Of a stretch of 64,000 nt of DNA, positions 1-64,000 are shown one piece after another. The translations under genes were made by a program, and so were the position numbers. Within the stretch, counting starts at the first letter, position 1. The number at the start of each line of letters is the position of its first letter. Location: the NCBI RefSeq assembly GCF_037975245.1, contig NC_092565.1, positions 2,925,499-2,989,498 on the forward strand, in the 5' to 3' direction. The notes under the pieces were generated by a model. The model did no database searches. It was not told the origin of the DNA and was given only the letters and a program-made list of their open reading frames with translations. Source of the DNA: Apostichopus japonicus (taxonomy: Eukaryota; Echinodermata; Holothuroidea; Aspidochirotida; Stichopodidae).

Positions 1-3000
1 CGAGGTCGAAGCAGGTCTGCAGACAGATGGAGGTCAAGGAGGAAGGGCAAGAAGCAGTCCCGTGCCGATCGGCTAAGATCTCTCTCTGCAGACAGAGGAG
101 TGTTATTAATATCACGACCGGAACAGAAGGAAGTGGAAAGTAACCCCGAGTTTCAGGTCATGATGAAACGAATCAGCACCGTGTCATCTTCGTCACCAGG
201 TAATGTGAGGAAACAGTCACATAGATATATATAAATAAATCGTCTTTGCATGCATTCCCAAGATCATCTGTTACTTCAGCTGTTTCTCTGATATTGATTT
301 GAATACCTTTCCTCCATATGTTGTTACAAGAGGAATTTAGAAGTTGTCTGCATACATTGCTTGTGTAATGTTGCAAGGGAGGAAGTACTGGGTAAATGGA
401 AAGCAGACTGTAGTGGTAGTGTAACTATGGTGATGAAAACCAAAGAACTTCTTACTAGTTTGGGGATGGTTAATATTGGATTTGTGCAGGTAGTCACAAA
501 TGTTATTTGCATACATCTAATAATAATTGTCCTCAAACAATGGCAATGCCGCAATAGGTTGTATATGATTAGAAAGAAGATACCAAACTTCCATAAAGAC
601 CTCTGGAGCAGTACATGTTTTAGATCTAGTATTTTCTTTGGGGGGGGGGGGAATCATCCATAACTCTTTTTCTTGGTTTGAGAGGGATGTGAGAGGGAGG
701 GAGGGGGGGGGGGAGATTGGGTTGCTAGGGGGAAATTTACAAATGAGTGGAGGAGTACAGAACATTAGCTTAATATAATATATGCAGTGGGTTAAGACTT
801 GTTTTATAATTTGCAGTGGAACTACCATGTATGATGAATGGTGTTATCCACAGAAGAAGCATATTAATTGTTTGATTTCATGACGTAAAACATTAACTGG
901 AAGAAGACTGTGAATAGGAAACAAGTTTACCATGTCACTGATATAATAGGTAACATCTGTTGCAATCTTTCACATGTGAGATATTTAAGGCCTAAAGACT
1001 TTACCTCCTGTGTTGTCTCTCTGTGGCCTCCCGAACAAAAAATAATTCGTTTTTGAATGTGAAACCACTACATGTTGCTTTGGTGTATCTGGTGCTTGGG
1101 TTTAATGTGACATTGCATAAGACAAAGGTAGCCATTGATGCCCTGTTTAGTGAGAGATGTTTGTTAATGACAGTGACAGTGGTAATATTACATTGTTTTC
1201 ATCACCTAATACCTCAGCCGTCGGCAGGAGGCAACTGGAGCGCCGCGGCATCAGCCCTGCTCGGGCTAGCGTCAGAAGCTTTGCCAGCACCAGGGATGGA
1301 TCCGTCTCTCCACAGCTGAGACGTCATTTACTGGGAGGAGATGTTTCTCTTTCCGTCATCTCTCAAAGTGAGATTTTCAGTCAAGCCATCAACTTACTCG
1401 TGCTTTGTAGATGCCTTCGGAGCCAGGCATGCTTCATTGTAGAATCCACCCTGAGCTACTGTATGCACACCTGTCAAATCATCATTGCTGCTTTTATTTT
1501 AACCTCCATCCTTCCATCTTTCATGCTCTATGGTCATAAAACTTAGTCCACTGCTTTTAATGTCTAGAAAGAAAGTGTCTAGAAAGGTTGACATTTTTGG
1601 CCTTTCGTTGTTAAACTACACTAATAGATGACCAGTGCAAAAGTAACTCTTCTTCTCTGTGTTTCCATCAGGCTGCATGTGACAATCTGTGTCTCCCATG
1701 AAATCTTTGAGAGAACTTCAAGAACTGTAAAATCTAAGGATTGAAAGAGAGATGTCTCAAAAATTAGCATCTCTAACTAACAACTCTTGACTACAGTGAA
1801 TCTTCCTAGCATGTTCCACCCACCCCCCCCTCCCCACCCTACTTTGAAATTTAGGAGTCAGAAAGATTGGGAAGTTAATATCTACATATTCACTCTTACA
1901 AATACTGTCAAAACAAAAGGAAGATGGCATCATTTCCTTGTATAAAGGTCTATCACTGTAAGAATGAATTGTGGTTAATTTCCAACACATTCTTTGTGAA
2001 GAACAGTCATGTCAAGGCTTAAATTTGATCACTTTATTTGATGAATCTCAAAGATGTCCCAACACTTCCCTCTAACATCTTTCTTTAGTAATAGCATTGT
2101 TCTTCTGCACTTTCATTTCTGTACAGATCTCTCAACTTACCTTTGCCTATTTTCTTCTAAATTTCTTCCTTTCTAGTTTATCTGCTAAATGTTTGTTTGT
2201 CTATTTTCTGCTTAATTCCTTGCCTGTAGGTTACGGCAGTTCTCTGTGCATAGCCATTCTCAGGAGGCATTCTACTCATGTGAATGAGAAGCAACCTTCT
2301 TCAGAGAGTAATTAGCTTTGCTTTCTTTGAATTCTTCACATTTATCCCTCACTTTTCATATATATCTAACAAACCATGTTCCCATAGTAACATGACTTAA
2401 TACAGCCTAGGCCTCATTTCTGCATGTACAGTACAGTAGTCTAACTATACATGTGTACATTTTAAATTGCATGGATATAACTTTGTTAATGAAAGTTCTT
2501 TCATGAATCCTAACATAGACTAGGAAGATTGTATTTGATGATAGAATAGTGGCTGCTACAAAGTTGAGTGGAGAGGAATTATAATGGTGGAAATCCATGC
2601 TCCAATTTACCTACTGCCCTATCTACTTCTGTGGTGAAATAAATAGTTTCAATTTAGTAATTATAAATTATACAATATCAGTTTACTTTCACTATTTCCT
2701 ACTTGGAAAACTGGCTTACTCATTGTTCCTACCAGGAAAAGAGAAAATTCCTGGGCAAAATATGGAGAAAAAAAACAGGCCTAACATGTTTTCTCAGATA
2801 GTTCGTTAGAGATAAGGTTAGGTTTCATGGTTTTGGTTTCAGTATACAGTGGTATATTTGGTTTTTCATTTGAGTGGGTGAGTTTTATTAACAGTGTTGT
2901 ATTTCATTTATTGCTGGTTACCTGTGTCCTTGTATGACCTCATATAGATCACCCCAAGGGTATTCAACCATTTTAACCATGGCTACATATCACAGTAATT

Positions 3001-6000
3001 ACTTGCAGGTGTTCCTTGGTTAAGGATCACTTCGTCATTATTATAGAATATGTTGGTGGTATGGTAAAACTAACAGTTAGCAACTAGAACTAATAGATAT
3101 GATATAAACATCAGATTCCAGGTAAAACAGTGTGAACTGAACAAATACTATATAAAAAGTGTGTTGGAGTGGGTGGTACGGGGGTGGGGGGGGGGGGTGG
3201 GGAGGTAAATTACATTCTCATTGGTTGGATTCATTTGAGATCCCATAATTTAGGATGGCTGGCATATTCACTATTTCACAACGTTATCAACCATTGATTT
3301 ACACTTCTCAGTACTGGTGCAGTTTAGTGTGTACTTGTAAACAACATAAATATTACAGATTCCCTTGCTTTTTAAACAGGAATCTGACCTTGGTTTATTG
3401 ACCCTAATTATCCTTTGGAGGGCACATATAAAAGATGGTCATTATCTATCTTAGAATTTTTTAGCTCGACTCAAGATATATCACACCGAGATCAGTAACG
3501 TCTTCACAGCATGATATTACCATAGGTGGGTAAAATACACTCACTGAAGGCAAACTACATTGAGATTTGGGCAAACTCAACTTATTTTATCTTGTTATAT
3601 ATCATGTAGCCACAAATGATAAATACAGAGTAAGTAGTCCAGTGGTTTGCAATACAGTGGTATGTGTTACAGAGCTGTATATGGTACTTACTGTATGTGA
3701 CATCAAGTGTGTATATAGGAAGGATGGTCTGAAAAGGGACAGACAGGAGGAAATAAACAGAGATTAGGAGATTTAAAGAGCTTAAATGGAATCAACTTTA
3801 ACGCCTGATCAGAGGGAGGATGAATCATCACAGAGTTAGGAAGAAAAGTCAGATTCTATTGTTGAGAGATGAATAAACCCCAGGGATAACCCTTGGTTAA
3901 TATTGAGTACTCAAATAGGGGGGTTTAGATGTTACTCAAGCTGAGTTGCTCCAGTGTACTGTTAAACTCTTTAAGCTGAAAACGTAGTCATGTTGAAATT
4001 TAGGGAAAAACGTAAAACAGGTTCATCGTTTAGGAAATTTGCAACTTTATTGGTTGGTGTAACAGCTGTTTTGAAAATTGAAATATTGTGCAATTCTTTC
4101 AAGACATTCTGCTGAGCCTTGAATGATAATGTAACCATCCAAAAATGTTTTCCCCATTTCAGTAGAAAGCTAAACCAAGAGTTAATTAATTAAAAGCAGA
4201 AAATGGTGCGATATAGCTTCCAACTTACAGTTCAAAGTTTTGTTGTTAATAGAATGGAAAGCCTGGGAAGGTTGTTTTTTCATTAATTCAGAATACTTTA
4301 TTAACTAACAAGACTGTAACTTGGAAGAAAAAAAAAATTCAGCACCAACAAAGTCATCATTAGTTGAGAATTATCTACTTGTGATTAGGCAAAGCAATCT
4401 CAAATATTTTAATGACTTTGTTTGTTTCATTTCCAAAGTTATTATTAAGCTTGTGGAAACCTGGGCCCCTGAAGAATTTATGATATGTTGGTTTAGGAGG
4501 CATTGCATTATAAATTTAAATGGTGGTAACTGTTGGCAGAAAGGAGACGTCTAGAACAATAACCATATCCTAACTTTCATATGCTAATATATGACATCAT
4601 TGCATCATGATATGAATACAACAATTATTTAATGATATATGGATACAATGTTATAAATCTTTGTCTAATCATACATGGTAGATAGTTCACTGCCTTCTGA
4701 CATCAATACTGACATTGTGACATGCACATACTACACATAGTATATAAACATATTGCATGTGTAATATTAACATTGATTTTATCTTCATTATATATTTATC
4801 AAAATATTCAAGCGAATGTACTTTATGATTGTAATTCATGAAAGTTTAGTTTCAAAAAATAATTGCATGAGGTATCATTAGCAACACAAAAAACTGCTTT
4901 GAATGACACAGGTTACCTTTTTATAAAGTCTGGACATATTACTTGATTCTAGTCTGTTTTTTCTCTTTCAAATGGAAGGAAATGCACACAGTAAAACTAA
5001 GCATTACCATCTTAATTCTTATCGATGTTCAAAATATCACCGGCACAATTTTAAATTTATGCCATTCAACATATTTGTACCTCATTGCTAATCATCCTAC
5101 ATTCTTAAGGAGTTACACCTTCCTAAAAACAGCTCTTACAAAATGGACCCATCCGTTTATTATTTGCTTGGCTTTCATATTTGTCGCTTAACCCGTATCA
5201 CAGTTTTACAGGACCTTCTCGTCTAAGTATTAAAGAGGAACTCAAGGCTTTCTAATACCATCTAATAATTGAACCCTGAAAGTTGCTAACTAAGTATGAA
5301 AGCTTCAATAGCTCCCTGCCTTGGGTAAACAATAGATTGAAGTTTTCTGTAAACCAGTAATAGCTGTTTAACACTTTCATCGCTTCTTTGCCTGCCAATG
5401 CTTCACAACTGTCAACTGATTTTTATATTTCATTAAGCTCCAGGTTATCATTACCATATGCTCTTCTAAACTGCAGGGAAAATAGAAACTTTTGATTGAT
5501 CCCTGTATTAACTCAAGTATAATAGAAATCTGATATAATGCAGAATGCTTACATAGTTTAAATGCTTCATAGTTGCTGTAGAAAGATGTAGTTGGAAATT
5601 GCTGGATTATTTTAAAAGATGCCATTGCATCTGCTATATATTACTTTCTCATAAATGCAAATGAAACCACCCTGTGTTTTGGGAATTGTATTTAGAAATG
5701 GTTTCAAATATGTATAAAAGTTATTGAGGTATTACTGTTGCTTTGTTTGGATGGAAATTTGGTGAAGCATACATTAAAATCATATTCATATCTCCCTTTA
5801 TGATATCATATTAAATTGATAATAACATATTAACAGTGTGCCTCTATGATATTATTTATGATAACCCTGTCCCAATTACTTTCAAAGGACCTACAACTGC
5901 ATCCAGTAATGTCAGCCCAGAAGACTCCACCTGGGGCAGAGCAGAGAGTAGATACAGTCTTAGAGGTGAGAGACCTTTGTAGTAATTGTGCCCTTTGGTG

Positions 6001-9000
6001 CCAGTGTTCTTCTTCTTAGGTGTTACATTTGATTGTTTTCTTGTGTTATATTTATTTTCTCCGTCCATAGAATAGACAGCCCATCTAATACTCTTCATCC
6101 ATAGCATAGGCAGTCTGTCTATTATGCTTATATTATTCTTATAGTATATTTTGTATTTGAAAGCTAATTTGAAATAGCTTTGATATGACCAGCTAATGTG
6201 GTTCATGTCATATCATTAACATCTATCAGCTGATTTTAACAATAGCTATGACACCAACATCTCAAATAATAATAGATTTATTCAGTGTGGGCATTGCAGC
6301 ACCAGCTGCAGGATTCAAGAAATTATGTCAGATTCAGAACCCTAAACAGACATCTTAAGAATGCCAAGGGTGAGTATACAGTGCCCTGAGCCCCGCCCCT
6401 CCCCCTGCACATCAAAAGTAGTTGTCCCTGTAGTGTGGCTACCACTGTTATGTGTGTCATGCCAGCAAGTTGAACTTCCCCTTCTTGTGAATATGTCACA
6501 CCTGAGCTGTCAGTTGTTATGCAACATTCTTTTAGTCGGTGTACTCCTTTCATATTCTGGTCTTTGAATAGTGTGCTTCCAACATGTGTGCTGCCATGCT
6601 GTCTCTATGACAGAGAACTACATGTGCAACATTGTAGTTGCTAGGCAATACCTAGTAACAGGGAGCCATTAAAAAACACATCTGTAATACATAGGAAGGA
6701 ACCTAAGGTTAATAAAATAAGCTGTGGCTGTAAGGGACAGACTTGTGTGTTTTTAAGAGCAACTTCTAGTGGTAGAAGTTAGTTTGGGAAATGGCATTTT
6801 GACCTTCATATGAAAGTTGTATATATCACTCAGTTATGTGGGTAAGGTTCTTCAATTGTATCTTTATAGTTATTACACACACTCATATGCTATGTATACA
6901 ACTGTCTGCCAAAGGAACATATGCCAACTACTGTAGCTGAAAAAGTAACAACAACAATAAAGGGCTGCATTGGCAAACCAACCTGTGATCTGATAATCAT
7001 GGGAAAATTTCTTGGTTCAGAAAATTTAGGCTAGAAAAGTAAGCAAAGTCTGTTTTGTCTTTAGAATTAGGTCAGAGCCAATAAGAGTGTTAGGTGGCAG
7101 TATCTTTGTATGTCATGGTGTCAGTGGATGTTTGTGTGGGTGGCATTGATTGTTGGGTAAAGAATGGTCCTTCTTACACTTGTTTGAAGAGGGCTAGTAC
7201 CATTGTCTAGAAAGATACCAAGGTGTGAACTACTGTAGGGGGTAGAAATCATAGCCTTAATTTGTCATTCTTACAAAGAATTTGTGACAAAAGGAATTTA
7301 TCAGTTGTTGTTTTAGATATGCATTTGGCTTCCCAACATGCTCTTAGTGTTAGCTAACTTTTAAAGAGAGGAATAAGGCAAATCTTTGAAAAGAGTTTTT
7401 TGTTTCAGTTCTGACAGTATGTGGGCCTATAGTACCTCGTCTATTTTACATATATGTACAATCCAATGATGTGGTGGAAGGTTTTAGTTGGAAAATGAAT
7501 GGACAAGTACATCAGGTCATGGATGGGATTTGACTTGGAAAGATATGGGAAATTCAACCAGACCAACCCCCTCCCCATCCAACCTTGACCTTGTGACCTA
7601 TTGAAAAGTAAATTGGTATTCGACTTGGAAAGATATGGGAAATTCAACCAGACCAACCCCCTCCCCATTCAACCTTGACCTTGTGACCTATTGAAAAGTA
7701 AATTGGTATTTGACTTGGAAAGATATGGGAAATTCAACCAGACCAACCCCCTTCCCATTCAACCTTGACCTTGTGACCTATTGAAAAGTAAATTGGTATT
7801 TGACTTGGAAAGATATGGGAAATTCAACCAGACCAACCCCCTCCCCATTCAACCTTGACCTTGTGACCTATTGAAAAGAAAATTGGAAAGACATTAATAT
7901 CATTTCACAAACGAGAATTCATGAAGTAGTTTAAACTCATTATTTATGTAATTGATTTGAAGAGACAACATTTAACTGTACTGTTGCATTGTAATGTAAG
8001 TATAGAATGAGCTTGTTTAGTGTGAGGTTCCTTAGATTTGAAAATCTACCTTTTGTAAACTATGAAAAATCTCTCACATTCCTCATAGCATTATTTTTTT
8101 ATTCTATTTCACTGTAGAGTCTACCTCTTACTCTGATAGCCGCCCTTCTTCGGGCTACTCTGAACAATACAACGCCAGTCTCACCAACGAGCTGGCACAA
8201 GAGAGATCGCTCCGGGAGGCAGCAGAGGCAGACCGAGATAAATACCAGGAGAGGCAGAAGGTGACTCAGTCAGAATTGGACAGAACCAAGAGGGAGTTAC
8301 GGGAGTTAAAGGAACAGCTTGGAAAACTCAAGGAAGAAGGAAGGTAATTTTAAAGGATGATGAACAATGAACGCTTGGGATTTAATTCATGGGGGTTGTA
8401 GTATTTGAAACAAATTTATTTGGTGACTGGTCATCAAAACTGGGTTCACAAACAGAGAAATACAAAAAAAAATGGGGTATTCAGCATAAGAGACTTTTGC
8501 CCCCATCAGTGGACAACTTCTCCTTAATTATGAGAGTTATTTCTTATGTCTGTGAAAGCCAGTTTCACAAGAGAGACAAGGAAATTTGTGGCTGATGAAG
8601 GTAAACATAAAGTTGAACTTTGTTAAAAATAGCCTAAAGTGAAGAAAGACTCCTTAGAGATCTTAGACATCTTTTAACTTGAAAATTGACTTGAATGGGT
8701 ATCATATAGCAAGTGTGTGTGCTTTAGTAACAGAGTACATATGTAAAGGACTAGGATTACTCATTCAGAGAATGGTGCTTGTTACCTCTGAGAGAATGTG
8801 AAGATGGCTATAAGTGGTTGCGGAAGGTTCTTTGTTTGCTGTGTAAACCCTCAGCGATGGAGGACTGTGAATGTTAGAGTTATTGTGAACAGAATAATAA
8901 GACAAGAAGTCTGTAGGAACAAACATAGTACACTATGACATAGGGTGCCTGCCTATGAAGAGACTCGTCAATGGGATAGCTTAAATGATGCAAGGTAAAA

Positions 9001-12000
9001 TCAAGAATGGGAAGGGAAACTAGATGTAGTACTCATGTAGTACTCATGCTAGGCACTTTAAAGGGCCAAGAAACTAGTGGTAGGCACTTTAAAGGGCAAA
9101 GAAACTGATGCTAGGCACTTTGAAGGGCCAAAAAACTAGTGCTAGGCACTTTGAAGGGCCAAAAACTGATGCTAGGCATTTTGAAGGGCCAAAAAACTGA
9201 TGCTAGGCACTTTAAAGGGCAATGAAACTAGTGGTAGGCACTTTAAAGGGCAAAGAAACTGATGTTAGGCACTTTGAAGGGCCAAGAAACTAGTGCTAGG
9301 CACTTTGAAGGGCCAAGAAATTAGTGCTAGGCACTTTGAAGGGCCAAGAAACTTATGCTAAGCACTTTGAAAGGCCAATAATCTAGTGCTAGGCAGTTTG
9401 AAGGGCCAAGAAACTGATGTTAAGCACTTTAAAGGGCCAAGAAACTCCTGCTAGGCACTTATAAGGGCCTAGAAACTGATGCTAGGCACTTTGAAGGGCC
9501 AAGAAACTCATGCTAGGCATGTTTTATCTGTTGCTGGGTTGAGTTTAGCTTGCAACTGTTCAAGCTGTTAGATTTTCAACAGGTTGGGCATTGTGTCCGG
9601 AGTCCTGAAATACAATAAGATTGTGCACTGTTTTTCGATTTTATCAATGTTTGGGACAGTGTTTGTAATAGCATAGGATTTTATGCAAGAAAACATTCTT
9701 TTAAGTTCTTATTGGTTATTTTGTAGGTGCTACCCTCTCGCCATTAGTCACGACACTAGATTTGACTTACGTGTAAACATGTTCTCTGCATATTAAATAT
9801 CTATGAATTATTGCTTTCATTTTCTAGTCAGTTCTTGTGTGACACCATTTCTAACTGTTTTCAGTGCAAAAGTTACAACATTCTACTTTTCCATCAGATT
9901 CACTCACTGTCACATACCAATGTTGTAAAGTATTCCCTCCCATCTATAAGGTGCTACTGACTACTAATTGGCTTCCCCAGTTGATGACAACATATCTTGT
10001 TGCTATGGATAGAAGAGCAGGCCTGGGTTCTCCTGGTATAAACTTTAAAGCAAGTTTTGTAAAGAAACAGACTTGCATAAAGCATCTATGCACTCATTAT
10101 AATTTGTATTCATTTTCTTGGCATGATACAAGAAATTATGCTTCAAAATCAACCAATTAGCATAATGTATGCCTGTTATTTGCAAGCCAGCATATCATAA
10201 TTTTCTTTTGCTATGCCTGTATGGTTTGCAATCTTAAAGGTTGTATTCACAAATGCTGTTAAAGGGTGTTTGCTTTCTTTTCTCACTTAGTCGACCTACC
10301 AACAACAAACCTTCATCGAAAGTCGACAGCGTACGGGATACCTTAATGAAGTTTGATAAACTGTACACAACACAGCGACATCAGGTCTGGTCTTCGCTCA
10401 GCGACAGCTCAGAGAGTTTGAGAGAACTGGAAGACAAGGAGGAACTGAAGGACAAGCTTCTCTTTTCTGTTGTAGTGGTAGGTTGAAGATAGGTGTAGGA
10501 TTGAGATGTAGTTATAAAAGGCATATTTAACTAGTGTTGCACCAATATCAGCATGCATTATCAATGTCAGCCTAGTATGTTGCCTAGTATCGGAAGTTGC
10601 ATCAACTGCCAATATTTGCAGACCGATGTTGTTTGACAAAAAGTTTTAGTTTTTCCGTGCTAATGTCAAATATTTAGCAAGAGAGCAAGTACACACTCCA
10701 ACTGAGCACTAAGTTAGCTTTGGGCTCTGGAATATGTGCTCGACTTTACCTGTAGTGGGTTAAGGTTTGATAAGTATGAAAAGTGGCAGTACTGTGGCTA
10801 GCCTACCACATAATACCCAGCCTAACATTATGAACACATGTAACAGCAGTGTTACAGACATCACCAAGTGATTTTTGTAAATATCCTAGTAGTTTCTGTT
10901 TATTCGCCATGATTCATTACTTATGTAAAGAGGATTTTTTCCCTTTTTTTCTGGCCATTACGAGGTGCAAACAGTAAAGAAGGTTGGAAAGAATACCTGA
11001 AAAATTTTCAGGCAGATTTTGCAAAATGAAAACATTCACAGCCTTCATAATCCGATAATACTCTGTACATGTATTTGATATAAGCTTTCACTAACTTGGA
11101 AAACGTGAAGTTAGTTCAACTGCTAGGCTGAAGTTTTTCACAACTACCAATTTGGATGGGAGTTAAATGTGTAAAATGGTTCATACTTTTGCATGTGTAA
11201 TATGTATGGGAAGTTTCCATGTGTCAAGCGATTATGTATCCCTGCTTTTCTGTTGGGAATAAATTAAAGCAAAATATAAGAATTCTTATTATTCATAGCC
11301 CTTCATTATCTGTAATGATTCAAACTTGATAACTTTGCATTATTTGGGAAGTCACTTGAGTCCTCATGTTTCCATTCATTTATCACTATCCAAGTCAAAA
11401 AATTGAGGATCATAGAACCCATAGAACCCAAAGAACTCCAGTAATCATGGTAATGATTGTTTAAATCTTGTCTTTCATCATCTTTTGATGACTGGCTTTT
11501 AGGATGACCACATGTTTGAAAAGATTGTTTTCTGATGAGTAAATGTTACCTATTTGGGTATTGTGTTTACTTTGTAACTCAATTAACCTACATAATACTA
11601 TAAGGTACCAGCACTAAGGTGCCAGCAAGAGAAATTTTATGTCTTTGCAAGGAAAATGATTATACACAAAGATCTAGTACTACCGTTGTATTGCTCATCT
11701 TGTCAAGTCCAACCAATGTTTGGACACATATTTTAGTCTTAAAACTAAGTCTTATAATGAATCCTTTATTATAGATAGTAATGCATGTCATGTTACTTAT
11801 ATCTCATAGGTATTTCATTGAATAATAACACAAAAACTGTTAGCAAACTGCTTATTCACTAAAGAGCCTGCGTGAGAGAATGAGTAAAAGTAAGTGAGTC
11901 TGACGTTTTGATCCTAGCAGGATCTTCTTCAGAGGCTGATCCCTAGCAGGATCTTCTTCGGCCTCTGAAGAAGACCTGCTGGGATCGAAACGTCAGGCCC

Positions 12001-13427
12001 ACTAACTTTTACATAGGTATTTAATTGGTTAATAGTATTCTACTTTTACAATGCTTGATCAAACTATGTTTCTTGTTCTCCATAGCAACCCCTCCAACAA
12101 AACTTCCTTACTAATCAATCTGCTAGTTATTTGTAAATCATTTTAATCTAATATTTAATTCAATATTCTGTACCATATAATACATGCTATACATTAGCCA
12201 TGTCTGAAGATCATTACTGTATCAAGATTTCATTGGTAAATATACACAGAATTTTGCTGTATCACATTACACAATATAGTAGATGATATCATGTGACCAA
12301 TGCCGATACATTTGTGTTTTAATATTTCAACAGCTCTCATTTCGAGCAGCCAAGGAGACCTTAGCGAAGATTAGACACAGTGTGGGGACCATGCTGAACC
12401 TATCAGGCATGGTGAATAGCAACGGTATGAATGACTTGAACAAGTCTACATCGGCCGATAAAACAGAGAAGGAGCTCTACGTCTTCTTGCAGAATCTCGG
12501 AGATAAGTTTGACATGATGCCAATGGTCCAGGTGAGTCCCTTTAGGAAGATGTTTTTATGTAAAGATGAAACATACAAAATGTTATATTGATACAGAATA
12601 ATACCTAAGAAGGAAGGCTTTTTGGGATACACAATATAGAGCACGAGATAGAAACTGGGAAGGACACCTCCCTAAATGTATGCCTACTAGTGCAGAAGTC
12701 TAAACTGAACTTGGCAGGGTAGCAGATTGTTTTGATGTAATTTTATGTGTTGATTTAGTGAAGTTTAAGGAGTATGACTGCAAAGTTGGAGGGCGGTGTA
12801 CAAGTTTGAATTCAACACTGTGGATTATTTTATACCGTAAGATTGGTTTAAGGTTAAAGTAACAATGGTTCATTCACAATGTATGCCCTTGCCTATCTCC
12901 CCAGCAGAACATTCTTATATTTGCAAATTTTAAGAACAGTTTCTCCTTCATGAAATCAATTTTGAAAGCAAAACATCCTGCAAAATAAGGTTCAATGACA
13001 ACATTCAGTTATATTGAACCTCAGATGATAAAGTAATCATCAACATTCATTTTAAACCCAAAATACTAATTCTATGTGCTTTCTAATGCATTTTCTTGAT
13101 GTTGCATTCTTTAAATTTTGTTTGCTTTGCCCTTGTCTACAGGAGGTCAGAATGAAACTCAACAATGCTTTGAGGAATTACTCGGCCTGGAGTTCTTCTC
13201 CATCTCTGGATGACTATATCAGTAGATGCGTCCTTCTGGCCTGGAAGTTGACCATTCTACAGCCACCCCTGGAGGCCCACTATGACATGTCATCATTCAA
13301 CCCCCACTTCCATCGACGATCCCCTGGGTCTAATCCTAACTCTACGGACATAAAGGTCTATCTATGGCCCTCGTTGATTGAGTCGGACAGTACGAGATGT
13401 GTCTACAGAGGAATAGTATCCACATAG
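1..13427 (+). CDS. Mitochondria-eating-protein-like (MIEAP/SPATA18 family), 5'-partial, 7 exons
   Basis: Exons 1-199, 1218-1367, 5888-5965, 8118-8343, 10291-10477, 12334-12531 and 13143-13427 (TAG stop) join through GT-AG sites with compatible phases (1,1,1,2,0,0) into one open frame of 440 codons. The first exon is open from base 1, so the true start lies to the left. Residues 1-66 are basic and Arg/Ser-rich. Residues about 160-217 form a highly charged coiled coil. Residues about 225-440 match the C-terminal MIEAP domain, with DTLMKFDKLYTTQR, then YISRCVLLAWKL, a QPP motif, YLWPSL and a final YRGIV. In vertebrates this family acts at mitochondria in quality control and cardiolipin-containing compartments; invertebrate genomes carry further members. 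Family assignment is from remembered motifs, so this could be a divergent paralogue rather than the SPATA18 orthologue. Confidence 0.8.
200..5887. other. Introns 1 and 2 of the MIEAP-like gene
   Basis: This AT-rich intron DNA flanks exon 2 (1218-1367). I see only simple features: poly-G runs near 641, 704 and 3190, and a C run near 1822. No short open frame here has recognisable motifs. Intron 2 (1368-5887) is about 4.5 kb. Confidence 0.6.
7531..7886. repeat. 90-bp minisatellite, 4 copies
   Basis: Four near-identical 90-bp units start at 7531, 7621, 7711 and 7801, each beginning GACTTGGAAAGATATGGG after one base. Copies differ at only a few positions, so expansion or homogenisation is recent. 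It sits in intron 3 of the MIEAP-like gene, about 230 bp before exon 4. A short open frame across it on the minus strand is an artefact of the repeat. Confidence 0.95.
9050..9519. repeat. 31-bp minisatellite, about 15 copies
   Basis: The unit is TAGGCACTTTGAAGGGCCAA plus about eleven more bases (typically GAAACTGATGC), repeated about 15 times with substitutions and one-base indels. Alternating AAACTGATG and AAACTAGTG variants suggest higher-order structure. It lies in intron 4 of the MIEAP-like gene. Confidence 0.93.
11884..12012. mobile_element. Hairpin MITE-like inverted repeat
   Basis: A left arm of about 52 bp (starting GTAAAAGTAAGTGAGTCTGA) is followed after a short loop by its near-perfect reverse complement (ending CCCACTAACTTTTAC). 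The arms contain GACGTTTCGATCC-like and CTTCTTCAGAGGC cores. The almost complete palindrome in an intron is typical of a non-autonomous hairpin element. No clear target duplication was found. Flanking sequence just left (CTGTTAGCAAACTGCTTAT) recurs near 56190. Confidence 0.7.
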
Positions 13428-13554
13428 TCTCCTCACAGAGGAACAAGATGGGAATGAAGATGATACTTAATAGGGGATGAGTCTAACTGAGGGAACATCC
13501 TCACTGATACTTCTTGTACCGAAGGGTATCAGGAAGTATGTGAAGTAACTGCAC

Positions 13555-13715
13555 AAGTATGTGAAGTATGTATGAAGTACTAGTATGTGAAGTATGTATG
13601 AAGAATGAAACATTAGTATGTGAAGTATGTATGTATGTGAAGTATGTATGAAGTATGAAGCATTAGTATGTGAAGTATGTATGAAGTATGAAGCATTAGT
13701 ATGTGAAGTAACTGC
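13555..13715. repeat. GTATGTGAAGTATGTATGAAG tandem repeat in the 3' UTR
   Basis: Irregular tandem copies of about 21-40 bp built from GTATGTGAAGTATG and AAGCATTA blocks lie about 130 bp after the stop codon of the MIEAP-like gene. They are therefore probably transcribed in its 3' UTR. Confidence 0.8.
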
Positions 13716-14307
13716 ATAACTACATTGCTGCTGTTGATGTGACAACGGCGCTGTTATCAATAATCGTTCCCTGGGTGTGATAAGATTAATCATTTGGATA
13801 GAAACTAAGCATAATATATTGCACTGCCCCTTGACCACCCAGTTCCGCCCTGCCCCATTGCCGTTTGACTACCCTGTTCCCCCACCCCCCCCCCCCCGCA
13901 TTGCAATAGGTCATTTGTTTTTAGATCTCACATTTGCCTTTCAAGCCACCTGAGATCGGTAATGATAATTGATGTTTAATATGTATGGAAAAAGGAGAAT
14001 TTATAAAATACCTTTAAGATGTTTGTAAAAGGAAGGGTTGGTAATACCTTCACTTTAGCACAAATAAGACAGATGTGTGTTACGTCTGGTAGCCATGCCT
14101 GGTAACAATCATTGTCTGTATTATATTTTATATCTTGGACATCATAGTTTTATAGTATAGTTTTGTATCAAATGTAGACAACGTTTACTAACATTACCAC
14201 CGTATGCCAATATTGAGGCTCATAGACAATACAGGGATTCTACAGAATTTGTTTTACCAGGTAACTTCATTGCCAGTGAATATTCATTGGATTCTTTGGG
14301 GTTTGAG

Positions 14308-14505
14308 AATAAATTGGGTAATATTTCATGAAATGTTCTTCCAGATACTGCCGAATTTAAACAGGTACCCTTCTTCCAGGTAATATGCAATTTATATACC
14401 TTTCTTTGTTAACAATTTTTAAGGATGATGGAATTCAATTAACGTACGATTAATAGTCAGATGTATATTTCATCAGTAAAATGATTAGTTCTAGGTGTAA
14501 ATAAA
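14308..14505 (+). promoter_or_regulatory. Candidate polyadenylation signals of the MIEAP-like gene
   Basis: AATAAA hexamers at 14308-14313 and 14500-14505 are the first good candidates after the stop at 13427. They imply a 3' UTR of about 0.9-1.1 kb. No transcript evidence is available. Confidence 0.4.
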
Positions 14506-14509
14506 AACA

Positions 14510-17500
14510 TACAATTTATATCAGTGCATGGTGAGTGCTGTTTCTAAAATGAACAACATGTATCTTGTATGAATTTAAGTTACTCTTTCACAGTTAAAAT
14601 TCAATTGCTAGTTCAGTGATGTTTTCAACTTCTACTTTGTATTCAGTATATTACATATTGTTGGCTTGAAACAAAAGAGGCTTATTAGTTCAAATTTCAC
14701 ATAACCTTGACCTAATTTAATTAATATGCGCCTAAAACTAGGCTTATACTGTGTAAGTTGATTCCATATGTGAGCTTCCTATGTAACATTTCTATCTGAA
14801 CATACAGTAAGACACACAGCTTTTAGAACAAGAAAAAAACATGTCATAGTGAGTTTTAACTTGTAATGTTTGCATTTGTTGAAGGTGGTGTTAGAATATA
14901 TATCCAATCCTTGGATGATATTATGTTACATCAGAGATTCATTCAGTCAGTGGTTATATCTTGTTAAATTTCTCAGTAATGTTATGTAGACTCACTCGCA
15001 TTGACATGAAAAGGTTATATTTCCTCAGTGTAATCCAGTTTGTGTCATGCAAGAATACTATAGACAATTTATTATAAAAATTTAAAGTTACACATCTTCA
15101 GAAAATTTGAATCAAAATTATATTTGTTGAAATGGTTGAAGAATTTTATTTAGTAACAAGCGCACACTTAATAGCCCACTCATTCTTTACAATGAAATGT
15201 TCATCTCAGATATGCTGGTTAGTTTCAAGTATTTGTGCGTTGATGTATTAGTTGTCTGTATGTTTGTTTGTAGTCTGTCTGACTACGGTTTAGATAACTC
15301 ATGAAATGCTTTAATTTTTCTGTAGGGTTTTATAACTGACTTTATACTTTATCAATTATGTAGCAAGTTACAATATGTATCTTGGAATTAATTGAATATA
15401 ATAACGCTTTGGTGAAATGGAAAACAAAACATGGTCACTGTTACACCTCGTTTTGAGTTTTACATTTTGTATCCTTCCTCTATAGAGACTGAGATAACTT
15501 CAGGGACTAAACAGATTGTTGTAACTTTCCATATTTTTGAAATATTACTCAATTTGAATGCCTTTTGCACTTTTAATGGTCCTTTTGCAAGTTTGCATTG
15601 ATTTTCCTTTTATGCAAAGCTAGCCTAACATTTTTTTATATCTTTGCACAAACCGCCACTAATATAAAGGCATGTTTGTCCATTTTGTGTGAGATCATGG
15701 TAACTTGATTCTTCTTAACACAATTTCAAATAAATTTATCTCCATTACTCCAAAGTTTCATTTCTCCCACAACAATGGGTCAGTTGATTGATGCATTCAT
15801 TATTTGTTAAAATTATGCATAACAGAGATCAGTTGAGATGGCTTTAACAGATTATTGGAATTGAGTCTACGGTCTGTTTCTCCCAGTGATATCAATGAAA
15901 TAGAGATTGAGATGATGTAGTTATCTAAAAAGACTAGATGCTAATTCAACATATCATATACTCTTTTAATCATACACGCAATTCAAAGCTGGAGTATCAG
16001 CTCTTATGGACATATTCATGTATCTGGGAATTTCTTTTGAGCCAAAAACCCAGTCCTTTGACAGTCACTTTTTTGCTAAAAGCAGTTCTTCACAGTGTCA
16101 ACTGATCAACAAAGTTTGAATAAGTGATTGTCAAAAAGAGAGCTATGAAGTGCCTGGAATATTCTTCATTAAATTAAGTTACAGTGATTCAACAATTTAT
16201 AAGATGCTATTTTCATGAATCAGGTTCAAATTAATGTGTATACCAAGTGTAGTTGTGCAAAAATGGTAAATTGGAAATTATCTCACTGTTTATCATATTT
16301 TAATGAAACATGAAAGTATTTGAAATATTATCATTATTTGTTTTTCTTCTCTTGTCTCCTGTCTCAAAGTTTATCGATCGAAACAAACATTTTCCCAGTT
16401 ATTGCAATAGAAAGCCTATATCACATTTTACTGCGTAACATTAATGGATTCACAGTGATTAGCACCACTACTGACGAAAGAGGACACATAGTGGCCTAGG
16501 GTCTTCGTTCTATAGTTAGTAGGTTGAAAAATGGCCAAACTAAAACCATAATTGGTTGCAAGGGCAAACATAAAGTCCATTCAAACTAAAGACAGAGGCA
16601 ATCAAGATCATTGCAGACTTCACAGCCTGCGGAAGTTCACATTCAAAGCATCTTTTCTTGTTTTGTGTATTTACTGTTGAGAGTAAGCCTTCCAGTTACC
16701 GTCAAAGTCTTCAGCCTTGGCTATTTATGTTGGACCTTATAAACCTTGTTTCTGGAGATGTTACAGAAACTTGTTAGGTTTGACTATCAACCATAACACA
16801 GCTTTTATGAAACACTGAAGTATGGGCAACAGAGGAGGATTACACCTTCGGAAATTTGGGGGAGGTGAAGGCGAGGGTGGGTAGGTGGAGGCAAAAATGG
16901 GGAGGTGGAGACGAAGTAGAACATGAATGATTGGAGGTGGTTGAACAAAATGACTCCTCTGCATCCCGCACAAAAATGCCAAACCGTTTGCTTGCCCAAG
17001 CAACATTTTGTAATATTGCAAACCATTGAAAAAGTAGTATTTCTCATTAAGAAATTCGGTCAGAGCAGGCCTCATCAGTCAAGTGACAGAAAAATATCCC
17101 CGAAGAATATTAAACACCAGGTTTATTGATTTTGTGAGAACACATGTTGACCATGGAGTTGTTGCTTTCCTAGAGAGATTGACCTTTATTTAGGATACTT
17201 GTTGACAAGTCTGTGTTTGACCAAGTGTTGTTTATCGGAAAATACGGTAATTAGTTGCGCTGATCTCCTTTGTTTTGCATAATTTTATTTTTGTCACACT
17301 GAGCTGTCTTCGTTTCTCTATATTTTGGAAACTAACAGGTTTGTCAGAATATATTTTCGAACAAAAAAGGATCAAGTGAACTTTTATGTGGTGGATGACA
17401 ATATTGGGCATTCGCTGTAAGAACTGAAGGCATATTCAAATGTATTCTATTCTTGTAGTACCTCTATCTTTTTCAAGTTCTCTGAGGATTTTTCTCTGAG

Positions 17501-17600
17501 GAAATTATTGAGATATTGAAGTTCTTTGCTAAGGGGTTTGGGTTTTTTTGTGTACGAGTTATTTTAGTTTAGTAGGGGGAAAAAATCAGGAGGGACACTC
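14510..17600. other. Intergenic DNA with nothing recognised
   Basis: This AT-rich stretch has no convincing exon, tRNA or repeat array on either strand. A G-rich patch near 16857-16915 gives proline-rich short minus-strand open frames that I regard as compositional. Confidence 0.5.
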
Positions 17601-17654
17601 AAGTCCCCATCAAGGACCCTATAGGAGAGAGAAAAAACTGAAGACACAAACACT

Positions 17655-18955
17655 CAGACCCGATTACAGTGCTTAAAGTGCTTTTCCAAAGCATTCTTAA
17701 ACCCATTTACACTACTTGCAAGAAAAACTTTCTCAGGCAAACCGTTCCACTCATTCACAACCCTATTAGAAAAAAGTTATGCCGAATATTAATCCTACTT
17801 TGTAACTTCTGGAGTTTAAATAAGACAATGACCTCTGGTACAACTACTATTAGCAAATATGAAAAAGTCAGCGAAGGATAAATTGTCAAAACCAAATATA
17901 CTATCTTGAAAACCTGAATCAAGTCACCACATAACCTCGTAAGCTCCAGTGGGGTGAGATTCAAGAGTTGTAACCGCCTATAATAAGGAACAATCTTTAA
18001 GGAACTAATCATCCTAGTAGCCCTCCTCTGGACCTTCTCGAGTACTTCCATATCCTTAGCAAAATATGGGCTCTATGCCTGCCGACAGCATACCCCAGAT
18101 GAGGCCTTACCAACTGCTTATAAAGCCTAACAACTATGTCTTCTTTCAGAAAACTGACGTTCCTCGTGATCATACCTAAAACCATATTACCTCTTTTAGC
18201 AGCTTTGAGACAATGTATAGAAGGTTTCAGAGATGAGTCAATGTAGATACCTAGGTCTCTTTCAACAAAGACCCCCTGCAACTTGTAGGTATAGTTTTGG
18301 TTACTACTACCAATATGCATCACCTTGCATTTATCAATATTAAAAAGCATTTGCCATCCATGAGACCAGGAAAAACCTTATCCAAATCCATTTAAAATTT
18401 CTCAGAATCACTTTGGAAGAGACCTTAGAATACAATTTGGTTTCATCAGCAAACTTCCTGGCTGTACACAAAATATCTCCGCGTCATTGTCATAAATATA
18501 GGCAACAAACAACAAAGGACCCAAACAGACCCTTGTGGAACCCCACTAATGTCCTGCCAAGAAGAACTTAAGCACAGCCCTGCATTAATTACCACCCTCT
18601 GTTTCCTATTACCAAGCTAACTCTCGATCCAAGACAGTAAATTCCCATTGACACCCATACTCTTCAGCCTAAGTAAAAGACGCTGGTGGGGAACTTTATC
18701 AAAAGCCTTCTGGAAATCCAGGAACACAACATCTACAGACTTCTGCCTATTTAGTGTGCTTGTTACATCTTCCATAAACTCAACTATTAGTGAATCAAGA
18801 CCTTTTTTGACAAAAGCCTTGTTCAGACTCTCTGATCAAAGACTGACTACTGAAGTGACTGACCATAGACTAATAGACTCCATGACCTTACAAAAAATAC
18901 CAGTGAGACTAAAATGCCTGTAATTACAGGGCTTAGACTTATCACCGTTCTGTGT
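17655..18955 (-). pseudogene. Decayed non-LTR retrotransposon reverse transcriptase (CR1/Jockey-like)
   Basis: Read on the minus strand, the order is that of a non-LTR reverse transcriptase. A motif VFLDFQKAFDKVPH lies near 18730-18680, then SGVPQGS near 18550-18520, then a degenerate catalytic region read as KFADE where FADD is expected, near 18460. Downstream are MLFNIDKCKVMHIG (near 18340), RDLGIYIDSSLKPS, LVRPHLGYA and LEKVQRRATRMI (near 18040), ending with YRRLQLLNLTPLE (near 17980-17950). The frame changes repeatedly and contains stops, so the copy is dead. The 5' part of the element is missing. Assignment to the CR1/Jockey group is by motif pattern only. Confidence 0.88.
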
Positions 18956-20969
18956 ACAGTGGGTGTTCAGTAGCCACAACCCTTTTTTAGCAACACACAC
19001 AAAGAGCTAATTATCAAGCCTAATTGATCATGGTTAAACATGCCTCAAAATGCATCATTTGACGTCTAAGTTTTTAACTTTGCACCGGGAGTCGGATTCA
19101 GCGACCCAGGGCCAATCTTCCTCTCCTCCTTCATTCGTGTCTGCTACTTCCATATAGGTTCATCCCCTAACTATCACCGTGACTGATCGGAGAAGTTTAG
19201 AATTTGCACCCATAGCTCCCCTGGATTCGCGCCAGCCAGCGTTGTTGGGTATTTGTAAAGAACTGCAAATACAATGTCATATAATATAATGCTATTGTCA
19301 GCAGTGGTTGTGCTTAGGGGAGTACGGGGGTACATGATTTCACCAATCAAAATGCTTGCCCCCCCCCCCCAGTCGGCTGCGGTAAAACAAACTTAAACAT
19401 TCTTGCTCGGTTCAAATTCCATTTATTTGGGTATTATTAAACTAATTTAAAATGGGGGGGGGGCGGTGTTCGCCCTCGGCACCCCAAGGGGCTTTCAAAT
19501 AATTTCCGCTGAAATTGGAATCTCTAGAATATATTTCTGAGGTCTCTCCCCGCCCCCCCCCCCTCTGAATTCAGCATTCTGGTGCCGCCTCTGAGGCTCT
19601 GACCGTCAGTAATGTTCTCTCAGCCAGGATTTTCCATCATATAGGGATATTCTCCTCTACTTTCTTGAGTCTAAATACTTGCACATTTCACTCTCATGAA
19701 AATGGTCACTCGTAGACTAGTGTTTCACGTTGTTGTTCCTTAATGGCTGCTACTTTCAAACAGGTGTTGTTCTGCTATGGTCGTGCGATAATAACTTTAT
19801 CTCCTTTTCAAAGCTACATTCTACGGCTTTAAATAGGTAGGTGATTGGCCATCAGAAGGAGAAAATATTGTTAAAGTTAGAAAGGATTCACAGATTACCG
19901 TTTGCTTTTCGTAACGTCAGTGCTAACTTCGTGCTTCGCATGTACCGTAGTAAAACTGTTAAGGCCTAACACCTAGCTTAGGCCTAAGCTAGGGTGAAGG
20001 CCTAACATAATTACAGTGAAGACCTAGGGGACTTAGAATATTTGCTAGGCGCCTCGAGATTTAACGATAGTGTTAGGCAAATCATTCTACTTTCTAGGAC
20101 TCCAAGCTTGATTTTCCCTTGTCGAAAGTGCCACAGACGTCGTGTCAGTTTGCCTTATTTTATTTGCTTACACTATTACTAATACTAGGGCCCTAGGCAT
20201 ACAGTAGGCCTAGCCTAGCCCTATTGTTATTAATTGAAAAATATAGATATTGCCCTAGTAAACTAGTAATGTTGACCTAATCTACAAGTATAATAGGAAT
20301 CTAGGATACAAAATAATAGCAATATATTTTAAACAATTGGATTAAATATTATTCATAAGTTATGATATTTTGAGTAACCTCTAACTCTAAGTTATTCCTT
20401 TGTTAATCTCTTTCAGTTTACAAGGACAGTCAGTTCTGTTAGAATTTCAGAAATTTTGATTTTATCAAATGTTTTCTATGAATGTGCCTTGGACACCCAT
20501 TAGAACACTACAGTTAATCTGTGTGCTTCACCATTACTGCACTTACTTTGTTATATGAAGCCAATGAGAGTGCATTTCTTGACCATGGGGAAGCATGGAC
20601 TATTCACAGAAAGGGATTGTCCGTAGCAACAATTGAAAATAATCACCATTACTGGCATTACATACCTGACAGCTCTTTACCTTCATTCCTTCTTTTGTTC
20701 TAAGATGTTGATTTACATGCTCTTCTGTTGGAGATGACATTTAGTGGTGGTCCTGGGAGCAGGAATTGGTGCAAACAGTGTCCGCCTACATTGTAATCTC
20801 TGAATACATATTAGGCTTCAAACTAGCTTCTGTTGGTTTCCATACCCATAAGAAATATTATTGTAACCACTAAGCTACATGGCAAGTAACCAAATTGAAA
20901 GGTTGCATCCATGGATTTTGTGATGGTATAATATTATTAAGTGGTATTCTTTATGTCTCTCCTAAACAG
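18956..20969. promoter_or_regulatory. Upstream region of GPAA1, probable promoter and 5' UTR intron
   Basis: A splice acceptor (CCTAAACAG) ends at 20969, nine bases before the GPAA1 start codon, which implies an untranslated first exon somewhere to the left. The region holds G/C homopolymers near 19360, 19454 and 19550 and a cluster of TAGGCCTA-type palindromes at about 19960-20220. No TATA box or first exon can be fixed from sequence alone. Confidence 0.4.
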
Positions 20970-20978
20970 GATTCCATC

Positions 20979-22871
20979 ATGGGCTTGATGACAAACCCCA
21001 AAGCTCAGAAGATAATTGAAAAAGTTGTTCTGAGCACTTATAAGCCACTTAGTGTGCTTCTCTACATTGGAACATTTGTGGCCATAGTCATCGTTAGTTC
21101 CAGCCTTTTCAGTGCCAAGACCTACATATCTGAAAATGCCCTTCTCCCTGGGCTTGTTGAAAGACAGTACAAGTCGACTTCAGATATAAATGGGTACGCC
21201 AATTACCTTGAAGGTATCTCAAAGACAGATGATGACATACCCATGGCCTGGCTGCAGCAAACGTTTGAAGAAATCGGTCTGGACACATACTCACAAAACT
21301 TCTCTGCATCCCACCCGTTTCTTAATTCTCCAGAGGATGTGAGAGGAACGAATGTATTTGCGATTCTACGAGCACCGAGGATAGCCGGAACTGAAGCTGT
21401 GGTATTTTCGATACCATATCGTGGTAAAGCTCTCGAAAAGGAGATGGGCTCTACCAATCACGGTATAGCATTGATGATGTCTTTAGCTAAACATTTCATC
21501 CAGCAGTCCTATTTGTCAAAAGATATAATATTTCTGATAGTCGACAAAGAGAATATCGGGGCTCAAGCCTGGGTGGAGGCATACTACGATACAAGTTCGG
21601 ACTTTCTAGCTAAGAGCCCTCTCCATGGGAGAAGTGGTACCATCATGGCAGCAATCAACCTGGAACTCCCAGGGAGGAGAATAGATCACTTTGACTTACG
21701 GTTAGAAGGTTTAAACGGCCAACTCCCAAACTTGGATCTATTCAACGTCGCTGTAAAGTTGTGTGAGAAAGAGGGTGTGAAGGCGACGTTTCATGGACAG
21801 GGCAGCTTGACACACAATGAACTCAGGGACAATTACGGGATTAGGTACACGTCAAAGACCATGCTTTCCAACATGCTACGTCAAGCCTCTGGCAAGCCGC
21901 ACGGCATCCATGGACTGTTCCTGCGGTATGGAATCCCTGCTCTGACTCTTCACGGCATACCCAGCAACAGTAAAAAAGGAGATCAAAGCCACAGCATCGG
22001 CTATATCATGGAAGGAATATTTCGCAGCGTCAACAACCTACTCGAACGATTTCACCAGTCTTTTTTCTTCTATGTTCTACCTGAAACAAAGAAGTATGTC
22101 TCTATTGGTCTGTACATGATTCCTATGGGAATGCTGTTGGTCATACCTACCATCCAAGCTCTTGCACTGTGGTTTCTTCTAGGACGGAAGTCAAAGGACA
22201 TCGACAAGGACGAGCCCATCGGTGAGGAACCCAAGGGGCAACATCATTATGTCATACCTGTATTAATAGGAGTCCATGTCTGCGGTCTGCTGCTGTATCT
22301 CAGTCCTGAGTTTTTCGTCGTCAACTTCAGTTCATACTTTGGTCTCCCTCCCACAGAGGCTCTTGTGACTGGGTTAGGAGCTGTCTTCACCGGTGTAACC
22401 TTATTACAAATTACAAGTAAAAGACACAACTCAGATCTTAACACCGATGAAGATGTCAAGAGAAAATGGATGCTCCTTAAATGTTACGCTCTGGTGTGGC
22501 AAGCCATCAGTCTTCTTGCACTTTCCATGATAAATTTCTCCTTTGCTTTCTTAGTTGGAGTTTTCACTATACCAGTGTTTGTACTTTGCAGACCTTATCG
22601 TAACTTTATGTCGTCGGGTCTCTATAAGTTACTGTTACTGCTAGTGTCTCCTCCTGCTATATTATTCCTGTTAATTGCTGTTCATAACCACGTCTTCCAT
22701 GGGCAGTCCATATCATTAGATTTGTTCATGAGTGCCGGTAACACCGCCCTCAACTCTATCCCGCAGGCTGTTATCGATCAGTACCTTTTAAATGACTGGA
22801 CATTTGCAGTTGTCTGTTTGGTTCTCTTCCCGAGCTGGCAAATGTTTTGGATTTGTTCAGCAGTAAAATGA
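20979..22871 (+). CDS. GPAA1: GPI-anchor transamidase complex subunit GPAA1, 630 aa, single coding exon
   Basis: GPAA1 is an ER membrane subunit of the GPI transamidase, which attaches preformed GPI to proteins carrying a C-terminal signal. The protein is 630 residues (human about 621). There is an N-terminal membrane segment at about 24-42, then the family hallmarks KTYISENALLPG, RGTNVFAILRAPR, IIFLIVDKENIGAQAW and the strongly conserved MLRQASGKPHGIHGLFLRYG. The lumenal domain ends near residue 370. Further hydrophobic segments lie at about 373-402, 422-445, 458-478, 499-535, 548-568 and 606-626. I chose the ATG at 20979 because the 28 upstream codons of the same frame cross a clear splice acceptor (20961-20969) and are unlike the family. 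The coding region is uninterrupted, in contrast to every neighbour. Confidence 0.96.
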   Translation: MGLMTNPKAQKIIEKVVLSTYKPLSVLLYIGTFVAIVIVSSSLFSAKTYISENALLPGLVERQYKSTSDINGYANYLEGISKTDDDIPMAWLQQTFEEIGLDTYSQNFSASHPFLNSPEDVRGTNVFAILRAPRIAGTEAVVFSIPYRGKALEKEMGSTNHGIALMMSLAKHFIQQSYLSKDIIFLIVDKENIGAQAWVEAYYDTSSDFLAKSPLHGRSGTIMAAINLELPGRRIDHFDLRLEGLNGQLPNLDLFNVAVKLCEKEGVKATFHGQGSLTHNELRDNYGIRYTSKTMLSNMLRQASGKPHGIHGLFLRYGIPALTLHGIPSNSKKGDQSHSIGYIMEGIFRSVNNLLERFHQSFFFYVLPETKKYVSIGLYMIPMGMLLVIPTIQALALWFLLGRKSKDIDKDEPIGEEPKGQHHYVIPVLIGVHVCGLLLYLSPEFFVVNFSSYFGLPPTEALVTGLGAVFTGVTLLQITSKRHNSDLNTDEDVKRKWMLLKCYALVWQAISLLALSMINFSFAFLVGVFTIPVFVLCRPYRNFMSSGLYKLLLLLVSPPAILFLLIAVHNHVFHGQSISLDLFMSAGNTALNSIPQAVIDQYLLNDWTFAVVCLVLFPSWQMFWICSAVK

Positions 22872-23814
22872 TTAGTAGTAGTACTCATGAAACGAGAGTA
22901 GAAACTGAGGGAAGGCAGAGATCCAGTTTCTGTTTATTTACTGCAGATGGAATGAGATCGCTGTGGAACCAGTCAGCAGTTTCGAAGTACTATATATTGA
23001 ATATGTATATGGTATTTAAATATTCATGAGATACAATGATTCCTCTCATTCAGCAAATAAGATATGCAAATGTCTCCTCCAAGGTCAGATTACCGGCATT
23101 AGACGTTTCTTTTTGCACGAGTCTTCACACCCTTTAACTCTAGTGTTCAATCTAGGTATTCTCATCATAAAAGCATATATTTGATCAACTTGTCAATGCT
23201 ATGCCATACCAATGATCCTATTAGAATCTAACTCAGTAGCTGGACTGTTGAAACTTCAATAATTTTATAGTGTACTGCTAAAAAGTGGAACTTTGAACTT
23301 GTGATTATAAAAAACATGAAAATGTGTTTGGTGTGATGAATGGTTGAGCAATTGGAATTATATTAACTACTTGCTGATTAATCATTATTTGGTGAGGAAC
23401 TGTAGAAAGGCATTTTAGTTTGATAAATTGCAAGCTTGATACTTGAAAAGTGCCAAAAAACATCTGCTCCAAGTGGTTTTCACTTTCCACAATTCTGTTA
23501 TTGTGTCAATATAAAACCCACTGTTTTCATGACTCAAGTCTCAACTTATTCTGACTTAGCTTTTGAGACTAGACTCAGATGACTCAAGTCATGTCCTAAC
23601 TTCGAAGTTGAAACGAACTTGTGACTGGAGTCATAAATTTAAAAAAATTACTATTACATATGAACACTGTACTGGCAGACTACTATGTCACAACAGCATG
23701 TTGGTATAATAAATAGTCACACCTTTGTTTTATTCTGTCTGTTGCTTTATTGTTTTCTGATCTTATGAACTAGTACTCTATTGTAGTGCAAGATCTGTCA
23801 AAATGTGAAATAAA
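22872..23814 (+). other. Probable 3' UTR of GPAA1, with a MITE fragment and AATAAA sites
   Basis: AATAAA hexamers lie at 23708-23713 and 23809-23814. A 56-bp fragment of the TTAA-ended MITE lies at 23082-23137. If transcription ends at the later signal, the MITE piece is part of the mature 3' UTR. Confidence 0.4.
23082..23137 (+). mobile_element. Fragment of TTAA-ended MITE family (copy D)
   Basis: This segment, from AGGTCAGATTACCGGCATTA to CACACCCTTTAA, closely matches the right end of the full copy at 62031-62398. The rest of the element is absent. Confidence 0.85.
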
Positions 23815-24002
23815 ACTTATTTTTACATGCTAAAATAATCAAGCTTTAATTGTTATAACTTTTGATTTTTCCATGAACTCTGACAACTGTGTTTCAGGAA
23901 GGCAATCCGATGATCCCACGGTTTTTAGTTTCGATGATAATCGTATCCTTTGCATTCATGATAGCCTATGTATGTGTGTGTGCGTTTGTGACGCCCAGCT
24001 TG

Positions 24003-24745
24003 AAAACAAGATATCTCAAGAAAGGGAAGGTCAGAGCAATTTAATATTTGGTTTGTAGAAGAACCACATTGAGTACAAGAGCCTATTGTTTTTGGTAGAG
24101 GTCATTTGGGTCACCAGAGGTCAAATTGTGAAAATCTTGTAAACACAATATCTCAAGAAGGGAAGCTTGTGCAGACCTCATATTGAGTGTATAGAAGGAC
24201 AACATTGAGTGCAAAAAGTCTATTGTTTTTGGTGAAGGTCATTTGGGGTCACCAGGGGTGAAATTGTGAAAATCTTGTAAATACCATATCTCAAGAAGGG
24301 AAGCAAGGGCAAACCTCATTTTTAATGTGTATAAGAACCACATTGAGTACAATGAGCCTATTGGTTTTGGTGGAGGTCAAAGTTCATTTCGGGTCACCAG
24401 GGGTCAAATTGTTAAAACCTTGTAAACATGATATCTCAATATTGCAAGCTTGGGCAGATCTCATACTAGGTATGAAAAGTGTCTAACATTGAGTACAAGA
24501 AGCCTATGGATTTTGGTGGAGGCCAAAGGTCATTTGGGGACAACAGGTCAAATTGTGAAAGCCTTGTAAACATGATATTGCAAGAAGGGAACCTTGGACA
24601 GATCTCATATTTGGTTTGTAGATGTACCATATCAAATGTCATATTTTATGTATTAATAGTATGTTGATATATCTATCACATTTAGTACAAGAAGACTGTT
24701 GTTGAGGTCAATGGTCATTTCAGGACAGCCTGTGTCATTGTGAAT
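24003..24745. repeat. About 142-bp tandem repeat, 5 degenerate copies
   Basis: The phrase ATATCTCAAGAAGGGAAG recurs near 24008, 24149, 24286, 24431 and 24574. Each is followed by ACCACATTGAGTACAA, GGTCATTTGGGGTCACCAG and AAATTGTGAAAATCTTGTAA blocks. Copies have diverged by indels and substitutions. Confidence 0.88.
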
Positions 24746-25643
24746 TTATTGTCACATCACACTGCTTTTTACTGTAGTTCTTAGATCAAGTATGTTGTAC
24801 ACCATCACTTTTCATTATGTCAGATTCATGAAGAAAACTTCTCATGGTACATCATCAAAACCATGATGCAGTTTGCATTCTGGTTAATCTATGAGATGGA
24901 GATGGTGTTCATTTGTGTGTGTATGTGACACTTTGACTTGTAGACATAACTGAAAAAGAACAAGGTGGATGAACCTCATACTTGATATAAAGATTCACAG
25001 CTGTGAATAAAAGAACCCTGTTGAAACTGGAGATGGAAGGTCATTGGAGATAGACAGAGGTCAAAGTCTGCAAACACAAATAGCATAAGTTTCATGTACT
25101 TCATATTTGTTCTAGATTCCTTTGGTGGGTTGAAGACCACAGTGCCTATTGCATATTTCTTGTGGCAAGGATTCACTATTAAAGCCTGTTGGTTTTCTGT
25201 TTATATTCACCACGACCGCTGACCGTATAGTTCAAGTCGTTCTCTCATGCATCTACGGATCAAATTGGGTGTGGTCATGTCGGCAATATAAGTCGTGGAG
25301 CCATGGTCATGGTGTGATAGCAGTGTCAAATTTTGAGTAACCTCCCTGAAATTTTAAAAGAAAGAGCCATAAGAAAGTTTAACATAACTTGCAGACAGTT
25401 GACAGAACCTTGCAATTTTGAATAAATGTTATACATATAACAATTCTCAGTATGTACTACATTACAGGCAAAAAGCAAAGTTCAGGATCAACCCAGATAG
25501 TCACCTAGCTATGTTAATACATAAATATGAAGGTATGTATATTGTACACACGGAGCATTGAATGTGCAAACCTAAGTGTCATAATTAGGTAGGTAGGTTC
25601 TCATCTAGCCATTGATACACTTTGGCGTTTCAGATTTACTTGG

Positions 25644-26073
25644 CCTATTCATAACTTCAACTCTATTGTTTCCAACGGCAAACCCAGCCTGAAAGATACA
25701 CCCTATACCCTGTGAAGCACTTTTTCTTAAAAGTAGATTCTTAGCTATTTTATGTATATTGCAGTTATTGCACTTTAATTACAAAACAACACATGAGGGC
25801 TCTACGGTTAAAATGCTGTAAAGTTTCCATTGAACGAGTTGACTTGTCTAAACATGACCTATTTGTAACTTCAACTCTGTTTTTTCCAACAGCAAAACCA
25901 GCCTGGAAAGTACACCCTGTTCCCCATGAAGCATTTTGTTTAAAGTAGATGTTCAGTTATTTTATGTATACTAAATAATATTGTAATATTATTACAAGAC
26001 AACACACGATAGCTCTAAAAATGGCTAAGAAAAGGTTAAAATGCGTGTAAGGATTCCGTTGAATGAGTTCTTA
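25644..26073. repeat. Tandem duplication of about 215 bp
   Basis: The segments starting at 25644 and 25859 share ordered blocks: AACTTCAACTCT, CCAACGGCAAA or CCAACAGCAAAA, CAGCCTG, ATTTTATGTATA, ACAACACA, and a final TCCATTGAACGAGTT or TCCGTTGAATGAGTT. The second copy ends about 0.9 kb before the gene 3 start codon. Confidence 0.8.
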
Positions 26074-26960
26074 CCGTAAAACAGCAGTGCGCCACACTTA
26101 TGACAATTCCGTTTTGCGATATATCGGTGGCGCTTTACAAGTTTAATCCTTTAGCATACAGTGGAAATTGCTCGACGAGTTACCCTACTTTCCGTACACG
26201 CTAGCAGACAGGTAGACACATAAGGTCATGTATTTTTCTTCAAAATTAACCAGCCAGCCAATCAAAATTGCTCAGATTCTAAAACAAAGAATAAATAAAT
26301 AAATGAAAGAAAGAAGCAGAAAACATACTTCCAAGAGTTTGTGTTAATACAAGTATTAAATTGTGACCATCTTTGTGGTAGCATAGTTGGTCACACTGAG
26401 GGCTATGTGTAATAATGCTGTGCTGTATGTTTATTTTGGTAAAACTAGAGGAGAGCGGAAACTAAGGAGAAAGGCCACATCTTGGGGAGATTGTGTTCGT
26501 ATGCTGCAATACAAGCGTACAAGCAATACAGTGCGACGATGTAAACTATTATTTTTTGACACAAAATCACAGTATGTCCACATTTCAATATAAGAAACAA
26601 AATCCATACATCTCACAATTAACTAACCTATAGCATATTAAAAGAGAAAATTTATTATTACACGTAATCGCTATTCCGATGGATATATTAGTAAAAGGCA
26701 CTACGGTCATGGGTCGAGATTTCATTACAATCAGACAGTCACAGTTCAGTAGGTCTGTACTTCCAGTGGATTATCACATACGTAAGTTCTACAGTATGTA
26801 GTAAAGCCTATCCGAATCTATTAGTCAGTATACTTGTCACTTTGCCAGTACTGTCGAAACGACGGCGTTACTGTTACTGTAGATGTGTGAAAGTAAGTTA
26901 GGTTAGAGAACAAAAACACTGGTTTGTATCAACGTTTCGAATCAAAACAATCGTGGAGAA

Positions 26961-26997
26961 ATGGATTGCCAAGTGATTATATTCTTGGCTTTGTTCG
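26961..26997 (+). CDS. Exon 1 of Skeletor-type gene 3: start codon and signal peptide
   Basis: The ATG at 26961 begins MDCQVIIFLALF, a hydrophobic secretion signal, and ends in phase 1 at a GTAAGA donor. It is the nearest upstream ATG exon that gives the correct phase into the first DM13 exon. The paralogue has an equivalent 40-nt exon at 48311. Confidence 0.8.
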
Positions 26998-29900
26998 GTA
27001 AGAAAGATTCAGGGTTTAAGTGCCTGACTTTGTACTAGTAATACTGGATTAGGCCTAACGTTAGGAATTGTTACTGTTAGAAACTATAGCCCAAAGTCTA
27101 AACTTAGGCCTATAGTATAGGCCTAAGTTAGACTTTACTTAGACTAGGCCTAGTCGTAAACATCATGGGAGAAAGCTGGTGCCACTCTAGCTACTTGTGA
27201 AAGAAACCAAAAGGGTGAAGGAGGGGAGGGCAAGAGAGGAGGGTACTTGGTGGTTGCCCTGGGATGGGAAGTTGTGGATTGGGGAGGGAGAGGATACTGA
27301 TGAGTTCTGCCTTTTATTAAAAATATACTTAATAAATTTTGCAATTTTAATATAAAAAACTGGCCACAGGGACACATGAAAACATCATTTTTGTATTTTG
27401 AGACACTTTTATGGATTTTTCTACCCATTTAAAGGAATTATACAGTAAACTTAAACATATGCTCGAAGTAATGAAAACTTTTCCTTGCTTCGAGCGCAGT
27501 TTGAATTCTGACCTTTACAAGTATATATTCTTTCCATTACTGGCAGAATTTTGTCATACCATCGATGAAAACACATAGCTAAAGGATAAAACTAAATAAC
27601 TGAGCAAAATTAGCTAACAAAACCTTCACAAAAGCAGCATATCTTTTTAAAGAATGTGAACGCCCTTACTATCACGAATTTACCATAGGTATCATGATTT
27701 ATCATCATGCCTGCTAGGAGAGACATGCACCTGGAAGTGGAGAAAGTTTATGAGTTGGGTAATGATGAATGCTTAGCTAGCCTGGGCCTGCAAAATTTCA
27801 TAGCAGATGCACAGATGCCTAAATTTTAGCCTTTTATACATGTGGTATAAGTGAGCAATTTTAGACAATTAAAGTCCTTATGAAGTATGGTATTACCGAA
27901 TGATCTACTTAAATGAGAAGCAATACTTTGTAATTTCTCTTGAATGATGGACATAATATAAACTTGTGCAGTTAGCAAAGTAAGCGGGTTATTATGTGCC
28001 ACTAGCCCTTTAAAAGCTATCAATGTTACAAGCCTAGAGTGAACAGTTTCTCTGTTTATAAGGCCTTCTTACAGTATCTTCTTCTTTTTTTTTTGTGCAA
28101 AAATAATTTGGGTATCTTTAAAAGTGTCATCAATATAAAGGCGGTGGCATTTGAAGCAATAAGGCTTAGCAATCGGGAGGGTCCGGGTTCAATACCCGGC
28201 CAGGTCATAGTAAGGTGGGTTTTTCATACAAGAGCAATCTACGATTTTCCCATCTGAAATGACGTTCTAACTTGGAAAGGTTCCAACTTAGAGTAAAAAT
28301 GTTGAATTGGAAGCCACCCCAAGTGTAAGTTGTAATCCATAAGCCCTTGTTGGTTTCTCCTACATTTGTGGTCGCTTAAGCGTCGTAAAAATCACTGCTA
28401 ATTACTATAAAAACTTTAAAAAATATGATAGTTCATCCTAAGTATTGTTAGCCTACACAATAAAGATTAAATGTTCTGCTGAAGAATAAATTAAACTATA
28501 GAGAGCACAAAATGTTGATATGAGTCTAAAAGATCCTCCTTTCATTTTATAATACTAGTATTTTCTGTAAACATGGACAAATTTATATAGTTCTTTCAAA
28601 TTAAGTATCTATTTTGCCTTGTAGCCATGACCATGGGTGCTCAAACAGAATTTGGTAATCTCATCGGTCGTTTCACGGATCTGCCAACTTTACATGATGT
28701 TGAAGGCGCAGTTTACGCAGTTGATGAAAGGACGTTTTACGTGCGTGGATTCTCCTATGATGGAACGGGGCCCGGTAAGATAAAGGTTTTATCCCATGAT
28801 TTAGTCAGTCATCAGTTCTTAAACGCTTAAATTTAAAGAAACTAAGCGGTTAGGAACATGGAAATGGTAAATGCGGTCATGACGAGCTAAATGTAATTTG
28901 ATGATTTTACCAAGTTGTATTTAATACACTCATGCTCATAAATGTCCAATAGTGCATGCAGCTATCATTTATGATGGAAGGACAGTAGTGGTCATTAGTA
29001 TGGTCTGTAACTCTTGTTTTATACCCGTTCCATCATTTTTCATCGCGAGAAGAAGAAGTCTTTAAGATAGAGATAAGACCAACGGTACCACTTTGTCTGA
29101 ATGTGTAGGATATTTACCACATTGAGGTTTGTATTTGTTTACAGTCAGAGATTCCTCTACATAAAACCTATAGTAGAGCACTACTAGAGCTGATATGGAA
29201 CCTTGGGCATTATGTGAAGGTGTCATCAATTTAAGGTGACTCCCCTTTTGCTTTGTGCTACTGAGAGCATATTGATATAGTCATCACAAGGCAAACAATG
29301 ATATTTAACCGTTGGTTAGGTTCCTGCAAAGGAATGCCAATACTGTATTTGTATAGTGTATACTAAAGTTAGGAATATATGGTTTCTTAACAAATGTATG
29401 GGTATGTAAACAGTGTTTGTATATCGCAATTATTATTTAGAGTTTTTAGACAATATAACACTGATCTAGACTTCATTGTACCACTGGATCCCGAGAACAC
29501 ATGTATTATATCGCTTAGAAATATGCATATATGCTCCCCTTTAATATTTCATTTAATTGGGATGGAAGGGTGTTGACTGGAGGGGGGGGGGGGAGGGGGG
29601 TAGTCACTTTCATGTAAACAAAAAATGGTCATATTACACATATGTGAGATCACATGGTCTAAGTCGGGTGGGGTGAGGGAGACACGGCAATTAGAAGGAC
29701 CAAGTTTTCTTTATCATCCTCTCTCTTTTGATATCTCTATGTGACAGTAAGTACTGTTGATCAAATTTGAATTAGATTTTTATAACTAATATAATCAAGC
29801 AGGATGAAATTTCTCTTATTGAAAACATTTATTGCGAAGCGACTCTTTTCAAAATTAAGACAAAATGCTGGATAAAAAGAAACAAACAATCAAAAACAAA

Positions 29901-32900
29901 ACAAGGAAATGATCAAAGTACAATGACCAGCACTGTTAACAATAAGAACATCACCATTCTTAAACAAAAGGCTTAGGTAGCATATTTCATCTGGTCCTGT
30001 TTAAATATATACTACAGTCATTTGGTTGCAATCATGTCATTCCCATCCCTAGCTACCATTGTAACTCTGTGTGACTGTTTCACAGTATACAATGTAATAT
30101 TTAGTTCCTTACATACATCTTGCTCATTGGGGTCACAATGACCCAAAGCTGATGTTTTTGCATGAGAGAATATATGCAAGTGTTTCAACCTATCAGCCTT
30201 AATTCATAATAATAATAACAATAATAATGATAATGATAATAATAATAATAACTAGTCTTATATAGTGCAGACTCCTACCACAAAACTTGTTCAATGCACT
30301 TTACGGGTGCTGAAGATGCAAAAACCAATAGAGTTGAGAAAAAAATTGGTTTTAAGACAGCGTCTTAATTGAATAATAGAATTCCATAGAGTTCCATAAA
30401 CGTGGTGCAGCATTCAGAAAGCTACAGTCAGCGAAGGATCTCGTACGTGACATTAGAACATGAAGTTGAAATTGATAATGCAAACGTATTGGTCTAGCTT
30501 GCTGATGTAAGAGAAAATTAAAGTACCTGTAGGTTGGGGTACCAGTTTGCATGACAAGAAAAGTTAAGAATGAGGATTTTGAAGTCAATACGGATTCTTA
30601 TTGGTAACCAGTGTAGTTCTGTCGGTAAAGGAGTGATGGGGGTAATTCAATCAGTAAAATACTGAAAGCTGAGAATGAGAGAGATCATTTTAAGGTTAAC
30701 AGCAGCAGGTGGCTACAGTGAGTGTTTTTGTGCCATGTGATGGCTTTGCAAAAATAATCTGAGACATACAGTAACTGCAATCAACCTCATCTTATTTGAT
30801 GGAAGTGGTTACTCTGAACAACTCTCCCAAAAACTATCAGATATCATGTTTCATTTGTGAGATATCCAAGCTTAAATGTCACTTCCAGTGTATACTGGTT
30901 TCATAATGAGAAACTTTTAAGGTTTAGTTTCCCTCGGTTTTTCTGCCCATATTTGCAGATTGATTACTTAATCTTAAATAATAAAAAAACTGGTAAAAGC
31001 TAGAGTAGGACTAGACTTTTTCTTCCCATAGGGATAATGTGATAGTTTTTACAAATGGTATAAATGTCACACATTTGGGTGGATTCACGAGCAGGTCGTT
31101 TTTGGGAAAGTTGACCATGCAAATGAGATTGAACATGTCAACACATGCTGGCAGCTATTTTCATCTGGATTTATTTCAATGGGATCACATCCAACGGATG
31201 GTAAATGATTCACATTTATAATTGAAATTATCGTCATTCCCAACATTTATTTATTACTCACTCTACAGCGGCATACTTTTACACTGGAACAACCCCAAAC
31301 CCAGCAAATGGAGGCATTATCATTCCTCTGGAGGACGGGAAGTAAGTTAACAAAAGATGTCAGTGTACGTCGCAGACATTTGGCCAAATTTGCTCCTAAA
31401 AGGGCTTAATTTGTAGCTAGTTTCTGTTAATGTCGTTAATTAGTTTAACAATCTCATGATCTGCTATATAGTTTATACAACAGTGGTCGAAACCATGGAC
31501 AGCATTAAAATGACTTTTGTGGGTAAAAGAGATGTTTGTTATATTCTCTGCTTCCAAACTGACAATACGAGCTTCAACGTATTGAAGTCCTAATTATGAA
31601 GAAAAAACCTAAAACTGCAGACATTGGTCTCTCTATTATTCATTGAATAAGTTTGTCCTAAAATTTGATAAAATTTGGATTTATTCACTCTTCTTTATGA
31701 CTCGTCATCATTCAGCTTAAATCCTTCAGACGTTTGTGAATACTCTTAACAGGTCAAAGTTTAAGGGTTTTTTTTGTTCAGACATGATTTTAATATAAAA
31801 TTTGTGTTTTATATTCTGTAATATTACTTTTTTTTTCTTTTTTTTTTAGATTTAGTCAAATAACAGTCCATTATCTAACCTTCTGTCCTTGATGTAAATG
31901 TTTTCATACATGGTTAGAGCACTTTTTCAAAAGGCAATATTAAACTTAAGTCAAACTGGAAGTTAATTTATTTTGTGTACTTATTTAATAGTTCTTTAGC
32001 AATAATTTTTGGATTTCCCTTAAAAACAAAGTTACAACATTGAAAATTAACTTTTTGAAAAGATTTTTTTCTTTAAATATGTATGTGGTATTTTACTATT
32101 TTGCAGTGTGATGATTCATAATTTATAAACATGTAACCACTTCCTGTAGGGTAAAGTACACACAATGAATGATGATTAGTGATACTATAAAATGCTTGGT
32201 GTGGTTGATAACTGACCTATTGAGCTTAATTCCCTTTTGAATCTAAAAAGCAAAGTTCAAACAAATGTTCTCAGTGACACAGCAAAAATGTATTTGTTAA
32301 GTATCGTGCATGGTAGTGTTTCCAACAAACAAATTCCGGAGACTGAAGGACTACACTGAAAAGTATGGACTGAATCACCAAATCAACTCATGCGTGCCTT
32401 TCAAAGAACCATAATACACAATTTGAAAATATTTATTGCCGGATCTGTATTTGTCATTGGGTGTGCGGTGACCATTGTGTACGTTAATAAACAAAAGGCG
32501 TTGCAGAACTACAAGCATTGTCAGGTACAACAGAAACAATTCCATTGTCTACATATTTCAGCGGATTACACATAGTAACTGTGAAGCGAAGCGTATATGC
32601 GCCAATTCTTTGGCAAGTAAGGTCTGTAGCCTCTGAAAGGGAGTGAAGACTCGGGCACAAAGAAACGTCTGATGACGTCTGATGCTGGTAATCTGAAGTA
32701 GTTTTGAATGAGGTGTAACAGAAGTGTTAGACACCACCATCAATCCCAGAAAATACACACACAGCTTGCTACACTAGTGTACAGTCAATACTGTACATGC
32801 AGCTACGGTCAATACCCACAACACAGTATACATAGCAGCGATGGACATCTCAGGTCCAGATAAAAGATAACACGTTTCATTGTAGCAACAAGAAAAAAAC

Positions 32901-35900
32901 TTCACTTGCAAACAACGGAAAGTCAACTTTTTTCAGAGGGCAGCACACGGTTTGGGACAAGTCTTCAATGCCTTTAAATCACAGTCATTGAGGGTGGTTG
33001 CAAGTGTGTCCTTGCGGTGATACAAACACCTTGGAGACAGACCATGAAACAACGATGTCTCCCTAAAGAAAGAAAGGAAGAAAATATATCACAGTGATGC
33101 AAACAGTATATATCATGGCAAAATAAAACCTTGAACCTCCAAATTAAGTCACATGGCCTAAATATTGGAGACCGTTGTTATAAGCTTCGGACTTGCCAAA
33201 GTTGCAAACAGACTATGCGGGTGCATAGCACTAAATTTCACATCATTACAACTGTTAGATGTACTGACATATTATTGCCAACAATATAATATAAAACAAT
33301 TACTCCACTGTAGGGCTTTATACATAATTAATAATAACTGTTACTATAGACTGAAATGTGTCTCTAATTGGCTTTCACTGTGTAGAACTGTGTGTCCTGG
33401 AGGTTAAAGATCATTGGTTATATACTAGAATGTCAAATAATGGTCGTTCATGTTTGAATAAACATTCTGCTGCCACCCCCATAATTAATTAATTAGTTAA
33501 TTAATTAGCCATGCACTCTCAATATCTAGGAATAATTTGGAGGGCATTAGTGAAGAACTTGCAGTGACGTACTTTTGAAATCCAAATATATTACCTGTAA
33601 CATGTTTTTTAACATGTTAACAATTTGAGGCAACATAGATTCATTACCTTTAAAAGGATCCATTGTGTTGCACTTTGAGTGGCTGTGCAATAAGTGCTCA
33701 AAATCTCAAGGAGGCAAAAATAATATTTGCTGGTTCGGACGTCATACGTAAAGTGCTCTGCTAGGTGAATAACAACCTTGAACTTTATGGTCCCAATTAT
33801 TATTTTCTCTGCATGAGGTTAGTTTACACAGACCTCTGGTTAAAATACTAGTCTATTGATGGTTGTAATTTTGTTTATAACAAAACCTGGACCCAATTTT
33901 ATGCTCTGCCTGCATATGACGTACATGGCTGGAATCTTCATGTCCTTGTTTCAATATTTTACATTTTTATGTCAAAGTGACTTGAATGACAGGAAATCTA
34001 AAACCTGCGTAAAGTTTAAGTTTGTAGGTTGGATTTAAAAGTCTGTGGTTTTCTTATAGAACCTTGGTTAACTATAGACAGGTACATTCAGTGGATTGTG
34101 CAAGATGAAGCTACTTTAGGCAGTTATTTCTTATTTTTTAGGCAGTTTATTCTTTCAATACTGTGACTGAGACTAGAGCACTGCTTAAAAGTGAATTTGC
34201 AATCAAAGTAAGAGACATTTTATGTGTACACAGTTATATGTTTATAAAATTGTGAGGGGGTGGGGGTTGTGGGGAAAGAATCTATTGAAGGTACTGTAGG
34301 GAGGTGAGTGTTTTGTGATATTCTGAGCAGGGGTAATCAAGACCATCCTCGGAACGCCAGGAAATTTTCCAAGTTTTCTTGGCTTCTATCCTGGAGCTAT
34401 ACGAACAAACAGGTCAAGTTAGGTTTCACTTTTGAAGTGTAACTTATTTTTATCTCATTGTTTGCAGTCTTGAAAAACTTGGAAGTTATAACAATGAAGA
34501 TTTGCTTGTGACCCTCCCTAATGGAGTACTCAGGAACTACAACTGGATCTCCATCTGGTGTGAGAGTGTTTCAGTAAGATAATTATGAAACGATGGCATA
34601 AATGTTAACTTTGATTACATTTGGTGCTAATATGTATTAATGGTTCAAGCAGGGGTGAAACCATGTATATTTCTGTTGGGCGGGGGGGGGAGGCTGGGGG
34701 CCTCAGCCTACCCCCCACTGGCAAACAGAACATTACAAAATTCTTAGTGTTTTTTACAGTATATATATGACATGCATGTATATATATGATATATACAGTC
34801 GCAAATTCTTCAACGGTTTGGTTTAAAAAGTTCAAAAAGTTCAAACATTTTGCATCTTAAAGCATCCTCCATTTTTCCAAAAATATCTCAAAAGGGAGCG
34901 GAGACATATCCCATTACACCCTTTCCATGGATGACTTATTATATCTTTGCCTCCTACCCCCCCCCCCCACACACAAAACAAAAAGGGTGGTTGTGCCCAG
35001 TGGCATCACCAGACACTTCAATCCTTACTGGTTTCGAACCTCTGGACATACAATCAGCATCCATAGCCTAGTGGTTAGGGTGTCCGCATACAGAGCGGGA
35101 GGCCCTGGTTGGAATCCCGGTGGAGGCTGGAAGTTTTTTCACTGTTCTTGATTCTCCAACTCATTACGATTTTCTTTAATATATATATATAGATATACCT
35201 ATGTATGTATATGTACAGTACTGTATACTTATCGACAATCTCTAATATACTGACTTTCAAGATCCAAAAAACAATTTCATAAATGGAAGCTCGGACAGGC
35301 TGGATGACCGATGCTGCTCCTCTGTTTTTTTTGCTCAGGTTGATTTTGGACATGTCAAACTTCCTCCTGGATTCACATATCCATCTCCAGTCAGCCTGGG
35401 TTATTTAGGAGAAAATCCTCTTGTACACCAGGTGGAGGCAGACGATGTCATAGTACTTAACTCTCGTGAAATTCAGTTTGTTCGTTTGAGTTATGACGGC
35501 GCAGGTCCAGGTAGGTCTAGCAAATTATTATGATTTATTTTCTTCATTTTATGACTATGAGACTTGATAAACAATGACTTGGATTTAATAATACACCTAA
35601 TTAACTATGTAATGGTTTCTGTCCACCAGTGTGATCACTTCATCTTTAAGAACACGTTTCATATCTATACAAACATGGTAAAGAAGAATCTGCAGGACTT
35701 AATCAAATGATCGAGAAACTTTAAAATCAATCGTTCATTGACTCGGATACATATACATGGTGAAGAACTTCAGTCGATTATTTCTGGGCTGTAAAAGCAC
35801 GGTGACACAAAAACTGAAATATCTGAGCTATAATCATGCAGAAAAACATTCCGTCAAAAATAATATCTTGACTTCAAAACTTGATGTTGTTTTCCTTTGG

Positions 35901-38900
35901 ATATATAAGCTGTACACTTTCCTATTTTTTTAAACCTTCCGATAGGTGCATATTTCTGGACTGGCGCTGGAACACCAGACAGTGGAGACACCAGAGTTCC
36001 TCATCCAGCAAATCAGCCGTAAGTAATAACTCTAAGTTAAAATACCGAAGGTACACCCTTCAAGTTCAAGAGATAGTAGAACTTGTAGCGAAGCAGCTAT
36101 TCAAGAATCCCCAGTTTTTGACAACGAAGGTTTTTCACAGAGTGTCTCTGGACTTGTTACATCAGCCATTTGCTACAGGTCTGTGAACAAAAGTATAAAT
36201 GGATGCAGGCAGCTAGTAGCCTGTAGGCAATGTTTACTTGAGTGAGAAAATGGGGACCATTTTGGTGATAAGGGGGTGAACCATATCTCATGCTAGCAGT
36301 AGTATGGAAATGTAGTGATTGCCCTATAGCTATGCCAATCATGTAACGGTACAGCAAAGTGGGGCAAGGTTTATTCTCATATACAGCATCTTGCACATTG
36401 AGTTGTTAATATTAAACATTCATGTTCTCTCCCTTTTCAAGAAATCAGATCCTTCCTCGTTATTCTAATGATGCGGTCACCATAATCCTGCCAGAGGGTT
36501 TCACAGCAGAAAACGTTGACTTCATCGGCATTTGGTGTGAAAGGGTTAACCAGAACTTTGGTCATGTGTCCACCAGCAATTTTGACCTTACAAATATACC
36601 ACCTTACATAGAAAGAGTCGAGACCACTGCTCCTACCACGGTAAGCTTTAATTTAAGATCACTGAGGATAAATATCCCCAACTTTGGGTAACATTTCATT
36701 AATTAAGTATAAATCTTAAATTTAGAATTGTTTTGGGGGCTTGAAAACGAAATTTGTCTCTTTGCAACTTACCTAAACTTTAGAGATTGTTTGAGTCAGG
36801 CCAATGATATGACCGGATCTCTGAAATCATTAAAAATTGCTTCTGGTTCAGATGTTCCAGCAAGTTTGTACCATCTTTTCTCAAATTTTTGTTCCCACTT
36901 TGTCTCTAATTGTTTTCTTCCTTGCCTATGTATCTAAGTACACATGGCATTAAAGCTATTTTAACTGTATAAACATGCAATGACCCCTTTAGGTGGGTGG
37001 AGTTTCATCGATTCCTTCCATCAAATTTTCATTGTTTCCAGAGCTTGGATAACTGCAAAGTGTTGGTACCAGATCGTTTCCATATTGCCTGGACTATCGA
37101 CCGATCCAATAACAAGATCACCTTGGAGTTTCAAGGAGTCATTTCTCTGAACGAGTATCTGGCATTTGGCATCAGTGGTTCGTCGTCCGCAACTCTTATG
37201 ATGGGCTCCGATGTCGCCGTGGTTTGGTTCGATCCGAGCGATTCGCAACCCAGAGCCGTGGATTACCATCTGAATGATTACAGTCAGGTGAAGACAATTT
37301 TAACGTTCCTGGGAAGTTTTTTTTTTTCAGTCATGGAGGGTTGTAGGAGGGGATATTTGATGAGTTGTGCACCAACAAAACCCAATCACAGTTTCCCATT
37401 CTAGTCAGAAATAAAAAAGTTGCCATCAATAGTGCAGTGGGTTTTATGTTCACTTTGGTTACCCTAGGGGCATTTAAAGCCACAGTAAAAACATATTAAC
37501 ATTTCAGAGTATTAAAAAGATGTAGTACTGTTTGTGTGGATGAAAGGTTGGTGTATTAAACAGCATTTGTCATCAGTTGGTCTCCAGTGATCAAGAAGGA
37601 TTAACCAGGATAAAAGGTTGTTATCCAGCTATCATCATTGGCAATGTTAATGTGTACTATCTTAAGTAGTACTGTTTACAAGTTGTTGATTTTTTTGTTA
37701 TATGTTGCTCCATTTCAGTACATGACAGATGCAGGCATCTCTTCATATTACTCGTTTTTAATTGCATCGTTTTATTTCAGTGTATACCAGAGGAAGGAAT
37801 AGGTGCCTGTCCTGACAACATACAAGGCGGTGCAGATAATGTTCAGCTCATCAGTGGAGAGCTCAAAGATGGATTGGCCACTATCACCATTGAAAGACCT
37901 CTTAATCCATGTAAGTCATAAAGATCTTCCCTGCCTATAACAAATACCACCCTTGTCCTCTCTTTTGGGCCAAAAACAGTTGGTAATGCTAGCCACACTG
38001 AACGCTCCTCTGCACAAATTCATGATTTAACACAGTGTACTATTTCATTGGTCAAGCCAAATTTGTCTTCACACAGGGAAGTAGTCCTGGTCATTAGAGC
38101 ACTTGTGTTAACAATTATACGGTGGCTGGTCAAATCATTAGGTGTACTCATGGATGAATCCTAATAACAGTACTTGGGGTAGTTTATGCTATCAAGTAAA
38201 AAAATATTAATGCTCATGAAAATTTGAGGAGGACTGTTTTTCTATAGGCAGGCTTGACCATCATGGTCTTGCCAGTAGGAGAATGTGACCTCTTAATTCA
38301 TGTAAATCTATCCAGTAGGAAAAAAGCAACCTCTTAATCCATGTAATTCCATCCTGTAGTGAAAAGTGACCACTTAATCCATGTTAGTCTATCCAGTAGT
38401 GAAAAACGACCTCTTTAATGCATGTAAGTCTATCCAATGGTAAAAGTATCTGGTACAATTATACATTGTATACAAAACCATAGTTCTCAGTATTTGTTAT
38501 GTCAACTGGAAACATTAATTAAAATTTTACCCTATATGTTGTTCTTTGAATTTCAAAAGAGAAATTACTTCTGGACCATTCTTTCAACTTTTAATTTTGT
38601 TTTCTTGAGAGTATATTGCTATGTCTACAGTATTAGCTAGTGTTTCTACCTTGTAAGTCTCAAGAAGTTATTAGAACAATGTCATTTAGCACACAAAATT
38701 AACTTTTTGATGAACAGTGTAAATTTTAAGAGCAAGTGACCCTTGGTTTGACCTTCTCTCTTTGTGTTCATCTGGATTACAGCTGATCCCTTGGATTCTG
38801 AGATTATCACCACCGGCGATGTATATGTCTCCTGGGGCATCGGATTTATCAACCCCACAGGTCACGCAGCAAAGCATGAAATCAGAACCAGTGGTATGCT

Positions 38901-41900
38901 TAAAGATCATTCCTTTTCATATAAGGCTTTGGGATTGTTGTGTGTATACTATTTCAACTCTGTGGTCTGTATGTCAATTGATGAACTTAATTTGCATAGT
39001 TTTGAAATTAAGTTACATCGGTGACTAAATCATCTTGATGAGAGCAAAGGAAATGAATTGGTTATTGATAACTGTATTAATTATTTAGTTAAGCATACCT
39101 ATGAATCATCTATCTGGTTGCATGGCGATACTAGGGAGCTACGACATGAAAGGAATATCATCTTTTCGTCTCTGTTTGTGGTGAATTGCTGATGACTTCA
39201 GCATTTATATGAAATATAATGACATATAGCAGTGTGATGGTATTATCATATATTTGTTATTTTATTTTTCAAACTCATATGCAGGGTTCTTTGGAAGGAA
39301 TTCATAACAGAGAATAAAATGAGGGTGTAGAACAGTTTTGTTCAAATTGAGTGAAATTTTGTCAAAAGACATAAAAAACAATGTATTTTAATAAATTCAA
39401 TAATAGTTACCAAATGAAATATTACTGACCGATTTGGAAACCTATCAGAAATCTCAGAGAATCCTCTTAATCTATTGTTGTGAATATTTGTCTCGGTCAG
39501 GAGATTTGACCGTCGACTTTGGCCGTACATCCTCGCAGTGCCCAGTATTGAGGACCTCTGGCAGTAGTGCAGGGTCACAAGAACCCTGGTACAGACCCTA
39601 TCTCAGAGAAGAGGGCAACGCAACCTTCTTGGCTGTTATCGGACCATCAGGGGGTCAGAGAGGGTATCAAGGTATTGCAAGTAAGTGAACCACGAATAAA
39701 ACTTTCACAAAGTAAAAGATATAAAACAGTTTTAGAATTCAATGAGTGTGTTCCACAGTCTTCAGTTAATCGGTGATAATGAGCAATTAATTATTCAGCC
39801 CTTTAATTAGTTTAATGATATAGTATGATCAATAACTGATTGATTTTTGTCAATTCCAAGCACTTGCTCTAACCTCTGACTGTTACAGGAGATAAAACAG
39901 CTGTTACAAAGAGGGTGGTATGTGTGAAGCATTCATTCTGATTTGGTGTTTGGTGGGTGTTTGGTGGGTAGTTATATCAGCTTACTGCCTGACAATATCA
40001 AGATTAGAGGCTGGTGGATCAACCAGGAAGAATGGTTAACACTTTTCCAATCATTGGAGACAATCAAAATTTCTGTTTCGACAAACAAAATTAGTTTCAT
40101 AGGTTGTCTGGAGGACGACTTTAGTAACATCCAATTTAGTTTGCACTTGAACCCCAAAAGAGGTCACATGATAATGGAAATCACCCTCCATCTCTTTGAA
40201 GAAATAGTGGTAGGCCTAAGATCCACCCAGATGGAAGTTCTGCTTGGCTCAAAGCTCATGTTCTAGTGACCAAACCCTCTCATGCCCCATGTACGTAATG
40301 GTCATTCTTTGTTACTCTGCTACATTTTCTCAGACAATCAAATTTGCTCTTTAGACAACCAAAACAGTAACACCTGCATGGGTGTAAGAGGAGGGTCATC
40401 CAGAAAAAGAAGTCATGAAAACTTTGGCTGGATTATTTATTAGGTACCGATTAGAAACAATAATCTGAACAAAAGTAACAGGCTGGTTGGTGCAATTAAT
40501 AGTTTTGGATCTGATTATACATATCATATATTCGTGAATTTGAATCTGATGCAGATATTAAGTGAACCTTGTGTGATTTGCTATATCGTTTTACTCAGAT
40601 CAAGTCGGATGGGGTCTGGCTTGGTACATCAACGGCATTCTCATTCCGGAGATTCACGTAGTCAGGGGCAACACCTACACATTTGAAATCTTCGGTGGCA
40701 ATGACCGGAACTTCCTTGGATCGTATCATCCATTCTACATCACCGACGACAAAGATGGCGGCTATGGACAAAAGACCGACGCTGAGAAACAGGTACGTGG
40801 ATTAGAGGAAAGGCAATTAATTAATTGTGCTACCTTACTTAAATAAAAGCAAATCAAAAACGGAAGAAAAATAACTTTTTTCAACTTCAGGCTGGAAAGC
40901 TCTCTAACACACAAGACTGTTTATGGTTCTAGGTCACACTAGTGGGAATCCTATTCCAGTCAATAAGTTTTTTTAAAAGTTTCAAGATTTTGTTTGTTCT
41001 AGTATTTCCCAGTCAAGTTTCTGTTTTCTAATTTGCTGATAAACATTTTGGAACAGCAGAATGCTCTAGAAGTTCTCTTTCTGCTAATTTCCAGGTTTTT
41101 ACTAAATGTAATAAGGGGATGGCTTGTGACTGCCAACTCCAGATAAAGAACTAAGCTAAGCCTGCATGGGGCTGGATATAATTAAGTTTGTAGAACACTG
41201 GACCTCTATTCCTGATGTCATTGTTCTCAATCTAGCCAATAACTTTGATCCTTTCTAATAGTTTAAAGCCAGCTTGAAATCTTTTTCACTAGCTGATCCC
41301 CACCATTTCCTGCCCCCCCCCCACCACGCATCCTACACCCCACAAGAGCTTCATGTGGGACTATACTCCCTGTTCTGTTGAGTATCAAAATCTTGAATAT
41401 AGTTCTTCTGATTATCACGAAAATCAAATCTGTATCCTCTGTTTTCTGTTAATCCCCAGCTGGAGACCATTTATGCCCCACCTGTTGGTAAGTTGTTACG
41501 AATGCCTTGGTGTCAATAACCAAAATAACGTACCTGTCATGGGATTATAATGATCTACAAGATTATAAAATAAACATTATTATTCTATGCTGTCTTTCTG
41601 CTGAAATATTATTACTAAAATAAACAACAGATAGATGCATAATGGTAATTAAAAGATAGTTTTCAAGCACTTTAATTAGCATAAGGGTTAATTAATATCG
41701 AAGTCTATATTTTGAGCATATATATAGTGTATTATACATATAGCACATATATAGTACATATATAGTATACTATCTATATACTATGTATATAGTATATATG
41801 CATATATAAATAGTAAACTATATATATATGCTATATATATCACATATATACATATATATATGTATACTATGTACACTATATAAAGTGGTATGACAGATAT

Positions 41901-42985
41901 AAAGTAAATAATAAAGATCAACACACCAGAAAAATTTATGGCTTGGCGTGCCTATAAAAAGTGCTTATTCTGTGTAAATTGTCAAATTCAAAGCACCAGG
42001 GGGTGTTCCCTTTACAATCATAACACTTGGGTACTACGCCCTCATTGACAGTTATTGTAAGCCAGTTTATAGCATTCACACACCAGTAGAATCACTGTGG
42101 TCGAGTGGTACGGACTTTGACCAAAAGGACGAAAAACCGGCCGTGAAGTGGAATTTTTTATTCTTTATTATTTACTATATATTGATATATATTGATATAT
42201 ATTTATATATATATATATGTATATATATATTTATATGTATATACATATATATAAATATATTTTATATATATTTTATACATATTTTATATATATTAATATA
42301 TTATATATATTAATATATTTTATATATATTTTATAAACATATTTTTATCTTCTCTAACTACAGAGGGTCACCTCTGTGAGTACCAGACTGGCTCATACCA
42401 GCCAGATGCCTTTAATGATTTCCTCTCCTACAAGTCTACCCTGAAGCTGATTTGCCCGAGACGAACGGTACCCGGCATTCTCGTATGGACAGTCGATGAA
42501 GACACTCCAGATACCGTGTACTATCAGGTATGAGTGATGTTGTTTCTTGTTTGTTATTTGATTTATTGTTACATATTTGTTTACCTTTGAGACACATTTA
42601 GGCTAACAGCAAACTGTTTTTCTTTTACAAATGCATGTGAACTTTGACATACCATTCCAACATTGAAAAATTACCATTCTTTTTAATTTTGTAGTCGTTT
42701 CATAGCATTTGTACTCACTCAGCCAATTAATTCAAATGATTTGCACTTTCTGCATTATTCATTATTATTTGTTTGTTTCCTCATTTTTTAATCAATGTTT
42801 TTCTTCCATTCGTCATTGTTTGACTTTCAATTTGTTGTTTCTGTTTCTCTGTTCAGTGTTACCAACATAAATTCTTTGGATGGAAGATCCACGTCTCGAA
42901 TAAAACATCCACCACCACCGCTCCCCTCTCATTTCTTCTGGTTTTCATACTTGCCGTCTTTACTAATATCTTTTTCAGTGATTAA
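26961..42985 (+). CDS. Skeletor-type DM13-DM13-DOMON secreted protein, complete, 15 exons, 663 aa
   Basis: Exons: 26961-26997, 28625-28774, 31269-31341, 34468-34573, 35339-35510, 35946-36018, 36442-36640, 37042-37287, 37781-37910, 38783-38893, 39501-39680, 40599-40792, 41460-41487, 42364-42527 and 42857-42985. Total 1992 nt, all phases compatible. Residues 1-18 are a signal peptide split by intron 1. DM13 domains lie at about 19-122 (FSYDGTGP, AYFYTG, ISIWCE) and 123-240 (LSYDGAGP, AYFWTG, IGIWCE). A DOMON domain follows from about 271 (MMGSDVAVVWFDP, AVDYHLNDYSQ) to about 490. Then come YHPFYITDDKDGGYGQKT and DTPDTVYYQCYQHKFFGWKI, as in Skeletor proteins. Residues about 634-663 are a Thr-rich linker and hydrophobic tail fitting a GPI signal. 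DOMON and DM13 domains are linked to heme or redox chemistry, but the substrate here is unknown. Confidence 0.93.
27045..27160. promoter_or_regulatory. Cluster of TAGGCCTA-type palindromes just after exon 1 of gene 3
   Basis: Several AGGCCTA motifs (TTAGGCCTAACG, TTAGGCCTATAG, ATAGGCCTAAGT, CTAGGCCTAGTC) occur within about 115 bp at the start of intron 1. A similar cluster lies upstream of GPAA1 at about 19960-20220. A role is not established. Confidence 0.4.
28145..28400 (+). mobile_element. tRNA-derived SINE-like element in intron 1 of gene 3
   Basis: The sequence GGGTTCAATACCC is a good RNA polymerase III B box within a tRNA-like arm (CCGGGTTCAATACCCGG), and an upstream TGGCATTTGAAG could be a degenerate A box. 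The following about 170 bp has no coding potential and would be the SINE body. The fold is not a full cloverleaf, so I do not call a tRNA gene. Confidence 0.55.
30200..30640 (-). pseudogene. 3' end fragment of a non-LTR retroelement with an ATT-rich tail
   Basis: The minus strand encodes RSFADCSFLNAAPRLWNSM, the typical C-terminal motif of non-LTR retrotransposon ORF2 (R.F...AP.LWN). It continues to a short tail and an ATT/ATC microsatellite at 30205-30255 on the 3' side, as seen for elements that end in simple repeats. Only the last part of the element is present, in intron 2 of gene 3. Confidence 0.75.
32390..32572 (+). other. Short open frame with one membrane segment, nested in intron 3 of gene 3
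   Basis: A 61-codon frame starts MRAFQRTIIHNLKIF, followed by a hydrophobic stretch of about 20 residues and then VNKQKALQNYKHCQ. GC content and codon choice look more coding-like than the surrounding intron. After Q45 a possible donor (CAG, GTACAA) could end an exon. The layout (basic start, one membrane helix, K/Y-rich tail) is reminiscent of small mitochondrial inner-membrane proteins such as COX6C, but similarity is weak and no second exon was found. It may be a pseudogene fragment or chance. Confidence 0.25.
32634..32977 (-). mobile_element. TTAA-ended MITE, copy C
   Basis: The copy is reversed relative to 62031-62398. It runs from AAAGGGAGTGAAGACTC to GTCTTCAATGCCTTTAA and shares GATGCTGGTAATCTGA, GAATGAGGTGTAACAGAAGT and CAGAAAATACACAC blocks with the other copies. 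Confidence 0.85.
35023..35180 (+). mobile_element. tRNA-derived SINE, copy 1
   Basis: The A box TAGCCTAGTGG and B-box-like GGTTGGAATCC are spaced as in a tRNA. A leader (TTTCGAACCTCTGGACATAC) and a trailer containing TTTTTTCACT flank them. The whole unit matches 60575-60733 in reverse. It lies in intron 4 of gene 3, about 160 bp before exon 5. Confidence 0.8.
37042..37287 (+). CDS. Exon 8 of gene 3: start of the DOMON domain
   Basis: This 82-codon exon carries the DOMON signature: CKVLVPDRFHIAWTID, then YLAFGISGS, MMGSDVAVVWFDP and VDYHLNDYSQ. Methionine and histidine residues in these strands are candidates for heme ligation as in cytochrome-type DOMON domains, but ligation is inferred. The paralogue's matching exon must lie beyond the right edge of the window. 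Confidence 0.9.
38281..38442 (+). repeat. 40-bp tandem repeat resembling the exon 9/intron 9 junction
   Basis: Four units start near 38287, 38328, 38368 and 38408. Each is a variant of GACCTCTTAATCCATGTAAG followed by TCTATCCAGTAG. The same GACCTCTTAATCCATGTAAG spans the real 3' end of exon 9 and its donor (37896-37915). The array lies about 370 bp downstream in intron 9 and contains donor-like sites, the best being CATGTAAGTC near 38421. Confidence 0.85.
41460..41487 (+). CDS. Exon 13 of gene 3: 28-nt micro-exon
   Basis: The acceptor TTAATCCCCAG and donor GTAAGT bound 28 nt encoding LETIYAPPV plus one base. This restores the phase between exon 12 (ends phase 0) and exon 14, which is open only when entered after one spare base at the natural acceptor CTAACTACAG. 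The joined protein reads IYAPPVEGHLCEY, fitting the Skeletor-family region before the Cys-containing LCE motif. Without this exon, exon 14 would need a weaker acceptor two bases downstream. Confidence 0.8.
41717..42345. repeat. TA-rich microsatellite tracts in intron 13 of gene 3
   Basis: TATATA-type tracts occupy about 41717-41880 and 42165-42345, with about 280 bp of unique sequence between. The second tract ends about 18 bp before the exon 14 acceptor. Confidence 0.85.
42857..42985 (+). CDS. Exon 15 of gene 3: Cys/His motif and GPI-type tail
   Basis: The exon encodes CYQHKFFGWKIHVSNKTSTT, then a hydrophobic stretch of about 18 residues (SFLLVFILAVFTNIFF) and a short end SD before TAA. A Ser/Thr-rich spacer followed by a terminal hydrophobic stretch with almost no cytoplasmic tail fits a GPI-attachment signal better than a stable transmembrane anchor. 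Confidence 0.75.
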   Translation, partial: CYQHKFFGWKIHVSNKTSTTTAPLSFLLVFILAVFTNIFFSD

Positions 42986-43955
42986 AGGGAACGTTAAAGT
43001 TTATTGTTAATAAGGTGTTATTGAAAACTGAAAGAGGACATGTAATACAAAGCAGAAGGAGTGCTGCTGAGGTGTTTGCATTGCTCTGACAAAGAACTCT
43101 ACTTGGGTGAAGTTACAATAAGACTTGTCGAAAAGAAATTCCCCTAGTGATGTTTTATTGTGTTTGATTAAACTGTAAGGAAATGGATTGTAGTTAAAAA
43201 GGAACTAATGGTTTAACTGTATACGGAAGTGCTTTTGAAAATGCTCGCTATAGGTCCTTGTGGTTAACATTTTGTAAAAATTTAATATTCATAAATTGAT
43301 ATCTAGTCATTCGAATGACAACGACATCCTTACGCTAGTATGAAGTTTCGTTTACCTTTTTTTTGCCAAGCCGTAAGAACTTACAACCATGTTCTAATTT
43401 CTCTATAATATTAATTTTGTACATTGCAAAATCAATATTAATAATGAAAAAATATGATCACCCTACAATCAAGCAATGTAATTTCATGATTTACTATATT
43501 AAGAATATTACCAGAATATTATAAATCCAGGATTTTGAATTAGATGATTCATATTTGTCTAGTCCCACCAAGACGTATATGCGTGTGTGTGTGTGTGCTT
43601 ATACTGCAAGTAAGTATGTATATGTATTTATATACAGTACACATCCAAGAATAACTATATAAAACAGTTGGCACTGCATTTGCAGACATAACTAACTTTG
43701 ATTACACCACCGTGACTGCTTAGAGGACATAGAAAACATCAGTAATAAGGAAAATGTTATTAATAATGTTATTATGTTTTTAATTGAATGTATTCAAATC
43801 ATGATACAGGTGGTTAGGGAATGATGATTGATATTAAAATTTTTACCTTTTTCTACAGCACCGTAATGGTTTACTTTTGACATGTTATTGGTGTAATTAT
43901 TGGTGATATGTTTTAGTACATTGTATTTATTATTCTTGTGCATGTATATAAATAT

Positions 43956-44632
43956 AATAAACAAAAGTTCATGATCAAACTGTATATATACTCAGACAAA
44001 CTTCTGCAATGCCACCCTTGTACAGCAGGGATTTATTTTTAAGGAGTCCCTTTCACAAGTGACCCACCTTATTTAATATTTTCCTTTATCTGGAGAATTC
44101 CTCCAGAAGTCTCCATCTGTAGTTGAAATGACCAATTTGGCAATGTTACTGTATTTTGGGGTGTAAAGTTTACTGCTAGAAGAAACCAACCCACTATGAT
44201 AGAAGATATATTCACTGTATCCACTTTTTTTGTGAATCTGTCCACATAATTGAAATGCTGTTTATTGTGCAATATGTAGCTTTGACTATAGCTCACTTGG
44301 TATCGGTAGGGGTGTATGAAAACATCATCTTGGAGTTCCAACTTGGATTTTGTAATGCTGTTTTCCTCTTTGTAACTATGGCGCTTTGGTATTCCATTCT
44401 CTGTTCTTTCAGAATTTGACGTTAGACGTCTGTTATAGCTTTTAATCTCAGACTTTCCTTATTAGAATGATGGTTTATTTTTGTAAAATTATTTAGACCG
44501 ATGCTCTCAAGTTCTCTGCCTTTCATTTAGAGTACCGTTTTTACGCTTTCATTTGTCATTTTGTATGACAACATCTCTCTGAAATATTTTTGATGTGCCT
44601 TTGTTATTGAATTCAATATACTGTGTAATAAA
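43956..44632 (+). promoter_or_regulatory. Candidate polyadenylation signals of gene 3
   Basis: AATAAA hexamers at 43956-43961 and 44627-44632 follow the stop at 42985. The implied 3' UTR is about 1.0 or 1.65 kb. Confidence 0.4.
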
Positions 44633-45895
44633 CTGATAATTATACGTTATTATTTGTACCAATGATTCGTTGACTTGTCCATTTATGGGAAGTTAAAGGA
44701 ATAGCAAAGTCAGGGGAGTCAGGGGTGGACTGTCCTATTGGCATACTGGCTGAAAAAAGGGTGCACAGGTGGTTTGCTGAAGGCTCAGATTCTTCTTAGC
44801 TGTGAAAGGTACTAGTTTGGTGGCAGCATTGAAAATTAATTCACTGTAGCTGTATGATACTGTGATGTCCTACATGAGCTAGACCCCAAACCTGCTTTAT
44901 GCATGTTTGATTGTGAGAGGAATCACACTGCAAGACAAACAGATGTGCTAATGCTAAAACTTGGGTTGAAATGTCTATATCTATATCTGGTGGAGGTATA
45001 ATCTAATTTAAAGAAAATTCTTACCTTAATAACATCAGACTACCACCGGGAACAATGATCTTAGACATAAACTTCAAGGGCTTCATATTGAAACAAGATA
45101 TTGCATTAATTTTTGGAGACACAAAAATTTATGTATTGGTTTAAATGGTTACGAAAGGTACTAATAAAGCAAAGCCAAATGTTTGAAGCCACATAGCTCT
45201 CTCACGGTTTGGTTGAGGGCTATTGATTTTGTTTGTATAGGGGCAAACTTAGAACGCATCGTAAAGTAGAAGATTTTGAAGGCATTCCTGTCTCTTACAT
45301 TTAATCCATACACCTTGTATTAGTAGTGATATATACATTCCATAGTCTTTCATGAAAATTTTATGTTGTTATAAAGGTGGGCTGAATCAGGGAGATTTGT
45401 GCTTTGAAGTAAACACACAAGGAAGCAAAGTGTAAGTACATGTAGACATGCAGCGCTTTCATATGAAAGCAGCAAATATTTTGTTTAAGTTACTGTCTAC
45501 TTACATATCTTCTCTCCTAGTATCTTCCTTTGCTTTGTAAATGTTTTGCTAATAAACAGGAATAAATGGGAACAGGTGATTACTCTTGTGTCATGTTTTT
45601 CTCTACTTTTTTCACAATATTTCTTGTGATATTTTGATATTAGCAATATGTTGATTCAAACTAAGTGTAATATGAAAAATACTGGAAAGAAAAGATTGGG
45701 TCTTGTTCACACTTGAGAATGCACTGGAGTTCAGGATCTTGTTCTTTAGCAGGGAGGTAGTAAAGCTGACCCCTCCCCTCCCCATCCCCCTCTGACACAT
45801 CAACATTTGAGAGCTGGTGGTGGATCAACATTGAATGAAAAAGAATTATAAAGCAAATGTGGAAAAGTCATGATGATTGTTTACAAATCAATTGG

Positions 45896-46444
45896 CAGCT
45901 AGCTATGGTGCTATAGTATCTCTGCAGCTAGCTATGGTGCTACAGTGTCTTTGCAGCTAGCTATGGTGCTATAGTATCTTGGATGCTAGCCATGGTGCTA
46001 CTGTGTCTTGGCAGCTAGCTATGGTGCTGCAGTATCTTGGCAGCTAGCTATGGTGCTACAGTGTCTTGGCAGCTAGCTATGGTGCTACTGTGTCTTGGCA
46101 GCTAGCTATGGTGCTACAGTGTCTTGGCAGCTAGCTATGGTGCTACTGTGTCTTGGCAGCTAGCTATGGTGCTACAGTGTCTTGGCAGCTAGCTATGGTG
46201 CTACTGTGTCTTTTCAGCTAGCTATGGTGCTACAGTGTCTTGGCAGCTAGCTATGGTGCTACTGTGTCTTGGCAGCTAGCTATGGTGCTGCAGTATCTTG
46301 GCAGCTAGCTATGGTGCTACTGTGTCTTGGCAGCTAGCTATGGTGCTACAGTGTCTTGGCAGCTAGCTATGGTGCTACAGTGTCTTGGCAGCTAGCTATG
46401 GTGCTGCAGTGTCTTGGCAGCTAGCTATGGTGCTACAGTGTCTT
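45896..46444. repeat. 29-bp minisatellite, 19 copies, with AGCTAGCT palindrome
   Basis: The unit CAGCTAGCTATGGTGCTACA plus GTGTCTTGG is repeated about 19 times with little variation (mostly ACAG/ACTG/GCAG). It lies between genes 3 and 4, right before a second, unrelated array. Confidence 0.96.
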
Positions 46445-46498
46445 GTTTGACTCTTTGCTTATGCAGAAAAGACGATGGCAATTAGCTGAAGTAAACAA

Positions 46499-46850
46499 TG
46501 ATCTCAGGGCTGTGTCACCCCCAGGCATTCAAACTACAATCTTGATCACCCCAATAGCAGTATCAATACATTGATCTCAGGGCTGTATCACTCCCAGTCA
46601 TTCAAACTACAATCTTGATCACGCCAGTAGCAGTATCAATACATTGATCTCAGGGCTGTATCACTCCCAGTCATTCAAACTACAATCTTGATCACCCCAA
46701 TAGCAGTATCAATACATGGATCTCAGGGCTGTGTCACCCCCCAGGCATTCAAACTACAATTTTGATCACCCCAATAGCAGTATCAATACATTGATCCCAG
46801 GGCTGTGTCACCCCAGACATTCAAACTACAATCTTGATCACCCCTGATCA
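46499..46850. repeat. 73-bp tandem repeat, about 4.8 copies
   Basis: Units begin TGATCTCAGGGCTGT near 46499, 46572, 46645, 46718 and 46792. They contain ATTCAAACTACAATCTTGAT and AATAGCAGTATCAATACA. The copies are 90 percent or more alike by eye. Confidence 0.93.
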
Positions 46851-48310
46851 CTGCTGATCTAGGGTCAACCCCAAAGCTGCTCTAACTTTACAAATTGAAT
46901 ACCGAGCCCCGGCTCTGTTCCTCCCCCGTTACCCCTTGGTTCGTATCAGCAGGGTCTGTGTTAACATTACAAAATTTAACACAGTTAGGGGTTCAACTTC
47001 ATGTTTGTGGACTATAAATGTAAATTAGACCTCATTCTTCAGAGATACTGCCAGTCCAAAGGACTAATATTATGATAGTATTTTGATAAGAGAGGACTCT
47101 TCAGTCATTGAAGTATATACTTACATGATTTAGTGTAATATTTATTGGCACACTCTATTACTTACACATCTTGTAGGGCTGAACAGCTTTAGTAGAGAAA
47201 GATAGAGAAATATCATTGTCCAGCTTTCTTAACGATTTTTCACTTATAATCTGTATTTGTTTTTATTTGTGTATCAAACCCCCCCTCCACCCCCCCCAAG
47301 CAAAGGGGGGAAAACAAAGATAAACTGCTAATCAGATTTATGCATAGAGTTAATTACTTTGACAATTAAGGAGCATATATGAAGTAGTTTCAAATTAATA
47401 TATAGACCAAGAAAAATAGGAAATATAAGACAAGTATTGATAATACAGTTAGTTTCTTCTTTGTTTATTTGTAAAATAATTATGTTGGGAATATATCTTT
47501 GACCAAAAACAATAGACAAATTTATGCATGAAGTATATTCATTCTAATGGCAGGTCCTGTTTGTGAAATGTACAGTCACTATATTTATAAAAGCAGAAAA
47601 TGATTTCATGATTTTGTCATATTATTTTCTCTGGTTTAGACTGCAATTATAAGTGTTCAATGTCCCATATATTCCTCTGTCAATTCTGCATGTTCCATTA
47701 TTCATTTCTTATGTTTGTTCCATTCTTCTTAGTAGCCTACTTATAACACATTGTAGGCCTATAGCTTCTTAATTATTAAAACTTAATTGTAACCTTAACA
47801 TATGTTCATTGCAGAAACCATATGAAAGCAACAGCACACCACTAAAATATGATTCACTGTACAAATTTATGAATACATTGTTATATTGAATACATTGTTA
47901 TATGAATACATTGTTATATTATATATGAATACATTGTTATATTTGCTATGTAAGCATTCACGCGGTAGTACTTCTCAAGACCCCCGCCTAGACTCAATAG
48001 AATTAGCAACCAAATTCCAAGAGGTTCCGGTATGAGAGGGCATACTGTTTTTTTCACCAAATGTTTTCAATAGGTCCTACACAGTAGATTCCCTATTGTA
48101 AGTATCACAAAAGAATCGCTGACTATAACTGACGTAAGTGGAGTTCATTAATACACAATAGGTGTATCCAAGTGTGCTAGCTAGCTATATAAAAATAATC
48201 AACAAGTTAACTATTACATGTCTGCTCTAGGTCAATGAGTTCATTGCTATCCTGGACTTCTGAGTAACACTGCAGTTGTCACTGTAGTAACAGCACTGTA
48301 TTCAGCAATC
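46851..48310. other. Intergenic region upstream of gene 4
   Basis: It contains C/G homopolymers near 47280 and a 17-22 bp array (GAATACATTGTTATAT, about 4 copies at 47868-47942). A single GTAGGCCTATAG motif lies near 47753. The gene 4 promoter should lie here, but no core element can be assigned. Confidence 0.5.
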
Positions 48311-48475
48311 ATGGCTATTTTACTGTCCATAGTTCAGCTCATGTTGGTTGGTAAGTATACTAAGATCTATATAATGATCAGAAATGGGGAATAAACAATC
48401 ATTACTAACATTGTTATTTTATTATTTGTAGCTATGTATATGTATATATATATATATGGTTATATATATATAAAC

Positions 48476-48527
<52 letters not shown>

Positions 48528-51500
48528 TATTAGAGAAATATTATTAGAGAAAACCAGATAAATAAGATATGACTCATAATTGACAAATAAGAAGTTTTTA
48601 GAAAAGATTATTTAAAAAAAAAACTATTCTAAAAACTTTACTCCATATTTCTCTGGTTTTCTCTAATAATATTTTCTTTTGGAGTAAACATGGATTTTCT
48701 TTATATTATATATTTATTGATCTGTATATTTATAATAGAGTATACATGTATGGGAACCTACAGAATGTTGTTACTTGAGTTTCACGCCTGTGCGGCAATC
48801 ATCAGTCAACATGCTGTAGGCATGGGCGAGGGGGGGGGGAATGTCCCCCCAATATTTTACGTGGGGGATATAGTATCTAATATTCCCCCCAATATTTGGT
48901 GGCATAGTTTTTTTGTGTGGCTATAAATAGAAAATAATGCGTGAGATTATTTATCCAAATCATGTTTGGCAGTGGCTAAAACTTCATCCAACACATGCTG
49001 CATGAGGTAAATGACTCTTCGTGGTCGTTTCTGTGACCTGTGACCGTATAGCATGTTGTCACTCATGATTATTATCATAATGTCTGTACATCTCTTGTGT
49101 ATGAGTGTAAGTACGAACAATCATACATATGATCCACATTGATATGGGTTCACTGGGTTTCCAAGGCCTGTTTCCTACAAGATTTCTAACCACAGGCACA
49201 TAGCCAAGGGGGGGGGGGCGAAGGGGGAGACCCCCCTTGAGCATATTTTTTGTATTTTTTTATGATACCGAAGTTTTATAGAAGCCGTTATAAGAGGTTT
49301 TAATAGTTGTACACTAATAAATTAACTGTGTCTGAATTTTCCAAAATTGCCTGACCAACATTCTTCATCATACTTCCCTCTACTCGTGCAATTTTGAGCG
49401 GTCTGTTAGGAGTTGAAGGGGGTTTTTCTATATTGGTTGTCCATTAGATGAAATTTTGTGCAACATTATGGGTATGTTTTGAAGTGAATTTATTATTCAA
49501 ATTCTGAACAAATAATGGGCTTAAAACCTTGAAAAGTGGGGCTGACGGGTATTGTGGGCCGTTAGGTAGTATTACCTATAAGCGATGAGGTCAAAACATG
49601 ATGTGTGACTGGTGACAATCTTGAAAAAGGTTATGGATGAAAAAAAAACTATTGGGAAAAACTTGGTTCTCAGGCAAAAGTGTACATCTGGTTGGTCATT
49701 TTCAAGTCCGAGAAATTCCATTTGCGGTGATCTTGGGGGGGCGGGGAGTATGAAACCAGAAATGTTCTTGTACGCTGCGTGCCAACCAATGGTGGCGCTC
49801 TGATAGTAATTCGCGCCCCCTGGGTTAGAAAATCCTGAAGTTGTTTCGCGCCTGCACCCAAGCAAATGTCCCCCCCAATATTTGAAACAAATTGTCGCCC
49901 CTGGCTGGAGCTAGGTTACCATGTACAGGTGCGTATCCAGGGGGGGGGCGTTGGGGGCGCGCGCCCCCCGGGTAAGGAAAAAAGGAGAGAAAAAAAGAGA
50001 AGAAAAAAGGGAAAGGAGGGGAAAAAAAGAAAAGGAGGAGAGGAAGGAAGGGAAAAGAAAAAGAAAAAAAGAGAGAAAAAAGAGAAAAGTAGGGAGTAGA
50101 AGATAGCCAAGACCTCGGGAAGAAAGAGGAACAGTCATAGTTGAAGCGCTGATCCCTATTATATACACAGGGTAGCCAGTGACAGATCAAGGATTACGGA
50201 GGGGGTATGCGCCTCACCCTACCCCTTACACCGACAACTCCATTTTTGACGTTTTCATTTTTCATCTCTCACTAATGTATCTATATAAATACTATATATG
50301 TTCTATCATAACCCGTGTGTGTGTGTATGGACGCCTTAAACAATTGTACAATTGTGCTATATGGAACCAACTGTGGCTGGTCTTGAACTCGACCGAGTCG
50401 TCGGGGAACATGACGCATTTCGGGAAAGGGGCGACCGCCCCCCCCCACCCCGAGCAAATTTTCTTTATGACATCGCTAGTAATTTCAAAATAGACAATGC
50501 TTAGATGCAACTTACAAAGCCTGGGAAGTGTCATTTCCAGCGATCTGGGAGGCATTTTCGGCCAAATTTTTTCTTGTACGCTTCGCGCCAACTCATGGTG
50601 GCGCTTCGCTTAGATAGTTTGCCTACAGACTTCGCCCCTCCCTTGGCAATTACTCGCTACACGCCTGTTCGAATTTGTAAAGCAAAGAGCAGATATAACA
50701 TCATATCAGTGAGCATTGAAATGCATGTTCCACGATGAACAGCCTCAAAAACTGTTTATGTGTGTAGTTAAAGGCGTAGGAGCCCAATTGGATTTGGGGG
50801 CTGTAATGACTTGCCCGAAAAGAGCCCAAAATTTTTCGCGCGCGAAGCGCACGTTCAACATTTCGATGCCAATATCATATAACCAAGCATCGGTCATTAC
50901 ATTGCATCGTGTACCGCACGGTCCGTGAAAGTTGCACAGCATACCGCTGGATGCTAATGTAAACAACCAAATGTCTGATGTAGATGGAGAAAAAGCATAC
51001 AGATCCATTTATGTCAAAACTCTCTTTTACAGTAGTAATGTCGGCCAAGCTTACAACTTTATTTTAATTACCAAGGAGATCATTCTTAAGCTATTCATTG
51101 CTATTTATTTTTCTTTCATTAGGTGCCCGAAAAAATGGGAAAAAATGGGTTGCGGGGGGGGGGGCTGCAGCCCCCGCCTCCTACTGGACCTACGCCAATG
51201 TGTGTAGTGTTCGGTTTCGATATACCTGATATCGGAAATATCTGCTATTTTTCATTTCCTTCAACCAAGTTTTATAATAGCCATTATAAGAGGTTGCAAT
51301 ATTTCTACACCAATAAATTTACTGTGTCTGAATTTTCGAAAATTTCCTCACCAAAATTCTACATCATACTTTCCTCTACTGGTGCAATTTGACCTGTCTG
51401 TTAGGGGTTGAATGAGGTTTTTCTATATTGCTTGTCCATAGATTGAATTTTGTGCAACATTATGGGTATGTTTTCAAGTGATTTTATTCACGAGATATCT

Positions 51501-52165
51501 GAATTTTCAAATTCTCAACAAATAATGGGCTTAAAACATTGAAAAGTAGGGGCTTTCGGATATTGTGGGCCGTGACGTAGAATCACCTACAAAAGCAATG
51601 ATCCATAGGACATGCAATGAGGTCGAACATGAGGTGTGACTGGTGACAATCTTTAAAAAGGTTATGGATGGAAAAAAACTTTTGGGAAATACTTGGTTCT
51701 CAGGCAAAAGTGTACATCTGGTTGCTCATTTTGAGAAGCCCGAGAAGTGCCATTTCCGGTGATCTGGGGGGTATCAAAACCAGAAATTTTCTTGTACGCT
51801 GCGCGCCAACCGATGGTGGCGCTCCGCTTAGATAGTAATTCGCGCCCCCCGGGTTAGAAAATCCTGGATACGCGCCTGATGTACACGTACTATATTATGT
51901 ACTTGCTCAATTTCTATGTATTGAGCACTTTTGCAGCATTAAGTGAACAACTGAATCTTTGTTTAATATATGTATATATATTTACATATATATATATATA
52001 TATGTATATATATATGTTGAGACTAGTATATATATGTATATGTCTATATATATATGTCTATATATATATATATGTCTATATATATATATATATTATATAT
52101 TATATGTGTATATTATATATGTATATTATATGTGTATATATATATGTGTATATATTTATATGTAA

Positions 52166-52213
<48 letters not shown>

Positions 52214-54288
52214 GACAGAGTAGAAGCTAATTCCAGTGTGTCCTAGTCAAATCCATGGCACTGTGGCAGTAGCCAGTAATACAAAACAAACAATACAATA
52301 GTATCACAGTGTGATAACAGTTTGAAGCTTACAGCCAACAGCAGGGTTGCCAGATTCTCTGAAACTCAACGGGTCATTTTTAGAAGGGCCAAATTGAGTG
52401 AATAAGGCCAAAAACATTTTTGTTCGATTTCTGCCCCTGAATACGGATCGGACCTAAAATTTGGTATTTGGGATTCCTTTTTTGATAGGGTGACTCTAAG
52501 CATGTATAGGCTGCTGTTGTACAGTAAATAGGTTGTCAAGCTTGTGTGGGGAAAAAAAGGCTTAAATATACCGCTATGCCTAATTAAATCTATGTTTAGT
52601 CATAAATGGGAACGAGATATTTCAATTTCCACAACTCTGAAACTTTGTGTCAGATCTCTCTAATAAGTTGATCTACAAATTCTCATTGTCCCAATTTTTT
52701 TGTCTCTCGCTGTCTCTTTTTCTCTCTTTTCTCATTTATCTCTCTGATTTGGCTGGGGGGGGGCTACTGCATGCTCCCATTGCCCCCCCTTGCTACGCAG
52801 TTGGAGAAAGTCACTATACTCTTAGCTAGTAAACCTGTGTGCTCTGTTCTCATGTTCTTTACAGTACATAAATATATCACACTTTGTCTACAAAAGCCTA
52901 TGTATTTCTTTATATTAATTGGATGATTCATTATCTTCAGTACAATCTGTTATTTGCCGAATCAAAGTTAGAATTTGCATAACCTTAAAAAAAAGTCAAA
53001 AATGGTGTAGCGATAAGATTTGACAATTGAGTTCAGTATTTCATCTTTTCATTGTTTTGTCTGAATTAGTTCTCAATGTGTTCTGGGCTATATTCTTTCA
53101 AAAGTATCTCATTGTCTATGATTATACTAACATTATGATTTAAATATATTTGCATATGCCAAACTAAGTTTTATCGACTTAGTCTATCCATACTCCATCG
53201 GTTAAATTACATTAATTGGCTTAAAATCTGTATCAATTGGAAACAATAATTCGGTTAGGTCGTTTCTAACGACTTAATCCGTCTGTGTGTGTGCACACGT
53301 GCAATGTTGAAATTACATAATATATCATGCTACAGCTTCCAAGTAACAATATCCGATTCACTTCGGACGGTGGATATAACGATGGTTTAAAGTTATAAAC
53401 ATACACAAGATTATAACAAGCATGGTAGCAGGTTATCTCGTTGGGTAGCGAGCATGGCGAAAGAGAGGGCAATGGGGACCTCGTAGCAATCACAGAAAGC
53501 ATAATGATAGGATAATATTTAAACCTGCTGGTTACGCTACTGGTGGATAGGAATACGTTAAAGGGTGTGAAGACTCGCGCAACAGAAACGTATAATGCCG
53601 GTAATCTGTCTACGACATATTAGATTCGAATGAGGTGTAACAGAAGTATTAGACACCACCATCGATCCCAGAAAATACACACAGCTTGCTACCGTCGGTA
53701 ATTAGACACTAGTGTACAGTCAGTACATACAGCTGCGGTCAATACCCATAGCACAGTGTACAAACCATACAGGGATGGACATCTCAGGTCCAGCTAAAGA
53801 TAACAAGGTATCACAGTTCATTACTGTCTGCATTTTGTAGCGACAAGATAAAAACTTCACTTGCAAGCAACTGAAAGTTAACTTTTTCAGAGCGCAGCAC
53901 GCAGTTTGGGGCGAGTCTTGAATGTCTTTAACCCACATCAGTCTAATATATACAATCATGTACAACAAGAGAATTCAAAGTTATTTTTAGTCCTTTCATG
54001 GTCAGGTCTGTGTTGCAATAATGAATAAATCATAATACATTTGCATTAAAATAATCTTTATCTTTATTTCTCTGTTGTCAATTTAGCTCTCTCATCAGCT
54101 GCTATCACCAACTTTGGAAACTTGGTAGGTGAATTTGAGCGTGATGGTACCAGCCATCAAATATCGGGTTCCGTCTTTGCTGTTGACCAAGCCACTCTCT
54201 ACATTCAAGGATTCAATTTCGATGGTGAATCTGATTGTAAGTCATTTTGGTTTCATATCGGTCATGCATGTTGCAAAGTCATACATAT

Positions 54289-54321
<33 letters not shown>

Positions 54322-57300
54322 AACTTTATTGTCCATTTCAGAAAACAAAAAAAACGGAAAATGATTTCCCGTCGACAGTAAACATAAAATACTAGTAGTG
54401 AATACAAACAAAACCATACAATAAACAAGCTATTAGTGAACAACTACGAGAATAAAAGTAAATTAAGCAGAACCAGAAAAGTAACAGAAGCAGCACAGAG
54501 AGCTGCAAGTGACCGATCATACACTGTGGCCAAATCGCTTTGCACGCCAGTTAAACAAGTGTATTGCCTCAGGTAAGAAAGAATTACGGAACCTGGACAT
54601 TTTAGTATCCATGGGGCACCTGTAATTGTATCCTGAATCTGTTGAACACGATAAGACTGTAAAAAGGGTGTGTGTGATCTTCTTTTATATTATATGTCAT
54701 AGTAATGAAGACACACAGGTATTTTTTTATTGCAATCCTATACTTTTCTAGTTTGTCTGACTTTCTTCAGCCATGCATCCTAGTATTTCTTACATTTCAT
54801 CAAAATACCAAACTTTTCTAATTTTTTCGTATACTATTTGGTTTTGACCTTGAAATGCTATTTAATGTTTGTGAAAGTGGGGTTATTTTATGAAAGTATA
54901 CATTTGGGAGTTCTGTTGTTGTGGTATCCCTGCCAGGTATGGTCAACTTAGCAACATATTAACATAGTCGAGTTCATTTTCAATAACATCACCCTTTTTA
55001 TTTTAATCCAACATGGCTTCTTTCGCGAGTTCCTGATTGCGGGAAGATCACATATACATACATACATACAATCTTTACACATTCATTGATCCAGTGTGAG
55101 GATGAATAATAATATATTTTGGCATATATCTATTTCAATCCTAGTTTTGTTCCACATACTTTTTCCTTCTATTTTCCACTCTTTTTGTCCAACTTTTGTC
55201 TTCTTCTTTTTCACTTTTGGTCTCATTTGTCTACATTTTCAATCCTACATTTCACCTACATTTTCAATCCTACATTTCACCTACATTTTCAATCCTACAT
55301 TTCACCTACATTTCACCTACATTTCCACACAAACTGTGCTTGACACACAGTCTGGGAAATTAGGCACGTGTAAAATTCATTTCAAGATAACAAGTGCAGA
55401 GTAACAGTATCATCCAAAATTTACCACGTTGACTCGTGAAATTTGTCAGACAAACTCGTTCCTAACTTAACAGCTGGAGAAGAATAATGAACATCATTAA
55501 TTAGCAATTGATTAAAATTTTCCAGTTTGGGTAAATTGATTTGCATATTTTCAATAGGCCTTTTGATCAGTTTAGTGAATGGATGATGGGCGGTTTTCAT
55601 TTTCAGGATAATATATCATTGCCACAGTAAGTCAAACTTCACAAGCCACAAAAGAATTGTTAAAGATATTACTTGACCTTATAAATATGCCATATAAACA
55701 GCACCAACAGTACATGGAATAATTTACTGGATGGGGGAATGGGAAAAGTTCATTTATAGGCTAGGGCAAAATAATTTCCTGTAGGCAGTTGGTGTTCTAT
55801 TTAGTTATGACCCTGCATGCTTCTGAATATGGTTTTTTATGTATGTGGCTAATATACATCAGCCATATCTCAAACTTTCTGTTCTTTGATCACATTGAAC
55901 CTGGCAACGCAGCACTCTTCCTGCTTCCCTTAAAACTAAGTATCCTCATTGAAGATGTAAGTAACAAGCAGGGTTTTTACAGTTGACAAACTCTTAACCA
56001 AAAATAACATCTAGCTATTATTGCAGACTACAAACATCATGCCAGTGTTTATAGTCTTTATATAGTATTAATGCCATTTATGTTCAAAGTTATGTTCTTT
56101 TTCTAAATGATACCCATTACACTGAGAAAAGAACTTTAGAAGATGCTAGATTCTTTAATTGTGAGAGTGAGCGAGAAAAATCTAAACAAAACTGTCAGCA
56201 AACTGCTTATCAGCTATTACAAAAAGCCTATGTAGGTAGAACACTCATATTGCACCTGTAGAAAATACAGGAAACTGTACTAATATATCATATTCTTTAA
56301 TTTCCGTTATGTTACCTAAACTCTTGAATTCACAGGTCTGTGTCATTAGTTGTAAGTGTATGTGTTTTCTTTCATGCAGTGCCTTTTGACAATGACAATG
56401 ACAACAATTTATTTCCAGCAATTGTGAACACTACATGAATGTTTAACAAAGTATAAACAAATATTTTGATATACCATACAATCTAGAGAGACAGGTACAA
56501 AAAAAAGAGAAAAAAACATGCATCATGTTAATTTATATACAATATATAAGCTATACAAATGCATGGAAAAGGAGAGAAAAAAGCACAATACTTATAGAAT
56601 GTTTTCCCCATTTGAATATAATTAAAATATACATTTACTGGAGAGAAATTGGTGAAAGGAAACAAAACTCCAAAACTAAAATTAAATAATATGAGAGACA
56701 AGAAGGCAGATATAATCTTAGAGGAGAACAACAACAAACAAGGGATATTTTCAATGAAGAAAAGAAAGAATATATTCTGTAATTAATAAATTGATGAGAC
56801 ATTCCATCGCTGTTTCCTAATGTGCGTTGTTACTCTTGAACAGTTTTGACAATTTTAAAGACTTCATCTGCGGTCATTTATTTACTTTTGCAAATTTTCT
56901 TTTCTACAGGTGCGGTGTTCTACGCTGGCACGTCAGACGACCCTAGTAGTGGAGGTGATGTCATCCCTGTTGGAGATGGAATGTAAGTAAAACCATGTTT
57001 ATATTTCTCTATTATCAAACAAATAGGTAATAAAGGATGCAAAAGAACCAAGGAATGGAAGCTAACAAAGTAATATTGATGTTAACGTGGTTTTGTGAAT
57101 AATTTGCAAATGAATTTAGATCTCTTAAGAGTATCTCATGGAGAGATCCAACTTGACCTATAAAAGCTAGCTTGCTGACAATTATAAAGTGACCTAGTTT
57201 TGGTTCATTATAGTTATTTTCCTATTTAGGGAGCTGATTTATTTCCATCAAACCAACTGAGTGAACACATCTACATGTTGTTTGATTGATGAACTCACAG

Positions 57301-60300
57301 TTAACTAAACTGAGTGAACTGGAGAACTTTCTTAAAAACAAAATGCCCAAATCAGACTACTTTATTCTAAAAACACTGTTAATCAATACTCAACCTTTTC
57401 TGCAGGTGTATAACTTTGTTTAATGCTCCTAAAATGTTAATCACTGTTTGACCAATTATTTACTACATTCTGGATAATGTTATTGTTATGAAGTATTTTC
57501 TAGTTGTTTTTTGGAAATACATGGATTGTTTACTTGGGGTACACCCCTCAGTCCGACAAGTTTTCAGTCCGAAAATAAAATACACGTTTTCAGTCCGAAA
57601 ATGAAATACACGTTTTCAGTCCGAAAATAAAATACACGTTTTCAGTCCGAAAATGAAATACACGTTTTCAGTCCGAAAATAAAATACACGTTTTCAGTCC
57701 GAAAATGTTTTCAGTTGGGGAATGAAAGCAGTTTTAATGCCATAATATCCCCAATAAACTGTGACAGCCCGAACTGATAGTAAATAAATCGATTGAATCT
57801 TTCGTATTTACTCATAATTGACAAATAAGGAGTTAAGTTTTAGAAAATATATTGGAATTTTCGGTCCCCCTGGGACCTTCGTCAGCAATATTGGCAGTCG
57901 AATGAAAAGTACAAAATGTAACACAATGAAAGTATGACGCTAGGTTTAAAGTGTAAGTTGCATTGATGGAATTAGAACCAAACAAACCATGACTATACAG
58001 GAAGCTGATTAAGGAGCGAAGAACGGATTACATATGTTTGTATAGAACTGATAGTTGTTAAGGGGTCCCAAGTCTTTGTTGAGGCCGGTGATGTGAGACT
58101 TAATACAAAAGATTCAATCGATTTTTTTACTATCAGTTCGGGCTGTCACCGTTTATTGGTGATATTATGGCATTAAAACTGCTTTCATTCCCTAACTGAA
58201 AACGTGTTTCTCATTTTCGGACTGAAAACGTGTATTTCATTTTCGGACTGAAAACGTGTATTTTATTTTCGGACTGAAAACGTGAATTTTATTTTCGGAC
58301 TGAAAACGTGTCGGACTGAAAACTGGTTTTTTCGGACTGAGAACGTGTATTTTATTTTCGGACTGAAAACGTGTCGGACTGAAAACTGGTTTTTTCGGAC
58401 TGAGAACGTGTATTTTATTTTCGGACTGAAAACGTGTCGGACTGACAACGTGTACCCGTTTACTTGCTCAGAATGTTAAAATCTGACCACCTCACATTGA
58501 ATGTTTTCTTGTTAGTTCAATTAGAGCTCTGAGAATTTTAATTAATATAAATCTTTCATCTTTGTCCTTTCTTTAGGTCAGATATCCTTGGGGTTTATCG
58601 AAATGAGGATATTATGCTCAGTCTGTCTTCAGGGAAGATCACTGACTATGCTTCCTTCAGTATTCTGTGTGAAGAATCTAAAGTGAGTCCCTCATATAAC
58701 AGGCCACAAGTATAATCCAGTTGACACCCAGAAGCAGTTAACGTTCCACACCATATTACTTAGTTTACTCCTTAGTTTTCAAATGTCCAAATGTGCTTAA
58801 TTGCACATGATTGTGTCAATTAGAGTGGGCACATGCTCAAATTTAAGGGCACTTTGAAGTAGGGAATAACTCATGATGTCACTGAGTATATATACCAGTT
58901 ACTGCACAGGCTTATAAAGGGTGCGCAGGACTAAATAGCTTGCTGTACCTGTTGGTGATACATGTGCCTTTTTTTGGGTTGCCAAGTAAAATATACATGC
59001 TGAAACTAATCTTATCTGTTTTTTTTTTCCTGTTTTTTTTGGCAGTGGAAAGATGTCGTCATTATATTTCAAGCTATCGTTTGCTATTTCCAGTGGAAAT
59101 GAGTCTTATAATTCAGACAGCATTTGCACACATTTTTAGTTTAAAGACTGTTGACAAGTATGGAAGTGTTCAAACATTAGATCAGAATCAAAACTTGCAT
59201 CACTTAAAATTCAGTCAAAGTTTACTGGTTTGTGGGCATGTTCCCATGTATTTTGTATTTGATAAGCTGTTTGATGCATTATTTGGCATAGAATGACCCT
59301 TTTTTTTATATTTATTCCTGTGTCAAAAAACTGCCTGTACATCTTCGGAATTGTACAGCAATTTCACATTTTGTGTAGCAGTGTGCGATATGTGAAACTG
59401 GATAAATGACTCCCTGCTAGTCTAATCCTGCTCTCTATTGCAGACCTACATATCACATAACAAGCTTCGATCATCAGGAATTTACTTTTGAATTATTATC
59501 ATGTTTGGTTGGTTTTCAGACATTTAACTCTGCTGACCCCAATGATGGGTCATTGTGGGGCATCTATATGCCAAGAATGACAGCATTCAAATGATTCTTG
59601 CTAAGATATCTTGATTGCAAGCAAGGGTGTCACACACAAACACACACATACAACACACGCACATGCACGCACTTGTGTCTTCTACATTCAGACCGAGGAC
59701 CCCAATGTTTTTTCCGTTGGTCAAATCATCCAGACACCCCTGACTAACCTTTAACAATACCCCTTAACAATTGAATTCTTCTGAGGGCTTGGTGATTCTT
59801 TTTTTTTTCAAATGATATCTGAGGACTTGGAATTCCTTTGTCCTCAGGAAAAAAAACATAACAAGTGCACACACACACACACACACACATTTGAGTGGAT
59901 ACAATTCTGATGCCTGCCTTCAGCATCGAATTGAAATTTACCTCTTCATACTGCTATATGAACTGAGACCAGCTCAAACTGTACAGTTAAGATATCAAAA
60001 GTTAAGTTTCCTGCTATAGGTACTTGAATTAAAGGCAATTGTCTTACCTTCTCTTCCTAATTTATTCGTTTCATCTTTAAGGAATCCTTCGCCAAAATAA
60101 CTATACCCGGAAACTTTGAGACACCCGAACCAGCACATCTCGGAGACTTTGGCTTTGAACGAAGAGTCCATAATGTGCATGCAGACGATGTCATCATTCT
60201 AAACCCAAAGCAGATTCAATTTGTCAATTTGGACTACGATGGAAGAGGCCCAAGTATGTACTCTTTTGTATTCAAGTTCTTTCATTGCTATTTATGGACT

Positions 60301-63300
60301 GATGCAGCTTAAACTTTTCATGAATGTTATGAAGGCTTGTATATGTTGCCATGGTTATGAATTAGAAGGCTTGTACATGTTGCCATGGTTATGAATGTTA
60401 TGAGGGGTTGTACATGTTGCCATGGTTATCTCCACAGAGACTGGCAAATACAGACACAGAGCCTTGTAGGTATTTGGTATAAACTTTGTGTATTATGTAA
60501 ATTTCACCCATAATGATCTAATGATCTGAAATAATTGTCAATTGAACTGTTGGCTTGCAATGTTACAACAAACTATATAAATCATAGTGAGTTGAAAAAT
60601 CCAGAACACTAGTGAAAAAATTCCATTCTCCACCGTAATTCGAATCTAAGGCCCTTCCGCTTTATATGCGGACACCCTAACCACTAGGCTATGGATGCTG
60701 ATTGTATGTCCAGAGGTTCGAAACCGGTAAGGAAAGTTGTAATTCCACTGCAGGCGTTTGTCATCTGTATTGAACAATGCTAGTTCTGTTTTGGTGACAT
60801 ATTTGCCTTTCTCTAGAGAACAAACATGATGCTAACCAACTCGAAAATCATTTGTGATTCATAAGCTGGCATATGTATTTGGCAGTGGGGGATGGTGCAT
60901 GTTTGCCTAATTTGTCGATTAGTGTATCCATGTGTATGGCGATGAACCGTACTATCTTGTTATGGTGTCATAATTATTCAGTGACCCACAGTACACTAGT
61001 CATGGTTGCTCAATGACCGGTAACCCTTCATAATTGCTTGGTGACCCACACCAGTACCCTGATCATGACTGCTTGATGACCCACACCGGTACCCTGGTCA
61101 TGATTGCATGATGACCCACACCAGTACCCTGGTCATGCTTGCATGATGACCCACACCGGTACCCTGATCATGACTGCTTTATGACCCACACCGGTACCCT
61201 GGTCATGATTGCATGATGACCCACACCAATACCCTTATCATGACTGCTTGATGACCCACACCAGTACCCTAGCTGGTCATGATTGCATGGTGACCCACAC
61301 CAATACCCTTATCATGACTGCTTGATGACCCACACCAGTACCCTGATCATGACTGCTTGATGACCCACACCAGTACCCTGGTCATGCTTGCATGATGACC
61401 CACACCAGTACCCTGATCATGACTGCTTGATGACCCACACCGGTACCCTGGTCATGATTGCATGATGACCCACACCAATACCCTTATCATGACTGCATGA
61501 TGACCCACACCAATACCCTTATCATGACTGCTTGATGACCCACACCAATACCCTTATCATGACTGCTTGATGCTCCACACCAGTACCCTTATCATGACTG
61601 CTTGATGCTCCACACCAGTACCCTGATCATGGTTGCTGGGTGACCCACACCAGTACCCTGATCATGACTGCTTGATGCTCCACACGGGTATCCGGGTCAT
61701 GATTGCTGGGTGACCCACACCGGTACCCTGATCATGATTGCTGGGTGACCCACACCAGTACCCTGGTCATGATTGCTGGGTGACCCATACCAGTACCTTA
61801 ATCATGACTGCATGATGACCCCACCTGTACCTTAATCATGACTGCTTGATGACCCACACCGGTACCCTGCCTATATTCTGTAGCTATAAGAGACATGTAA
61901 CAATAAACTCAAAAGTTATTTTTTCTTTCTCTTCTGGCTGTTTTAGAAGCCTTTTTCTGGACTGGAGATGGTACCCCAGACAGTGGCGATATCAAAGTTC
62001 CACTTCCTGCAGACAATCCGTAAGTTCAGTTTAAAGGCATTGAAGACTGGCCCCAAACCGCGTGCGGCCATCTGAATAAGTTAACTTTCCGTTGCTTGCA
62101 AGTGACGTTTTGTTTGTGTCGCTACAAAATGCAGACAGTAATGAAACGTGATACCTTGTTATCTATAGCTGGACCTGACATGTCCATTGGTGTATCGTTT
62201 GTACACTGTGCTGTGGGTATTGACCGCAGCTGTATGTACTGACTGTACACTAGTGCCTAATTACGGATGGTAGCAAGCTGTGTGTGTATTTTCTGGGATT
62301 GATGGTGTTGTCTAACACTTCTGTTACACCTCATTCGAAACTAGGTCAGATTACCGGCATGAGATGTTTCTTTTTTCGCGAGTCTTCACACCCTTTAACA
62401 AAACAGCTACTTCAGCTGGTGACATATTCATAATCTAAATAACCAAAAACTGCATTTTGACCACTACGCATGGATGAAATAATAAAACAAGGCATTAATT
62501 AATTAAATATACCTTGCCAAAGGTCACATTGTCAGTCTTGGCTAAATTTGTGCGAAATTGCATTACACAAACTAATTATTGACTGTATGGTTGATGGGAC
62601 TTCAAACTCGATGTGTGTGCACATGCCTAAGCATTGGTTGTAGCATCTGTGTGATTAACTATGCCATGCAGTTAAAGTCATCCAAATAACAAAAGACAGC
62701 ATTTCTGCCATGATATGTATACCAATCGGATAACATTATGGTCAAAACCTTCAAACACAAGTAGACTATCACAGACTTTATGTCAACAGTCCATTAGTTA
62801 ATGTAAAACACCAAAATCCATGTTATCAAAGTTCAAACAGCCAAATTTGTGCGAAAATGCATTTTTTTGAAAAACTATACTCATATTGACCATCAGGTCG
62901 AAAGTCTTCAAATTTGATGGATATATGCCAGGGCATAAGTTGTAGATCCTGCGTGGCTAATGACATCATAGGGTCAAAGGTCAGAGGTCAAATAGCCAAG
63001 AGGCAGCATTTGGCCATTACATGTGTGAGTTGGGCAGCAATTTATGTCCCATTCTTGCACAAACAGTCGTATAGAGTACAATATCTCGTCGTCGGGGACA
63101 TAACAGGTAGGAATGAGACAAAAATAGGTACTTGTTGCCTTTGAACTCACTTGAGGCTGACCATAGATGTTGGAGTGGTGTAATATAATGTATTTGCCAC
63201 GATTGGTTGTGTGTTGCTTACCTTTTGCTAGTATTATCCCATAGGAATAACAATTGGAATTATAAGAATAATAGGAATGATAAATTTGGAGTGAATCAGA

Positions 63301-63644
63301 AGAAATGGAGCTCCGAAAGCAGCACTTGGCATATATTATGTAGATGTATGTATTTACTTCAAACCTAACCTTTGTTGTGAGATTTTACTTTTGTTCAGCC
63401 AGTCAAATCACAACATTCAATAGTCTGGTTGATTTGTTTTTCCAGGGATAAAATCTTACCCAAATATTCAGGTGCTACAGTAACCATCACTTTACCTGAT
63501 GGTTTAACAGTGTTTGATGTTGACTTCATTGGAATCTGGTGCATTGCAGCAAGACAAAATTTTGGTCACCTGCTGATTAAAGATTCCGATCGCAACAATA
63601 TTCCTCCATTGATTGAACCAGCAACTACACCTCTTCCTGCGACA
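48311..63644 (+). CDS. Second Skeletor-type DM13-DM13 protein, 3'-partial tandem paralogue of gene 3
   Basis: Exons: 48311-48350 (ATG, signal peptide [13 protein letters not shown]), 54087-54236, 56910-56982, 58577-58682, 60082-60253, 61947-62019 and 63446-63644, all GT-AG with matching phases. The joined frame has 271 codons and continues past the window. It encodes two DM13 domains: the first ([29 protein letters not shown]) is degenerate, the second ([38 protein letters not shown]) is canonical. Exons 2-7 have exactly the lengths and phases of exons 2-7 of gene 3. By analogy a DOMON exon should follow within a few hundred bases of the right edge. Confidence 0.92.
48529..48680. mobile_element. 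Imperfect hairpin element
   Basis: The left arm ATTATTAGAGAAAACCAGA and the right arm TCTGGTTTTCTCTAATAAT are reverse complements. Matching inner arms include TTTTTAGAA and TTCTAAAAA. Sequence CTCATAATTGACAAATAAG inside also occurs within the foldback element near 57812. Confidence 0.65.
49193..49854. mobile_element. Shorter copy of the CAGG-ended element
   Basis: It begins CAGGCACATAGCCAAGGGGG and ends TTTCGCGCCTG, resembling the ends of 49926-51878. Its interior (about 49268-49830) is a direct repeat of about 51266-51870, including AACTGTGTCTGAATTTTC and TGTGCAACATTATGGGTATG. Confidence 0.7.
49926..51878. mobile_element. 1953-bp element with inverted ends and ATGTA target duplication
   Basis: The left end CAGGTGCGTATCCAGG and the reverse complement of the right end (CAGGCGCGTATCCAGG) differ at one base. 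ATGTA flanks both sides (49921-49925 and 51879-51883). Inside are a poly-G/GCGCGC tract, a polypurine tract (about 49975-50110), a third related fragment near 50510-50640 and the segment shared with 49193-49854. No intact transposase is visible, so it is probably non-autonomous or composite. Confidence 0.7.
51965..52212. repeat. Long TA-rich microsatellite
   Basis: TATATA with interspersed TATGTATA, about 250 bp. Open frames through it encode only Tyr/Ile alternations and are not genes. Confidence 0.95.
53558..53931 (-). mobile_element. TTAA-ended MITE, copy B (374 bp)
   Basis: It begins TTAAAGGGTGTGAAGACTC and ends GAGTCTTGAATGTCTTTAA. The interior is closely similar to copy A in reverse, including the block CTTCACTTGCAAGCAACTGA. 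Confidence 0.88.
54284..54650 (-). pseudogene. Retroelement 3' end with GATA-repeat tail
   Basis: On the minus strand a frame encodes [18 protein letters not shown] and then GHSV and a stop. This resembles the ORF2 C-terminus of L2/CR1-type elements. Downstream on that strand are a 3' UTR (TGGACAATAAAGTTT) and a TCTA/GATA microsatellite (54290-54320). It sits just after exon 2 of gene 4. Confidence 0.72.
55236..55325. repeat. 25-bp tandem repeat, about 3.5 copies
   Basis: The unit is CCTACATTTTCAATCCTACA plus TTTCA. Phe/His-rich short open frames here come from the repeat. Confidence 0.85.
57537..58457. mobile_element. Foldback transposable element, 921 bp, with 9-bp target duplication
   Basis: The ends are GGGTACAC and GTGTACCC, flanked by GTTTACTTG at 57528-57536 and 58458-58466. 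Both arms (about 57537-57804 and 58105-58457) are long inverted repeats built from 26-bp subterminal units (CAGTCCGAAAATAAAATACA core), with an A/G variant alternating to give a 52-bp higher-order unit on the left. A spacer of about 300 bp includes CGGTCCCCCTGGGACC. The long arms and 9-bp duplication suggest a Mutator-like foldback element. No transposase is present. Confidence 0.88.
59862..59890. repeat. AC dinucleotide microsatellite
   Basis: A short (AC)n tract in intron 4 of gene 4. Confidence 0.9.
60575..60733 (-). mobile_element. tRNA-derived SINE, copy 2
   Basis: The reverse complement matches 35023-35180: leader TTTCGAACCTCTGGACATAC, A box TAGCCTAGTGG, a B-box-like GATTCGAATTA, then TTTTTTCACT. 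It lies in intron 5 of gene 4. Confidence 0.8.
61000..61865. repeat. 35-bp minisatellite, about 24 copies, ending about 80 bp before exon 6 of gene 4
   Basis: The unit TGACCCACACCAGTACCCTG plus GTCATGATTGCATGA is repeated, with CAGTACC, CGGTACC and CAATACC variants and CTGCTTGA or GCTGGG alternatives. It lies immediately upstream of the branch-point region of exon 6. Confidence 0.95.
62031..62398 (+). mobile_element. TTAA-ended MITE, copy A (368 bp)
   Basis: The terminal inverted repeats TTAAAGGCATTGAAGACT and AGTCTTCACACCCTTTAA are imperfect mirrors. It lies 11 bp after the donor of exon 6 of gene 4. Full-length relatives are at 53558-53931 and 32634-32977, and a fragment is at 23082-23137. 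Confidence 0.88.
62510..63040. repeat. Degenerate duplication in intron 6 of gene 4
   Basis: Two segments share ordered phrases (AAATTTGTGCGAAA, GTTGTAGCATC or GTTGTAGATCC, CAGCATTT, GCCAT). They are about 300 bp apart and strongly diverged. GGTCAAAGGTCAGAGGTCAA near 62972 is typical of such repeats. Confidence 0.45.
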
Positions 63645-64000
63645 GTAAGTTTTTAACTGTTAGCAATGCTACATGGTCTAATTATACTTGCTTCTATATA
63701 ATCTAGTGTTATTAAAGACAAACAAAGCTATGCCTATAATGATGACAGTCTAATTCATCTAGTTTTCTTTTTCAGTTTTGACATGAAGGCTACCCCAGCT
63801 ACAATTCCATTATAATGATGATTGAGGTACTCTTATCCAGAAGGGATTAGCTCTTCCATAAAAGAATGAGGAAATTAGGTTTACGTTTATCAACAAGTGA
63901 ACTGACATAGTGGTTTTGTAAACACAACATATCTGCATGTATTACATTAATTGCCAAAATGTACATAAACTTTAACTAAAGCAGTGACACTGAATATAGT
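63645..64000. other. Start of intron 7 of gene 4
   Basis: AT-rich sequence after the exon 7 donor (GTAAGT at 63645). No DOMON exon is visible before the window ends. Confidence 0.7.

Follow-up and report, generated by a model that had tools for sequence, protein, structure and literature searches.

The window analysed here, a stretch of 64,000 nucleotides from the sea cucumber Apostichopus japonicus, carries two neighbouring genes of the Knickkopf/Skeletor type, related to the insect cuticle protein Knickkopf, on its forward strand, referred to as genes 3 and 4 (Table 1). The code of the mitochondrial genome and the order of its genes likewise point to an echinoderm, as the initial annotation had supposed. 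Gene 3 lies complete within the window. Gene 4 runs on to the right, as the initial annotation had expected, and it is full-length in the genome, where its DOMON exon and later exons follow downstream, open and in matching phase. A gene 4 lacking all downstream exons, which the same annotation had named as evidence against its reading, is not what the genome contains. The first exon of gene 4 is a likely one; the features by which it was chosen occur at two forward-strand sites of the window and at no reverse-strand site.

Table 1. Exons of genes 3 and 4. Positions are those of the window, except where prefixed with C5 (contig coordinates).
Feature	Length (nt)	Position	Strand	Remark
Gene 3, whole Knickkopf/Skeletor-like gene		26961..42985	+	15 exons, 663 aa; GT-AG borders, open frame
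Gene 3 exon 1	37	26961..26997	+	start codon; signal-peptide-like stretch begins (MDCQVIIFLALF); hydrophobic N-terminus
Gene 3 exon 2	150	28625..28774	+	DM13-1, first part
Gene 3 exon 3	73	31269..31341	+	DM13-1, middle
Gene 3 exon 4	106	34468..34573	+	DM13-1 end, conserved Cys
Gene 3 exon 5	172	35339..35510	+	DM13-2, first part
Gene 3 exon 6	73	35946..36018	+	DM13-2, middle
Gene 3 exon 7	199	36442..36640	+	DM13-2 end, conserved Cys
Gene 3 exon 8	246	37042..37287	+	main DOMON exon
Gene 3 exon 9	130	37781..37910	+	DOMON
Gene 3 exon 10	111	38783..38893	+	DOMON match ends here
Gene 3 exon 11	180	39501..39680	+	middle region
Gene 3 exon 12	194	40599..40792	+	C-terminal region, conserved
Gene 3 exon 13	28	41460..41487	+	microexon (LETIYAPPV)
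Gene 3 exon 14	164	42364..42527	+	
Gene 3 exon 15		42857..42985	+	up to stop; GPI-signal-like hydrophobic tail (hydropathy)
Gene 4 exon 1 (likely)	40	48311..48350	+	candidate; signal-peptide-like once spliced
Gene 4 exon 2	150	54087..54236	+	
Gene 4 exon 3	73	56910..56982	+	
Gene 4 exon 4	106	58577..58682	+	
Gene 4 exon 5	172	60082..60253	+	
Gene 4 exon 6	73	61947..62019	+	
Gene 4 exon 7	199	63446..63644	+	gene runs on past the window to about C5:2996248
Gene 4 DOMON exon		C5:2989616-2989861		starts 118 nt beyond the window

An acceptor-like site before position 63776 leads straight to an in-frame stop, and its use would turn gene 4 into a short protein of two DM13 domains without DOMON. Insect Knk3 yields a comparable short product, Knk3-5', according to the available portion of a published study (PMC4140639). 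Given that the downstream exons of gene 4 exist, open and phase-matched, we regard such a protein as highly improbable and reject it as the main product; at most it would be an alternative form.

Both genes encode a hydrophobic start (in gene 4 through the likely exon 1), two DM13 domains, a DOMON domain and a hydrophobic, GPI-like tail. This layout is the Knickkopf/Skeletor plan, and the products are predicted from their sequences to be cell-surface proteins; the hydrophobic N-terminus of gene 3 and the hydrophobic C-terminal ends of both proteins were read from hydropathy. Pfam upheld the Skeletor-type DM13-DOMON identity that had been assigned to the pair, placing two stretches of DM13 (PF10517) in genes 3 and 4 and also in each of four paralogues dispersed in the genome (g5-g8). 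The DOMON match (PF03351) surpasses its cut-off of 32.7 in all six, with 60.3 bits in gene 3, 55.5 in gene 4 and 60.2-75.9 in g5-g8. The only other domain that Pfam listed in the six is At5g54830-like (PF25489), whose members, judging from the name, we take to be plant proteins. It matches the C-terminal region of gene 3 (40.2 bits) and g5 (36.7 bits), which thus have a domain in common with those proteins, whereas genes 4, g6, g7 and g8 fall under the cut-off of 27. Knickkopf/Skeletor proteins typically have some 200 conserved residues after the DOMON domain; in the six paralogues the corresponding region is conserved among themselves, exon 12 measuring 194 nt in each. Within the DOMON domain, inspection of the six translations by eye showed one Met kept, preceding x-x-S-D, and one His kept, ending "NPTGH..KH" or an equivalent; these residues are putative heme ligands.

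Exons 2-7 of genes 3 and 4 are alike in length (150, 73, 106, 172, 73 and 199 nt), with equal phases, GT-AG borders and open frames, and all six exon pairs proposed by the initial annotation were confirmed in place. The clear divergence of the proteins was likewise borne out: the translations of these exons align without gaps, with 126/257 residues identical (49%). First, second and third codon positions are identical in 159, 171 and 82 of the 257 codons, as expected for two coding regions under purifying selection whose silent sites are near saturation. Blastn matched none of the five introns that separate these exons, described earlier as sharing no obvious alignment, to its counterpart. Exon spacing alone is no evidence of relationship, because 11 kb of sequence contains 29-40 AG..GT pairs at any one of these distances; it is spacing together with homology that counts. 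Outside exons 2-7 the identity of lengths ends, with exon 9 measuring 130 nt in gene 3 vs 133 nt in gene 4, and exon 11 180 vs 174 nt.

The same plan recurs in the dispersed relatives. With gene 3 as the reference, phases are equal in 60/60 exons of gene 4 and g5-g8 (12 exons per gene; exons 1, 13 and 15 excluded), in scans that did not impose phase and always used the top-ranked candidate. Two of these calls were narrow, the runner-up having a different entry phase (g5 exon 3, 33.3 vs 32.9; g7 exon 10, 113.3 vs 111.9). Across the paralogues exon lengths vary by multiples of three, from 175 to 199 nt in exon 7 (199 nt in genes 3 and 4 only), from 147 to 159 in exon 2 and from 174 to 183 in exon 11; exon 5 (172 nt) and exon 12 (194 nt) are constant in 6/6. 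For the microexon, exon 13, the best candidate measured 28 nt in 6/6 genes, in a scan limited to lengths that fit the phase. Given that phases are common to the paralogues while lengths drift by threes, conserved intron positions and few indels explain the match. Thus, since relatives elsewhere in the genome match too, genes 3 and 4 owe their correspondence to a structure inherited within the family, and it is for the most part ordinary. Its origin can be traced further back, as all 12 DM13 domains carry a phase 1 intron at alignment columns 67-68 and a phase 2 intron at columns 92-93. Introns are equivalently placed in the first and the second DM13, and therefore the exon plan predates the gene duplication.

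The strong constraint on exon length that the initial annotation had deduced from the pair is, as a property special to these two genes, unsupported, given that paralogues keep phases while lengths drift. Genes 3 and 4 share 10/12 exon lengths, vs 3-6/12 in the other 14 pairs. From those pairs 6.1 equal lengths would be predicted (z 3.5), as would 7.7 gap runs vs the 4 observed (z -2.2), the paralogue pairs behind both z values not being independent. We read the excess as shared ancestry, which may leave room for some extra constraint. Unusual selection on exon length itself, as had been proposed, whether to serve splicing or the spacing of the protein, would agree with this excess, with the constancy of exons 5 and 12 and with the absence of any indel over 257 aligned residues at 49% identity. 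If gaps arose at the mean rate seen in the other 14 pairs, such an absence would have a probability of 0.02. However, that probability is 0.18 at the pair's own gap rate, exons 2, 7 and 11 vary by threes among the paralogues, and exons 9 and 11 differ between genes 3 and 4 themselves. We therefore consider such selection quite improbable.

Of the old local duplication proposed for genes 3 and 4, the joined protein tree gives moderate support, uniting them as sisters at 93/94, slightly below the threshold set by the program. Exons 8-12, the DOMON/C-terminal half, give 89/91; the DM13 half alone (45/15) does not sustain the grouping. Genes 3 and 4 are probably sister genes. A rather unlikely alternative is that they are neighbours but not sisters, either because an old cluster broke up or because gene conversion homogenised their DOMON halves. 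Besides the weak DM13-half tree, such a history would account for a DM13-half identity that is no higher between genes 3 and 4 (0.49) than between gene 3 and g6 (0.50) or g7 (0.51), vs 0.65 for genes 3 and 4 over exons 8-14, and for fourfold sites identical in 24/49 cases in exons 8-10 vs 39/114 in other exons. Yet the difference at fourfold sites is not significant (p = 0.08) and six intron comparisons in the second half of the two genes gave no match, leaving no significant signal of gene conversion. Moreover, the 199-nt exon 7 is unique to the pair among the six, and no other pair has as many exon lengths in common.

The suggestion that the cluster may continue rightward was not borne out over the roughly 63 kb of sequence that follow gene 4. 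A tblastn search with the gene 3 protein revealed no third tandem copy at E under 0.05 across C5:2915499-3059498, and a profile of the four DM13 domains detected no extra copy in the window, scoring beyond the 12 exons only at E 2.8 or worse. The nearest relative found to the right is about 0.74 Mb distant. In the genome, 12 DOMON loci of the Knickkopf/Skeletor-like family were found, on two contigs.

With genes 3 and 4, a family already described gains two members. Taken together, we put the probability at about 0.8 that they are full-length, probably sister Knickkopf/Skeletor genes whose exon match is the inherited plan of the family and whose function is as we infer it below; the inherited plan itself is well supported by the comparison of sequences. 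On this well-supported reading, a DM13 duplication inside one gene was the older event, with two introns already at equivalent places; later whole-gene duplications copied this exon plan, small in-frame indels altering lengths since. A local tandem duplication would have given rise to genes 3 and 4, with the remaining copies dispersed elsewhere. The proteins would be held on the outside of the cell by a GPI anchor, and there a DOMON domain with Met and His compatible with heme binding, together with Cys-bearing DM13 domains, may carry out redox or binding chemistry. Their putative target would be an extracellular polysaccharide matrix, by analogy with Knickkopf on insect chitin.

What the exon match means is settled by this comparison: intron positions and phases are stable in the family and lengths only loosely so. 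A sizeable Knickkopf-like family is also established in an echinoderm. More tentatively, the 12 DOMON loci might represent a large, echinoderm-specific radiation of surface proteins like Knickkopf, in which copies multiplied recently on one chromosome and some of them lost the DM13 cysteine. If true, a family known for organising chitin in insects would have diversified to suit a different extracellular matrix. This sea cucumber is, to our knowledge, not known for a chitin cuticle, and the role of Knickkopf-like proteins in such an animal is a testable question.

No relatives were confirmed in prokaryote and viral sequence collections, and among solved structures no homologue emerged (one match at E 0.77). 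Among the literature matches listed for the echinoderm Skeletor/Knickkopf family there is one annotated transcript, from a brittle star and labelled "Protein Skeletor" (Q9VGY6), which is a counterpart by label only; in the accessible part of that paper it stands in a table of the section that treats the effects of the Notch pathway on genes during arm regeneration (PMC7217437). A worm DM13 protein appears among GPI candidates in the portion available of another report (PMC6742230); neither that portion nor those of PMC4528330, PMC10216261 and PMC8180256 contributed anything about the present family. As far as the available text of the 2014 study goes, TcKnk3 has Skeletor as its orthologue in Drosophila, Knk2 and Knk3 are paralogues that occur in insects only, and the sea urchin has a Knk orthologue and no orthologues of Knk2 or Knk3 (PMC4140639). 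Drosophila Skeletor and Tribolium Knk3 have the DM13-DM13-DOMON core in common with genes 3 and 4, to which we liken them by domain plan. Knk3 is spliced in more than one way, and its products include a long C-terminal form as well as a short one that lacks DOMON. Insect Knickkopf, which binds chitin and shields it from chitinase (PMC4140639, same portion), is a relative by domain plan as well (DmKnk, TcKnk). In comparison, the sea cucumber family is larger, and gene 3 has 15 exons vs the nine given for LdKnk of the potato beetle in the part of its description available (PMC11354708).

Intron position and phase are preserved across six Knickkopf/Skeletor-like genes of this genome, and exon lengths drift by threes. 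We compared the neighbouring genes 3 and 4 with four dispersed paralogues (g5 to g8), taking 12 exons from each and excluding exons 1, 13 and 15. The paralogue scans imposed no phase, and for every exon the top-ranked candidate was accepted. With gene 3 as the reference, entry and exit phases were equal in all 60 exons of the other five genes. The weakest calls were g5 exon 3 (33.3 vs 32.9) and g7 exon 10 (113.3 vs 111.9), the runner-up having another entry phase in each case. A 28-nt exon 13 was the best candidate in all six genes, in a scan in which phase was imposed. Because two introns occupy identical alignment columns (67-68, phase 1; 92-93, phase 2) in 12 of 12 DM13 domains, the first and second of each gene, the exon plan predates the gene duplications. 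Exons 5-7 of gene 3 form a 444-nt unit with phase 0 at start and end, which would suit in-frame domain duplication.

Exon lengths (nt) in six paralogues
Exon	Gene 3	Gene 4	g5	g6	g7	g8
2	150	150	147	147	150	159
3	73	73	67	73	73	73
4	106	106	106	109	109	109
5	172	172	172	172	172	172
6	73	73	73	76	70	73
7	199	199	187	175	181	187
8	246	246	246	243	240	243
9	130	133	136	130	133	133
10	111	111	105	111	111	111
11	180	174	183	180	183	177
12	194	194	194	194	194	194
14	164	164	164	161	161	167

The initial annotation had reported equal lengths and phases for exons 2-7 of genes 3 and 4, with introns lacking obvious alignment, and had taken this to reflect strong constraint on exon length. The equality was confirmed: when both genes were scanned for AG..GT intervals of exactly the claimed lengths with an open frame, exons 2-7 were recovered at the expected homologous places in each, and their translations align without a gap (126/257 residues identical). 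Identities at codon positions 1, 2 and 3 number 159, 171 and 82 of 257 codons, so these exons look coding in both genes, with silent sites near saturation. The five intron pairs between them gave no match, again as reported. Strong length constraint is not called for, since six paralogues keep their phases while lengths drift by threes, and equal lengths in one pair need no special explanation of that kind.

In a tree of the joined proteins genes 3 and 4 group with support 93/94, just under the program's mark of 95/80; by part, support is 89/91 for exons 8-12 and 45/15 for the DM13 half. Against sisterhood, DM13 identity between genes 3 and 4 (0.49) is not above that of gene 3 with g7 (0.51) or g6 (0.50). 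Lengths agree for 10 of 12 exons between genes 3 and 4 and for 3-6 in each of the other 14 pairs; identity predicts 6.1 for genes 3 and 4 (z 3.5). The two genes show 4 gap runs vs 7.7 predicted (z -2.2), the pairs in both predictions not being independent; a 199-nt exon 7 occurs in these two alone among the six. We attribute this excess of shared lengths and paucity of gaps to common descent with slow indels. Constraint is a second reading: a gap-free alignment of 257 residues would have a probability of 0.02 at the gap rate averaged over the other pairs and of 0.18 at the rate of genes 3 and 4 themselves. A check for gene conversion found 24/49 fourfold sites identical in exons 8-10 vs 39/114 elsewhere (p = 0.08) and no match between the second-half introns of the two genes.

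Gene 3 encodes 663 residues in 15 exons, with GT-AG at all 14 introns. Its Pfam matches are two stretches of DM13 (E 2.5e-42), a single DOMON (E 2.8e-16) and an At5g54830-like domain (E 3.9e-10). The most hydrophobic stretches of the protein are its two ends, a pattern like that of GPI-anchored secreted proteins. The adjoining gene upstream of this GPI-anchored-looking product is an uninterrupted frame for GPAA1, a GPI transamidase subunit, possibly a retrocopy or an old intronless gene. In gene 4, the DOMON exon sought to the right of the window is present (76% identical to gene 3 exon 8), with later exons after it; the last encodes a hydrophobic tail and a stop, and AATAAA lies shortly downstream. 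Its likely exon 1, once spliced on, would give a signal-peptide-like start; candidates for such an exon were found at two plus-strand places and no minus-strand place in the 64 kb, and gene 3 exon 1, by inspection, also qualifies.

Searched with the gene 3 protein, the 671.6-Mb assembly (35 contigs; the right flank of the window was also read) gave at least 67 matches, at least 12 of them DOMON main exons. The initial annotation had suggested that the cluster may continue rightward; the search found no further copy on either side, over about 63 kb to the right of gene 4 and 10 kb to the left of the window. Three near-identical g8-like DOMON loci on contig C3 (L030-L032; two of them 100% identical across 1501 nt, and 98.3% identity across about 2 kb) could be very recent duplications or assembly copies. 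Within gene 4, two inverted minisatellite blocks look as if they were the ends of a mobile element.

Positions of features (window, or contig where prefixed; the window is C5:2925499-2989498)
Feature	Position	Strand	Remark
Gene 3	26961 to stop 42983-42985	+	
Gene 3 exons 2-7	28625-28774, 31269-31341, 34468-34573, 35339-35510, 35946-36018, 36442-36640	+	AG..GT scan
Gene 4 exon 1	48311-48350	+	likely
Gene 4 exons 2-7	54087-54236, 56910-56982, 58577-58682, 60082-60253, 61947-62019, 63446-63644	+	AG..GT scan
Gene 4 exon 8	C5:2989616-2989861	+	DOMON
Gene 4 later exons	on C5 at 2991064, 2991607, 2992703, 2993637, 28-nt microexon candidate, 2995472, 2996129	+	flank search
DOMON loci, C5 (five)	genes 3, 4; g5 3.74, g6 15.87, g7 18.07 Mb		g7 minus strand
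DOMON loci, C3 (seven)	g8 4.75; 5.18, 9.21, 20.19, 21.29, 21.36, 21.56 Mb		last three L030, L031, L032
GPAA1	20979-22868	+	first Met 20979; Gaa1 E 7.3e-142 on 20970-22868
MIEAP (mitochondria-eating protein) exon	13056-13424	+	PF16026, E 2.5e-21
Probable MIEAP exon	12283-12588		E 0.058, below cut-off
Reverse transcriptase fragment	18620-18835	-	RVT_1 E 1.1e-5, below curated cut-off; LINE-like by eye
26-nt minisatellite	57548-57808, 58102-58382		inverted blocks, gene 4 intron 3
35-nt minisatellite	61028-61869		24 copies; ends 77 nt upstream of gene 4 exon 6
Repeat, ~350-390 nt	32636-32984, 53560-53937, 62030-62396		interspersed; last inverted; in introns of genes 3 and 4 that do not correspond
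Direct repeat, ~600 nt	49271-49837, 51267-51866		81% identical, 2 kb apart; in gene 4 intron 1 provided exon 1 call correct
COX1 matches with TGA codons	C29:14745-16086, C29:30842-31219		

The echinoderm origin of the DNA was borne out by mitochondrial contig C35. Over the stretch used, its COX1, set against the best PDB match (7o37_a, presumably mouse), has AAA opposite Asn in 10/11 cases, TGA opposite Trp in 13/13, AGA opposite Ser in 4/6, and ATA opposite Ile in 12/23 and Met in 3. This is code 9, used by echinoderms and flatworms. COX1 and COX2 are separated by a frame identified by eye as ND4L-like, which is the echinoderm order; on code and order together the echinoderm reading stands. 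Further COX1 matches on C29 may mean that this is another mitochondrial contig, or may be copies in the nuclear genome.

By eye, one Met and one His occupy equivalent places in all six DOMON translations and would be putative heme ligands. Genes 3, 4, g6 and g7 carry the DM13 cysteine in both domains, and g5 and g8 lack it in the first. The second domain lacks it in L027, L028 and L029, the three C3 copies besides g8 whose relevant exon was seen in the stretch read. The likely role is that of a putative GPI-anchored surface protein, which would act on an extracellular polysaccharide matrix. Genes 3 and 4 add two new members to the Knickkopf/Skeletor family. Among the matches listed from open-licence literature, no echinoderm family this large was found, and it may well already stand in the automatic annotation of public genomes. 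According to a 2014 study, insect Knickkopf binds and organises chitin and protects it against chitinase, and redox or ligand-binding roles are predicted for DM13 and DOMON; the study found the paralogues Knk2 and Knk3 nowhere but in insects, and a Knk orthologue in the sea urchin (PMC4140639).
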